In this document: positions 1 through 64,000 of the stretch, piece after piece
How positions within the stretch are numbered: the stretch's first letter is position 1
How the letters are laid out: each line of letters starts with the position of its first letter
Source: Brachycybe producta
Lineage: Eukaryota; Arthropoda; Diplopoda; Playtdesmida; Andrognathidae
DNA: 64,000 nt
Assembly (NCBI GenBank): GCA_036925085.1
Contig: JAUPFP010000002.1
Location: 3,060,550 to 3,124,549, forward strand
Direction: 5' to 3'
Position numbers and translations under genes: made by a program
The notes under the pieces: generated by a model
Told to the model about the DNA's origin: nothing
The model's input: only the letters and a program-made list of their open reading frames with translations
Database searches by the model: none

Positions 1-465
1 GCTTAGGAGGCGAAACGACATTAAAAAAAATCATGTACGAGATTCACTAAGATTTACACAAATTCACAGCAGAATATCACATATGGAAATTCGTTTTACT
101 TTTTTATCCGCATTTTACTGGATTCCTAGAATAGAATTAAAATCGGAAAATCCAGTAAAACGTGAAAAAAATAAAATAACTTGCCATACAGTATATGATA
201 CACCCCCAATGTCTTCCCCTTGCAAAAAAAAAATCTAGATAACGATTTTTTTTTTAAATAATGCCACCAGGCTTAGCTGGCGTCACTTTTGCCTTATTTA
301 TTTTGCCTATGAACATGCATTTAACGCTTTAACATGTAGAAGATAGGGAGTTGCCAGTCCAGTAGAGTAATAGTCTAAGGTGCAAGGGGCACTTGTCAGC
401 TAAAACCCCAAAAGTCGTCTGCTAGATTGTAGCAGACTACAAACCAGAGTAGCAGAAAAGGAAAA
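1..465. repeat. Dispersed repeat X, left-edge copy
   Basis: This stretch shares several blocks with 61885-62375, partly in inverted order: TCCAGTAAAACG palindromic blocks, TGCCATACAGTA, the GTCTTCCCCTTGC block, and GGGAGTTGCCAGTCCAGTA followed by GTAATAGTCTAAGG. It is a dispersed element cut by the window edge. No coding potential is seen. Confidence 0.5.
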
Positions 466-999
466 AAAGGAAAGCGAACCCTTGCAAATATTTAATCAGA
501 TAACGGTTTTTATTATCAGTATTTTAACATTATTTTATCATGTCCTACATGTACAGGTATATGCTTTTCATTAAATGTTAATGAAAAAGAAATTTTCAAA
601 CAACTATAAAAAGTTTATCTTTAAACTATTTATTCATGAAAATGGTTTTAATATATTTTACTAATTGTCCAGATTTTAATTATATCTTTTTTTTTGTTAA
701 GATTTGCTTGAAGAAAACGAAAATAATTTTTAACGATTGCATAACAACCATAGATCTCCATACTAAATTATAATATGTTTGTTTGCATCGCTCATCGGTC
801 ACATGGCGGCGCTAGTGCATTAGCCATTTTAAGCTCCTCCCAATTTTGCACTCATTTTTCAGAGAGTGAGGGCCCTTCCTCTTTACTCTCTTTGGTTATA
901 CTGTCAGATTTTCAGAACATAAAATTTCTTGTATACGGCTTTTTAAAGTTTGTAAAAAAAAATTGTTAAAAGTACGAAAAGTGTTTGTTTTTTGTCATA
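466..999. other. GMPPA 5' flank
   Basis: AT-rich sequence holding the YY1-like motif at 800-811 and otherwise no recognised element. The 64-codon frame inside it is not conserved and is probably chance. The GMPPA 5' UTR must lie in its last few hundred bases. Confidence 0.4.
800..811 (+). promoter_or_regulatory. YY1/Pho-like ATGGCGGC motif upstream of GMPPA
   Basis: The string CACATGGCGGCGC lies 190 bases before the GMPPA start codon. An ATGGCGGC core is the usual binding core of YY1/Pho and is common at TATA-less housekeeping promoters. No TATA box is evident nearby. The assignment rests on the motif alone. Confidence 0.4.
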
Positions 1000-3900
1000 A
1001 TGTTGAAAGCTGTTATTCTTATAGGTGGTCCTCAAAAGGGTAAGTGCATCAGTGTTTATGACAATGTGTTTCAAATAAAATAAGACGTAATATGTGACAT
1101 TTTTTAAGGGACTTGCAGTTAGTTACAAGTCTTGAATCGCGCTTGTGTGACGTGTCTCTGAATTTTGGCGCGTAGCCTCGTACCCACATATTTATAACGA
1201 TTCATTCGCGCATGCAACGACGAAAAAAAGACGATCAAATAAAATTATTATGTAATTTAAAGTTTGCGAGATTCTTTCGATTAGGAGCTGCTATCCGACA
1301 AAATCGAGCGGCGGAATTACTGTCAAAGGCTGGCTTCACACGGATCACTTTGTGGCACCACATAAAGTGGTCATTTTGACGGTCCACTGGTTACATAGGA
1401 GATGTTCACACGACCGGCATCTTTGCCTGGAAGTAAAATTTTTTTGGCCCCGCCCTTTTATGAGCGTCATCAATTTCTAATTTGGTTCGTTACTTGGTCT
1501 GATGTCACATGTCCTGCCGTTTTCAATTTCTAATTGGTTGGTCTGACGCTCATAAAAGGGCGGGGCCAACAAAATTGTACGGTTGGGCTGTTTTCACACA
1601 CAGGCATCTGTAGACATCTTCATAATTTTTTTTGGCTCCGCCCTTTTATGAACGTCAGACCAAATATCAACCAATTAGAAATTGATGACGCTCATAAAAG
1701 GGCTTAGCCAATGAGGGCGGGGCCAATTCTGAAGCTGTCTACAGTTGCCTGTGTGTTCACACAAACCACTGCCTTCCTTCTTTTTTGTGCCACAGTGTCA
1801 ATGCGTAGTCGAGTCCTGCTACAAGTGGTCACCACTCACCACTGCTTTTTTTTTTAGCTTTATTGCTCTTTTGAGCAATTGTATATTGGCGTAATTGTCC
1901 ATCACACGAAATGTATGTCTATTTCGTGAAACTACGTTGATTATGCCGAAATAAGAAAAAAACATCCATTAAAATGTTCGTAAAAATACCTAAAAAATAA
2001 TTTAAAAACCCACAATTAAATCGTGTGACACCCTGTATTCACAGAGTTGTGGAACACCCTGTCGAAATTCCTTTCTGACAGTATGGCACCCCTTGGTGCA
2101 TAGATGTCCAGACTTGGGTGGCCCGAATTCTATGTGAATTCGTGGAACCCAGTCGAATCTTGAGAATTGGGAAAAGTCTCAAAAATACCTTTCCTTATAA
2201 GGTAGTATCCCCAGCCCAGGGCAATGATTGGCCCAGTTGGTCAATCGTTGAGCCCTGGGGTGACAGTCGCCCCTCCCAAGAGACCGAACAAGTGTGCCGT
2301 GGAACTTATGTGTGAGGGCAGTTAGAATTGTGGAGATCTCGAGGACAGTCAAGTTCGGACTTAAGAAGAGATCCTTGTCTATTATGTAATGAGTGATACG
2401 CAACGGAGCAAAGATAATCAATTAAAAAGAAATATATTTTTATCTACCTCAACAAAGTGTGAGTTTTGTCTATTAGAGTAATTGAGTTACAGGACCCAAC
2501 CAACGGGATTTCCGACAGAGGAACTCAGAAACTTTCTGAGTCCCTCTGCTTGGAACCTCCAAGTGACTCTAAAGGACAGAAACAGTGACGTTGGTATCGT
2601 CAAGCCCTGTACGAGGAAGATTCCCGAGAACAAAGTTCCTTTTGTGGGCCTCACGAGGCCGGAATAGGACCATCTACGCATCGGACTCAGTGCCCGAACT
2701 GTGTTGATGTCTAGACCGGCTAAGAAAACAAGAGCAGAGGCTGATCCGCAGCCCGATCCACCCATCACGGGCGGATCAAAAGGGCCAGCCACGTCACAAA
2801 ACAAAATTTTTGACCAAGATGGTCAGGTTGTGAACCATGTTGAATTTATATAGAACTAACTTTAGTAACCGCCTTGTGCAGCCTGCAGGGGTGATCTGTG
2901 CTCGCTCTCTGAACCCAACATTTGCGTTTGCCATTGGGTCTGCTCATTACGAAAAATAATCAAACGTCGAAATATTTGCCTCAGTCTACTAAGGTGGGTA
3001 TTCACCAAAATAGCGAGCATTCTCACTCGGTATTCGTGTGCTGAGTACTGGTTAGCGAGCGCGCAAACATTCACTCGCTCGAGTTCAAAAACTTCGGGTG
3101 GATGGCGGTACATGAAAGAATCGTACACATCCTGCAACAATTACATACTGGTTGTTTAGTGTGGACACTGTGGACGGAGATTATTGTATTGTTGGAATGC
3201 CTGTGGTGCAGTTCAAGTTCTTACTGTAAACGATGGATCAACTGTGAACAAGAACATATTCGCTCCGGTATCCGCAAGGTGAGCATTTGAAGGAAACACA
3301 AGCAAACATTGGCGAGCACTTGCACATATGTTTGCTCTTGCTCGCTCTTTTGGTGAATACCCACCCTAATATACAGTATACTTTCACACAGTACATATTG
3401 TATTGTAATTACTTTTTGGCGTATGCTTTTGTTTAGGAACTCGTTTTCGCCCTCTGTCTTTTGATGTGCCAAAACCATTGTTTCCCTTGGCTGGTTATCC
3501 AACAATTCAACACCACATTGAAGCTTGCTGCAAGGTATTTAATATATAAAAAAAGATGTTTTAGAATGTGGCTTCTAAAAGTTAATAACAATTACTTGCG
3601 TCACAACTTTTCATGTTAGGAGGCTACATTGCAAAATTACTTAGAAAAATCCCCACAGAGTGCTAGCATCGCTTTTCTATTGAGCCCATAGACCCCTGAT
3701 GTTAAAGAAAAAAACGTTAATTTCTTAAAATACACAGTCAGTCGCGGCAATATGTTTATTTTTCATATTTAAAGTTTTCCAATATTAAGTTTTCAAAGTG
3801 CAATGTGCACCTTAAATATTTGCTGACCTAGTGATAGAATGACAACAAAATTGGTTAGTGCGGTTATATTTTTAAAAACTATTTCAAAATCGTGAATTTT

Positions 3901-6900
3901 TAACTCTTTATGTTAAACTTCATTGAGTAACCAAAAAACATCCATTAAAAATACCTAATAATAATTTTAAAAAACCACAATTAAACCACAGTGAAGCCAA
4001 CACATTGACGCACGTGCTGTTTTTTTTCTGGCTTTTTAAAATTATTTTTACGAGCATATTTAAATGGAAGCTTTTTTTTTCTTACTTAGCGTACTCAATG
4101 GAGTTTAACATAAAAGTTAGAAATTCGCGATTTTTTTCGCATATTTTTAAGGCGCCCATTGCACATTGAAAACTTAATATTGGACAACTTTAAATATGAA
4201 AAATAAACATATTGCCGCGACTGACTGTATTTTATAGATTAACATTTTTTCTTTAACACTGGTTCTATGGGCTCAATAGAGTAACGATGCTAGCGCTCTT
4301 TGTGGATATTTTTCGAAGTAATTTTTCGATGTAGCCTCTTAATAAAAATTGAATTGTTTGAATTATGTGTATTCGTTTTTTTACATTGACAGGTGCCAAA
4401 CATAAAGGAAATATTGTTGATTGGCTTTTATCAGTACCAACTAAATGATGCATTGTCGCACTTTGTTTCCGAAATGTCACAAGAGTACAAGATGAACATT
4501 AGGTAATTTAATTGCACTTCAGTTTTACGAGGCCAATGCAATATGAAACAGAAAATAAATGTGTTGTGTAGAGTAGAGTTTTTTTTAAAGAAACTTTAGA
4601 AACGCTACTTAGTCAATGGGGCAATATATGGGCTGCTATAACTGTGGGCCGATATAAATATATCGGCCGTTATAGGGGCGCTGACATCGTTAATACTATT
4701 ACCATTTGCGAAAAATAGTTTTTAAAAATATTTCTAACGTCTTAATTTATATATAAACGGTATTTACAATTACAATTAGTACTCTGCTAGCAGCCAATTA
4801 GGCCTATGGCAGAGGGACATAAAAGTCCATATATATGCAGCATTAAGCATTGTCAAGCACATACACATGCACAATTGCACACAGGGTTGGAAAAAAACAT
4901 GTTTTTAAAAAAAAACATGTTTTATTTAAAAAAAAACATGTTTTTTTTAAAGAAAAAATGTTTTTTTTTTTAAGAAAAAATGTTTTTTTTTAAGAAAAAA
5001 TGTTTTTTATTAAAATAATGCTTTTCTTGTTAAATTCGTACGTTTAATTTTTCGAATTGAAATTGGGATACTAGTTGGTGACTTGTCGTGTACAGTGTGT
5101 GGTGAATTTATTAGAAGAGCAAATGAAATTAGTGGCATAGCTAGGAACGTTCCTAGGATATCTGGTCTTATACTGTAACAGTAATGCTATTATAGGGTGC
5201 CTAATTATGCCAAGTTGACAACACGGTCAGTGGGATTTAGGACAATGTTATATTTATAATCATACTATAAGTATGAGCCCTTATTTTTATCACAGCCCCA
5301 CATTTCGGCACCCAGGACAAATGCCACATCTACGCCAGTGAATGAACTTCTGTTCGTCCCTCCCGATTTCTAATTGCCTGTGTCATAGCCTCCTATAGCC
5401 TCCCATAGATAGTATCTATAGGAGGCTATGCCTGTGTAGTTCTTTATCGGCCATACTTTTTATACTGATATATAAAAATACACCCTATATATATATATAT
5501 ATACATAGCTACAAAATGAACTCGTCTAAAACTTCACTTATAGTATTCATTTTCATATACCATAGTCCCGCTAGAGGCGCCACTTCGAAAACGACGTCAA
5601 AAGTGACCAGCATTTTGGTTGTGCTTGTGAATGGCATTTTTATTCTATAAATCTAATCTAATTTCAGTCTGTACAGAGAAATCACCATGATTGTATGATT
5701 TTAAGTTCATGAATATTTAACTGGCACACTTCTTTAAAAATTGGTTGATTTAAAACAATGTTTTTTTAAAAAAAACATGCTGTTTAAAACAAAATGTTTT
5801 AAAACAGCCAACCCTGATTGCACATATATAAAAACAAAATGAATATACAAATGTCAATCCCACAAAACAAAATTATCTCTATTCACCACTGACTCAGGAA
5901 GAGCGTTTCATTGTCTTATAACTCTAGGAAAAAAACACCAATAATATGAATCTGTCCTAGCAAAAATCTCCGTAATTTTCTTAGAGTGGTCAGCCCTGCC
6001 CATATATAGTGCTTTATGAATATCACTGGACTGCGGTTTAGGACAATCACCACGTGTAATTTTCCCAAAGAATTTCAAACTTAAATCAGCCCTGCGATGT
6101 GCCAAACTATGCCATTGTAGCACAGACAGCATCTCAGTGACACTATCTGTAAATTTGTGACTGCCACAAACAAACCTAGCTGCCTTATGCTGAACCATTT
6201 CAACTGAATGGGTGTGTGTGTGACAGAATGAGGATTCCATACACTGCAGCAATACTCAAGATGCGGTCTAACCAATGCTTGATAGGCAATAGTTTTAACT
6301 TGTGCGGAGCAGGTGCCCAATGTCCTTTGACTAAAATGAAGCATTTGTAGAGCTTTCCCAGTAACAGCATCAATGTGTTTTTTCCAAGAAAGGTCATCTG
6401 TCATTGTAACCCCCAAGTACTTATAACACTGGACACTCTGAAGAATAGTATCATGATTAAGAAAACAAAATTAACTTTGATAATCCGTTGTCTTTCGATG
6501 AAACGCACACAAGAGGAGTAAATACCCGACTCAGTACCTCCTACAACTGCTCTTGTCTGGCAGATCTATTTTTTCTTTGGGTCGCCCGCCAAAAAAAAAA
6601 AACGCTGTTCCAATGGAACATGGTTTGATTTATTTTCGCCTCTTGTGATCGTTTTACAGGAATTTCGACAAGTTATATGAAGGTAGGTTAATTTTATTTT
6701 CTTATTCATGACACCCCTTTAATATTTTATTAATTGTTAGAAATATTTTTAAAAACTTTTTTTCGCAAACGATAATTGTTGTAAAGATGTCGGATGCCCT
6801 ATAACGGTCGATATTTTTAGCCACCGATAGTTATATCGGCCCATAGTTATAGCAGCCCATAGGTATCTCCACCATTGACGTCCGTGGCGCTTTTAAAGTC

Positions 6901-9900
6901 TCTTAACTGAGGGATATGGGATTCGTTTTCGTGATTTGAAAAAAAGTTGTTGGATTACAATAAACTATCACTGTTATGAATACGTATGGAGATGACGACG
7001 CCGCCCTTATGATTGTTCTTATGGTTTCAGCTGTTTTGTTCCTAGCTATCCATACGTAAAGTAAAACCAAGCTATTGCCATCTTTTGAAGTTATACTTTT
7101 ACCTAATAGGACTGCTGACGGGGACGTATTTGGCAATTAATTGAGGGTTCTGTAATTGTGAAAAGGTTAAGAACTCTTGGTCTATACGGGAATGGTTTTA
7201 GGGAGTTGAAGTAAAATGATTGATGTCCAGGCTCAATTGACTAATGAGAGAATTTGAAACTAAACAATTATTTCCAGGGGGATTGATTGGAATTGAATTT
7301 ATTTTGAATCATTTTGCCAATGTAGGCGAGTTTCTGCCAAAGGACATAATACAGACATGTATGCAATAATGGTATGGGCATTGGGCAAGTAGTCGTTTTC
7401 TTCAAGTGCGAGCATGCTTAGGTGTATGAAGTGATTGAGGGCTCAATTGAAGTAAATTTTGGTATGACACGTACGGTCGTTGTTTTATTTGTCGTACAAT
7501 TTCTTTCATTGGCTAATTTAGGGTTGTAAGAGAGTGTATAGATGCATTTTTACATTTCTGTGTTTGCTTCGTTTAGGTATCTACAAGAGTTTGCAGCATT
7601 AGGTACTGCCGGTGGGATTTACCATTTCAGAGACCAAATAAGTAGTGGAGGGCCTGACCATTTCATTTTAATGCATGGTGATGTTTGTGGAGATTTTCCA
7701 CTTGTGAACATGGTCCAATTTCACAAAGATAATCCAAATAAACCACGTATTACCATAATGGTGACTGAGGTAAATATGACTCGCATTACTTGTTAATTAT
7801 ATAAAAAGATTTTTACTAGAGGTGGGACAAATCCTAAATTTTCTCGAATTCAAATCCTAAAAGGTTCTCGAATCTCCCAAATCTCGAATTCTTCATATAA
7901 GAATCCTAAATTATTCATTTTGAAGATACCAATAAATGAAATATTAAATATTAAATTATTATTAATAAAAAAACAAGCGTGTGGCACTCAAGAGTGGCCA
8001 TAACAAGGTGATATTGGTGATCCGGGTACAACACCGAAATTACAACAATCGCCGTTTATTGTTAGTGAACGCTTCTATTGGACGTCAATGGAGTTAAAAG
8101 TAATTTTTACCGCAGTTTTTAACAGTTTTTTTTGGATTCGAAAGATTCGAAAGACGAAAAAAACGCGAAGATTCGAGTTTTTGAATCTCGAATATTTTTC
8201 AAGATTGGCGGGATTCAAAGACTCGAATGTCAAATCCCTAGTTTTTACAGACATTTTTCTACTATAAGAAAGACCCATAAAATCCACTAGGATGCACTTT
8301 TTTTTCATGGAAATTGTTGGCTCTTTTAATATGTACCGCCATTAATATGTTAAGCCCAATAGTTTGCAAATGCAAGTGGTCCATTAAGCGCAGCAGTTCG
8401 TTAAGCACAGTGATTTACAAAAGCCAGTGTGGTCCACTTAACCTAATTGTTAACTTGGCCCAGTGGTTTACTTATCTCGAGGTTAAACTAGCCCAGTGGT
8501 CCACTAAATGCAGTGGTTCTTTAAGTGCAGTGGTTCATTAAGCACAGTGGTCCACTAAGCCCAGTGATTCACTTACAGCTGTGTTCCACTAAGACTTCTT
8601 TCTATCACTGACACTTTTTTTCTGGCAATTGACACTTTCTTCTGTCAAAGGTTAGGTGAGGTTAGATTAGGAAAAAAAGTGTCAATGACAGAAAAAAAAG
8701 TGTCAACTGTAATGAAAATTATTTTCACTGTATGGCCTTTACAGGGCTCTGTAGAACACACAAAAACGAGACAAATTGTAAAATTAAACATGTTTAAAAT
8801 ACTCCTAGAAACAAATCACAATCACCATTTTTTTTTTCGTTTATGGTTTCAGTACTTGGAAACAGGTTTTTTAAAATAAATTTCACATTTTTTTTTAAAA
8901 ATATTTCAAACTCATGTCATGTGAAATATTTCAATGGCACATCACTAATTATTATCTATTTTTGCTAACATGTATACACCTGTTAATTCTTTATGGTTTA
9001 AAATATTTATTTTTGTTTTTTAATAGGCTACACGACAACAATCGCTTCATTATGGCTGTGTTGTGGAAAATAAAGAGAGCCATGAGGTGTTGCATTATGC
9101 TGAAAAGCCGTCAACATTTGTCAGCACGACTATCAATTGTGGTGTTTATATTTGTTCAATTGATATTTTTAAACAAATCGCTGTAGAATTTAGCAAGAAG
9201 CAAGAAAACTATTATTCGTAAGTAAACTATAATTCAATATTTTATATATATAAATTAAGCCAGGTCTGTCTTTCTTTCCTTCCCTGTGTCAGTAACGTTG
9301 TGCAAACAAGGACAAAACGCGTAAGCACATCGGAATTTATAAAAATTTAAATGAACCGCTTTTTTTTTCTCAAGGTCAACATTATGTTGCGCTCTCCCCA
9401 TCCAAGAACCTCATGATATTAAATTGGAGAGGGAAAAAGGTTGGAAAGGGTAGGGAGAGCAAGAGAGACACGTGGAGGTGAAAAAAAGGGGCAGGGGGAA
9501 ACTGAAATTGAAATGAAAGGAGTAAAAAAAGGAACAAACGATGCACATGCGCACACCAGAGAAAATGAAAAACTCATTTTCTCTTTCAAATATAAAAAAG
9601 GAAGAGGATAATAGTAGCAAAATTAAACTAGAATTTATCACGGGCAATTTTGCCCAGCATTAGAATTTCTTTTGCTCCACCCTTTTATGAACGTCATCAA
9701 TTTCTAATTGGTTTGTTACTTAGTCTGACATCATAAAAGGGCGGAGGAAAAGAAATTCTAATGCTGGGCACAATTGCCCGTGAATTTTGCTCCCGTCATT
9801 TATGACGGGTTACCCCACTAGTAATTATATAATTAACTAGAAGCGTGCCCGTCATAAGACGGGGGATTTTGAAGCAGGCGGATCCTGCATGGGTGATGTT

Positions 9901-12900
9901 GCCTGTCGTAGGTCGTTATCCTTTTGAATATAAATATATGTTTAGATATTATATAACAGATGTATACCACCATCTAGCGGTGAAAAGTTATAATACTTAT
10001 CACTGACACAACGTTAGAGCGTTATTACCGTTGGAAACGCCATCTACGGCGTAAAGGGGGGTAACTGGGGACCGCAGCCCCACGACTGCGAGGGGGCAGG
10101 AGGTTTGGAGGGCGCATTTTGGCAGTGCAAAAAGGGGCGCAATGTTTTAAGCAGCAGGGCGTGGCCGGGGGAGGTGCAACTGTTCATTTTTAATATGGGC
10201 GTATCAGGAAACCGAATCAAAAGTTGGCAAAATTACTTAAGAGGCTACATCATAAAATGACTTCAAAAAATCTCCACAAAGAGCGCTAGCATCGTTTTAC
10301 TATTGAGCCCATAGTCATGTGGCAATATGTTGATTTTTTATATTTAAAGTTCTCCAATATTAAGTTTTCAAAGTACAATGGGTACCTTAAATATATGCTG
10401 ATCGAGTGATAGAATGACAAAAAATTGGTAATTGTGGTTATATTTTTAAAAAGTATTTCAAAATCGCGAATTTCTAACTCTTTTAAACTCCATTGAGTAC
10501 GTGCTTACAATCAAAAATCACCTATTAAAATGCTCATAAAAATACGTAAACATAATTTTTAAAAACCAAGCAACTAACCAATGTGTTTGCTTCACTGTGG
10601 TTCAGGGTGGCTGATTTTTTTGATTTTTTTGATTTTTTAAAAAAAAATCAAATAAATCAATTTTTTTTATTGAAATCGGGTTTTTTTTATTTAAATCAGA
10701 TTTTTTTTTTATATGAAATATTAATTTTTTTATGCTGATGTTTGCAAAAATGAGTAATAATAACATTGTTAATTGTTAAGTTGTTAGTAAAATAATTGCA
10801 AAATAAGAAAAAAAATGTTAAGAAACATTCAAATTTGAAAATAATAAGTTTCAAGCACTTTCTTGATTCAATTTCCGTATGTGTGTTCTCTGCTTATAAA
10901 CACAAGCTTTTGCAGCCTTTTCAGTTCCCAGAGCAAATCAGTGTCTCTTTTAAAAAAAAAACAAGATTTTTTACATCTTCATACGATATAAAATTTGTGT
11001 TTTTAAACAGATTGTCAAGTTTTATCAGTGGTGAACAGTGTTAAGTCCACAGTTTTACACATTGGCTGCTAGATGGTTTTATACCATGTTAAGTCCTATT
11101 TCTTCAATGAAGAGAAAAACTTTCAAATGACTCTTCATGTAAAATATAGGTTTGGTGACTTAACACAGTTTACCTCTGAGGCTCTTAAATAGATTACGAT
11201 TGCTGTTTATATCAATGTGTCCCTATAATGATTTCCACCAGTCATTTGGGGATAGTTCCTCAAGCATATCTTCCCAAATAATAATGCATTAACAAAAGGA
11301 ATACCACCCGGCTTTATTTTTTATAAACATAAAGAAAAATGCTGGGAACTGTTTTCTTTTTATTGTATAATTTAAATGTTTAAATAAATATGAATATTTT
11401 TTTTAAAAAAATCATTTGATTTATTTAAAAAAAATCAATTGATTTAAATCACTGCCACCCTGCTGCGGTTTAATTGTGGTTTTTTAAATGTTTTTACGTA
11501 TTTATACGAGCATTTTAATGGATTGTTGTTTTTTCTTACTTAGGCGTACTCAATGGAGTTTAACATAAGAGTTAAAAATTCGCGATTTTGAAATAGTTTT
11601 TAAAAATATAACCGCACTCACCAAGTTTTTGTCATTCTATCACTCGATCAGCATATATTTAAGGTGCACGTTGCACTTTGAAAACTTAATATTGGACAAG
11701 TTTAAATATGAACAATAAACATATTGCCGGTTTATTTTAAAAATTAACATTTTTTCTTTAACATTGGGTCTATGGGCTCATTAGAAAAACGATGTTAGCG
11801 CTCATTGTGGAGATTTTTCGATGTAGCCTCTTAAGAGTTCACGTGTTCACTGTTTTTTACATTTTAAGGTGCCTTTCTATTAATGGAGACAATGGCCATA
11901 ACAAATATGTTATTCGTTTGGAACAAGATATTATCATGCCATTGGCTGGTACCGGAAAGTTAATGGCATATCATACAACCAGATTTTGGAGTCAAATGAA
12001 GACTGCAGGGTAAATATATTATTAAATACTAGCAAAGATGCCCAGCATTGCCCGGGCCAAAATATGAAGGGTTTCATGTTACCCATTGTTCTTAACCCAT
12101 GACCTTTAAAAAAATGTCTATTTTACTTTTCGATTCTTCAGAAACATCTTTGAGCTTTAACAGGGGCGGATCCACATTAGTGCTAATTAGGCTTGAGGTC
12201 AGGGCCCCAAATTTTTAGGGGGCCCCAAGACACAATGCAAAGTATTGTGTAGTTGTTAAAAGAGCGATTTTAGCCTGAAAATAGTAACTACAAATTGTAA
12301 ATTATATTAAAAATCGTAAAAAGGGTCCCAGAAAGAACTCAAGACAAAGGCCCCCACCAGAGACGGACCAGCCCGGGTGGCAAGGCGGCAAATGCGACCT
12401 GCGCCGGTCGTTCTAGGCTCCGGTTCGTCAAGCATTCACTTTCATACACTGTCGAGTGATGCACGTAATGTGTGTTTATACGTATTTCAAAAACTATAAC
12501 ACCTACATTTTTGTAATTTAAGATAATTGTTAACAGTACATTAAAATATACAATTCTAACTATATACTGTATTACTCGAAAATTAAAAAGTTATAAGGAT
12601 AAACAACCCTACAGGAGCCTAACAAAATTGTGAAGGCGTCATGATGCTCTTGAAACTGCGAGGCATTCAAAAACCTCTCAAAACTGGAAGGCCATCAGGA
12701 GCCTCGCAAAGCTAAGAAGCCCCCTAAGCACATAGTAATCGTGAAGCCCTCGGGAACTTCTTAAAATTGGATGGACCTCGAGAGCCTCTTTTGTAACTGT
12801 GAAATGTAAATTTATATTTACCAAAATTTAAAAACTACTTCGATTTCATGCGCGTTTACTACGTTGATGTTTTTTTTTTTACTTATTTGGGCTTACTCAA

Positions 12901-15900
12901 TGGAGTTTAAAATACTAGTTAGAAATTCGCGATTTTGAAATAGTTTTTAAAAATATAACCGCACTTACCAATAATTTTTTGTTATTCTATCACTCGATCA
13001 GCATATATTTAAGGTGCACATTGCACTTTGAACCATCAAAATTGGACAACTTTAAATATGAGAAAGAAACACATTGCCGCCGCAACTGTGTATTTTAAAA
13101 ATTAACATTTTTTCTTTAACATCGGGTCTATGAGCTCAATTGAAAAACGATGCTAGCAATCTTTGCGGAGATTTTTCGAAGTCATTTTGTGATGTATCCT
13201 CTTAATGTCTGTTCTCTACTATAGATCTGCAATTTATGCAAACAAACACTACTTGGATCTTTATCAACGGCATCATCCTGATAGATTGGCTAAAAACAGT
13301 ATCCATGGTCCTAATATTATTGGCCATGTGTTTATTCACTCAACGGCAACAGTTGATCCTTCCGCCACGGTATGTCCCAGCTAGGCGATCAATTCTACTT
13401 GATTGCTTTGGCTCCAGTTCATTTTCAATTTTATTTGTTACAAGTAATGCGTGTGATCTCAGCTCATATACAGTAAATGAAGTATGAAACCTGTCAGTGT
13501 TAGTAGGTTTGGTTGACTGCATTAATGTGATTATGCTGCAAGCACACATTTTGCTTTGTTATTGTGGTCTTCGTGTGATGGTTGAAGCAGTACAAGTTCT
13601 AAAATAAAATTGGTCACACCTCAATTTTTACTTTGTATTGTGGTAATTTCTATTTAAAAAAAGCGTTAGACATCAACATTCTATGGAGCCCTGCAGAGGA
13701 CTTTTACAATTTTTTTTTAAATCTTGACATGTCGACTTTATTCTCGACATGTGAACTTTTTAATAAAACTCGACATTTCGACTTTATTCTTGACACGTGA
13801 ACTTTTTATAAAACTCGACATGTTGACTTTATTTGCGACATGTCAACTTTTAATCTCAACATGTGGACTTTTAAATTTTAAAGGAGATTAAAAGTCGGCA
13901 TGTCGAGATTTAAAAGTCAACATGTCGCGATTAAAAGTCTACTTGATTATCGACTTTTAATCTTTTATTCGGCCATGTTAATTATGCCATGTTGCGCGCA
14001 CCATACTCTAATAATTAAATTATTAGAGTATGGTGCGCACAACATAGCATAATTATCATGGCCGAAGAAAAGACATTAAAAGTCGACATGTCGAGATTCT
14101 GAAAACAGTCGACATGTCGAGATTCTGAAAAAAGTCGGCATGTCGAGATTCTGAAACGTGTCGAGATTAAAAAAAATCTCGCATGTCCGTTACAGGGCTC
14201 CATATCATTCACTTCTTGCAAAAAGTTTGAGTAAAAATGAAGAAAAAAAAAGAGAAACCGTTCGTACATTTTTGCAGTGTTAAGACGCATTGACCGTGCT
14301 TTATGTTTAAATTTATTAGTTGTTTGTTACAAGTTAATATATTGCACACAATTTTTTGGTTACAGCTAGGACCAAACGTGAGCATTGGCAAAGGGGTTTG
14401 TATTGGTGCAGGAGTGAGAATCAGAGAGTCCATAATATTGGGTGATGCTGTCATTCAAGTTAGTTTTTATTATTACGGTACTTATTTATTTTTTTCGATA
14501 ACTTATTAACTGAATTTTATCCATAGGATCATGGCTGTGTTTTGTACAGCATAATTGGTTGGAATAGCATTGTTGGTTCTTGGTGTCGTATCGAAGGAAC
14601 ACCATGTGATCCAAACCCAAATAAACCATTTGCAAAGATGGAAAATGTTCCTTTCTTCAATGCTGATGGAAGGATGAATCCATCTATAACCGTACTTGGT
14701 AGGGAATTTTTTATTTTACTTTTTTGTTGTTTGTGATCATTATGTTATGTAGGCATTTCAATAGAATAGGGAATGTAACAAGTTAGTACAAAAATGATGT
14801 CTAAAGGTTTGTTTCCACTTAGACTTTTGAGTCTTTATGCAAAAGTTTGCAAAATGACTTAAAGAAACCATTACCACCAGGAATTTTGTGTTAAAATATT
14901 GTCAAGACTTACCCAACGATTGCCGAAATAATTTTTAAAATTAAAAATAAGTCATTACAATCATAAGAAAAACTTCAAAATGAAGTGACTTTTATGAGTC
15001 ACCAAAGAAGATTATTTTTAATTGTCAATGTTGTTACCTCACATTTCCATAATTCCTTAATCAAATACCTGTATTCCCTATTCATATTCAACTCAGTACA
15101 ACCTTCCAGAGTCACGTGGCAGGTGGGATAATTTAAATATTAAATCCAAAGTAATTTGATATGAATAGGGAGTACGTATTACTATTGTCTATTGTTTGGT
15201 GGCGCATCTATAGGATAAAGTTCATTTACATGAAGTTTTAAAAATCGTTTTGGTAATTGTTGGGTAAATCTTCACTACATTTTGACAAGAAATTTCTGGA
15301 GGTAATGGTCTATTTAACAACTGAACTTTGAACTGTGGTCAGAGACTCAAAATTGTTGAAAAAGCAATTTTTTCATTGTTGCATGTGTCAAACGCCATGC
15401 ACTCCTACAGACCTACAGCAAAACGATTTATGTTCCTTTGTAAACATATTGTACCTCGGCAAGAATATTGGCACAACTCAAAAACACTCCCAGAGGGAAG
15501 TACGCGGTGTGAAAAGTGCGGTTCGCGACCCCACTTGCAAAAAAACCCTTAAAGCACTGACCCAGACACAAGATATACGCTTTAAAATGGATGTTTATTT
15601 AAATTTACAATAAAAAATACAGCCGCTACTGGTCCAATTTTGGCTTGCAGAAACACATACAGGTTATATGAATAAAACAATATAAAACGCACATTTGCCC
15701 ACGTGGCAAAACTTGTAGAAACTGAATAGAGCATAGCCTCTGGCCGCGACGTATCCAGGCCCAGCACCCTTCCCAGAAGTAGCCTGGGCATTGGCCTTTA
15801 TACCCAGGCCGGGTGACGTCATTCTTCCATGACAACACCTGGTGCAATAAACAAACTCACACCTTGGTAACAACTAGGTTGCCAAGGGAGAGGTCCAGAC

Positions 15901-17038
15901 TGGACACGCCATGGCGGTCTGCCATTGCCTTACCATGGCAATGTGCAGATAGCCACCAGGATTTCATGTGCTCCAGCCATTTTGGTGATAGGTGCAGACC
16001 AGCCTGTCAAATGGTTTTCCATGGTTTAGTTGTTTTATAATCTGATACAGTGTCTTAAAATTGTGTCTGATAGTTTATGACTAATTTAAGCAGTCATCGT
16101 CTATGACTGAGGGATAAATGTGGGTTTTCGTTTGCACTAGCTTTGAGCTTCTAAATTTAATCTCTTGAGCTGTGTGCTGTGTTTGTATGCATCTTCCCAA
16201 CGAATAGGAGTGACTAGGGCTGTGGAGTCGTTACATAATTGTTCAACTCCTGTAATTTGAAATTTGTAATTCGACTCCGACTCCACTATGACTCTGACTG
16301 AGTCTGATAAACAAAAAAAATGAAACTAAATCAACATATATATTTATTCAAAAGTACTTTCTACATTGTAATTGAATTTAATTTAAATGAAATTAATTCT
16401 TAAAAATAGCATGGCTTCAATTATGTCCGATTTCATCCATGCTCTCAAATCAGATTTTAGAATTCAGAGAAAGCAGAAAATAATCTTTCCACAGATACCC
16501 GAGTCGGTAATAAAGCCCTAGCAGTTAGAGTGGCATTTTGCGTAATCTCAGGGTACGTCAACATTGCATCTTTAAGCTCAATTATGTGATGTTCAGTCAA
16601 TCAATTTTTCTTTTGGAGTCGGAGTTGTTTACTTTATACCGACTCCGACCTGTACCACAATTGAACGACTCCACAGCCCTACGAGTGCCACAAAGTACTA
16701 CACTTATCCTCAGGGTTTCCTTTACTACCTTATAATAATTCAACGACCCCGCCCACCTCACAAGGTAAGCGCAGTACTGCATAAAACAAGTAATGAGTTG
16801 CTTTCAAGCTCAAGTGTTGGTCACGTGATCTTTTGGCGCAGTAAACATTTGCACCGCTCAGCACACAGCTCATGTTACAAAAGAACAATTAATGATACAG
16901 TTTACATATTTACATTAAAAAATTTATTCATCTTCAGGTTGCAATGTCCATGTAACACCAGAAGTAATTCTACTAAATTCCATTGTTTTGCCGCATAAAG
17001 ACCTTGGGCAAAGCTACAAAAATGAGATAATATTATAA
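1000..17038 (+). CDS. GMPPA: GMPPA: mannose-1-phosphate guanylyltransferase alpha subunit (10 exons)
   Basis: Coding exons: 1000-1039, 3437-3534, 4393-4502, 7577-7769, 9027-9217, 11869-12009, 13225-13369, 14366-14458, 14527-14698, 16938-17038. They join in phase with GT-AG borders into 427 residues, close to the vertebrate 420. The start [14 protein letters not shown] leads into GTRFRPLSF, the extended nucleotide-binding loop typical of the alpha rather than the beta subunit. Exon 4 carries the nucleotidyltransferase core ([24 protein letters not shown]). Exons 8-9 encode hexapeptide left-handed beta-helix repeats ([13 protein letters not shown]). The C-terminus is [11 protein letters not shown]...NEIIL. 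In known animals GMPPA is a cytosolic, GDP-mannose-sensing regulatory partner of the catalytic GMPPB in glycosylation precursor synthesis; that role is inferred here by homology. Introns 2, 5 and 6 carry family 1 elements ending 19-50 bases before the next exon. The ATG was chosen because it opens the conserved N-terminus. Confidence 0.96.
1415..1760. mobile_element. Two adjacent palindromic MITEs with GGGCGG boxes
   Basis: Two foldback units, about 1420-1580 and 1600-1757, each have CGCCCTTTTATGA facing its inverse TCATAAAAGGGCG, with AATTTCTAATTGG blocks between. The second is bounded by ACAGGCATCTGTAG and CTACAGTTGCCTGT. They belong to the ACAGGCA-ended family seen at eight further sites. 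Confidence 0.7.
1938..2023. mobile_element. Family 1 central fragment
   Basis: Only the middle of the left arm is present (AACATCCATTAAAATG, ATACCTAAAAAATAATTT, ACCCACAATTAAA). Neither TTAA end remains. Confidence 0.6.
2041..2850 (+). mobile_element. Possible LTR and leader fragment of a retrotransposon
   Basis: This block is clearly less AT-rich than its surroundings. It contains a TATAA-like site (CTTATAAGG), an A-rich polyadenylation-like tract, and near its right end an ATG frame from 2708 ([19 protein letters not shown]) that stops after 48 codons. The arrangement suggests an LTR, leader and start of a gag-like frame, truncated on the right. No reverse transcriptase or clear TG...CA borders are visible, so the call is tentative. 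Confidence 0.3.
2990..3368. mobile_element. TIR MITE with GGTGGGTATTCACC ends
   Basis: The left end AGGTGGGTATTCACCAAAA is matched by TTTTGGTGAATACCCACC on the right; GCGAGC-rich blocks continue the inverted repeat inside. A flanking TAA on both sides suggests a 3-bp target of the PIF/Harbinger kind. The 94- and 92-codon frames across it are by-products. Confidence 0.6.
3616..4342. mobile_element. Family 1 foldback element, copy A (GMPPA intron 2)
   Basis: Two inverted arms of about 330 bp run from TTAGGAGGCTACATTG to GATGTAGCCTCTTAA. Diagnostic inner blocks occur in both arms: GATGCTAGCG, AAAGTGCAATGTGCACC, TATATGCTGATCGAGTGATAG and ATCGCGAATTTCTAAC (partly decayed here). The right TTAA ends 50 bases before GMPPA exon 3. 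Confidence 0.9.
4764..6465 (-). mobile_element. LINE (non-LTR retrotransposon) 3' fragment, reverse transcriptase C-terminal region
   Basis: On the minus strand, frames read [38 protein letters not shown] and, after a frameshift, [11 protein letters not shown] and [18 protein letters not shown]. These are the conserved region after the catalytic palm in jockey/CR1/L2-type elements. The element is 5'-truncated near 6465. Its 3' tail on the minus strand has repeated TTGTAA (4764-4787 on the plus strand). It is split by the hAT insertion at 4882-5816 and is not functional. Confidence 0.8.
4882..5816. mobile_element. hAT-like element, CAGGGTTGG ends, perfect 8-bp target duplication
   Basis: The ends CAGGGTTGGAAAAAAACATG and CAGCCAACCCTG are inverted. 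Direct copies of ATTGCACA sit at 4874-4881 and 5817-5824. Internal sequence is rich in AAACATGTTTT-type runs and a (TA)n tract, with no transposase frame, so it is non-autonomous. It interrupts the LINE fragment. Confidence 0.88.
6907..7576. other. Rest of GMPPA intron 3
   Basis: AT-rich intron sequence after the family 3 element. No repeat family shared with other parts of the window and no conserved frame was seen. The 77-codon reverse frame at its start overlaps the element end and shows no known motif. Confidence 0.3.
7817..8240. mobile_element. hAT-like MITE with TAGAGGTGGGAC ends, copy a
   Basis: Begins TAGAGGTGGGACAAATCC and ends GAATGTCAAATCCCTA. ATTTTTAC on the left and GTTTTTAC on the right form an 8-bp target duplication with one mismatch. 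The interior repeats GATTCGAA words. This copy keeps the undisturbed sequence TTTTTAACAGTTTTTT, which another copy has as a split TTAA insertion site. Confidence 0.8.
8335..8590 (+). repeat. Degenerate minisatellite, CCCAGTGGTCCACTAAG-like units
   Basis: Units of about 17-20 bases, variants of CAGTGGTCCACTAAGC and CAGTGGTTCATTAAGC, repeat about a dozen times. It lies in GMPPA intron 4. Frames through it are repeat artefacts. Confidence 0.7.
8591..9026. other. Rest of GMPPA intron 4
   Basis: Contains a short near-palindrome on GACACTTTTTTTCTG / GAAAAAAAGTGTCAA (about 8608-8705), probably an old MITE tip pair. Otherwise it is AT-rich filler with no conserved frame. Confidence 0.3.
9240..9821 (+). 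mobile_element. Helitron-like element ending in hairpin and CTAG, copy 1
   Basis: The unit TATATATATAAATTAAGCC...CGGAATTTATA...GAGAGGG is repeated at 28307-28632 and 28633-29125. All three end with a hairpin built on CCCGTCATTTATGACGGG or its remnant, a short spacer and CCACTAG before T, which fits the 3' terminus rule of Helitrons (hairpin then CTRR, inserted before T). No Rep/helicase frame is present. An ACAGGCA-type MITE is embedded at 9637-9787. Confidence 0.5.
9637..9787. mobile_element. Palindromic MITE inside Helitron-like copy 1
   Basis: The arms GGGCAATTTTGCCCAGCATT and its inverse AATGCTGGGCACAATTGCCC face each other around CACCCTTTTATGA / TCATAAAAGGGCG. A related copy lies at 28975-29092 in the same position of Helitron-like copy 3, so this MITE inserted before the Helitron-like element spread. 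Confidence 0.7.
9837..10236 (-). mobile_element. Helitron-like 3' end on the minus strand
   Basis: Read on the minus strand, the sequence ends CCCGTCTTATGACGGGCACG, CTT, CTAG before T: hairpin, spacer, CTAG. The plus-strand neighbour block (ACAGATGTATACCACCATCT, AACGTTAGAGCG) recurs at 21430-21480 and 22755-22860, which defines a second Helitron-like family. The outer (5') limit is uncertain. Confidence 0.45.
10237..11834. mobile_element. Family 1 foldback element, copy B, split by a hAT insertion (GMPPA intron 5)
   Basis: Left arm 10237-10602 and right arm 11463-11834, with TTAAGAGGCTACATCA and GATGTAGCCTCTTAAG ends. The two arms are separated by the 860-bp element at 10603-11462. The right TTAA ends 34 bases upstream of GMPPA exon 6, so much of the branch-site region abuts transposon sequence. 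Confidence 0.9.
10603..11462. mobile_element. hAT-like element with CAGGGTGG ends nested in family 1 copy B
   Basis: Starts CAGGGTGGCTGATTTTTT and ends AATCACTGCCACCCTG. The flanks CTGTGGTT (10595-10602) and CTGCGGTT (11463-11470) form an 8-bp target duplication with one change. The interior is dominated by GATTTTTT / AAAAAATC runs. The 82-codon frame within is not conserved. Confidence 0.85.
12029..12160 (-). mobile_element. Helitron-like 3' end (minus strand) in GMPPA intron 6
   Basis: On the minus strand: GCCCGGGCAATGCTGGGC hairpin, spacer ATCTTTG, then CTAG before T. It begins 19 bases downstream of the exon 6 donor. The 5' extent is not resolved. Confidence 0.4.
12161..12867. repeat. 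Decayed repeat block in GMPPA intron 6
   Basis: CAGGGGCGGATCCAC at 12161 resembles a hAT tip, and GGACCAGCCCG near 12368 may be its partner. GGGGCCCC-type blocks recur near 60390-60412. Around 12610-12790 is a weak array of GCCTC(G)CAAAACT-like units. No coding frame. Confidence 0.35.
12868..13205. mobile_element. Family 1 half element, copy C (GMPPA intron 6)
   Basis: Only the right arm is present, ending GATGTATCCTCTTAA. The TTAA tip is 19 bases upstream of GMPPA exon 7, so only the polypyrimidine tract and AG of that acceptor lie outside the element. Confidence 0.85.
13682..14204. mobile_element. Palindromic element built of TCGACATG repeats
   Basis: The tips TATGGAGCCCTGCAGAGGAC and GTCCGTTACAGGGCTCCATA are inverted. 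The arms are arrays of CTCGACATGTCGACTTT-like units pointing inward, and the centre is a strict palindrome around TAATAATTAAATTATTA with flanks GTGCGCGCACC-like. The flanks AACATTCT and ATCATTCA agree at six of eight bases, a likely target duplication. A partial copy lies at 27903-27990. Confidence 0.7.
14870..15309. mobile_element. TIR element with CCATTACC ends, copy 1
   Basis: The tip CCATTACCACCAGGAATTT is inverted as AAATTTCTGGAGGTAATGG, and the inner TATTGTCAAGACTTACCCAA is mirrored. Related sequence occurs at 19475-19862 and 51838-52515 (CACATTT, ATTCAACTCA, GCGCATCTAT blocks). Confidence 0.65.
15545..16040 (-). mobile_element. Possible solo LTR (minus strand)
   Basis: A GC-richer island carries, on the minus strand, a TATA box (GGGTATAAAGGCC) followed about 200 bases later by AATAAA (in TTTAAATAAACATCC). 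This is the promoter to poly(A) spacing of an LTR. Borders and target duplications could not be fixed. The overlapping 60-90 codon frames are not conserved. Confidence 0.3.
16215..16681. mobile_element. hAT-like element with TAGGGCTGTGGAGTCG ends
   Basis: The left tip TAGGGCTGTGGAGTCG is mirrored by CGACTCCACAGCCCTA, with GACTCCGACTCC blocks at both ends. The flanks GGAGTGAC and CGAGTGCC agree at six of eight bases. The interior is AT-rich without a transposase. Confidence 0.75.
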
Positions 17039-17230
17039 AGGTAATGTGTTAACAGTGTGCAATTTCAAACGTGCACTTCTACAGTATTTGTAATAATGAT
17101 GGACTTTTTTTTAATTCGGTATTTCAAAAAAACCTATTTACGTACTTAGTTTGGTGATTTAGAAAGTATTTTAAATAATGTAAAAATCGGAAAAGAAAAG
17201 AGAACTTTGTTGCAGAAAAATAACCAGAAC

Positions 17231-17236
17231 AATAAA
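17231..17236 (+). terminator. AATAAA polyadenylation signal after GMPPA
   Basis: First canonical AATAAA downstream of the GMPPA stop codon, about 190 bases after it. Confidence 0.5.
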
Positions 17237-18149
17237 ACATTTTCTTTGCTAGAAAGCAAAGGAAAGGAAGCTCACAAGGATCTGGCAATTGATTTTCTTC
17301 TTCGGGGAAATAGCTTTTTATATTCTAATCCCCGGAAGCTAGAAACAAACCACCACACACCCTGAAATTCATTGCATCTTTCCCTGGACCACATCCCGCA
17401 CCGAGCAGCGGGGTCGGTCAAATGATGATAAATGATGAACGATGCGACATACGAGTTGGATTTGTCAAAATGTGTTTTACGACCGGCTGCCCTGCCTGAA
17501 ATTAACTCCCCAATGACGGAGAAATTATGAAAGACAAACACGCAACACCCATGCCTCAACCATTATTAGAACCCGGGAGCCGGGGGCAAATGTTTATATA
17601 CCGATACAAATAAAGGAAATAATATTAAATCATTATAATAATAATAATAATAATAAAACAGTATGTTACTCAGGGTTGCCACAAGGTGATATTCGTGATC
17701 AGAGGGTACCACCGAAATTGCAACAATCGCCGGTTGATTTTGTTAGTGAACGCTTCTATTGGAAATCAATCGAGTTAAAACTAATTTTACCAAAGTTTTT
17801 TAACAGTTTTTTTTTTTAAGTTTAGGATTCGAAAGACGAAAAAAGCGTGAAGATTCCAGTTTTCGAATCTCGAATATTTTTCACGATTCGAGGATTCGAA
17901 TGGTAGACAAAAGTTAAAAAATATCGTCTGTTTAAAGTTGGGTCATTTTCAAACTGACATAAAGTTCGTTTCAAAAGATACCAACATGACAATATACTTA
18001 GTAACACTTTCAAGTTTCTTTTAATTCTGCTCCTGAAAGACAAAATAATTAAAGAGTTCAAGAGGCGTTTAAACTTTTAAAACCACCTCAAGGGGGGTGG
18101 ATTTCTAGCTATACTAGAGGATTGGTGATTTATGGCGTTGAAACCAGTC

Positions 18150-18155
18150 TTTATT
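18150..18155 (-). terminator. AATAAA candidate polyadenylation signal after POPDC
   Basis: Reverse-strand AATAAA about 230 bases beyond the POPDC stop codon, in the 1.3-kb gap to the GMPPA 3' end. Confidence 0.4.
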
Positions 18156-18385
18156 TCTTAATTCTGAATGATTGGACTTTTGTTTGGTCCTTTTTTTACC
18201 AAACAAATTTAATTTAATTCGGAAAAGATGAACTAAACATGCTACATGCTAAAACTTTTCAGGTAGCAAATGTGGCAGCAATTGAAAGCTGCAGTTTATG
18301 GTGAAATGTCATTTTGAGGTTGTCTTGCAAATCAACAGTGACATCAGCAAGCATATTAGTAGCAGTTTGACGTCAAACTAGGAAA

Positions 18386-21300
18386 TTACACACCATTTAT
18401 TTGTGTTGCATCATCAATAAATTTGATATCCTCATCGAAAGGCAATTCTGGAACCAATTTTTCTTTGCTTCCAAAAACTAAATAAAGACATAGTCGACAA
18501 TTAAGTTTAGCTTTTGTTGCTAAATAACAAAGAGCCGTAACTAGCTAAGTTTTGCACCCGAGGCAGGTGCTTTATTCACTTCGCTACGTCTCTCTGTTAA
18601 ATAATGAAATATTTCTTACCTGAATCGGGTCCTTCAGTCACCTTATCCCCTCCATTCAGAGAGTTTGTCGGCAAAGATAGACTATGACTTCGGTGTTGAA
18701 CACTGTTACATTGGCTGCCACTGTTAGCCTTAGTTGCACGTAGAATTCTTGAAGGGGAACGAATATCTTGGCCGTCGTGAGTACCACCGTAAGAAGCAAT
18801 AGAACTGGTTATACTCGGCAATCTTATGTCCAAATGTGAACCTTTCTCTGTCACAATCTGCAAAAATTAAAATAATTTATGGGAAATAAGATTACTCGTA
18901 AAGTGTTGACTAAAATTCTATCAGAACGTGGGTGGGACACACTAGCAGTTCGTTTAGGTATTTTTATGACCATTTTACTGGATGTTTTTTTTTTCTTTTC
19001 TTATTTGGGCGTACTCAATGGTGTTTAGCATACGAGTTAGAAATTCGCGATTTTGAAATAGTTTTTAAAAACATAACCGCACGTAGCAGTTTTTTGCCAT
19101 TCTATCACTCGATCAGCATATATTTAAGGTGCACATTGCACTTTGAAAACTTAATATTTGTCCAATATTAACTTTAAATATGAAAAACAAACATATTGCC
19201 GCATGACTGTGTATTTTAAGAATTAACATTTTTTTCTTTAACATTGGGTCTATGGGCTCAATAGAAAAACGATGCTAGCACTCTTTGCGGAGATTTTTTG
19301 AAGTAATTTTGTGATGTAGCCTCTTAATTCTACCCCTAGTCACTTCTTTTGTTGTTCTGTGGCTAGAACAAAAAAAAATTACAGTACACTTGCGGTAATC
19401 TGAACTAATTAATGCAAAGTATGTTCGGATTATTGAAATGCCTGGGTAATTATCGAAGTTAAATAAAAGACCCAATTACCAGAATGATTTTTAAAATTAA
19501 AAATAAGTCATTAAAATCGTAAAAAACTTGAAGTGACTTTTCCCTAGCCATATTCAACTCAATACAATCAACTCGAGAGCCACCTGGATAGGGAACACAT
19601 TAATTTGAATATAGAATTAAAAGTAATGTGAGGTGACAACGTCTGAATTCGAGTAGAGGAGTATAATCTGGTTCTTTTTATTGCCAATGTCTGTTGTTTG
19701 GTGGCGCATCTATCTGATAAAGTCCATTTATATGAAGTCAACTGATTTTTTATTTTTTTAAATTATATTAATGACTTATTTTAGATTTAAAAATCGTTTT
19801 AGCAATCATTGGGTAACTCTTGACATTATTTTGCCAAGAAATTTCTGGAGGTAATAGTCTCCTTAATTTACATACAATGTTTACTTGTCATTTTACATTT
19901 TTATTATTATTGTAAAATTACTATTATACTGTACGTGGCTACTTTTTTATTTAAAAAATCACTTTAGTTTCTGTTTTTAACGACATTTTAAGAAGTCGAC
20001 TTTTTCATAATTTTGTTGGAGTACTGGAAGTTCATACTGTCTTAGGTTCTAATTACCGTGATTGCACTGTTATTATATTTAGGTCCTTTATGAAAAAAAT
20101 GTATTTTAGAATGAAATCCTGGACGTACTTTTCAATGATCTTGTGCACAATGGTGTAAACTATTTACCTTTTCATTCATTGCATACAATTTAGTAGTAAC
20201 ATCGCGAGCAATCAAAATGGACATGATGTGGGCCATATATGTTTCTTTGACGAATAAATATTCCAGTGCTTCTCGTTGCCAGAATACATAGCGACAAGGA
20301 GTAGCTGCTATAATAGTCACCTGTAAGTCATAAAAACAATTAAATTTAAAGTGTGTTCAATTAAGAGGCTACATCGCAAAAAAATACTTCGAAAAATCTC
20401 CGCAAAGAGCGCTAGCATCGTTTTTCTATTGCGCCCATAGACCCGACGTTAAAGAAGAAACGTTATTTTATTAACTACAGTCAGTAGTGGAAATATGTTT
20501 ATTTTTCATATTTAAAGTTGTCTAATATTAAGTTTTCAAAGTGCAATGTGCACCTTAAATATATGCGGATCGAGTGATAGAATGACAAAAAATTGTTAAG
20601 TGCGGTTATATTTTTAAAAACTATTTCAAACTTATTTGGGCGTACTCAATGGAGTTTAACATAAGAGTTAGACATTCGCGATTTTAAAAATAGTTTAAAA
20701 TTAGTTTTTAAAAATATAACCGTACTTACCAATTTTTTGTTGATCAGCATATATTTAAGGTGCACATTGCACTTTGAAAACTTTATATTGGACAACTTTA
20801 AATATGAAAAATAAACATATTGTTTTTGTGTCTATTAGCTCAATAGAAAAACGATGCTGGCGCTCTTTGCGGAGGTTTTTCGAAGTAGTTCTTAAGCTTA
20901 ATTTTGCATTTTAAAATAAAAATATAGAACATTACACATAGAAACTTACTTTGAACTTATCTTCAACACCAGCTCGGCTCGATTCAAATTCTGGAGAATC
21001 TAGAAACTGTTTTGCATAAATGTGATGTAAGAAATGGTTGTCTGTCATCACGTTCACTCTTAAAAAGTAAAACAGTTTATTGTATAAATGTTTGCTAAAA
21101 ATTGATCTTTTCAAAATGCATTCAGAATGTTCTAAATTTGTAATAACTGAAAATTACAAACTACACTAGGTGTTTTCAGTTCCTTAGCACCTCGTTTTTT
21201 TGCGCTCATTGCTGGTTTAAATCCGCTCGCTATAAACACTCGCAAACAGATTGAATGCGTAGCTTGCAGTTTAGTTGGCGCCATTTATTGCCAAAATGGA

Positions 21301-24300
21301 AAACCTTTTATAAAACTAATAACTAGAAGGATGCCCGTCATAAGCCGGGGATTTGTGAATAGTGGGAACTTCCAATAATAGAGGATGTTGCCCGCCCTAG
21401 GACGTTCACCGTTTAATTAAATATATGTTTAGATATTATATAACAGATGTAAATCTCCATCTGGCGGTTAAAGATTATAATTAGTGTAACAAATTCACCG
21501 TCAAGAATTCGAGCGTTTAGTGAAACACCCTGTAATCAAGATTGTATCGTTAAAAGGTTCTCACCTCATGCTTGGAGGTGGTTGGGAGGACATCACGACG
21601 ATGACTCCCTGCCCTCCAAGATGAGAAGAATAGCCCAAAAGGACTGCATCGATGGTTAATAGGATAGATCCTAGAAGAACCAACGATGCAGAACTTTTGG
21701 ACGTGAGAATCTTTACAAATTGTTAATAGAAGGATGGTCCTACATCCTTCTGTATTGTTATAGTTTATACATCTTATAGATGTTTTCGTTTCTTGTAAAA
21801 AGTGATAGCTCACTTTTAGGTCCGAGTGTGTCCAAGAGACTTGGACACACCTGGAGCCTTTGTTATCATAATCAGATGTTTGTATTGTATTTTGGGTATA
21901 AATACAAGAGGTTGTAGATTGAGAGATCAGATTCGATTTTTATGTTGAAGACCGTCTTTATGCTTAAGACCTAGCAAGACTGATGCAATATCTCTCAATC
22001 TACAGGACTCACTGTTTATTGAATAAAGATAGTATTTCAACCAGTAATTTCGATGTGTGGACTCAGTCATTTTATGGGAGTGGGACTTAGAATTGCAGCC
22101 GCCACTTAACCGATGTTTCCACTGGACAACGAAGTCTCCAGCAGCCACGTGTAAGAAGACATCTCTACAATATTCTCTACCACAGGTCTCCAGAGGTACC
22201 GACCCTTGTGTCCCTGGTGGTTAAGTAAGCAACACAGGAGCCAATAGACCGAAAGACTTAATCATCGATTCATCAACATCCATTCGACACTTCTAGATGG
22301 CTAGCAGAGATCTCTCTACTAACCCTACGGAAACGGGGATGTTACATTAGGGATAGGACATTCGAATCCCGCGAATCTTGAAAAATATTTGAGATTCGAA
22401 AAGTTTAATCTTCGCGCTTTTTTCGTCTTATAACAGAAAAAACTATTAAAAACTTTGGTAAAATTAGTTTTAACTCCATTGACGTCCATTAGAAGCATTC
22501 ACTAACAAAAAACGGCGATTGTTGCAATTTCGGTGTTGTACCCGGATCACCAATATCACCTTGTGGCGACCCTGAGTGCCACACTGCTTTTTATTATTAA
22601 TAGTTTAATATTTAATATTAATTAATTTATTTGTATCTTCTTAATGAATAACATAGGATTCTTATATGAAGGATTCGAGATTCAGGAGATTCGAGAACCT
22701 TTTAGGATTCGGATTCGAGAAAATTTAGGATTCGTCCCACCTCTAATTATAATAGTTACTGAACAGATGTATATCACCATCTAGTGCCGTAACACTGCCA
22801 TTGCAAATGCCATCTAGGGGCGTATAGGTATAACGGATACCGCTGATGCAACGTTAGAGGGTTAGAATATAAGAATAAGAGAATATTAGAATATAAGAAG
22901 AATATAGAATATGAGATTCCGTTTCACTCGAACTAAAATAGTTTTTGTATTGGAGCTTCTTTTCTCTCCCTTTTTCTTTTTCAAAAGAGAAAAAGGGGTG
23001 TTTTACGTTTTTGTGACTTTTTTACGCTCGTCCGAGCGACGACTTTTATCACTCCTTGAGCTCTTCGAGCCCATCGAAACAGCTCCATGACGTTCAGATA
23101 TTAAGCACATCATATTTGCTCCAACAGTTTCAAAAGTGCTTATGAACTGAATACACCCAGTGTATACCAATGATCGTGAGTAAGAGCAAGGATTTTTAGG
23201 CCGTGGGTCCACATCAAGCTGACAAAAGTACAACATGAGTTTGAGACAAAAACACAACAAAAATTCCAGAAAAAAAAACAGTTTCCAAAAAGAAAAAAAA
23301 ACTGAAGAAAAATCCACAACGAAATTGTGGCACAACGCAAACAACAAATTGGGTCGTGTTTTCAGTTCATCAACTAGGAATTTTCTGTACTACATTACTG
23401 TGAACGCCCTTTAGCTCCCTACAAGCGTTGCACATAAATTTGAGTAGCTTGCGTAGTGTGAATTAATGGAAAATTATAGGCTAAGAAGTGTTTGCTTAAA
23501 ATGAAAAACTACTATATTCTCTTTAGTAGGTGTTGCTTATGCTGCTCGCCAACCGGTGGTCCGCGAGAAAATGTTGGTGGTCTGCAGAAAAATCTGGACA
23601 TTATTTGCATTTTTTTTTGTTTAATTAATAATAAAACAAAAAAAAATATTATAAGAAAATCTTATATTCTGAATGACAATTTTCGCCTTTATATTGCACT
23701 AAGTTCACGAAATGTACTAGACGTAACATATAGTCTAGTATGGCACGCGAGAGCTTCATTTCGTTCGGTTTCTCCTACCACGCGCTTCTCCCCTGCGCTT
23801 CAAAAACAAATGCTAAGCAGACAAGAGAATTATAATTTTGTGCATAATAGGTGCATTTCATATTAATAAAATGGAAGTTTTCTGATCATTATTTGACAAA
23901 TGTATTTATCTTTTTAAAAAAATTCATATTAGTGGTCCGCGGGATTTAAAATTATGAATTTAGTTGTCCGAAAGGTTGGCGGACCGCTGGCTTATAGCAC
24001 AGTGTATTACTTTTTGTAAATTTTGCAAATTGCAAGACGGGGTTACTAGTGTGAGTCATTTATACAATAAATGAAAACTATTAAATTAAATAACGTACTA
24101 TAAGGAAATCAGTCGGCGGAAAAAAGTCGAATTTCAAAATTTATAAATCTTTTTTTATATAATTTTAATTTCTAAACTTTTGACGCCCCTGTTTGTTGGC
24201 GCCTTAAGAGCCTAGATTCACGTCCATCTTGTTGTTTTGAGCAGACGACAACGAGACAAATGAGTGTTCTTGTATGGTGTTACTAAAACTGCAAGAAATC

Positions 24301-27300
24301 GCCTCACAATCGCTCAATTCAAATACAGTAAAGCGCAAAATGCAATAAAAAGTATTGTTCTTCACGTGCTCGATTTATATAATTTTTGAAAAGGTCCTTC
24401 AATTTTTAAACAAGGTTCAAAGTCGTTCGTTTTTTCAACCCCATGTTAAATCCCATAGGATCAAAAACCGTCCCACAAACATTTGAAAAACTCTCGTTAA
24501 AACTGATTTGGAACAATAACAAAATAAATAGCACATACATTCATGTATTGGCTTCACGATGTTTCCTTTTTATAAATTTTGAAAAGGTCCTTCTATTTTT
24601 TAATAACGTTTAAAATCGTACGTTTTTAAACTCCATGTTAAGTCCCATAGGACTAAAACACCGTCCAACAAAAGTTACGAGAACTCTGATTAAAAATGAT
24701 TTAGAGCAATCAGAAAAATTAGCACGTACTTACATGTGTTTATTGCCTTCAGGATTATTCATTTTTCTAAATTTTAAAAGGGCTTTCTATTTTTAAATAA
24801 CATTTAAAATCTTACGTTTATTTAACTCCATGTTAAGTCCCATAGGAGCAAAAAACCGTCACCCGAACATTTGAAGAACTCCCGTTAAAAACAACTCAGA
24901 ACAATAACAAAATAATTATTACGTGCATTAATCTACTGGCTTCACAATGTTTTCTTTTTATAAGGTTAGCACGCGAAATTATTTTTCTATTAATTATTAT
25001 GTGACTTCGAACCGGGAGAAAAAATGTTAAAAAAACCGTTTTTAAATCAATAACGATCGCAGCGCCTACATTCGGAGAAATTTTGAACTAAACGATGTAT
25101 CTAGCCTCTTAAGATTAACTTTTCCCAATTCTCGTCATTGTTGCGCCACTACTTGGTTTTTGGCCCATATTTTCGAATTTTAAAAGTTCTTGATTCCTTG
25201 TGTTTTTTCCAAGCTTTTTGGAACTTCTGGTGCCAGTTCAGTACGTCTGAGGCACTTTTAGAGCTTTTAGATCATTTAAATATTTTTCGACTTTTGGCCT
25301 TTTCTGAAAAAATCCAAGTTTATAGACTTGGTTACGGTGTTTTTTTTGTTTCTATAGCTGTCAACATAGACGTCCACAATAATGTTGCTTTGAAGTGTTC
25401 TATTTCAGCGGTCGCCAACCTTTTGGACCTCACGGACCACTAAATTCAAAATTTTAATTCCCGCGGACCACTAATATGATGAATTTTTTTTAAAAAATAA
25501 ATACATTTGTCAAATAATGATCAGAGAACTTCAATTTTATTAATAGAAAATCTTTAAAGGTTGTTTAATTGTAACAAAATTATTAAAGTTAGTTTAATTA
25601 TTAGAAAATAATTGAAGCTTATGGGGAGAAGCGTGTGGTGAGGAAACTGAACGAAATGTACAGTACGTTCTCACGTGCCGTATTTTACGAGAACTGTACT
25701 AGACTCTAGTACATTTGATGAATTTAGTGCAATAGAAAGGCGAAAATTGTCATTCAGAATAGAAGAATTTATTAAGAAGATTTTTTTTGTTTTATTATTA
25801 ATAAAACGAAAAAAAAAAAAATGCAAATATTGTCCAGATTTTTCTGTGGACCACCAAACATTTCTCGCGGACCACCAGTGGTCGACGGGCCACCGGTTGG
25901 CGACCACTGTTCTATTTCACTGTTCTGTTGTTGTTTTAATATCAACTGTCAACAAAATGCACAGACAAGAGTTGAAAGAATGTTGCGAAGTATACCAAGA
26001 CAAAACGAAAACCTTTTGATGTTTACCCATTTGAGCCGGGTACGTGGCATTGTTTGTGAACTTGCAAAAACAAAAGTAAAACATAAAAGTCGCAGAAATG
26101 ATTTAGAACTGTCGCCAATTTTGTCTCGAAACACTCGAGTTTCTGTTGTTTGTTTGTGTTTTGTCAGCTTGATGTGAATCCGGCCTTAAAAGTAAATGTA
26201 AAAAGTAAATGTAAAAAATATACTTTTTTCAGTTTTTTGTAAAGAAAATATTTCGATAAAACTTGAGAATTAGGTTCCAAACTCAATCTCATACCATTGT
26301 GAAACTTACTTTCCTGAAATAAGTAGCCCAAGTCTATCGGTCCGAGTTAGATTTTGCATAGCATAGGCTTCGCCAGTGTGTAAAGAAAGCATTTGCGCAT
26401 ATTCCACACTAACCAATCTTTTAAACATTTGACGAGAAATCTATAAATGAAAAGGTGTTTTTTTTAAAAAAAAAATTAAAAAGGTTATTTATGACAGAAA
26501 ACAAACTTAAGAGGCTACATCACAAAATTACCTCGAAAAATCTCCGCAATGAGTGCTAGCATCGTTTTTTTATTGAGCCCATAGACCCAATGTGAAAGGA
26601 AAAAATGTTAATTTTTAAAATACTCAATCTCGGCAATATGTTTATTTTTTATATTTAAAGTTGTCCAATATTAAGTTTTCAAAGTGCAATGTGCACCTTA
26701 AATATATGCTGATCGAGTGATAGAATGACAAAAAATTGGTAAGTGTGGTTATATTTTTAAAAACTATTTCAAAATCGCGAATTTCAAACTTTTACGTTAA
26801 ACTTCATTGAAGTACGCGCTCGTAAGCATAAAACATCCATTTAAATGCTCGTAAAAATACCTAGAAATAATTTTAAAAAACGACAATTAAATCACAGTGA
26901 AGCCAACACATTGGCGCACATGCTGATGTTTTTTTTTTGTTTTTTTAAAAATTATTTTTACTTATTTTTATTTGGAGATTTAACATAGAGCATTTTAATG
27001 GGTGTTTTTTTTTTTGCTTACGAGCGCGTACTGAATGAAGTTTAAAGTAAGAGTTAGAAATTTGCGATTTTGAAATAGTTTTTAAAAATATAACCACACT
27101 TACCAATTTTTTGTCATTCTATCACTCGATCAGCATATATTTACGGTGCACATTGCACTTTGAAAACTTAATATTGGACAACTTTAAATATAAAAAATAA
27201 ACATATTGCCGAGATTGAGTATTTTAAAAATTAACATTTTTTCCTTTCACATTGGGTCTATGGGCTCAATACGAGCATTTTAATGGATTGTTTTTTTTTT

Positions 27301-30300
27301 ACTTAGGCGTACTCAATGGAGTTTAACATAAGAGTTAAAAATTCGCGATTTTGAAATAGTTTTTAAACATATAACCGCACGTAACTAATTTTTTGTCATT
27401 CTATCACTCGATCAGCATATATTTAAGGTGCACATTGCACTTTGAAAACTTAATATTGAACATCTTTAAATATGAAAAATAAATATATTGCCGCCATGAC
27501 TGTGTATTTTAAAAAATTAACATTTTTTCTTTTAACATTGGGTCTATGGGCTCAATAGAAAAACGATGTTAGTGCTCTTTGCGGAAATTTTTTGAAGTAA
27601 TTTTGTGATGTAGCCTCTTAACAGACCTGAAGGGGTTGGAATAAGTTCTGATAAACATCTTCGAGTTCTTTTGCGAATCGAACTGGTCTCATCTGATACA
27701 ATATGTATAACATCTGAAACATGTTGATGATCATGAAACTGAAATTCCATGAAAATACATCCGGAGCACAAATAATATTCCAAGCCCAAGTAGAAAATAA
27801 TAAGAAACCTATGTAAAAAAAAATATAAAATTTCAACTTGAATCCGACATTTCATTAATTTTGAATTAATGGTATTTAAATGTTTCTTTAGTTTCGAGTG
27901 AGAAATTTAAAGTCGACACTTTAATGTCAACTTGTCGAGATTAAATTTTTTTTTTTTTTTTTTTTGCAAAAGTCCTCTGCAGGGTTTCCGTACTATCGTC
28001 ATAATAAACACACAGGATGATCACCGCTTTAATAGCGAAAAAAGGACTGCACAAAACGGACTGTTTCTCCATTTTATATCTGGGATATATTCCTATGTTA
28101 TTCTACAGGCAATTAGAAATCGGGACGAACAGAAGTTGGCTCCGCCCTTTTTATGACGACCGGCAATTTCTAATTGGTTGGTTGTGTAGTCTTACGTCCA
28201 CATGCTCCGCCCTTTTCTACGTCGAATCACACAACAAACCAATTAGAAATTGCCGGTCGTCATAAAATGGGCGAAGCAAACTTTTGTTTGTCCCGATTTC
28301 TAACCCTAAGTCTGTCTGTCTATAGTTTTGTACAAACACGAACAAAACATTTAAGCACGTCGGAATTTACTTAAATTTAAATAAACCGCTTTTTTCTCAA
28401 GCTCAACGTTATGTTGCGCTCTCCCGATCCAAGAACCCAAACAATATTAAGGTGCTTATAAACAAAAAAAATAGTTAAAACAAACTAATTCCCCCGTGAT
28501 ATTAACTTGGAGAGGGCAAAGAGGGGAGGGGAGGGGAGGGGAGGGGGGGGGGTGGTGAGAGAGAAAGAGAAATGTGGAGGAGCGAAAAGGGGTGGGGATA
28601 ATAGTAGCAATTATGACGGGTTAACCCACTAGTTATATATATGTTAAGCCAGTTCTGTGTGTGTGTAACGTCGGAATTTATATAAATTTAAATAAATGAA
28701 CCGCTTTTTTTCTCAAGGTCAACTATATGTTGCACACTCCCCATCCAAGAACCCCATGATATTAAATTGGAGAGGGGAAAAGGTTGAAAAGTGTAGAAGG
28801 GAAGAGAGAGAGACATGTGGAGGGGGAAAAAGGGGGAGGGGGAAACTGAAATTGAAATGAAAGGAGTAAAAAAGGAACAAACGACGCGCATGCGCACACC
28901 AGAGAAAATGAAAAACTCATTTTCTTTGAAATATAAAAAGGGGAGGGGATAATAGTAACAAAATTAAACTACAGTTTATCACAGGCAATTGTGTCCAGCA
29001 TTAGAATTTCTTTTGGTTTGTTATTTGGTCTGACGTCATAAAAGGACGGAGGAAAAGAATTCTAATGCTGGGCACAATTGCCTGTGAATTTTGCTCCCAT
29101 CATTTATGACGGGTTACCCCACTAGTTTTCTAATAAGGACGGACACAGTCTTGCTATTTTCAGTGAAAATGTGATGTCTACGATTTTATTATATTTCGGT
29201 CCTCAATTACAGCTCTGCTAAAGGCTGCAATATACAAGTTTGTAAATTTAAATTCAGATTTCTCTTTTATTTGCCTTTTTTGACCTCCATTGCTCTAAAG
29301 AGCAAGAAAAGCAAGAAAAGGGACAAAAAAGGATGTCTGTATGTTCCGGAACCCCGATTTTGTGGGTCGAACAACTCAAGAAAGGAATGATGCAGTATTT
29401 TTTATTTGATTCCGTGGGTCAATATGATGCTCCTGACAAAAAATTAGAAACTTTTACCCAGGGGTTATTTTTGACCTCCATTGCTCTTTAGAGCAATGGA
29501 GGTATATAGGATCATGCAAGAAAAGGGGCAAAAAGGATGTATGTGTGGCTGTGTGTGTCCGGAGGGGTGTTCCTTTCTATGTTCTGTTATTATTTTGGTT
29601 TATTAGAATACATGTGACGTATATTCATTTTAAACTATATTATTACAAATGAATGACGCATGCGCATCACATGTAAGTATGTCATGTACGTGAGTACATA
29701 CATGTGTGTTTATCTATATACACATACGCACACGTGTGTACATGTGCGTACACATGCGCACAAGTGTGTACATGTGCGTACACATGTGCACAAGTGCATA
29801 CATGTGCCTACACATGCGCACAAGTGTATACATGTGCGTACACATGCGTACAAGTGCATACACGTGCGTAAACATGCGCACAAGTGCATACACGTGCGTA
29901 CACAGCACACAAGTGCATACACGTGCGTACACATGTGCACACGTGCATACACATGCGCACAAGTGCATACACGTGCGTGTGCATGTGTTCATGTGCGTAC
30001 TCGTGCGCACACGTGTGTTCATGTGCGTACTCGTGCGTTCATGTGCATACTCATGCGCGCACGTGTGTTCATGTGCGTAATCATGCGCGCACATGTAACA
30101 ATGAAAAAAAAGTTGGTTATTTGATATATTAAAGCAATGGAGGTCTATAGGGTTCCTTGAATCCCTTTTATGAATTTTTTAGAAACAAATTTTGAGTTTT
30201 TGGTCAAAATTTTTTGTGGGTCGAACAACTCGAAAACCTACAATAAAATGTCATCAGACCTAAAATTATGTACATATTCTGAGGATGAAACTGGAAAAAA

Positions 30301-32415
30301 ATTGACATTTTGGACGATTTGATATATAAAATTTCGATTTTTTAAAAACGTAATTTTTTTAAAAAAAATCGAGATTCTTCCTCTTTCCAGTTGTAGCATT
30401 CGAAAGGGGGACTTTTCTATTATTTAGGAGGGGTGTTCCTTTCTATGTTCTGTTATTATTTTGGTGAGACGCACATGTATACACATGTACACACAGTACG
30501 CACATGTATACACTTGTGCGCATGTGTACGCACATGTACACAATTGTGCGCATGTGTACGCACATGTACACACTTGTGCGCATGTGTACGCACATGTACA
30601 CACTTGTGCGCATGTGTACGCACATGTACACACTTGTGCGCATGTGTATATAGATAAACACATGTATGTATTCAAGTACATGATGCGCATGCATCATTCA
30701 TTTGTAATAATATGGGTTTAAAATGAAAATACGTCACATGTATTCTAATATACAAAAATAATTACAGAACATAGAAAGGAACACCCCTCCTAAATAATAG
30801 AAAAGTCCCCCCTTTCAAATGCTACAACTGAAAAGAGGAAGAATCTAGATTTTTTTTAAAAAAAATTACGTTTTTAAAAAATCGAAATGTTATATTTCAA
30901 ATCGCTCTAAAATTTCAATTTTTTTCCAGTTTCATCGTCAGAATGTGTACATTATTTTAGGTCTGATGATATTTTATCGTAGTATCGTAGTTTTTCGAGT
31001 TGTTCGACCCACAAAAAATTATAACCAAAAACTCAAAATTTGTTTCTAAAAAAATCATACAAAAATAACCCCTGGGTAAAATTTTCTACTTTTTTGTCAG
31101 GAGCATCATATGGACCCACGGAATCAAATAAAAAATACTGCATGTCTTTATCTCATTCCGTTCTTGAGTTGTTCGAGGAACAAAATCGGGTTCCGGACAC
31201 ACACACAGCCACACAGACATCCTTTTTTGTCCCTTTTCTTGCATGATCCTATATACCTCCATTGCTCTAAAGAGCAATGGAGGTCAAAAACGATGCTAGC
31301 GCTGTTTTGCGGAGATTTTTCGAAGTTATTTTGCGATGTAGCCACGTTAAGTTGGTTTGATGATGGACGAAGAACTCTTCATCGAAGGTTTGATGAAACA
31401 TTGATAAAACATAATTTTTTTTCAATGTGTTCTTTTTTATTATTATTTTTTTCCATTTTTATCATAATATTTGAAATTCAATACATTTTTTATTTTTTAC
31501 AACAATAAGCAGCTTTAGTATTCTGTTTAGAATACTATTGATTCTGATTAGCGGGTTTTATATATGCTGTAAAAATAAAATACAGCGTTCCTATTGGCCC
31601 AAAATGAAACTGACCAAAGTTATTGGCAACGACGGGTCCATTCGACATGTCACAAACATAAAAATATATTTAAAATCCCCCATTTTTACACAGGCATCTC
31701 TGTCCAGCAGTAAGAATTTTGTTGGCCCCGCCCTTTTTATGAGCATTATCAATTTCCAATTGGTTTGTTACTTTATCTGACGTCACATGCTCCGCCCCTT
31801 TTCAATTTCTAATTGGTTGATATGTGGGTCTGACGCTCATAAAAGGGGCGGTGCCAACAGAATTTTTACTGCTGGGCAGAGATGCCTGTATTTTTTACTA
31901 TGCAATTTACATAGTAAATGATGCTATATTTATATGGAAACCGCAAAGAAAGACAGCAAATAGAAATCGAGACAAACAGAAGTTGGCTCCGCCCTTTTTA
32001 TGACGACCGGCAACTTCTAATTGGCGTGTTGTGTGGTTCAACATTGAAAAGGGCGGAGCATGTGACGTCAGACTACATAACCAACCAATTAGAAGTTGCC
32101 AGTCGTCATAAAAAGGGCGGAGCCAACTTCTGTTTGTCCCGATTTTTAATTGCCTGTCAAAGAAACAAATCCATTGAAATTCGTCTCACCTAATATAAGA
32201 ACGGTGTGCATGAAGAGAATTCCGTAAGTTCCGTTTGGAGCCAAATAAGAAACACAGAAACACATGTTTGCCAACTGAAACAAAACATGTTGCGATGACA
32301 ACCATTTATCACATTTGAGAAGCGTCGCAATGAAGGAATTATTGAAAATCTCTAAAAGACTACTCGAATTGCTACCAAATGTGGACGAGAAATCCTCCTC
32401 TAGTTTATCTTCCAT
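18386..32415 (-). CDS. POPDC: Popeye domain-containing protein (POPDC/BVES family, 7 exons)
   Basis: Exons in coding order: 32190-32415, 27627-27808, 26310-26440, 20950-21058, 20168-20320, 18620-18857, 18386-18477. All phases close, giving 376 residues (vertebrate BVES about 360). The N-terminus has NXS/T sites (SNSSS, NNSF) followed by hydrophobic segments in exons 1-2 (FQLANMCFCVSYLAP, ILGFLLFSTWAWNIICAP, SFMIINMFQMLYILY), matching the extracellular N-terminus and three membrane spans of the family. The Popeye domain follows in exons 3-5, with the hallmark phosphate-binding motifs FLDSPEF and, across the exon 4/5 junction, FKVTI. These are the cAMP-contact motifs of POPDC proteins, so cAMP binding is likely. 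Exon 6 is a low-complexity serine-rich tail. The ATG at 32415 is the first in frame; codons upstream lack ATG. Known members act in membrane trafficking and ion-channel modulation in muscle. No single vertebrate paralogue can be assigned. Confidence 0.93.
18951..19327. mobile_element. Family 1 half element, copy D (POPDC intron 5)
   Basis: Right arm only, from CATTTTACTGGATG to GATGTAGCCTCTTAA. A small duplication (TAATATTTGTCCAATATTAA) near its middle is private to this copy. Confidence 0.85.
19475..19862. mobile_element. TIR element with CCATTACC-type ends, copy 2
   Basis: Shares TTAAAATTAAAAATAAGTC, GGTGGCGCATCTAT and ATTTCTGGAGGTAAT with the copy at 14870-15309; the ends are more decayed (CCAATTACCAG). 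Confidence 0.55.
20361..20895. mobile_element. Family 1 element, copy E, centrally deleted (POPDC intron 4)
   Basis: Both tips are kept (TTAAGAGGCTACATCG and TAGTTCTTAA), but the middle, including the ACAATTAAACCACAGTG block, is lost. It fills 535 of the 629 bases of this intron, leaving 40 bases before the exon 5 acceptor and 54 after the exon 4 donor. Confidence 0.85.
21531..22346 (+). mobile_element. Solo LTR of a retrotransposon
   Basis: Begins TGTAATCAAG and ends GGGGATGTTACA (TGTAA...TTACA). It has a TATA box (GGGTATAAATACAAG) near 21896 and AATAAAG near 22022 in the right order and spacing for U3-R-U5. No primer-binding site or coding sequence follows. Short frames within it are not genes. 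Confidence 0.7.
22348..22745. mobile_element. hAT-like MITE with TAGRGGTGGGAC ends, copy c (inverted)
   Basis: Runs from TAGGGATAGGACATTCG to CGTCCCACCTCTA, the reverse of the copy at 7817-8240. It contains the AACTATTAAAAACTTTGG block of the family and abuts the end of the solo LTR. Confidence 0.75.
23003..23347 (-). other. Unassigned 114-codon reverse frame in POPDC intron 3
   Basis: On the minus strand a frame ends in a basic serine-rich tail (SMGSKSSRSDKSRRSDERKK). Its first third is a poly-T translation artefact, and a splice-acceptor-like TTTTGTCAG precedes the more protein-like part. No family was recognised. It could be an exon of an unknown nested gene, a decayed retrocopy or chance. 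Confidence 0.2.
23542..23989. mobile_element. hAT-like element with GGTTGGCG ends, copy 2
   Basis: CTCGCCAACCGGTGG faces AAGGTTGGCGGACCGCTG. The inner blocks CAGAAAAATCTGGACA and ATAATAAAACAAAAAAAA match the copy at 25406-25909 in reverse. GCTTATG / GCTTATAG flanks suggest a decayed 8-bp duplication. Confidence 0.7.
24204..25112. mobile_element. Family 2 TTAA element, copy 1 (POPDC intron 3)
   Basis: Starts TTAAGAGCCTAGATTCACG and ends GTATCTAGCCTCTTAA. The inside is four tandem, diverged units of about 210-230 bp, each with CTCCATGTTAAGTCCCATAGG and CCGTCCCACAAACATTTG-like blocks, the last truncated. No transposase frame. Confidence 0.85.
25406..25909. mobile_element. hAT-like element with CAGCGGTCGCCAACC ends and perfect target duplication
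   Basis: CAGCGGTCGCCAACCTTTTGG is mirrored by CCGGTTGGCGACCACTG. TTCTATTT occurs directly before (25398-25405) and after (25910-25917). It is non-autonomous; frames through it are artefacts. Confidence 0.88.
26507..27621. mobile_element. Family 1 compound element, copy F, three arms (POPDC intron 2)
   Basis: A left arm (TTAAGAGGCTACATCA...) and a right arm up to GGGTCTATGGGCTCAAT are followed at about 27268 by a second right arm ending GATGTAGCCTCTTAA. The second right arm's TTAA is six bases from the POPDC exon 2 boundary, inside the donor region. Confidence 0.88.
27903..27990. mobile_element. Partial TCGACATG palindromic element in POPDC intron 1
   Basis: Contains AAAGTCGACACTTTAATGTC and AAAAGTCCTCTGCAGGGTTTCC, matching the tip of the element at 13682-14204. 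Confidence 0.55.
28105..28306. mobile_element. ACAGGCA MITE in POPDC intron 1, copy 3
   Basis: ACAGGCAATTAGAAATCGGG opens the unit. CCGCCCTTTTTATGACG and its inverse CGTCATAAAATGGGCG face each other, and the right tip is cut (GTCCCGATTTCTAA) where a Helitron-like unit begins. Confidence 0.75.
28307..28632 (+). mobile_element. Helitron-like element, copy 2
   Basis: Shares GCACGTCGGAATTTA and CGTTATGTTGCGCTCTCC with copy 1 and ends AATTATGACGGGTTAACCCACTAG before T. It is directly followed by copy 3, a head-to-tail tandem as is common for Helitrons. Confidence 0.5.
28519..28556 (+). repeat. G-run tract able to form a G-quadruplex
   Basis: Five GAGGGG-type units are followed by a run of about ten G. 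Four or more runs of at least four G with one-base loops is the standard quadruplex pattern. It lies inside Helitron-like copy 2. Confidence 0.6.
28633..29125 (+). mobile_element. Helitron-like element, copy 3, with embedded MITE
   Basis: Starts TTATATATATGTTAAGCC and ends TTTATGACGGGTTACCCCACTAG. The MITE at 28975-29092 (GTCCAGCATTAGAATTTC / GAATTCTAATGCTGGGCAC) occupies the same place as in copy 1, with part of its left half deleted. Confidence 0.5.
29725..30095 (+). repeat. Minisatellite of alternating purine-pyrimidine units, array 1
   Basis: Units of about 24-30 bases, variants of GTGCGTACACATGCGCACAA, run for about 370 bases. The alternating GTGCGCAC-type sequence favours Z-DNA and self-pairing. 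Frames in several registers stay open because the unit contains no stops. Confidence 0.85.
30470..30652 (-). repeat. Minisatellite array 2, inverted relative to array 1
   Basis: About five near-identical 30-base units (CACTTGTGCGCATGTGTACG followed by CACATGTACA) are the reverse complement of the array 1 motif. Low divergence between units suggests recent expansion. Confidence 0.85.
31287..31350. mobile_element. Family 1 terminal fragment, copy P
   Basis: Only the last 64 bases of a right arm remain (CGATGCTAGCGC...GATGTAGCCACGTTAA), joined to the right end of the large inverted-repeat element. The left part is gone. Confidence 0.7.
31690..31889. mobile_element. ACAGGCA MITE, copy 5, POPDC intron 1
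   Basis: ACAGGCATCTCTGTCCAGCAG is mirrored by CTGCTGGGCAGAGATGCCTGT. The flanks ATTTTTAC and ATTTTTTAC are the target duplication. It contains TGACGTCA (31778-31785), a CCGCCC box and CCAAT/ATTGG words. Confidence 0.82.
31953..32157. mobile_element. ACAGGCA MITE, copy 6, just after POPDC exon 1
   Basis: Runs from ACAGCAAATAGAAATCGAG to CGATTTTTAATTGCCTGT, with CAAAGAAAG / CAAAGAAAC target repeats and TGACGTCA at 32063-32070. It ends 33 bases from the exon 1 donor of POPDC (minus strand), so it lies in the first intron close to the promoter. Confidence 0.82.
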
Positions 32416-32641
32416 TGCAAATCTAAAAGTTGTCAGCTTTAAAGTTCTACAATATTGTAACCCATTGGAGAACAACTATATAATTTCGATGCTAAATCGA
32501 AAACCTCAGATGAAAAGAGAAAAATTGACAATAAAAAAGAAAATCAGCTGAGATGGATGAAAATAGATCACATTCCATGAAGATTCATAAATGAGTCATT
32601 TTGCACAGACATCAGCGTCCTCTAGTTAGCATATAGACTAA

Positions 32642-32653
32642 AAAGATGGCGGC
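32642..32653 (+). promoter_or_regulatory. YY1-like AAAGATGGCGGC motif upstream of POPDC
   Basis: A full-length match to the YY1 consensus (AAGATGGCGGC) lies about 230 bases upstream of the POPDC start codon (gene on the minus strand; the motif reads on the plus strand). The sequence around it is otherwise AT-rich, so the GC-rich motif stands out. It probably marks the POPDC core promoter. Confidence 0.42.
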
Positions 32654-32779
32654 AATTCTGGGAAAAATCAAAAATCGTTCACATTGTGAATTTTGTTTTG
32701 TTTTTCTTTGCTTTTTTTAAATCAAAACTTTTGATTTGGCCACTCTGTAGTACTTTCAGATGGGTGTGTGACATTTTCC

Positions 32780-33145
32780 CTAAAAATACTTGCCCTACAG
32801 ACAGTTGCCCTAAAGGGACAGTCGCCCTAAAGGGACAGTCGCCCTAAAGGGGACAGTTGCCTTAAAGGGATGTTTGCTAATATCAACAGTCTTAAAATAT
32901 GTCATTTGGCATTATTTGGGCACTTATGGCACACAGAATCTATTTAACATACACCACTGAAAAACACTAAAATTGTATGAAAAGAGAACAAAAAAGTGGT
33001 TTTAGGGCAAATATCTTTTTAAAGCCAGTGCTTTTAGGGCAGACGTTCCTTTAGGGCAAGTGGATTTAGTGCAGTTATCCCTCAAGAGTAATTGGCATTA
33101 TGGCAAATGGCTTTAGGTGATGATGTGTCTTATGGGCAAATGTTT
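32780..33145. mobile_element. Element with GCCCTAAAGGGACAGT tandem units
   Basis: Three to four 18-base units (GTCGCCCTAAAGGGACA) on the left face TTTAGGGCAAGTGG-type units on the right in reverse, so the block can fold back. The tips TTTTCCCTAAAAATACTTGCC and TATGGGCAAATG are loosely inverted. Confidence 0.5.
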
Positions 33146-33156
33146 ATATCATCTTA

Positions 33157-33463
33157 TACCTAGTACACACCTGATAATTTAAATGCATTTAAATAATAAA
33201 CGTGTTCAACAGAGCCCTCTGTGAAGGGCAAACAAACAATATGCCAAATTCAATTTATTTAGTTAATCTGAAAATATTGAGTTATTACTTAAATGTAATA
33301 TGTAAACTATTGAAAAAATATTGATTTAGTATTTCAATTTTAAAATATTATTAATAAAGTCAATTTTTATTTGGTTCTTGTCCTTAACTGGATTCCGTAT
33401 AATTCACTTAAACACATTTAATTTGAATTCATTTAACTCATGTGTGTACAAAGGTATAAGCAT
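33157..33463 (+). mobile_element. MITE with TACCTAGTACACAC ends, copy 1
   Basis: Left TACCTAGTACACACCTGA, right TCATGTGTGTACAAAGGTA. Inner CAGAGCCCTCTGTGAAGGGC and CTGGATTCCGTATAATTCAC recur at 33937-34244 (reverse) and 43390-43675 (same direction). A flanking TA is likely the target. Confidence 0.75.
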
Positions 33464-33936
33464 TAGTGTATCTCTACTTTCAAAAACTCTTGACTACATT
33501 TTTAAGGTGGCTAAATTAACCTGAATAGGTATTTATTTTGTTTGTAGCCCCGCCCTCTTCGAATGGCGCCACTAATTTTAGAAACTAGAATAGTTGGTGA
33601 TATTGTTAAAAACATTCGCTCGAAAAAAATATTTTTCTCTCAGATTTTAAAACAAATGCACTGATATACAATTGTAACCCGCTTATGTGGACTTCCGGGT
33701 TATCCGGACTTGTTAAAAAAAATCTTTTGTGAAAAAATAGTTTATAAGTGATAAGACTTATTTATAACTATCTGTACTTCTGCATTTTTTTTCCATTTTT
33801 ATATTTTAATGCAAGTAAATATACTATAGTTAAAGTTAAAAGATCCATTACTCGAATTTTCAGTGAACTGGACTTGGTCCAGTCCAATCAAGTTCGGACA
33901 AACGGATTTCCATTCTGAATAGGAAGTGAAGAATCC

Positions 33937-34244
33937 CTTATACCTTGTACACACATGAGATAAATAAATTCAAATTAAACGTGTTTAGGTGGATTATACG
34001 GAATCCAGTTAACGACACGAACCAAATAAAAATTGACTTTATTAATATTTTAAAATTGAAATACTAAATCAATATTTTGTCAATAGTTTATTATAATTTA
34101 AATATTAATTCAATATTTTCAGATTATTAACTGAATAAATTGAATTCGACATATTGTTTGTTTGCCCTTCACGGGGTTCTGTAGAACACGTTTATTATTT
34201 AAACGCATTTAAATTATCAGGTGTGTGTACTAGGTATTACAGAA
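33937..34244 (-). mobile_element. MITE with TACCTAGTACACAC ends, copy 2 (inverted)
   Basis: Reverse complement of copy 1 about 470 bases away; together they form an inverted pair with a spacer and could extrude a large stem. Confidence 0.75.
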
Positions 34245-34359
34245 AACCTTAATTAGAGCCAAACAATCACTCGTCAGTAACTTAACTAGTAAGCTTAATT
34301 TCAAAACATTCTGAAATTATGAACAAAAAATACAATCTATACAACACAACAATACAACA

Positions 34360-35079
34360 TCTATTCGAAAAATCGACTCCAAGAGCGCTAGAACCGTTTT
34401 TCTGTTGAGCCCATATACCCAATGTTAAAGAAACGTTCATTTTTAAACGTTTTTCTTATTTAAAGTTTTCAAAGTGCAATGTGCACCTTAAATATACGCT
34501 GATCGAGTGATAGAATGACAAAAAATTGGTAAGTGAGGTTCTATTTTTTAAAAACTATTTCAATATAAACTCCATTGAGTATGCGCTCGTAAGCAAAAAA
34601 CATCCATTAAAATGCTCGTAAAAATGACTAAAAATAATTAAAAAAAAAAGAAAACAATTAAACCAGAGTGAAGCAACACATTAGTGCATGTGCTGATTTT
34701 TTTCTGGTTTTTTTAAATTTTTTTACGTATTTTTACGCGCATTTTAATGGATGTTTTTTTCTTATTTGGGCGTAATCAATGGAGTTTAACATAGTTAGAA
34801 ATTCACAATTTTGAAATAATTTAAAAATATAACCGCACTTACCAATTTTTTGTCATTCTATCACTAGGTAAACATACATTTAAGGTGCACATATTGCACT
34901 TTGAAAACTTAATATTGGACAACTTTAAATATGAAAAATAAACATATTGCCGCAACTGACGGTGTATTTTAAAAACTAAAGTTTCTTCTTTAACATTGAG
35001 TCTATGGGCTCAATAGAAAAACCGATGCTAGCGCTCTTTGCTGAGATTTTCGAATTAATTTTGCGATGTAGCCTCTTAA
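34360..35079. mobile_element. Family 1 element, copy G, left tip lost
   Basis: Both arms are recognisable (GAGCGCTAGAACCG...; ...GCGATGTAGCCTCTTAA), but the leftmost TTAAGAGGCTACA is replaced by unrelated sequence (ATACAACATCTATTCG). Confidence 0.85.
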
Positions 35080-35504
35080 GGGCATATTTAGTCGTGCACT
35101 GAAGAGGAACGTTTCGTAGGCGAAGGTGAAATGTGGTCTCGTGGAGTCTGTGGAGAGTCTACGCCATAACCATTTACGACCATGATGGCATTTCATCATC
35201 AGTGACAAAATGTTCCTCTCTTCAACGCACTGCTAAACCAGCCCTAACATCCACATGCAACATGTAAATTATTAAAAGAGAACATTGAATGTAAGTTAAA
35301 TAACAGAAACAGGTTAAATATACAAGCGGAAATAGATAAAAAAAAGTGGCTAGATTTATAACTTTTGTGTAATTATTAACCATCCACTAACTAAAAATTA
35401 AATGACACAAATGTCAACACATGTATAATGGAAAAATTCCTTTCAATAATTGTCCGAGGAGGACGACGACGAAGATTACATATGCTTCAATGAACGGGAT
35501 GAAA

Positions 35505-38500
35505 CTATAGGTCAAGCGTTGTCATTTTATTGCATAAGTTGGTTAAGTTGTCATCCAAACGACTCACTTTGACCTCGATATGGGCCTTCTTTGTAGCTTT
35601 TAAAACGGACTCCGTAACTGCAGCACACTTCTCTGCCCTTTCCTTCAAAACAAACGAATGGATGAGATTGTAATAAACGAACGAAACTGGAGAAACTTTA
35701 CATTACATCTAGAGTCACGCGGCATGCACACCTATCAATGCTCTAGACTAAAGAGCCCAGAGACTTCAGCTTGCAGGTGCTGCATTACAATATAAATATA
35801 ATGTTAAGAGCCGAGGTAATCCAGAGTTTCACGTGTTGCATGAGACACAGTCAACTTTGTGGTTCAAAAGTTACCTAAGTGGCTGTAACAACTAGACAGC
35901 CAATCGAAACGTCATGAATTTACCTTAATAGGCTACATCGCAAAATTACTTCGAAAAGTTTCTAAAAAGAGCGCTAGGCATCGTTTTTCTATTGAGCCTA
36001 TAGATCCGCTGTTAAAGAAAAAACGTTAATTTCTAAAATACACAGTCGCGGCAATATGTTTATTTTTCATATTTAAAGTTGTCCAATATTAAGTTTCCAA
36101 AGTGCAATGTGCACCTTAAATATATGCTGATCGAGTGATAGAATGAAAAAAATCGGTAAGTGCGGTTTTATTTTTAAAAACTATTTCAAAATCGCGAATA
36201 AGCAAAAAACATTCATTGAAATGCTCGTAAAAATAATTTAAAAAAAAACACAATTAATCCACAGTGAAGCCAACACATTGGCACACGTGCTGATTTGTTT
36301 CTGCTTTTTTAAATTTATTTTTACGAGCATTATATAATGGATGTTTTTTTGCTTATGAGCACGTACTCAAGGGAGTTTAACTTAAAGAGTTAGAAATTCG
36401 CAATTTTGAAGTAGTTTTTTAAAAATATAACCGCACTTACCAATTTTTTTCATTCTATCACTCGATCAGCATATATTTAAGGTGCACATTGCATTTTGAA
36501 AACTTAATATTGGACAACTTTAAATATAAAAAATAAACATATTGCCTACGCGACTGTGTACTTTAATATTTTTTCTCTATGAGTCTATGGGCCTATGGTT
36601 GGGTTTATGAGCTCAATGGAAAAATGATGCTAGGGCTCTTTGCAGAGATTTTTTGAAGTAATTTTCTGCTGTAGCCTCTTAAGTAGTTCTACAATTTGAG
36701 GTTAAAACTTTCACTTATTCCCCTTCTAAGCCCCCCCCCCTCTTAAATTATGTTACTTCGAACGATATCAACATGAAAATAACCGTAACTTCTAATATAG
36801 TATCTCTTGTAAAATATATTATTAGACTAGGATATTAAACTACTAAAGAAATTCCAACCTGGATCCTTTGATTGTATTTTAAGACTTTCTCATATGCATT
36901 CACCATGAATGACTCTCGTTCTTTGGCCTTCTCGATGCAGCCAAGTTTTAACTCTTCAAATCTAAATGAAAAAAACAAGAGAACTCTCAGTTTGCAAAGT
37001 TCATGGCAAGAATTTCCAACAATTCAAAACCGTTTTCTTCGTTCTTTCGCTTCACTTTGCATCTTTGCCATGTCTTCCGTAGTTTTGAGATTAAACTTCA
37101 CGTTCATAATCTCTTTCTCTTCGTTGTCTAATTCACTTTGAAGCTTTTGTATTGCAGCACAATTCTCCTAAACATAAAAAAAAACATTATTAAAATTAGG
37201 GATGGGCCATTCGAATCCTCAAATCGCACGAATCTTGAAAAATATTCGAGATTCGAAAACTCGAATCTTCGCGCTTTTTTCGTCTTTCGAATCCTAACCT
37301 TAAAAAACTGTTAAAAACTTTGGTAAAATTAGTTTTAACTCCATTGACGTCCAATAGAAGCGTTCACTAACAAAAAAAAACCGGCGATTGTTGCAAATTC
37401 GGTCTTGTACCCGGATCACCAATATGACCTTGTGGCCTGACCCATAATTTAATATTTAATATTATTTCATTTATTTGTATCTTCTTAATGAATAGTATAG
37501 GATTCTTATATGACGGATTGAAAGATTCGAGAACCTTTTAGGATTCAAATTTAAGAAAAATTTAGGATTTTAAGTGTTTAGCTTTTTTTTTAAATGTAAA
37601 GCCTTAATGAGCGTTTTTAAAGTGTAAACGCCCCTCAAACTCTTGACTATTCTCTTTTTAAGGTGGCTTTACAGATATTTATTTAGCTTTTGTTCTCCCA
37701 GATGGCGACACTACAGACAGGCAATTAGAAAACGGAATGAACAGAAGTAGGCTCCGCCCTTTTTATGACGAACGCAACTTCTAATTGGTTGGTTATGTAG
37801 TCTGACGTCACATGCTCCGCCCTTTTCAACGTCGAAGCACACAACAAACCAATTAGAAGTTCCCGTTTGTCATAAAAAGGGCGGAGCCAACTTCTGTTCA
37901 TCCCGTTTTCTAATTGCCTGTCCACCCTACAGTGGCTAATTAATGCTATACTTCACAAACGTTTTTTTTTTTGTAAAATTTGGACACAAAAACGTCAAAC
38001 CTAACGTTTTTTTTTTTTAGAAACAGGGTTATGAAAAAAATTAAATTGTTTTTTTCAAAACTAGAATGGTAAAAAAAAAACGGTCAAAAAGTGTTATTTT
38101 ATTATCACCAAATATTATTCTAGTTTCTAAAACACTTTGAATTTTTTCTTAATGTTTCTACCGAAAAACGTTCGCTTATGAAAATTCAATCGCAGTAGAG
38201 CGTCAATTATCGGAACTTCGGTTATCGGAACACATTATTTTTTAATTATTCTTATTTGGGGGGGGGGACATTTTTTTAAAATCTGTTTTTTCTTACTTTT
38301 TTCTCCACTTTTTTTTTAAAAAAAATTAAAGAGTTCGATGATATGAACTTTTGATTATCAGAACTATCCCGTAATCTATGTTCTTCAGTAGTATTCAATT
38401 ATTTTATTAATATTTTAACAAATAATTTCTGGCAGTAATGGTTAATTTCAAAACCCGACAATTTGTTTACGTCTTACTTGTCTCGCTATCTCCAATCCTT

Positions 38501-41500
38501 CATCTTCTCGTCTTATCTTTGCTTTTATGTCTGCAATTTCTCCTTTGACTGCTGTTATCATTTCGGACAACTAAACGAAACACATACCACTTAATGAATT
38601 TACAAGAAACATTGTTCAACACCAAAGTTCAACCCAGTCCCACCTTGAGAAGGCCATCGGAAGTTTCCATTTCTTTACAGTTCAACTCGCGTACTTTGCT
38701 CTTAAACTGTTTCAAAATTAGATCGATACGATTCTCGATGTCGATGAACTGTATCGAATCTTCCGAATCGAGAATCGACGGCTTCATTTCGTAATCGTGA
38801 TTCGAAGCATTAGCGGCCGTCGTTGGAATTAGCTGACAGTTTTCGGCCGTCCCGTTGAATCGTTCCATAATTGTAACGACTTCATTTCTCGTTTTTGTGA
38901 TGTAAGCTTCGCCATTACAAAGCTCTTCGCGAAGCTTCCGTAAGGTTTCGTCCGCTCGTGAAACTTGACTGTCGAGATCAGTAATCTTCTGACGAAGTTT
39001 CATAGCTTCTTCGGGAGTTATCTTCTGGTTTGCGATAAGAGCCTCTCTGTCGTTAATTTCCTCTACGAGCGACGCGAGTTTCAACTCTGCACATACATAT
39101 TTTGTAAAACAATTTAAATAAATTCATGTTTTTTTCTGGATTCCAACCAAATATAAATTTTTCGATTCCCCCCCTCCCCCCAGTAATGCTGTGTAATCCA
39201 TTTAAATATGAAAAGTCACTGAAACCGATCAGTGTTATCGAAAAATAGTTTACATTATAATCACTGTTAACAGGCTACATCACAAAATTACTTCGAACAA
39301 TCTCCACAAAAAACGCTAGCATTGTTTTTCTATTGCGCCCATAGACCCCATATGTTAACAGAAAAAATGTTAATTTTTAAAATACGAAGTCGCTGTAATA
39401 TGTTTATTTTTCATATGTAAAGTTGTCCAATATTAAGTTTTCAAAGTGCAATGTGCACCTTAAATATATGATAATCATGTGATAGATTAAAAAAGATGGT
39501 AAGTGCGGTTATATTTTTAAAAAGTATTTCAAAATCGCGAATTTCTAACTCTTTACTTTAAACTCCATTGAGTACGCCCAAATAAGGAAAAAAACACATG
39601 CATTAAAATACTCGTAAAAATACCTAAAAATATTTTTTAAAAACCAGAAAAAAGTCAACACGTGCACACTGTTGGTTTCACTGTGGTTTAAATGTTGTTT
39701 TTTAAAATTATTTCTAGGTACTTTTACGAGCATCTTAATGGATGTTTTTTTGTTTACGAGCACATAAGGTTAGAAATTCGTGATTTTGAAATAGTTTTTA
39801 AAAATAGAACCGCACTTACCATCTTTTTTTAATCTATCACATGATCAGCATATATTTAAGGTGCACATTGCACTTTGAAAACTTAATATTGGACAACTTT
39901 AAATAAACATATTGCCATTACTGATAGTGTATTTTAAAAATTAACATTTGTTCTTTAACATTGGGTCTATGGGCTTAATAGAAAAACGATGCTAGCGCTC
40001 TTTGCAGAAATTTGTCAAAGTAATTTTGTGATGTAACCTCTTAATTACCATGTTCCTGTGCCTCTTTCTGCTGAAACTCGATCTGCTCGTCAAGCTGGCT
40101 TTGATATGCTCGGATTTCCTCTACAAATGTCTGAAGTTTTTCATAATCCACTTCCACCATGAATACCCGCTCTTGAATTTCATTCGTTTGAGTCTGGAGT
40201 TAAAGAAAATAAGACTGTTTTAATTTTGTCAAACAGAAAACAAATCAATTGAAGTAAAAAAAAAAAGAAAAACATCTGCCTTGTAAACGTTCACTTTGTC
40301 TTCTATTGCGAGAACTTCTTGTTCTAAGTCTTCGAGAAACTTGTAATCATCTAAACCCAATAAGTGTGGTACTTTGTCTTTTTTTTAGAACGAAACAAAT
40401 ACAAAGATAAACATTAAAATCAGCCATTTAGTTTACACACATTTTAATTAAAGAGACCATTAAACCCCCCCCCCCCCGTTCAATTATCCTAAAACTAACC
40501 GCTGTATTCTCTGTCAAGAGCGGTAAAATCATCCCCACCGTCCACGTATTCGTTGAATGGTTGGACGTGAAATTGAATCATAACCTGCGTACGAATAGAA
40601 AAGAATAGGTTTGTTACTTGCAGCCGGTTCATTACTGAAATGGTCACAAAGAAATCAGATTTAAAAGTCAAAACAATTCAATCAACACTTTTGCATGGAA
40701 CAAAATTACAATTTGTTAAAATGCGCTCTAGGCAATCGCCTAAGTTTATCTAATGAACGGCCCCAGACCCTACACACACGACTGCCATTGTGAATCTCAC
40801 CTACACTCCGAATGATTTGGCTTGACGTGAAGCACCATGCACGAACGTCCGTATTTATGTACACACACGCAAACATAAATATCATATAAAAGCAGCGTGG
40901 CGTGGTTTTAACCATTGCGGTTAAAAACCATGGTTTTAACCACTTGGTTTTTACATTCAGCTAGCGCAGCGAGCGACAAAAATTTCATAATTTCTTCTTG
41001 GACCATCTTAAAGAGTTTTATAAAGCTTCTTCTACTATCCGGATAGGAGAAAAAAACAAAGATCTTTCCATTGGTGCCGCCCCCCAAAAAGTGACGCCCT
41101 GCTCCCTAACTATGCAACTGATTAATGTTTGCTAGAATCGGTTGTTCTACTCGATTCATAATTTGTATATGTTTTTTTAAAAAAAAGGTGCAATTGTATC
41201 ATCCAATACTAAATATCAAGAAGATTTGCTTCAGCTTCGAAGTCTGATGGAGATTTTGACTAAATTTGAACCTTACCTCAGCCTTTGATGGCTGATTGAT
41301 AGTCGAAGCGGCACCAGCAGCCATTTCCAAAGATTCCAAACATTCGCTGATCTAAACACAAGATAAAATGGATTCGTAAGAAGCACAAAACCAACCCCAC
41401 GATAAAGATAACCTTAATGCAGCCAGTTATATAAAGGAGGCCAGCAACAATTGTTGGCCAATTGTGCATCGATCCAATGGGTTGTAATTGACGTTTCGAG

Positions 41501-43147
41501 ATGGTGTGGGGATAACGAAACATTACCAGGACTTGCGGAAAAGTGTCTTCAAACTTTTTGTTTTTGAAGTTGAATTCACTGAGAAGTTTTGAAACGAGAA
41601 ACTGAAAAAAAAAAATTAATAACGTAAAATCAACATGGAGTCACGGACTAACACAATCTCATTTAAAGTTGTGCGAATCATTAATTGAATTCGTATTACA
41701 CAATTAAAAAACAAACAAAAAACAAATCAATTTATAAAAAAAAATGCTTTGAAAAATTGTCGGATATTCGTAGCATCTCAATTTGCTTTAAAAGTCTACA
41801 TCACTAAATTACATCGAAAAATATCCGCAAAGAGCGCTTAGCATCGTTTTTCTACTGAGGCCATAGACTTAATGTTACTTTTTAAAATACACAGTTGCAG
41901 CAATATGTTTATTTTCCATATTTAAAGTTGTCCAATATTAAGTTTTCAAAGCGCAATGTGCACCTTAAATATATGCTGAGCGAGTGATGCAATGACAAAA
42001 AATTGGTAAGTGCGGTTATATTTTTAAAAACTTTTTCAAAATCGCGAATTTCTAACTCTTATGTTAAACTCCATTGAGTACGCGCTTGTAAGCAAAAAAA
42101 CATCCTTTAAAATGCTCGTAAAAATACATAAAAATAATGTTAAAAAACCAGAAAAAAATCAGCACATGCGCCAATGTGTTGGCTTCACTGTGGTTTAATT
42201 GTGGTTTTTTAAAAATTATTTAGGTATTTTTACAAGCATTTTAATGTTTTTTTTTGTTTACGAGCACGTTCTCAATGGAGTTTAAACATAAAGAGTTAGA
42301 AATTCGCGATTTTGAAATAGTTTTTAAAAAATATAACCGCACTTACCAATTTTTTGACATTCTATCACTCGATCAGCAATGTATGCAAATATGAAATCTA
42401 AAATATGAAAAATAAACATATTGCCGCCACTGATTGTGTATTTTAAAAACTAACGTTTCTTCTTTAACATCGGGTCTATGGGCTCAATAGAAAAACCGAT
42501 GCTAACCGCTCTTTGTGAGAGAATTCTTTAATGTTTCATAATAGTTAAATTAAGAAATGCGTATATATTTAAAAATATCCAAACACAAATATCATATTTG
42601 ATTCTCAGCAATTATTCTCATTCACACAGAAACCAACATACTTCGAAGATGCTGATGACATCTTTTGCTGAAGGTGAAGATTGAAGTTTATTCAATGGAA
42701 ACGGATACTGGTTCTCGTTCAGAAACTAAAACGAGAAACATCAATAAACGTTTTCAGTTTACGAAACCCAGAATTTCAAAACAAAAAAGAAAGATAACAA
42801 AAAAACCAACGGTAATGAGAGATTTCAGGTTCTTCGGAAACGCAGAACGATCCGACTGCGGTTTCGATTCAGCTTTCGGCTCCTGATAACTCGGACGCCC
42901 GGTAAGCGCCGTCACCATGGCAGAACTAGGACGTCCCATGGAGACTCCAGACAGTCTCAAGTTTGACAACCTGTAACAGGTAAAAAGACGCCACATTAAA
43001 ATAAGATTAGTAACAGCATGTAGGCCAATTATATTACCGTCCTTTGTTACGGCTACTGCTGGATGGTCGTCCGCCAAAATTAGCCACTGAACTTCTCCCA
43101 GCTCTTTTCGGCGTCATACATGATGACGAAACAGATGACTTTCTCAT
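35505..43147 (-). CDS. NDC80: NDC80/HEC1 kinetochore protein (13 exons)
   Basis: Exons in coding order: 43038-43147, 42811-42970, 42642-42725, 41413-41601, 41277-41351, 40500-40584, 40280-40377, 40049-40193, 38644-39086, 38478-38570, 37031-37167, 36859-36961, 35505-35642. The phases close to 619 residues (human 642). The basic serine-rich N-terminal tail (MRKSSVSSSCMTPKRAGRSS) is the expected Aurora-regulated microtubule-binding tail. Exons 2-4 encode the calponin-homology domain (FLNENQYPFPLNKLQ; KRQLQPIGSMHNWPTIVAGL), and exons 5-13 the long coiled coil. Ndc80 pairs with Nuf2 to attach kinetochores to spindle microtubules. The exon 2 donor (ACC|GTTGGT) is weak. The exon 7 donor is either a GC site (AAG|GCAGAT) or a GT six bases later; both keep frame and add or drop two residues. 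A family 1 element starts four bases into the intron after exon 8. Homology in the CH region makes the identification firm. Confidence 0.94.
35925..36682. mobile_element. Family 1 element, copy H (NDC80 intron 12)
   Basis: TTAATAGGCTACATCG to GCTGTAGCCTCTTAA with both arms and a central ACAATTAATCCACAGTG block. A run of about ten C follows the element near 36730. Confidence 0.9.
37197..37573. mobile_element. hAT-like MITE with TAGGGATGGG end, copy d (NDC80 intron 10)
   Basis: TAGGGATGGGCCATTCGAATC begins the unit; TTTTTCGTCTTTCGAATCC and CCGGATCACCAATATG follow as in the other copies. The far tip decays after AAAATTTAGGATTT. Confidence 0.7.
37717..37921. mobile_element. ACAGGCA MITE, copy 7 (NDC80 intron 10)
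   Basis: ACAGGCAATTAGAAAACGG mirrored by CCGTTTTCTAATTGCCTGT; TGACGTCA at 37803-37810; GCTCCGCCC boxes at both shoulders; CACTACAG and a decayed CACCCTACAG beside it. Confidence 0.82.
38209..38370. mobile_element. pogo/Tigger-like terminal fragment
   Basis: CAGTAGAGCGTCAATTATCGG followed by AACTTCGGTTATCGGAAC and, further right, inverted TTCGATGATATGAAC words, as at the tips of pogo-type Tc1/mariner elements. Similar tips lie near 19385-19465, 33680-33710 and 55964-56030. Confidence 0.4.
39267..40044. mobile_element. Family 1 element, copy I (NDC80 intron 8)
   Basis: TTAACAGGCTACATCAC to GTGATGTAACCTCTTAA with both arms. The right TTAA is bases +5 to +8 of the intron that follows NDC80 exon 8 on the minus strand. 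Confidence 0.9.
41788..42531. mobile_element. Family 1 element, copy J (NDC80 intron 3)
   Basis: Both arms present. The left tip TTAAAAGTCTACATCAC and right tip (AGAATTCTTTAA) are decayed, and the right arm lacks part of the GTGCACATTGCAC block. Confidence 0.85.
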
Positions 43148-43389
43148 TGTTCTTTCTTTAGTACTACAGTATTCTAAATAGGTATAGGCGACTGTCGTGT
43201 GAACTTCTGAACGTGGCAGCATATTTCGGAGGGGGGGGGGAATGGTAGGAAGAGTCGGAACGTTAGGTTTAGTCAAATGAAGCTTGTTGCAGGTTAGTCA
43301 GTACTTCTGACTGTTCCGTAATTTGATCACCGGGAGGGACGGTCGGAACAATGGACAAATTGTATGGAATAATGTTTTAAAAACGGGAT

Positions 43390-43675
43390 AGTGTAAATAC
43401 ATTTAAATAAATGTGTTCTACAGAGCCCCCTGTGAAGGACAAACAATCAATATGTCGAATTCAACTGATTCAGTTAATAATCTGAAAATATTGAGTTAAT
43501 ACTTAAATATAATTATATAAACTATTGACAAAATATTTATTTAGTATTTCAATTTAAAATATTAATAATAAAGTCGATTTTTATTTGGTTCATGTCCTTA
43601 ACTGGATTCCGTATAATTCACCTAAACACATTTAATTTGAATTCATTTAACTCATGTGTGGTATGTACAAGGTAT
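43390..43675 (+). mobile_element. MITE with TACCTAGTACACAC-type ends, copy 3
   Basis: Shares ACAGAGCCCCCTGTGAAGGAC, GATTCCGTATAATTCACC and TGTACAAGGTATTA with the copies at 33157 and 33937; the left tip is truncated. Confidence 0.7.
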
Positions 43676-43677
43676 TA

Positions 43678-44340
43678 GGGTCAGTATAAAGGGATGAACC
43701 GAACGGGAAAATAAACGTCGTGGGTAATCCTGAAACCTGAAACAGAATGCATATAGAACTGGATTAACACAAAAACCTTGGGATGAACCAAGGAATGAAC
43801 ACGTGCAGAACACACAAATCATGTTTTAAATCGAATTAATATTTTACATTCCGGAGTGGGGGGGGGGGGGGGGCTGGGCCCCGTAGACGCTCTGCAACAA
43901 ACTCAATTTAATGTAACACCACACAATAACCGATGTATAAAAAAGTATGGTGTTCATCCAATTCTATAAGCATCCAGTTTTGGGTTTTAGAGTTAAGTGT
44001 TCATCTGTTCATCCTTTCATTGCTTCAATCTGTCCCTGTTCCAATTAAAAGGGTGAACCGCTGATCGGGATGAACATGGAGTAACTCTAAAACCCGAAAC
44101 TAAATGCTTATAGAACTGGATGAAAACTATAGTGTTCATCGAGTTCTACACACATTCAGACGTTATTAGGTGATAAGTTAAATTGAACTTGTTGCAGGGT
44201 GTCTTAATTTGATTTAAAACATGATTTGTGTGTCCTGCACTCACGTTAATAGCGTTCAGCCAAAGGTTTTTGTGTTCATCCATTTCTATATGCATTCTGT
44301 TTTAGGATTACCCACGGTGTTCATCCGTTCATCCTGACCC
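43678..44340. mobile_element. GGGTCAG-ended foldback element with internal G run
   Basis: GGGTCAGTATAAAGGGATGAAC is mirrored by GTTCATCCTGACCC. The GAATGCATATAGAACTGGAT and ATCATGTTTTAAAT blocks occur inverted in the two halves. A run of about 18 G followed by CTGGGCCCC lies at 43856-43880. Confidence 0.7.
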
Positions 44341-44887
44341 GTTCATCAAAATACCACCCCACCCCACCCCCCCCTCCATAGTTGGAAGTTAAAAAAATCG
44401 GAAAAAATGATAATTAATTACAACGTTAAATTATTACACTGGTCTAAAATACAACCTATTACCTCTTAAGTAAGGATGCAACCTTAGACTAATACTTAAT
44501 AGTCTTAAGATACAACCGTAGCTGTTTGTACTAGATTTAACTTGAATTTACACACAATAAAACACATTAACTACGTTATTTCATAAGATTTGAACAACTT
44601 TAACAACAAAATTCAGTAAAAATTCAACGAATAGTAACTGTTCTTACAGCGATAAATAGAGGAGACAAGAAAAAAAGCCTCGAAACGTTCCGAAAAACAA
44701 ACAAACGAAAAAACGCGCATTTTCCCGCTTTTTTTTATAGAGAAAGCTGCGGCATACCAATCGCCTCTTCCAGGTCTGTGAATTTGGGTATTTTTATGAA
44801 TCTCATAATTCGTAGCAGCTAAACCAGTAGATGGCGCTTTTCCCCACTTTACTCCCTCTATAGTTATTTATAGCTGCTTATAAAGGA

Positions 44888-45039
44888 CTAGAAGGAAAGC
44901 CCGTCTTCGACGGGTGTGATAGTGATGATAGCCTTATAGCCCCAGAAATCCGTTATAACTCGAGTTACACTTGATTGATTCGCCTGAAATTTTCGAAATA
45001 AAGAGAACATGTTATATTAGAAATTTTCTGCTGGTCAAA
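44888..45039 (-). mobile_element. Helitron-like 3' end (minus strand)
   Basis: On the minus strand: CCCGTCGAAGACGGGCTTTC, CTT, CTAG before T, a hairpin with GAA loop. The 5' extent is not defined. Confidence 0.35.
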
Positions 45040-45172
45040 AAAACTTTTTTAACAAAGGTAAAAATTAAAAAAATTAAAACCTGTAAAATGACCGTTTTAT
45101 AATTACAGATCTATAATTATAAAACGGTCATTTTACAGTTTTTAATTTTTTTTAATTTTTACCTTTGTTAAA
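45040..45172. repeat. Near-perfect 130-bp palindrome
   Basis: TTTTTTAACAAAGGTAAAAA on the left is repeated in reverse as TTTTTACCTTTGTTAAAAAA on the right; GTAAAATGACCGTTTTATAA pairs with its inverse around a centre near AGATCT. It borders the Tc1 relic and may be its duplicated end. Confidence 0.75.
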
Positions 45173-45800
45173 AAAGAGGCACTAACGAACTTTTCACTTT
45201 TATTAATTATTGCGACAAAATAACATGCTGAACACAACAGTAACATTAAAATTAATGAAGTATAGGACTCTCCTGATGTTTTATAACTGAAATCATTATT
45301 TTCTGCATACTTTATACAATATTTATGAGGAAATTTATAGAAATTCTGCCCCAAAGCAGCTAAAATGGCCCTTTTCGGCTTTGCCAATGTATTATAATCT
45401 CGGCAATCTGCTTACTCATCACTTAAGATGATGTACCAACTGTTCTCTATAGGAATTAAGTTGGGAAAACACATCGGCCATTCGAGAGTGGTGGCATTTT
45501 CGTTTCATAACCATTTTTTCGTTAGGTTACTGGAGGGAACTGGTGCATTTTCTTGTTGGAATACTAAGCTAATGTTAGGGAATCGATGTTTTTATGGCAG
45601 TTACACACCCTCCAAACATTGTCTGATAATCAATAATATTTGTTTAGGTTGAAATAAATCCTTAGCTATGCAAGCAGTTGAAACACTAAGCTGCTCATTC
45701 CAAAGACACTAAATGTTTCCCATATCATTAAGCTGACCCACTGCCAAAATTTTGATTTAGAAAATATTGCGGTGATTTTCTCACATCCTTCCAATATTAA
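45173..45800 (-). pseudogene. Tc1-like transposase relic
   Basis: The minus strand reads, with frame breaks and stops: WVSLMIWETFSVFGMSSLVF, then VFQQENAPVPSSNLTKKWL, then ATTLEWPMCFPNLIPIENSW and ADCRDYNTLAKPKRAILAAL. These correspond to the Tc1 catalytic-core motifs FQQDNAPVH, LEWPxxSPDLNPIENLW and the C-terminal NTLxELKRAI helix. In-frame stops occur after KKWL and SDE, so it is dead. The DNA-binding N-terminal half was not found. Confidence 0.75.
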
Positions 45801-45940
45801 AAGGAAAGAAAAAAAAGAAAACGTCAAAATCATCATGATTCTAGAGTGTGTAGTTTCCGAGAACATTCGTGCACAAAGGGAGGGAGGGAGTGAAGGAGGG
45901 AGTCAGCCCTTAGCAAATTATGATATTAGATATTAAAATA

Positions 45941-46160
45941 CTAGTGGGGTAACCCCTCATAATTATCTTAACTTAAAAGAGCAGATTCTACTAGTGGAAA
46001 AAGGTCCGTCACAATATAGTGGGTAAAAGCGCTCTCTACTGGTTGGCCCCTGAAGAATAGCCGGCTATACCTTAATTTACAATTACTTACATCGCTTTAC
46101 ACAAAGTACGTTAGTTCAATTTGAATTTCAATTTAACGTCCTATAGCCTCTAATCTTTGA
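45941..46160 (-). mobile_element. Helitron-like terminal fragment (minus strand)
   Basis: CTAGTGGGGTAACCCCTCATAATTA is the reverse of the ATGACGGGTTACCCCACTAG terminus seen at 9821 and 29125. The rest is not matched. Confidence 0.35.
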
Positions 46161-46161
46161 T

Positions 46162-46356
46162 ACGGGGCATCTCTGCCCAGCAGTAAAATTTTGTTGGCCG
46201 CGCCTTTATATAAGCGTCAGGCCAAATATCAACCAATTAGAAATTGAAAAAGGCTGGGCAAGTGACGTCAGATAAAGTAATATACCAATTAAAAATTGTT
46301 GACACTCATAAATAGGCGGGGTTAACAAAAGTTTACTGCTGGGCAGAGATGCCTGT
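46162..46356. mobile_element. ACAGGCA MITE, copy 8, upstream of C1orf43
   Basis: ACGGGGCATCTCTGCCCAGCAG is mirrored by CTGCTGGGCAGAGATGCCTGT. ATCTTTGAT lies on both sides. It ends 158 bases before the C1orf43 start codon, so it overlaps the likely promoter. Confidence 0.8.
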
Positions 46357-46514
46357 ATCTTTGATAGCCTCTCGTCAAGGGGTAAATTTCGGTAAATACT
46401 GTAGATTATAGAATAAAAATATTATGTAAAAAAAAACCTCATAAGAATAATGTGCGTTTTTTTTGCAGGGTTTCTTCTGTTCAATTCAAATTGAATGAAA
46501 TGTAAATAGTTGAC

Positions 46515-49500
46515 ATGATGACTGAAGAATTGCCTGGATTCTCTGGGATAACGATTGTCATATTTATCGCTTGTGGAGTCCTCGTAAGTAACACGTTTGT
46601 CGACGGTTTTTGTAATCAAAAGGTAAGAAATTCTAATCCAAATATGTATGTTAAATGTGTACCGTTTCAGACGTTCATTATCCTGTTTCTGTTTGCAAAG
46701 AGAGAAATTACGCGATTCTCGCTTAAAAACCGACGAGGTCCTCATGTGCCAATTGGCCACGATGCACCAAAGGTAAACTTATGTTATCAACTAGAAAGTG
46801 GAAATAGTTGAAGCTTAGACTAAAGTAATAAGTCAAAGGTTGAAGTCTCTCCTCCAGCCGCTGTGGGATTTCAGAACCCTACATGTTTTACATTTTTTTT
46901 TCTAACAATTTTTTTCTCATTAGGTTGAAAATCGCCTGTGGGCGAAAATTCTTTTTTTTTTGGTTTTGATAAGGAGCCATTTAGCCGATATATGTAGAAG
47001 GTTGTAAACAGGACAGGATTAAGGCTTGGTTGGAGTAGGCAAATGCCAGGGGCATGTTGAAAAAAATGGGGCATATTCTATAATAGAAATGCGCCATAAG
47101 ACCGTAAGCCTTAACCATTTATCGAGGGCATATTTTCTTTTTAGCCCAGGCGCATGTTTATACCTTAAGGGCCTACATCGAAAAATTACTTCGAAAAATC
47201 TCCGCAAAGAGCGCTGGCATCGTTTTTCTATTGACCCCATAGACCCAATGTTGACTAAAAAATATTAATTTTTAAAATACACAGTCACGGCAATATGCTT
47301 ATTTTTTATATTTAAAGTTGTACAATAATAAGTTTTCAAAGTGCAATGTGCACCTTAAATATATGCTGATCGCGTGATAGAATGACAAAAAAATTAGTAA
47401 GTGCGGTTCTATTTTTAAAAAAGTATTTCAAAATCGCGAATTCCTAACTGAATTAAACTCCATTGAATACGCGCTCGTAAGCAAAAACATTCATTAAAAT
47501 GCTCATAAAAATATGTAAAAATAATTTTTAAAAACCACAATTAAACCACAGTGAAGCCAACACATTGGCGCACGTGCTGATTTTTTTCTGTTTTTTTAAA
47601 AATTATTTTTACGTATTTTGACGAGCATTTTAATGGATGTTTTTTTTTTTTTGCTTACAAGCGCATACTAAGTAGAGTTTAATATAACAATTAGAAATTC
47701 GCGATTTTGAAATAGTTTTTAAAAATAGAACCGCATTTACCAATTTTTTTTGTCATTCTATCAGTCAATCAGCATATATTTAAGGTGCATATATGAAAAA
47801 TAAACATATTGCCACGACTGTGTATTTTAAAACTTAACGTTTTTACTTTAAGATTGGGTCTATGCCTCTATGGGCCTAGTAGAAAAACGATGCTAGTGCT
47901 CGTGTAATTTTGCGATGTGTAGCCTCTTAAGATGTGGTGCTCAGTAATAATTATTTTGTGTGTTTTTTATATATATGCTGCCATGGAAAGATAAATAATG
48001 ATGGGGTTATGGCTAAAAACGGTCAGTCTATTTTTAGTGAATAGTTGGCTGGTTTGCGCCATCTTCTGGCTTATTATCTACAGATTTAAATCGTGATTCA
48101 TAACTTTTAAAAAAGTCATGGTTTCTATACATAAGGGTGAAAGAAAACGCGTGTTGCTTAAGAAGGATCGGAGGTTCATGTGAAAATGTGCAAAAATGAT
48201 CAAGAGTCGAAACCCATGTGGTTTTTGACGTTTAAGGGTTTAGGATACATGTTTTTTAACATTAAGAATGCATTGTTTCGGGCATTACATTTTTAAATCC
48301 AACATGCTGTAGGGATATTTCATGCCCCTAGAGGCACCCATGATCACCTCCGAGCTCGTGCTGATGCCAGAACCACATAGCCAATTTCAAGTGCATATTT
48401 GGTTTTTAGAAGTTTTTCGTTGAATTTTCCATTACGTTTTGTTAAATTCTCTCTTGTGTCGACATTTTATTATCTTTACTACAGGCTTTAAGAAGAGAGA
48501 TTGATCGACGTTTGAATAGAATCACGGAGTTGCGGCTGGAGCCACGTTCACTTGAACTCGATCAGAATGCCGAACTCTCAAATGAATCAAAACAAAGTTG
48601 GTTATGAATGTTTTATTGTCGTATAATTAGATGAGGCATTGTTTTAATGACCTAGTAGACAAAATTTTAATTGCAGAATACTTGAACTTTATGAAGAGAA
48701 AACTTTATACTAAATGATGACGATAATATTAATAATCAGAGTATCATTTATTTCGACCACAAAAGAAAAGCACATCTCAATTACAAACAATATTAGACAC
48801 AAATTTAAAAGAACAAAATAAGGGTCCATTTTATACAGGCAGGTGAAGACTACGACACGAGCCCGAGGAAAAAGTCTTTCATTTTATATATACAGGAAAC
48901 ACCGGGGCACAACTTTAGAACTACTAGTGGCATATTCGTTTAGATAAAATGATTGACAGATTTCTTGTTCTAAAAATTGTACACATCTAAGTATTGCTTA
49001 CAGAACAAACGAGAACTGAAAGAGATTCTGGAAAAATATCTTTGGCGAGGATAGTTGAGCGGGAGACCCGTTTGTGAAACGAACGAGCTCTGCGTCAATA
49101 TAAACTGTTTTCTCAGAAAAAAAAACGTTTAAGAGGCTACTTCACAAAATTACTTCAAAAAATCTCCGCAAAGAGCGCTAGCATCGATTTTCTATTGAGC
49201 CCATAGACCCAATGTTAAAGAAAAAAATGTTAATTTTTAGAATACACACAGTCGTGGCAATATGTTTATTTTTTATATTTAAAGTTGTCCAATATTAAGT
49301 TTTCAAAGTGGAATGTGCACCTTAAATATATGCTGATCGAGTGATAGAATGACTAAAAATTGGTAAGTGCGGTTCTATTTTTAAAAACTGTTTGAAAATC
49401 GCGAATTTCTAACTCTTATGTTAAACTCCATTCAGTACGCCTAAATAAGAAAACACATCCATTAAAATGCTCGTAAAAATACCTAAAAATAATTTTAAAA

Positions 49501-52500
49501 AACCAGAAAAAAATCAGCACGTGCGGGGCAATGTGGTTTAATTGTGTTTTTTTTTAATTTATTTTTTAGAGTTTGCGCTTAAGAGCGCATACTCAATGGA
49601 GTTTAACTTAAAGAGTTAAAAATTCGCGATTTTCAAATAGTTTTTAAAAATAGAACCGGACTTACCAATTTTTAGTCATTCTATCACTCGATCAGCATAT
49701 ATTTAAGGTGCACATTCCACTTTGAAAACTTAATATTGGAAAACTTTAAATATGAAAAATAAACATATTGCCGCTACTGACTGTATTTTAAAAATTAACA
49801 TTTTTTCCTTAACATTGGGTCTATGGGCTCAATAGAAAACCGATGTTAGCGCTCTATACGGAGATTTTTTGAAGTAATTTTGTGATGTAGCCTTTAACAA
49901 TATTTCCTGAGTTACTCGGACTCAGATTAGGCTCGTGTCGTGCTCGTCCCTTATTCTTCACTTTCTTGTATAAATGGAACTTAAATGTAAGGCATTTAAT
50001 TTGAATGTTTTTCTTTTTATAGGGAATTTTTCATGAAATGAATTTATTCTATTAAAAATGCTTCATGAGTAAATAAATCTTCATACTTTTATAGAAGCAA
50101 AGTTTCAGTTGATAAAGTTTTTTTTTTTTAAAAAAAATCTGATTTTGCAAATTAAAAATATGCAATCTTTTCAATTTTTGTGTAAATCATGATTTTTGTC
50201 TATAATGTTCTAATTGTTTATGGAAGTTACTTTTCAAAAGCTAATGCCAGTTAACAAACTATTTGAATCCTAAAGCAACATCGCTATGAAGTTAAATGGG
50301 ATGAGATTTTGCTGTCAATTAAAATTAATACATTACGAGGTTCGTTTGGAAAGTTCTCTGAATCAGGTATAGATTTTGCCGCAATCGGCATGACGTTTGT
50401 TACATTTTCAACCGAGATCTTTGCTAGAAACGCACTCAAAATGTCAGCACGACATGTCAAACAGTTTGTTTTTGACAGCCATCACGAAGCCGTCGGTGTA
50501 TGCTTAATATGAAAAATGACGAGGAATAACGAGGTTCGTGCCGTAATAAAATATCTGGTGAAAAAGGGATTCAACGCAACCAATATTAAAGCCGATATTA
50601 ATATACATGTATAAAGTTGGTTGTCGTTTAAACCCTTCGCCAGGTTTATTATCACAAACACGAACTTCGTTATTCTCCATTTTTCGCATTAAGTGTACAT
50701 CGATTGCTTCGATTGGCTGTCATAAACAAACTGTTTGACATATCGCACTGAAATTTTGAGTGCGTTTCTAGCAAGGATGACGGTTGAAAATGTAACAAAC
50801 TTTCATGTCGATTGCAGCGTCATCTATACCCGATTCTGAGAACTTTCCAAACCACCCTCGTATAAGTTTAAAATTTATTCTTTTTTTGGTTTTGTTTTTC
50901 TAGGAACGCCATCTCTGTTGTACAGGATAAAAGCTGTAGATGACATTAAAAGATTCGGTGTGTTTTGTGAGCTTTTGACATCAACCCAATTTTATTACCA
51001 ACCTTTAGATGACATTTTCCACATTTCGTTTCTTCTCTGAGCAGTAGGACACCTGCACAGAGAAGATCCGAGCTGTAGAGAGAGCTGGATGGAGACAGAT
51101 TGTAGTCACTCTTCTGCATGGGGGTGAAATCGATGCAGGAGAGTGGCGGCCATCTCTCTCTCTTCCGGTTGATGCTGATATACATCTTCTCCATCGGTAT
51201 GCCGACAAGAGAAGATGTTGTAGCTGCTGAGAATCGTATAGCTCCTGCCCTATGAAACCTCCGGCCTCTGAAGAGAAGTTATTTACATAAAGACATAGAG
51301 ACAACGCTATTTCTTGTTACAACACTTTTATTCATTCCTTGTAAGAAGTACAGAATACAAGGGTGAATATTAATAATACTAACTGCGAATCCTCAGGCCC
51401 ATGATTTGGAATGATATCTCAAAATACAGGCAAAGGACAAAAACTGAGGAACAAAGAGGAACACGGTCCTTTTATACCTTGGACCTGTGTACACCTGCGA
51501 GGTGTAACCAGGTCCAAGTGACCATGGTCCTGTATGTATCAATCCGCCGCTTGGGCATGAGTCAGAAAGGTGAGTCAGAGAGGAGGGAGGGACGGTTGAG
51601 AGTTGTTTATCCCCCGGGCTATGGTTTTGGCTGGATCACAATTTACAGGGTGTTACAGTTTCTAATAGAAATAGTTGATATGCATTTTTGGGGGCTATAT
51701 TTGTTTTTTCGTTTGTTGGTTTTTCCCCCGTAAATTTACTGAGTTTTCTCCCGAGTTGTAAGCAAATTCCAAATTCGGTGAAAATTCAAGATTTCTTGTT
51801 TCGAATATCAGTGAATCAGTGGAACCCCTACCTTTCAACGCAGTTGGCAATGTTGTGACCTCACATTTTCATAACTCCTTAATCAAATACATGTATTCCC
51901 TAGTCATATTCAACTCAATACAACTTTCACATCAACTCGAGAGCCACGTGGGCAGGTGGGATAATTCCACAGCAAAACCTTGGATTGCGAGTAAACTTGT
52001 CTGCGAGTGTTTTGCAAGATGAGCAAAATTTTTTAATAAATTTTAACGTGATAAACAAACCCTGGTCTTGCAATACGAGTGGTACGTATGCGCGTTGTCT
52101 TTTGAGCGTCACGTGATCACAACTGAGCCGATGGTTCTTCGCTTTCTCTCTCTCTCTCTGCGGGATTGTGGGAAATTCACTTTAATATACGAGTGCTTTG
52201 GATTACAAACACGTTTCTGGAAGAATTATGCGCACAATCCAAGGTTTAACTATATTTGAATAGGGAGTTAAAAGTAATGTGAGGTGACAATATCAGCATC
52301 TGAGTAGGTAGATAGACTTTTGGTTTTTTGTTGCCAGTGTCTGTCGTTTGGTGGCGCCTCTATCGGATAAAGTCCATTTACAGTATATGAAGTTACAATG
52401 TAATTGATTTTTAATTTTTTTTTAAAATTATATTAATGACTTATTTTAAATTTTAAAAATCTTTTTGGCAATCATTGGGTAAGTCTTGACAATATTTTGA

Positions 52501-53945
52501 CAAGAATCTCTCGTGTTTGTGTCATGTTGCAGTTTCCACTTTGTTTCACATGAATTTATAACAGCATATCTGTTTTATAAATAGTTATAAGTTTTGAGCG
52601 GTCGTGTAGTTCAATTTAACCGTTTTCTATCAACTTAAGTTGAGTCGCGTTTCTTTCTACACGTTTGCATATGTTGTGATTGACCTAAATATGTTAGCTG
52701 TTTGCTAATTCTTTTGTTATATTACATTTCAGAGGAAAGAATTCGTGATAAATATCCTGCAACACGCCAAAAGTCTATAGATACGTTACGTTTCTACTTG
52801 ATAACCGTTGTGGTGGGAGCATCTCCTGGAAGTAAAAAAACAAAGCTCATTCATCGCCTCTGTGATGCATATAACCATGCACGGCACAGTCCAAAGGTAC
52901 GGACGTGATTGGAGCAGACCAGGGTTGCGTGATTGAAATATTACATTTTTTAAAGATCTTTTATAGTTATTCATTGCATAATATATAAATGACCAGAGTT
53001 CTGATTTCATTGTTACCTTCGGACGTTACATCTCAAAATTATTTTGAAAAATCTCCGCAAGGAGCTCTAGCATCGTTATCCAGTGTTAAAGAAAAAATGT
53101 TAATTTTTAAAATACACAGTCAGTGGCGGCAATATTTTTGTTTTTCATAATTAAAGTTGTCCAATATTAAGTTTTCGAAGTGCAATGTGCACCTTAAATA
53201 TATGCTGATTGAGTGATAGAATGACAAAAAATTGGTAACTGGGGTTCTATTTTTAAAAACGAATCACGAATTTCTAACCCTTATGTTAAACTCCATTGAG
53301 TACGCGCTCGTAAGTAAAAACATCCATTAAAATGTTCGTAAAAATACCTAAAATAGTTTTAAAAACCCACAATTGGTTTAATTGTGGTTTTTTAAAATTA
53401 TTTTAGGTATTTTTATTTCAAAAAACGGGGGAAAAAATCAGCACGTGTGCCAATGTGTTAGCTTCACTGTGGTTTACAGTGAAGCCAACACATTGGCGCA
53501 CGCGCTGATTTTTTTTTGGTTTTTTAAAATTATTTTTATGAGCATTTTAATGGATGTTTTTTGCTTACGAGCGCGTACTCAATGAAGTTTAACATAAGAA
53601 TTAGAAATTCGCCATTTTGAAATATTTTTTTAAAAATATAACCGCACTTACCAATTTTTTGTCATGCTATCACTAGATGAGCATTTATTTAAAGTGCACA
53701 TTGCACTTTGAACGATCAAAATTGTACAACTTTAAATATGAAAAATAAACATATTGCCGCCGCCGTCTATGGGCTCAATAGAAAACCGATGCTAGCGCTC
53801 TTTGTGGATATTTTTTGAAGTAATTTTGTGATGTAGTCTATTAAACTGTAAACTACTCGCCTAATTTGTGTACTTTTTCTAGGATTTTGGAGCAGATGAA
53901 TACAACCAATTGGTCGGTGTACTTTCAGAACTGCAACAAATGTGA
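46515..53945 (+). CDS. C1orf43: C1orf43 / NICE-3 family membrane protein (6 exons)
   Basis: Exons: 46515-46583, 46671-46772, 48485-48596, 50904-50957, 52733-52896, 53883-53945. They join in phase to 187 residues, shorter than human C1orf43 (about 253), with the missing part at the C-terminus. Residues about 11-31 form one membrane span (ITIVIFIACGVL then TFIILFLF). It is followed by the family signature FAKREITRFSLKNRRGPHVP and GHDAPK, then LRREIDRRLNRITELRLEP. Exon 4 (LLYRIKAVDDIKRF) and exons 5-6 (FGADEYNQLVGVLSELQQM) match the conserved second half. Two ATGs are adjacent and the first was taken. The exon 3 donor is weak (A|GTTGGT), but the next exon matches the family in exactly the required phase. 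The human protein is reported at Golgi and mitochondrial membranes; its biochemical function is not settled. An ACAGGCA MITE ends 158 bases upstream of the ATG. Confidence 0.88.
47165..47930. mobile_element. Family 1 element, copy K (C1orf43 intron 2)
   Basis: TTAAGGGCCTACATCG to GATGTGTAGCCTCTTAA. The right arm lacks the CATTGCACTTTGAAAAC segment, a short deletion. Confidence 0.9.
49129..49897. mobile_element. Family 1 element, copy L (C1orf43 intron 3)
   Basis: TTAAGAGGCTACTTCAC to GTGATGTAGCCTTTAA with both arms well kept. The centre is shortened relative to copies F and K. Confidence 0.9.
50336..50860. mobile_element. mariner element relic with long inverted arms (C1orf43 intron 3)
   Basis: CGAGGTTCGTTTGGAAAGTTC at the left is mirrored by GAACTTTCCAAACCACCCTCG, with TA on both sides. 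A plus frame at 50517 reads MTRNNEVRAVIKYLVKKGFN then ATNIKAD and stops: the N-terminus of a mariner (SETMAR-type) transposase. The arms are inverted over about 200 bp, including ACAGTTTGTTTTTGACAGCC. Nearly the whole transposase is deleted. Confidence 0.8.
51315..51657 (-). mobile_element. Solo LTR (minus strand, C1orf43 intron 4)
   Basis: On the minus strand it begins TGTAACACCCTGTAAATTG, has a TATA box (AAGGTATAAAAGGACC), then AATAAAAG, and ends TTGTAACA. TTTCT lies next to both ends (one base offset on one side), compatible with a 5-bp target duplication. No internal region remains. Confidence 0.75.
51838..52515. mobile_element. CCATTACC-type TIR element, copy 3, with insertion
   Basis: Blocks GTGACCTCACATTTTCATAA, ATTCAACTCAATACAACTTTC, GGTGGCGCCTCTATCGG and CAATCATTGGGTAAG match the elements at 14870 and 19475. 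About 300 bases from 51970 (CTTGGATTGCGAG...ACAATCCAAGG) form an inserted inverted repeat of another type. Confidence 0.5.
53021..53844. mobile_element. Family 1 element, copy M (C1orf43 intron 5)
   Basis: Left tip decayed (GGACGTTACATCTC), right tip GTGATGTAGTCTATTAA. The centre is duplicated: the CACAATT...GTGGTTT block occurs in both orientations twice. The TTAA ends 38 bases before the last C1orf43 exon. Confidence 0.85.
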
Positions 53946-54318
53946 ACTCTGATCGCCCGGCATTTGATAAAACCTACAACACCGGTTCCGAAAACGCCGT
54001 GTTTAAATGGTGAGTTTGTGTGAAACATTCAAATGTTTAAAAGTTTTGCACACAAATTCTAATTCAAAGATTTAAAGACAACAGAACGTTTAACTTTTGC
54101 GCGGTCAGTGAATTCACTCAAACTCAAAAACTGTGCGTGTTGAGTCTCATGTTTAAAAATTCGGATGTGTCACTTCTTTAAAAACTTGTCATCGAGTTGG
54201 TGTTTCACAGAAGTGCAATCCCTGCACTGCAGAATACACCTTGCTCGATGGAACCCTAGCGATTGGATGGACCTCTCGTGATTGCCATTCCATTCACGTA
54301 TTTTTTTTTATTAGTAAC

Positions 54319-54324
54319 AATAAA
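54319..54324 (+). terminator. AATAAA polyadenylation signal after the C1orf43 homologue
   Basis: Canonical AATAAA about 375 bases past the stop codon, before the next family 1 fragment begins at about 54545. Confidence 0.45.
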
Positions 54325-54544
54325 TGTAATTAATAATTTAGCCAAAAGTGTTTCATTTACTAATCTAGATTCTAAAGGTAGATTTTTAGGTTACACTTCT
54401 CTTCTTACATGTGTGTAAAGTTGCATTACAGAAATTGTGGGATGTTTATACATCTGACCGATATTTGGCTGGAATTCTGCCTTGCGTAAAGTTTCTAGTC
54501 ATTTTACAGAGTACAAACGGTTTTTTTGTTGTTGTCGTTTTTGA

Positions 54545-55135
54545 GTTCGCCCAAATAAGAAAACAAGCATCCATTAAATTGGATTGGTAAGTGCGGTTCT
54601 ATTTTTAAAAACTATTTCAAAATCGCGAATTTCTAACTCTTATGTTAAACTCCATTGAGTACGCGCTCGTAAGCAAAAAAAACATCCATTAAAATGCTCA
54701 TAAAGATCCTTAAAAATAATTATAAAAAAAAACAGAAAAAAATCAGCATATGCGCCAATGTGTTGGCTTCACTGTGGTTTAATTGTGGTTTTTTTAAATT
54801 GTTTTTACGTATATTTACGAGCATTCTAATTGATGTTTTTTTTTTCATAATGTTTAACATGAGTGTTAGAAAACTCGCGATTTCGAAGCAGTTTTTAAAA
54901 ATGTAACCGCACTTACTAATTTTTTGTCATTCTATCACTCGATCAGCATATATTTAAAGTGCACATTGCACTTTAAACTTGAACCATCAAAATTGGACAA
55001 CTTTAAATATGAAAAATAAACATGTTGCGGCGCCTGTGTATTTTAAAAATTAACATTTCTCTTTAACTTCGGTAGAAAAACGATGCTAGCGCTCTTTGCG
55101 GAGATTTTTCGCAGTTATTTTGCAATGTAGCCTCT
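54545..55135. mobile_element. Family 1 element, copy N, partial
   Basis: The left arm starts late (GCCCAAATAAGAAAAC); the right arm is complete up to GCAATGTAGCCTCT but lacks the final TTAA. It lies in the C1orf43 3' flank. Confidence 0.8.
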
Positions 55136-56181
55136 CTTTCTGGTAATGAACGTTCTGACGACGTTATTTGCAAATCACTAATTTGCTCAACAATTTCAAC
55201 AAACAAAAAAACATTTTTAACAATTTAAACAAGAAAATTCCGAAATGTGGTCGACATATTCTTGTTTTATGCTTCGCTCCTTCACTCTGATGCAATATTC
55301 CAAGTTGAATAATGCCGGCAGCGATTGCTCTATTGACCATTTCCAGAGGCATCTCCGGGAAAGCATGCTCAATTCCCAGTTGAAGCTCGACTAAATTGGC
55401 GTTGTAGCCTAGTCTTGAGCTAGTCGAGTCGAGCCTTGGGCTAGGGTAATAGAAGTGAAGGGGCGAAGCACGTAACAAAGAATACAATGACTAAATTTCA
55501 AACTTGTATAGCTTCGGAGCCCTGCTATTACAAGCAAGTTTTACAAATTACAAGTCAGCTATTCGTTCTTTAAAAGCATCTTCTTCGGAAAATGAGTTAA
55601 AAGTTGCAATTTTTCTATTGCAATCTATTGTAGAGGAGCCAACTAAACCGATATTGTGAATAGTTAAAACGGTTTTTGCACTTTTGAAAAGCTTAGCAAA
55701 GTAAGCCACGAATTTTAATTTTAAACTCATTCCACCCCCCCTCCAAAAAAAGTTTTTTTTTTTAAATTGTGCCAATCTTCCAGCCGAGGTGCGATATATG
55801 TGTATACATACGCTTGTATATGGTCATCATCATTTCCTGCACTTTTCCTCCCCCCCCCGAATTCTCCACTCCTTTCGATCTTTTGACAAACTCCCAGAGA
55901 CCCCCACCACGCCTCCATGTTTGTATACGATAATATAATATAAAATATATATGATTAAAAAAAAACGCCTATCCGAATTATTCGGAACCCCGGATTACCG
56001 AAATCCGAACACAATCGAGATTCTACTGTATTTCCGAACGACATCCAAAATCACAACGACAAATTCACATAAGGTAAGAATACTTTTATTTACTTTAAAT
56101 AATGCACAATTCATTAATTTTACAATACATTTATTAGAAACGTATTTCTAAACATCTTTAAAAAATAAGTCTTTTCTTTGG
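55136..56181. other. C1orf43-FAM174 tail-to-tail gap
   Basis: Contains a pogo/Tigger-like tip at about 55964-56030 (CGAATTATTCGGAACCCCGG; CAGTAGAATCTCGATTG on the minus strand, before TA), a C-rich run at 55850, and no conserved frame. The reverse frames of 60-107 codons have no domain. Confidence 0.4.
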
Positions 56182-56187
56182 TTTATT
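56182..56187 (-). terminator. AATAAA polyadenylation signal after FAM174
   Basis: Reverse-strand AATAAA about 80 bases past the FAM174 stop codon. Confidence 0.5.
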
Positions 56188-56264
56188 CATTTGGATAAAA
56201 ATTCGTGAACGTCATTCTTTCTGTTGCACAACAAACACATCATAATGGAAAGAGGTTGTACACA

Positions 56265-58824
56265 TCAGTTCCTTGAATGATTGGTTGCTTCGAAGACGGT
56301 CGTTTCATCTTCGTCGTCTTGGTCCAGTGGCGTCATTTCTAAATCTCCGTTTCGTGCTATGACACCGTACTTATGCGATTTAGATCGCTTACGTCGCAAC
56401 CTTAATTAATGGAAGAAGAACAAATTAAGTGACGACTTCGAAATCGAAAGTAAGTCATACGTTTTCACTGTTATGTCTTACGGCTGGGTCACACTAATTA
56501 GATACAGTGTTTAATTCAAATTTTTTTCCCGATTGTAGGCGCTGCAATCGTTTTTTTTTTTTCGGTTTTCTAATGGTTTTTGTCAGGCAAGAGCATAGAA
56601 TACACGTCGTCCATCTTGTTGTTTTGAGCAGACGACAACGAGACAAATGAGTGTTACTATATGGTGTTCCTAAACTTGCAAGAAATAGTCTCGCAATCGC
56701 TCAATTAAATTACAGTAAAGTGCAAAATGCAATAAAAAGTATTGCTCTTTAAGTGCTCGCTTTATATAAATTTTGAAAAAGGTCCTTCTATTTTTAAACA
56801 AGGTTCAAAATCGTTCGTTTTTTAACTCCATGTTAAATCCCATTGGACTAAAAAACCGTCCCACAAACATTTGAAGAACTCTCGTGAAAACGACTTAGAA
56901 CAATAACAAACGAATCAGCACATACCATTAATTTACTGGCTTCGCGCTTTTTTATAATGTTAAATATATTCCAGAAAAGTTAGGATATGTACATATATTT
57001 AAAGCCTCGGGGCTTTGAACTTATAAACTAGAGGTGGGACGAATCCTAAATTTTCTCGAAACCGAATCCAAAAAGGTTCTTGAATATCCCGAATCTCGAA
57101 TCCTTCACATAAGAATCCTATCTTAATCATTAAGAAGAAACAAATAAATGAAATAATAAATATTAAATTATTAATAAGAAAAAACAGTGTGGCCCTCAGG
57201 GACGCCACAAGGTGATATTGGTGACCCGGATACAACACCAAAATTGCAACAATCGCCACATCTATTGGACGTCAATGGAGTTAAAACTAATTTTATCAAC
57301 GTTTTTAAGAGCCTAGATCCACGTCCATCTTGTTGTTTTCAGCAGACGACAAGGAGACAAATGAGTGTTCTTATATGGTGTTACTAAAACTGCAAAAAAA
57401 TCGCTTCACAATCGCTTATTTAAAATACAGTAAAGTGCAAAATGCAACAAAAAGTATTGTTCTCCACGTGCTCGATTTATATAATTTTTGAAAAGGTCCT
57501 TCTATTTTTAAAGTAGGTTCAAAGTCGTTCATTTTTTAACCCCACGTTAAATCCCATTGGCCCCAAAACCGCCCCCCCACAAACATTTGAAAAACTTTCG
57601 TTAAAAACGATTTAGAACAATAACAAAATAATTACCACATATATTCATGTATTGGCTTCGCGATGTTTCCTTTTTACAAATTTTGAAAAGGTCCTTTATT
57701 TTTTAATAAAGTTTAAAATCGTACGTTTTTTAACTCCATGTTAAGTCTCATAGGACTAAAACACCGTCCAACAAAAGTTAAGAGAACTCTCATTAAAAAT
57801 GATTTAGAGCAATCAGATAAATTGGCACGTACTTACACGTGTTTATTGCCTTCAGGATTACTCCTTTTTCTAAATTTTAAAAGGGCTTTCTATTTTTAAA
57901 TAACATTTAAAATCTTACATTTTTTTTAACTCCATGTTAATTCCCATAGGACCAAAACACCGTCCCACAAACATTTGAAGAACACCCTGTCACCCATTAA
58001 AAACGACTTAGAACAATCACATAATAATTAGCACGTGCATTAATCTATTGGCTTCACGGTGTTTCCTTTTTATAAGGTTAGCACGCGAAGTTATTTTTCT
58101 ATTAATTATTATGTGACTTCGAACCGGGAGAAAAAAACGTTAAAAAACCGTTTTTCAATCAACAACGATCGCAGTGCCTACATTTGAAGAAATTTTGAAA
58201 TAAAAGCTATATCTAGGCTCTTAACAGTTTTTTTTAGGTCAGGATTCAAAAGATTCGAAAGACAAAAAAAAACGCGAAGATTCGAGTTTTCGAATCTCGA
58301 ATTTTTTTTCTTTGAAGATTCGCAACGGGATTCGAATGTCCCATCCCATTCCTAGTATAAACACAACCGACATAATCGAGCCTGTATTAAAAAAATACGG
58401 GGCCTTAGTGAAACAGCATGTTGACGTCGCTTTGCAAAGCGCCTGAAATTACAAACAAAAAAAAAGTATCAGCAGTTATATGTATATTTTTAAATCCTTA
58501 CCTAACTGATCGAATGCCGAAATAGACGATGACGATAAGGGTAAGACCCATGAGGACATAGAACGCTCTCAAAGCGGCTCCTCCTCCGTTACGTCCGTGG
58601 CCAAAAACGTAATCACCTGGAATGAGAACGTCGGAAACAACGGTGTTGTTATGATGTGACTCGGTGTTTGCTACTACGGTCGTAGTATTGACTTGATTAA
58701 AGGGCGTCGAAGGAGGAGTAGAAGAGGAGTCGTCATTCGTACTGTTTTCTTCGAAGGTTTTTAGAAAACAACACGACAAAATGACACTAAATAAGAAGAA
58801 CATGCGTTCTGCTAAGAGCCACAT
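56265..58824 (-). CDS. FAM174: FAM174-like single-pass membrane protein (2 exons)
   Basis: Exons: 58502-58824 and 56265-56400, joined in phase 2 to 152 residues. The start at 58824 (MWLLAERMFFLFSVILSCCF) opens a clear signal peptide; an upstream TTG in the same frame is not used. The ectodomain is Ser/Thr/Asn-rich with several N-glycosylation sequons (NST, NTT, NNT). One membrane helix follows (ALRAFYVLMGLTLIVIVYFG), then a basic stretch after it (RLRRKRSKSHKYGVIA), and an acidic tail (LDQDDEDETTVFEA). This order, and the DxDE(D)ETTVFE-type C-terminus, are those of FAM174A/B. FAM174B has been linked to Golgi integrity; function here is inferred. The intron holds two family 2 copies and a hAT-like element. 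The gene is divergent from RPS15, with 1.35 kb between the start codons. Confidence 0.88.
56587..56970. mobile_element. Family 2 element, copy 3, partial (FAM174 intron)
   Basis: Starts inside the left end (CAAGAGCATAGAATACACGTC; TTAA lost) and runs through one internal unit to CTGGCTTCGCGCTTTTTTATAA. The right half is missing. Confidence 0.75.
57029..58353. mobile_element. hAT-like MITE with TAGAGGTGGGAC end, copy e, split by a family 2 element
   Basis: The left part 57029-57304 opens TAGAGGTGGGACGAATCC; the right part 58225-58353 ends CGAATGTCCCATCCCATTCCTA. Removing 57305-58224 and one TTAA restores the family sequence TTTTTAACAGTTTTTT. Confidence 0.82.
57305..58224. mobile_element. Family 2 TTAA element, copy 2, nested in a hAT-like MITE
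   Basis: TTAAGAGCCTAGATCCACG to ATATCTAGGCTCTTAA, with the same four tandem internal units as the copy at 24204-25112. Its exact TTAA duplication can be read against uninterrupted MITE copies at about 8122 and 17798. Confidence 0.9.
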
Positions 58825-59230
58825 GTTCAAAATTGTTCAACGGCATTCATATTGACAAGAAAACCATACGACACACCTTCGTAACCTTTCGCTTCATTAC
58901 AAATTTGCAACACGGCGACAAACAGTGAACTGTGAATGAAGTTACCAGTGTTGCCACCAACTTCATTCAAAAATTCTTTGCAGCTTGACCAATTTTACCC
59001 TACAGTAACCTCCCAATATGAGAAGAAAGGCACTAGATGGCGCTATTTCTAAACCGCACTCCGAGCCATAGATGGACCCACAGTATAGGAAATCTTATAG
59101 GAATCTTTCTTTACACTATGGATGGACCATAGCCTCCTGTAGAGTAACACCAAAGAGAGTAAAGACTCTTTAAAGACTCTCATTGGTAACACTGTTACTA
59201 TATAAACCAACGACCTATAACTATAACGAT

Positions 59231-59696
59231 CAGTGTTGCCACTTGGAGGGAAATTACCCTCTTAGAGGGTATTTTAGAATGTGAGAGGGTACAAGGAGGG
59301 TATTTAACTGCAGAGAGTATTTTGAGAGTAAATTGAGAAAAAACAAATATCATTAAGCAATATGCTTATTTTTAAACATTTTCATTCACGTAAATGAACC
59401 ATTTTGATAAAAATCAAGCACCTGTTTATAAATGGTTCCACAAAATGACTTAATTATGTTGAAAAACATTAAACCACATTTTTAAACTCATCGGTTAAGC
59501 AATGGCCATCGCTTTAAATCTATTAATTTATGTTAACGTGACGTCATAAACAACGGAGCCTATTGATTAACCAGAGAGTTAAAGAAATAGCGCCATCTAT
59601 TGGCTTTCTTCTCATATTGTGAACAATGGGAGGGTATTGGAGGGTAAAATTAGGAGAGCTGCAAGGAATTTCTCTATAAAGTTAGTGGCAACACTT
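59231..59696. mobile_element. hAT-like element with CAGTGTTGCCACT end
   Basis: CAGTGTTGCCACTTGGAGGG faces AGTGGCAACACT. The flanks ATAACGAT (59223-59230) and TTAACGAT (59697-59704) agree at seven of eight bases. The inner GAGGGTATTTT / GAGGGTATTGG words are direct, not inverted, so the arms are short. Confidence 0.75.
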
Positions 59697-59855
59697 TTAA
59701 CGATTTATAGACCATTGATATAAACCAACAAACCATGAGAGGGACGTGCTAATTGCGCCATCTGGTGGATGACATGGACAACAGCGCTACTTCAAAGTTT
59801 GTACGTGTTTGATGATCTTTGATCAGGGAAATAAGCAAGAAGTCTCCGTCAATTT

Positions 59856-60061
59856 ACATGCAATTTGAAATCGGGACAAACAGGAGTTGGCTCCGCCCTT
59901 TTTATGACGACCGGCAACTTCTAATTTGTTTGTTGTCTAGTCGGACGTCACGTGCTCCGCCCGTTTCAACGTTGAACTACACAACAAACCAATTAGATGT
60001 CGTCGGTCGTCATAAAAAGGGCGGAACCAACGTCTGTTTGTCCCGATGTCTAGTTGCCTGT
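59856..60061. mobile_element. ACAGGCA MITE, copy 9, immediately upstream of RPS15
   Basis: ACATGCAATTTGAAATCGGG faces CCCGATGTCTAGTTGCCTGT. A perfect 8-bp duplication GTCAATTT flanks it (59848-59855, 60062-60069). It carries GGCTCCGCCC, CGGACGTCACGTG (CRE half plus E-box) and an AACCAATTAG CCAAT word. Its right end is about 48 bases before the candidate TOP start of RPS15. Confidence 0.88.
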
Positions 60062-60109
60062 GTCAATTTTAGCGACTACGCGTGTGACGCATTTCCTCCG
60101 TTTATTCCG

Positions 60110-60119
60110 CTTCCTTTAC
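60110..60119 (+). promoter_or_regulatory. Candidate TOP pyrimidine tract / start site of RPS15
   Basis: CTTCCTTTAC is a C-led pyrimidine run 53-62 bases before the RPS15 ATG. Ribosomal protein mRNAs in animals begin with such a 5' TOP tract, which gives growth-regulated translation. The exact start base cannot be proved from sequence. Confidence 0.5.
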
Positions 60120-60171
60120 GAAGACATTTTGTTGTAAATTGAGTATTTCGTTATCTACAAATTTGGTCAAT

Positions 60172-64000
<3,829 letters not shown>

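Follow-up and report, generated by a model that had tools for sequence, protein, structure and literature searches.

Kolobok elements insert at TTAA and have 5'-RR termini, as described in PMC9587614, and the 5'-RR rule is also given in PMC6004289. In Xenopus, as described in the latter source, several subfamilies of T2-MITEs that target TTAA share a short common tip, AGGRR, and the same genome encodes Kolobok transposases, which have a THAP domain and belong to full elements of 6.8-13.9 kb. KolobokE, as presented in PMC9587614, has a DDE-type transposase with CxxH and with a CCHC after the first D, and a lambda-exonuclease-like nuclease downstream.

The window analysed here is a stretch of 64,000 nucleotides of contig JAUPFP010000002.1 from the diplopod Brachycybe producta, whose genome measures 295 Mb, and it contains copies of three element families, F1, F2 and F3. 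By analogy, these families would best be read as standing to the KolobokE elements of their genome as T2-MITEs stand to Kolobok in Xenopus (PMC6004289). The TTAA target, the several MITE families behind a short common tip and the presence of Kolobok transposases in the same genome are alike, while the tip is GAG here instead of AGGRR, and the transposases of two loci (L062 and L065) have a C-x2-C...H close to the N-terminus and, further downstream, a YqaJ nuclease where those of Xenopus have THAP. We consider it likely that F1, F2 and probably F3 are Kolobok-superfamily MITEs mobilised in trans by KolobokE-type transposases or close relatives of these.

The window has 29 TTAAGAG sites, where 11.2 are expected, and none of 100 shuffles reaches that number. 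The ends of all three families were found where a preliminary description of the window had placed them (Table 1), and the families are real, F3 being the weaker. Exact 14-base ends number about 2,100 each for F1 (TTAAGAGGCTACAT, 2145 matches in the whole genome) and F2 (TTAAGAGCCTAGAT, 2100 matches), with no match of either control. The 13-mer of F3 has 62 genome matches and its reversed control has 56, a count that taken alone is no evidence for a family; the repeat of the window F3 copies is also present at 7 of the 8 F3 loci fetched.

Table 1. Copies and fragments of the three families, and uninserted copies of F2 host repeats, in the 64-kb window
Feature	Position	Strand	Remark
F1 copy, both ends (TTAGGAG... 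/ TTAAGAGGCTACATC...)	3616..4342		
F3 copy, terminal repeats of F3 on both sides, left end GAA, right end GAG	4588..6906		
Uninserted copy of the repeat hosting F2 57305-58224	8074..8185	+	
F1 ends around 1.6 kb, enlarged or nested copy	10237..11834		
Uninserted copy of the repeat hosting the L053 F2 element	15027..15108	-	
Third uninserted copy of the repeat hosting F2 57305-58224	17755..17867	+	
F2 copy, 909 bp, left TTAAGAGCCTAGAT, right TTAAGAGGCTAGAT	24204..25112	+	
F1 copy, 1115 bp	26507..27621		
F1 copy, 758 bp	35925..36682		
Second uninserted copy of the repeat hosting F2 57305-58224	37252..37358	-	
F1 copy, 778 bp	39267..40044		
F1 copy, diverged, incomplete second end	41788..42525		
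F1 copy, 766 bp	47165..47930		
F1 copy, long inverted arms	49129..49897		
F1 copy, incomplete first end	53027..53844		
F2 right-end and left-end fragments	56499..56740	+	
F2 copy, 920 bp, sits in another repeat	57305..58224	+	Uninserted repeat copies with single TTAA
F3 end, heading to window edge	63776..63872	+	

The GAG that was said to lie just inside TTAA in all three families is kept, base by base, at 88, 96 and 95% across 57 collected F1 ends, at 100, 100 and 100% in 25 F2R ends and at 100, 100 and 93% in 14 F2L ends, percentages obtained with the tip as part of the mismatch-tolerant search pattern that collected the ends. The statement holds less well for F3, in which the third tip base varies: all six readable opposite ends (L026, L029, L030, L031, L032 and the window end at 4588) have GAA, and the GAG ends of the fetched F3 loci were chosen by the search pattern. 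At two further F3 loci, F1 sequence interrupts the opposite tip (L027) or the opposite tip was looked for and not found (L028). Many F1, F2 and F3 loci were fetched through an exact end pattern, which biases one end of each. GA after TTAA is the consensus of the F1, F2 and F3 ends, in agreement with 5'-RR termini, and the families start with GAG or GAA, not with a CCC-type end of piggyBac.

Copies of the host repeats that are free of the insertion have one TTAA at the point where F1 or F2 is inserted. The F2 copy at 57305-58224 has six such uninserted matches from five distinct places and the F2 of L053 has three; the F1 of L007 has two, both from one overlapping stretch, and for the F1 of L033 the TTAA is kept in 4 of the 7 uninserted matches displayed. 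Because these uninserted copies carry one TTAA, insertion of F1 and of F2 duplicates the TTAA, which bears out for these two families the TTAA targeting proposed earlier, and the earlier view of non-autonomous TTAA inserters was right. Since their TTAA is duplicated and their 5'-GA obeys the 5'-RR rule, F1 and F2 fit Kolobok.

The interiors of the families had been described as unrelated, which is partly right and does not hold near one end. F1 and F2R are collinear over bases 5-70, about 66 bases, with a score that none of 3000 random sequences reaches; the score of a separate local alignment with stricter scoring is reached by 3 of 1000. F2L has only the tip region in common with F1 and F2R. 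The F3 tip against F1 and F2R gives scores reached by 76 and 77 of 3000 sequences, and its bases 5-70 give scores reached by 2225 and 128 of 3000. In the strict local alignment the box of F3 is equalled, uncorrected, by 30 and 55 of 1000 random sequences against F1 and by 21 and 37 of 1000 against F2R. F3 is joined to F1 and F2 only through its tip and a weak similarity of the box.

No autonomous element with exact F1 or F2 ends was found among the matches listed, which are the leading ones of each pattern. Among the 100 exact F1 ends listed out of 2145, all on C1, none lies within 15 kb of a match to PF20700, the profile of the coding elements described below, as judged by eye. By eye, long F1-end pairs (L033-L041) are nested copies, host genes or stretches of simple repeat with no transposase frame, nor was such a frame recognised by eye in 20 stretches at F2 ends that lack an exact partner (L042-L061), several of which are ordinary short F2 copies with an altered second end. 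A THAP search gave 106 genome matches; the single repeated family that was inspected (L067) consists of a short element that has a THAP exon and lacks TTAAGAG ends.

The genome contains 53 matches to the PF20700 profile; 13 are stop-free and lie in open frames of 686-1530 aa. The proteins of L062 and L065 have PF20700 followed by the YqaJ nuclease, an architecture from which PF20700 appears to cover Kolobok transposases; the frames of L063, L064 and L066 have no YqaJ. In an alignment of five proteins, C356, C359, H372 and C374 (CCHC) and C513 are invariant in all five, the CCHC being placed by the alignment after the putative first D, and CxxH (CTNH) is found in four, L062 and L065 among them. 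The CCHC and C/DxxH pattern agrees with the one described for KolobokE and a few other lineages (PMC9587614), and the L062 and L065 proteins are consistent with a Kolobok-type DDE transposase with C/DxxH.

One terminus can be given for this KolobokE lineage in this host. Five KolobokE copies (C134 twice, C119, C333 and C259) are alike up to ...CTTCACAACCCTCTTAA and their flanks differ beyond it, the homology stopping exactly at ...CTCTTAA, which yields the terminus TTAAGAGGGTTGTGAAG. The 17-base end has 43 genome matches, with none for the control, and is found facing inward 4.0-5.6 kb downstream at 7 of 38 PF20700 loci, where about 0.04 are expected; the 38 loci are the 53 matches merged by hand, and C119 and the C134 pair are possibly mutual duplicates. 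L062 belongs to the same family as the copies with the established end (97-99% identity over 453-485 bases), YqaJ having been read in L062 and L065, whose own ends were not seen, and not in the five end-defining copies. Three further candidate ends were discarded: TTAAGAGCCTAGAACTC as a left end, as similarity extends leftwards in C7, C14 and C333; TTAAAGG, past which homology continues; and TTAAGAGGCACAAATT beside L066, with two copies only.

The search that had been proposed, for an autonomous element with ends matching TTAAGAG plus 10-15 further bases, had partial success. The KolobokE right end has TTAAGAGG and a collinear 60-base pattern in common with F1, with no identical 20-mer. Its bases 8-70 align to F1 with a score reached by none of 3000 random sequences and by none of 54 unrelated TTAAGAG sites, which were retained from 142 after removal of 88 family-like ones; the result is equal for the copies C134, C259 and L090, and the box GCTNGCATCGT occurs near base 50 in both ends. 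Further inside, the KolobokE end contains AGAGGCTACA, part of the F1 tip, which lies at base 142 of C134 and of C259 and at base 148 of L090; by a test devised once this match was known, any 10-mer of the F1 tip occurs in 27 of 20000 random sequences. F2R is marginal against KolobokE, its scores being equalled by 17, 54 and 64 of 3000 random sequences and by 2, 3 and 0 of the 54 sites; F2L has no likeness past the tip, and F3 has none in an end-anchored alignment. A comparison of 12 whole elements of F1, F2 and F3 with 25 KolobokE-related loci (52,864 bases) gave no match at E 0.001, so the MITEs are not simple deletion products of those copies.

The likeness of F1 to KolobokE also bears on the two superfamilies that the preliminary description had named, Kolobok, the best-fitting one, not being among them. 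Sola3 is a TTAA inserter, and the families could be its derivatives, moved by a Sola3 transposase; the collinear likeness of F1 to a KolobokE terminus of the same genome requires no second superfamily, and we regard this origin as improbable. PiggyBac derivatives with unusual ends are a still more remote prospect. PiggyBac duplicates TTAA as F1 and F2 do and is abundant here, with 93 PF13843 matches, but TTAACCC stands at both ends in all eight loci inspected (three families by their ends), which rejects piggyBac as the mobiliser and agrees with the poor fit of GAG noted earlier, and the F1 end looks like KolobokE instead.

Within Kolobok, F1, F2 and probably F3 would be cut out and pasted into TTAA by KolobokE-type transposases encoded in the same genome, or by close, possibly lost, relatives, acting in trans. 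The recognition signal may consist of the tip (TTAA)GAG(G/C)CTA and an inner box, GCTNGCATCGT, near base 50; binding of these motifs by the transposase, and its action in trans on the MITEs of all three families, is what we infer from the ends. One transposase for all families, as first supposed, is plausible for F1 and F2, whether as a single enzyme or a group of close relatives, because one of the two F2 ends is related to the F1 end, which in turn is related to the terminus of a coding element of the same genome. Each family may instead have its own Kolobok partner with slightly different ends, GAG being a tip that they have in common rather than the sign of a single transposase, a possibility that overlaps with the main reading and to which we give a little under an even chance. 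The little that F2L and F3 share past the tip with the other ends, the coexistence of several PF20700 lineages (35-82% identical to the first protein of the alignment) and the differing longer ends among full-length Xenopus Kolobok subfamilies, as described in PMC6004289, speak for it; the 66 collinear bases of F1 and F2R, more than a tip, speak against it.

As the ends of one family resemble the end of a coding Kolobok-type element of the genome, the MITEs are most likely ordinary hangers-on of such elements and not a new class. The abundant TTAAGAG MITEs of this diplopod would be tied to a nuclease-carrying Kolobok lineage, in what is otherwise an ordinary pairing of coding and non-coding elements, and the end motifs drawn from F1 and KolobokE could be put to a transposition assay. 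A more specific version, which we hold to be rather unlikely, is that one KolobokE lineage with a multi-part end (GAG tip, box near base 50, tip-like site near base 142) cross-mobilised at least F1 and F2 to thousands of ends each, the F1 tip being a KolobokE inner site moved to the terminus.

The 14-base ends of F1 and F2, two of the three non-autonomous families inserted at TTAA, are abundant in the host genome (295.3 Mb, 442 contigs; the window is C2:3060550-3124549), where a whole-genome pattern search found 2145 and 2100 occurrences, respectively, against 0 for each reversed control. The 13-mer end of F3 occurs 62 times against 56 for its control, and the repeat formed by the F3 copies of the window is also present in 7 of 8 fetched F3 loci. 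In the window, TTAAGAG is over-represented (29 observed, 11.2 expected). F3 ends lying opposite a GAG end carry GAA in all six readable cases, so GAG is no fixed mark of F3. A search of mainly open-access literature gave no description of the TTAAGAG terminal motif among the matches listed. F1 copies are densely clustered in the window, which has 8 exact F1 ends (TTAAGAGGCTACAT) in 64 kb, while about 0.46 would be expected from the genome total.

Consensus ends were built from collected ends, which comprised 57 F1, 14 F2L (left end of F2), 25 F2R (right end) and 24 F3 rows in a first set, several of the F3 rows being chance matches, and 54, 14, 25 and 13 in a second. In terminus-anchored alignment, the score of F1 against F2R over bases 5-70 was reached by none of 3000 random sequences, F2L has only its first 16 bases in common with both, and F3 has little in common with the other ends beyond the tip. 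The preliminary description of the interiors as unrelated does not hold near this end for F1 and F2R. A recurring box reads GCGCTAGCATCGTT in F1, GGCGCTGCGATCGTT in F2R and, with weak support, GCGCTGACATCGTT in F3. Over their first 150 bases, the ends differ from consensus by a median of 6.7% (F1), 4.0% (F2L), 6.7% (F2R) and 11.3% (F3); F3 therefore looks the oldest.

For paired F1 and F2 elements, the two flanks were joined and searched against all collected sequence, which recovered uninserted copies of the surrounding repeats. A single TTAA is found in six such matches for the F2 element at 57305-58224 of the window (five distinct places, as L019 and L020 overlap), in three for the F2 of locus L053, and in two for the F1 of L007, both of which come from the same stretch, where L017 and L056 overlap. 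Results for the F1 of L033 vary: 4 of the 7 matches listed retain TTAA. For F1 and F2, these copies are the trace expected of an inserter that duplicates TTAA.

Profile searches found 93 piggyBac matches in the genome, 63 of them (hand count) concentrated on C1 at 5.5-18.4 Mb. All eight inspected piggyBac loci, which fall into three families according to their termini, end in TTAACCC; on this ground piggyBac was rejected as the mobiliser of F1-F3, and the poor fit of the GAG end noted in the preliminary description is borne out. The putative Kolobok-type transposase domain PF20700 gave 53 matches, 13 of them without stop, in frames of 686-1530 aa. PF20700 is followed by YqaJ in the frames of L062 (967 aa) and L065, as in the described KolobokE layout, in which a lambda-exonuclease-like nuclease lies downstream of the transposase (PMC9587614); YqaJ is absent from the PF20700 frames of L063, L064 and L066. 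The CCHC finger that PMC9587614 describes in KolobokE and in a few further lineages is invariant in the five aligned PF20700 proteins, and CxxH is present in four of them. The L066 frame is possibly a tamed transposase gene.

Downstream of the transposase, the two KolobokE copies in C134 and those in C119, C333 and C259 resemble one another up to ...CTTCACAACCCTCTTAA, and their flanks beyond differ: C134 and C333 continue into 14-base satellites of opposite orientation, C119 into a variant of this satellite and C259 into another simple repeat. The two C134 copies may be one duplicated insertion, since their flanks are similar, and the C119 copy may be related to them. Read inward, this end is TTAAGAGGGTTGTGAAG, which occurs 43 times in the genome against 0 for a control. 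Of the 38 merged PF20700 loci, 7 have this end 4.0-5.6 kb downstream and facing inward, where 0.04 would be expected. L090, a further copy of the end with no listed PF20700 match nearby, is 77% identical over the first ~153 bases and diverges beyond them, so these bases are the part of the end common to L090 and the KolobokE copies. With 97-99% identity over 453-485 bases to L069, L071, L073 and L075, the C107 copy (L062) is assigned, by internal identity, to the family whose right end was established. Four of the five right ends (L078, L084, L085, L087) lie within short satellites, present in both orientations, in which almost every 14-base unit offers a TTAA; such satellites may act as insertion sinks.

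The KolobokE end was aligned with the MITE ends over bases 8-70, TTAAGAG itself excluded, against 3000 random sequences and 54 unrelated TTAAGAG sites. No sequence of either null reached the F1 score; F2R is borderline (17-64 random sequences and 0-3 sites score as high), and neither F2L nor F3 reached significance against the same nulls. The box GCTCGCATCGT at base 51 of the end in C134, C259 and L090 has its counterpart, GCTAGCATCGT, at base 49 of the F1 consensus. The KolobokE end contains part of the F1 tip, AGAGGCTACA, at base 142 (148 in L090); in a post hoc count, any 10-mer of this tip is held by 27 of 20000 random sequences. Comparison of 12 whole MITE copies with 25 KolobokE-related loci gave no match at E 0.001, which counts against simple descent of the MITEs from KolobokE and, as no common body sequence appeared, slightly lowered confidence in the Kolobok reading. 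From these sequence comparisons, F1 and F2 probably belong to the Kolobok superfamily as non-autonomous elements, and relatives of KolobokE are the likely source of their transposase; F3 is a probable member with a weaker case. The T2-MITE/Kolobok system of Xenopus (PMC6004289) is a direct precedent for such MITEs.

Coordinates of features in the window and in fetched loci
Feature	Position	Strand	Basis
F2 element	window 57305-58224		
Exon-like frame (host gene), NDC80 loop region	window 38629-39123	-	domain match
~0.9-kb element	L067:1065-1949; window 16-381, 61842-62380		41-bp inverted ends, THAP N-terminal exon
CA/TG-rich repeat	window 29657-30178; L033; L062; L068		largely degenerate units
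PF20700 open frame, 789 aa	L066:1445-3811		C of CxxH missing

Among the matches listed in a THAP profile search, ten on several contigs equal the L067-type exon in span and come close to it in score, and this element is a possible capture of a gene exon by a small transposon. L048 carries exons of a trehalose-receptor-type gustatory receptor, which point to a probable arthropod host. Spurious long open frames arise in the CA/TG-rich repeat, which is also found within an F1 copy and immediately upstream of several KolobokE copies.
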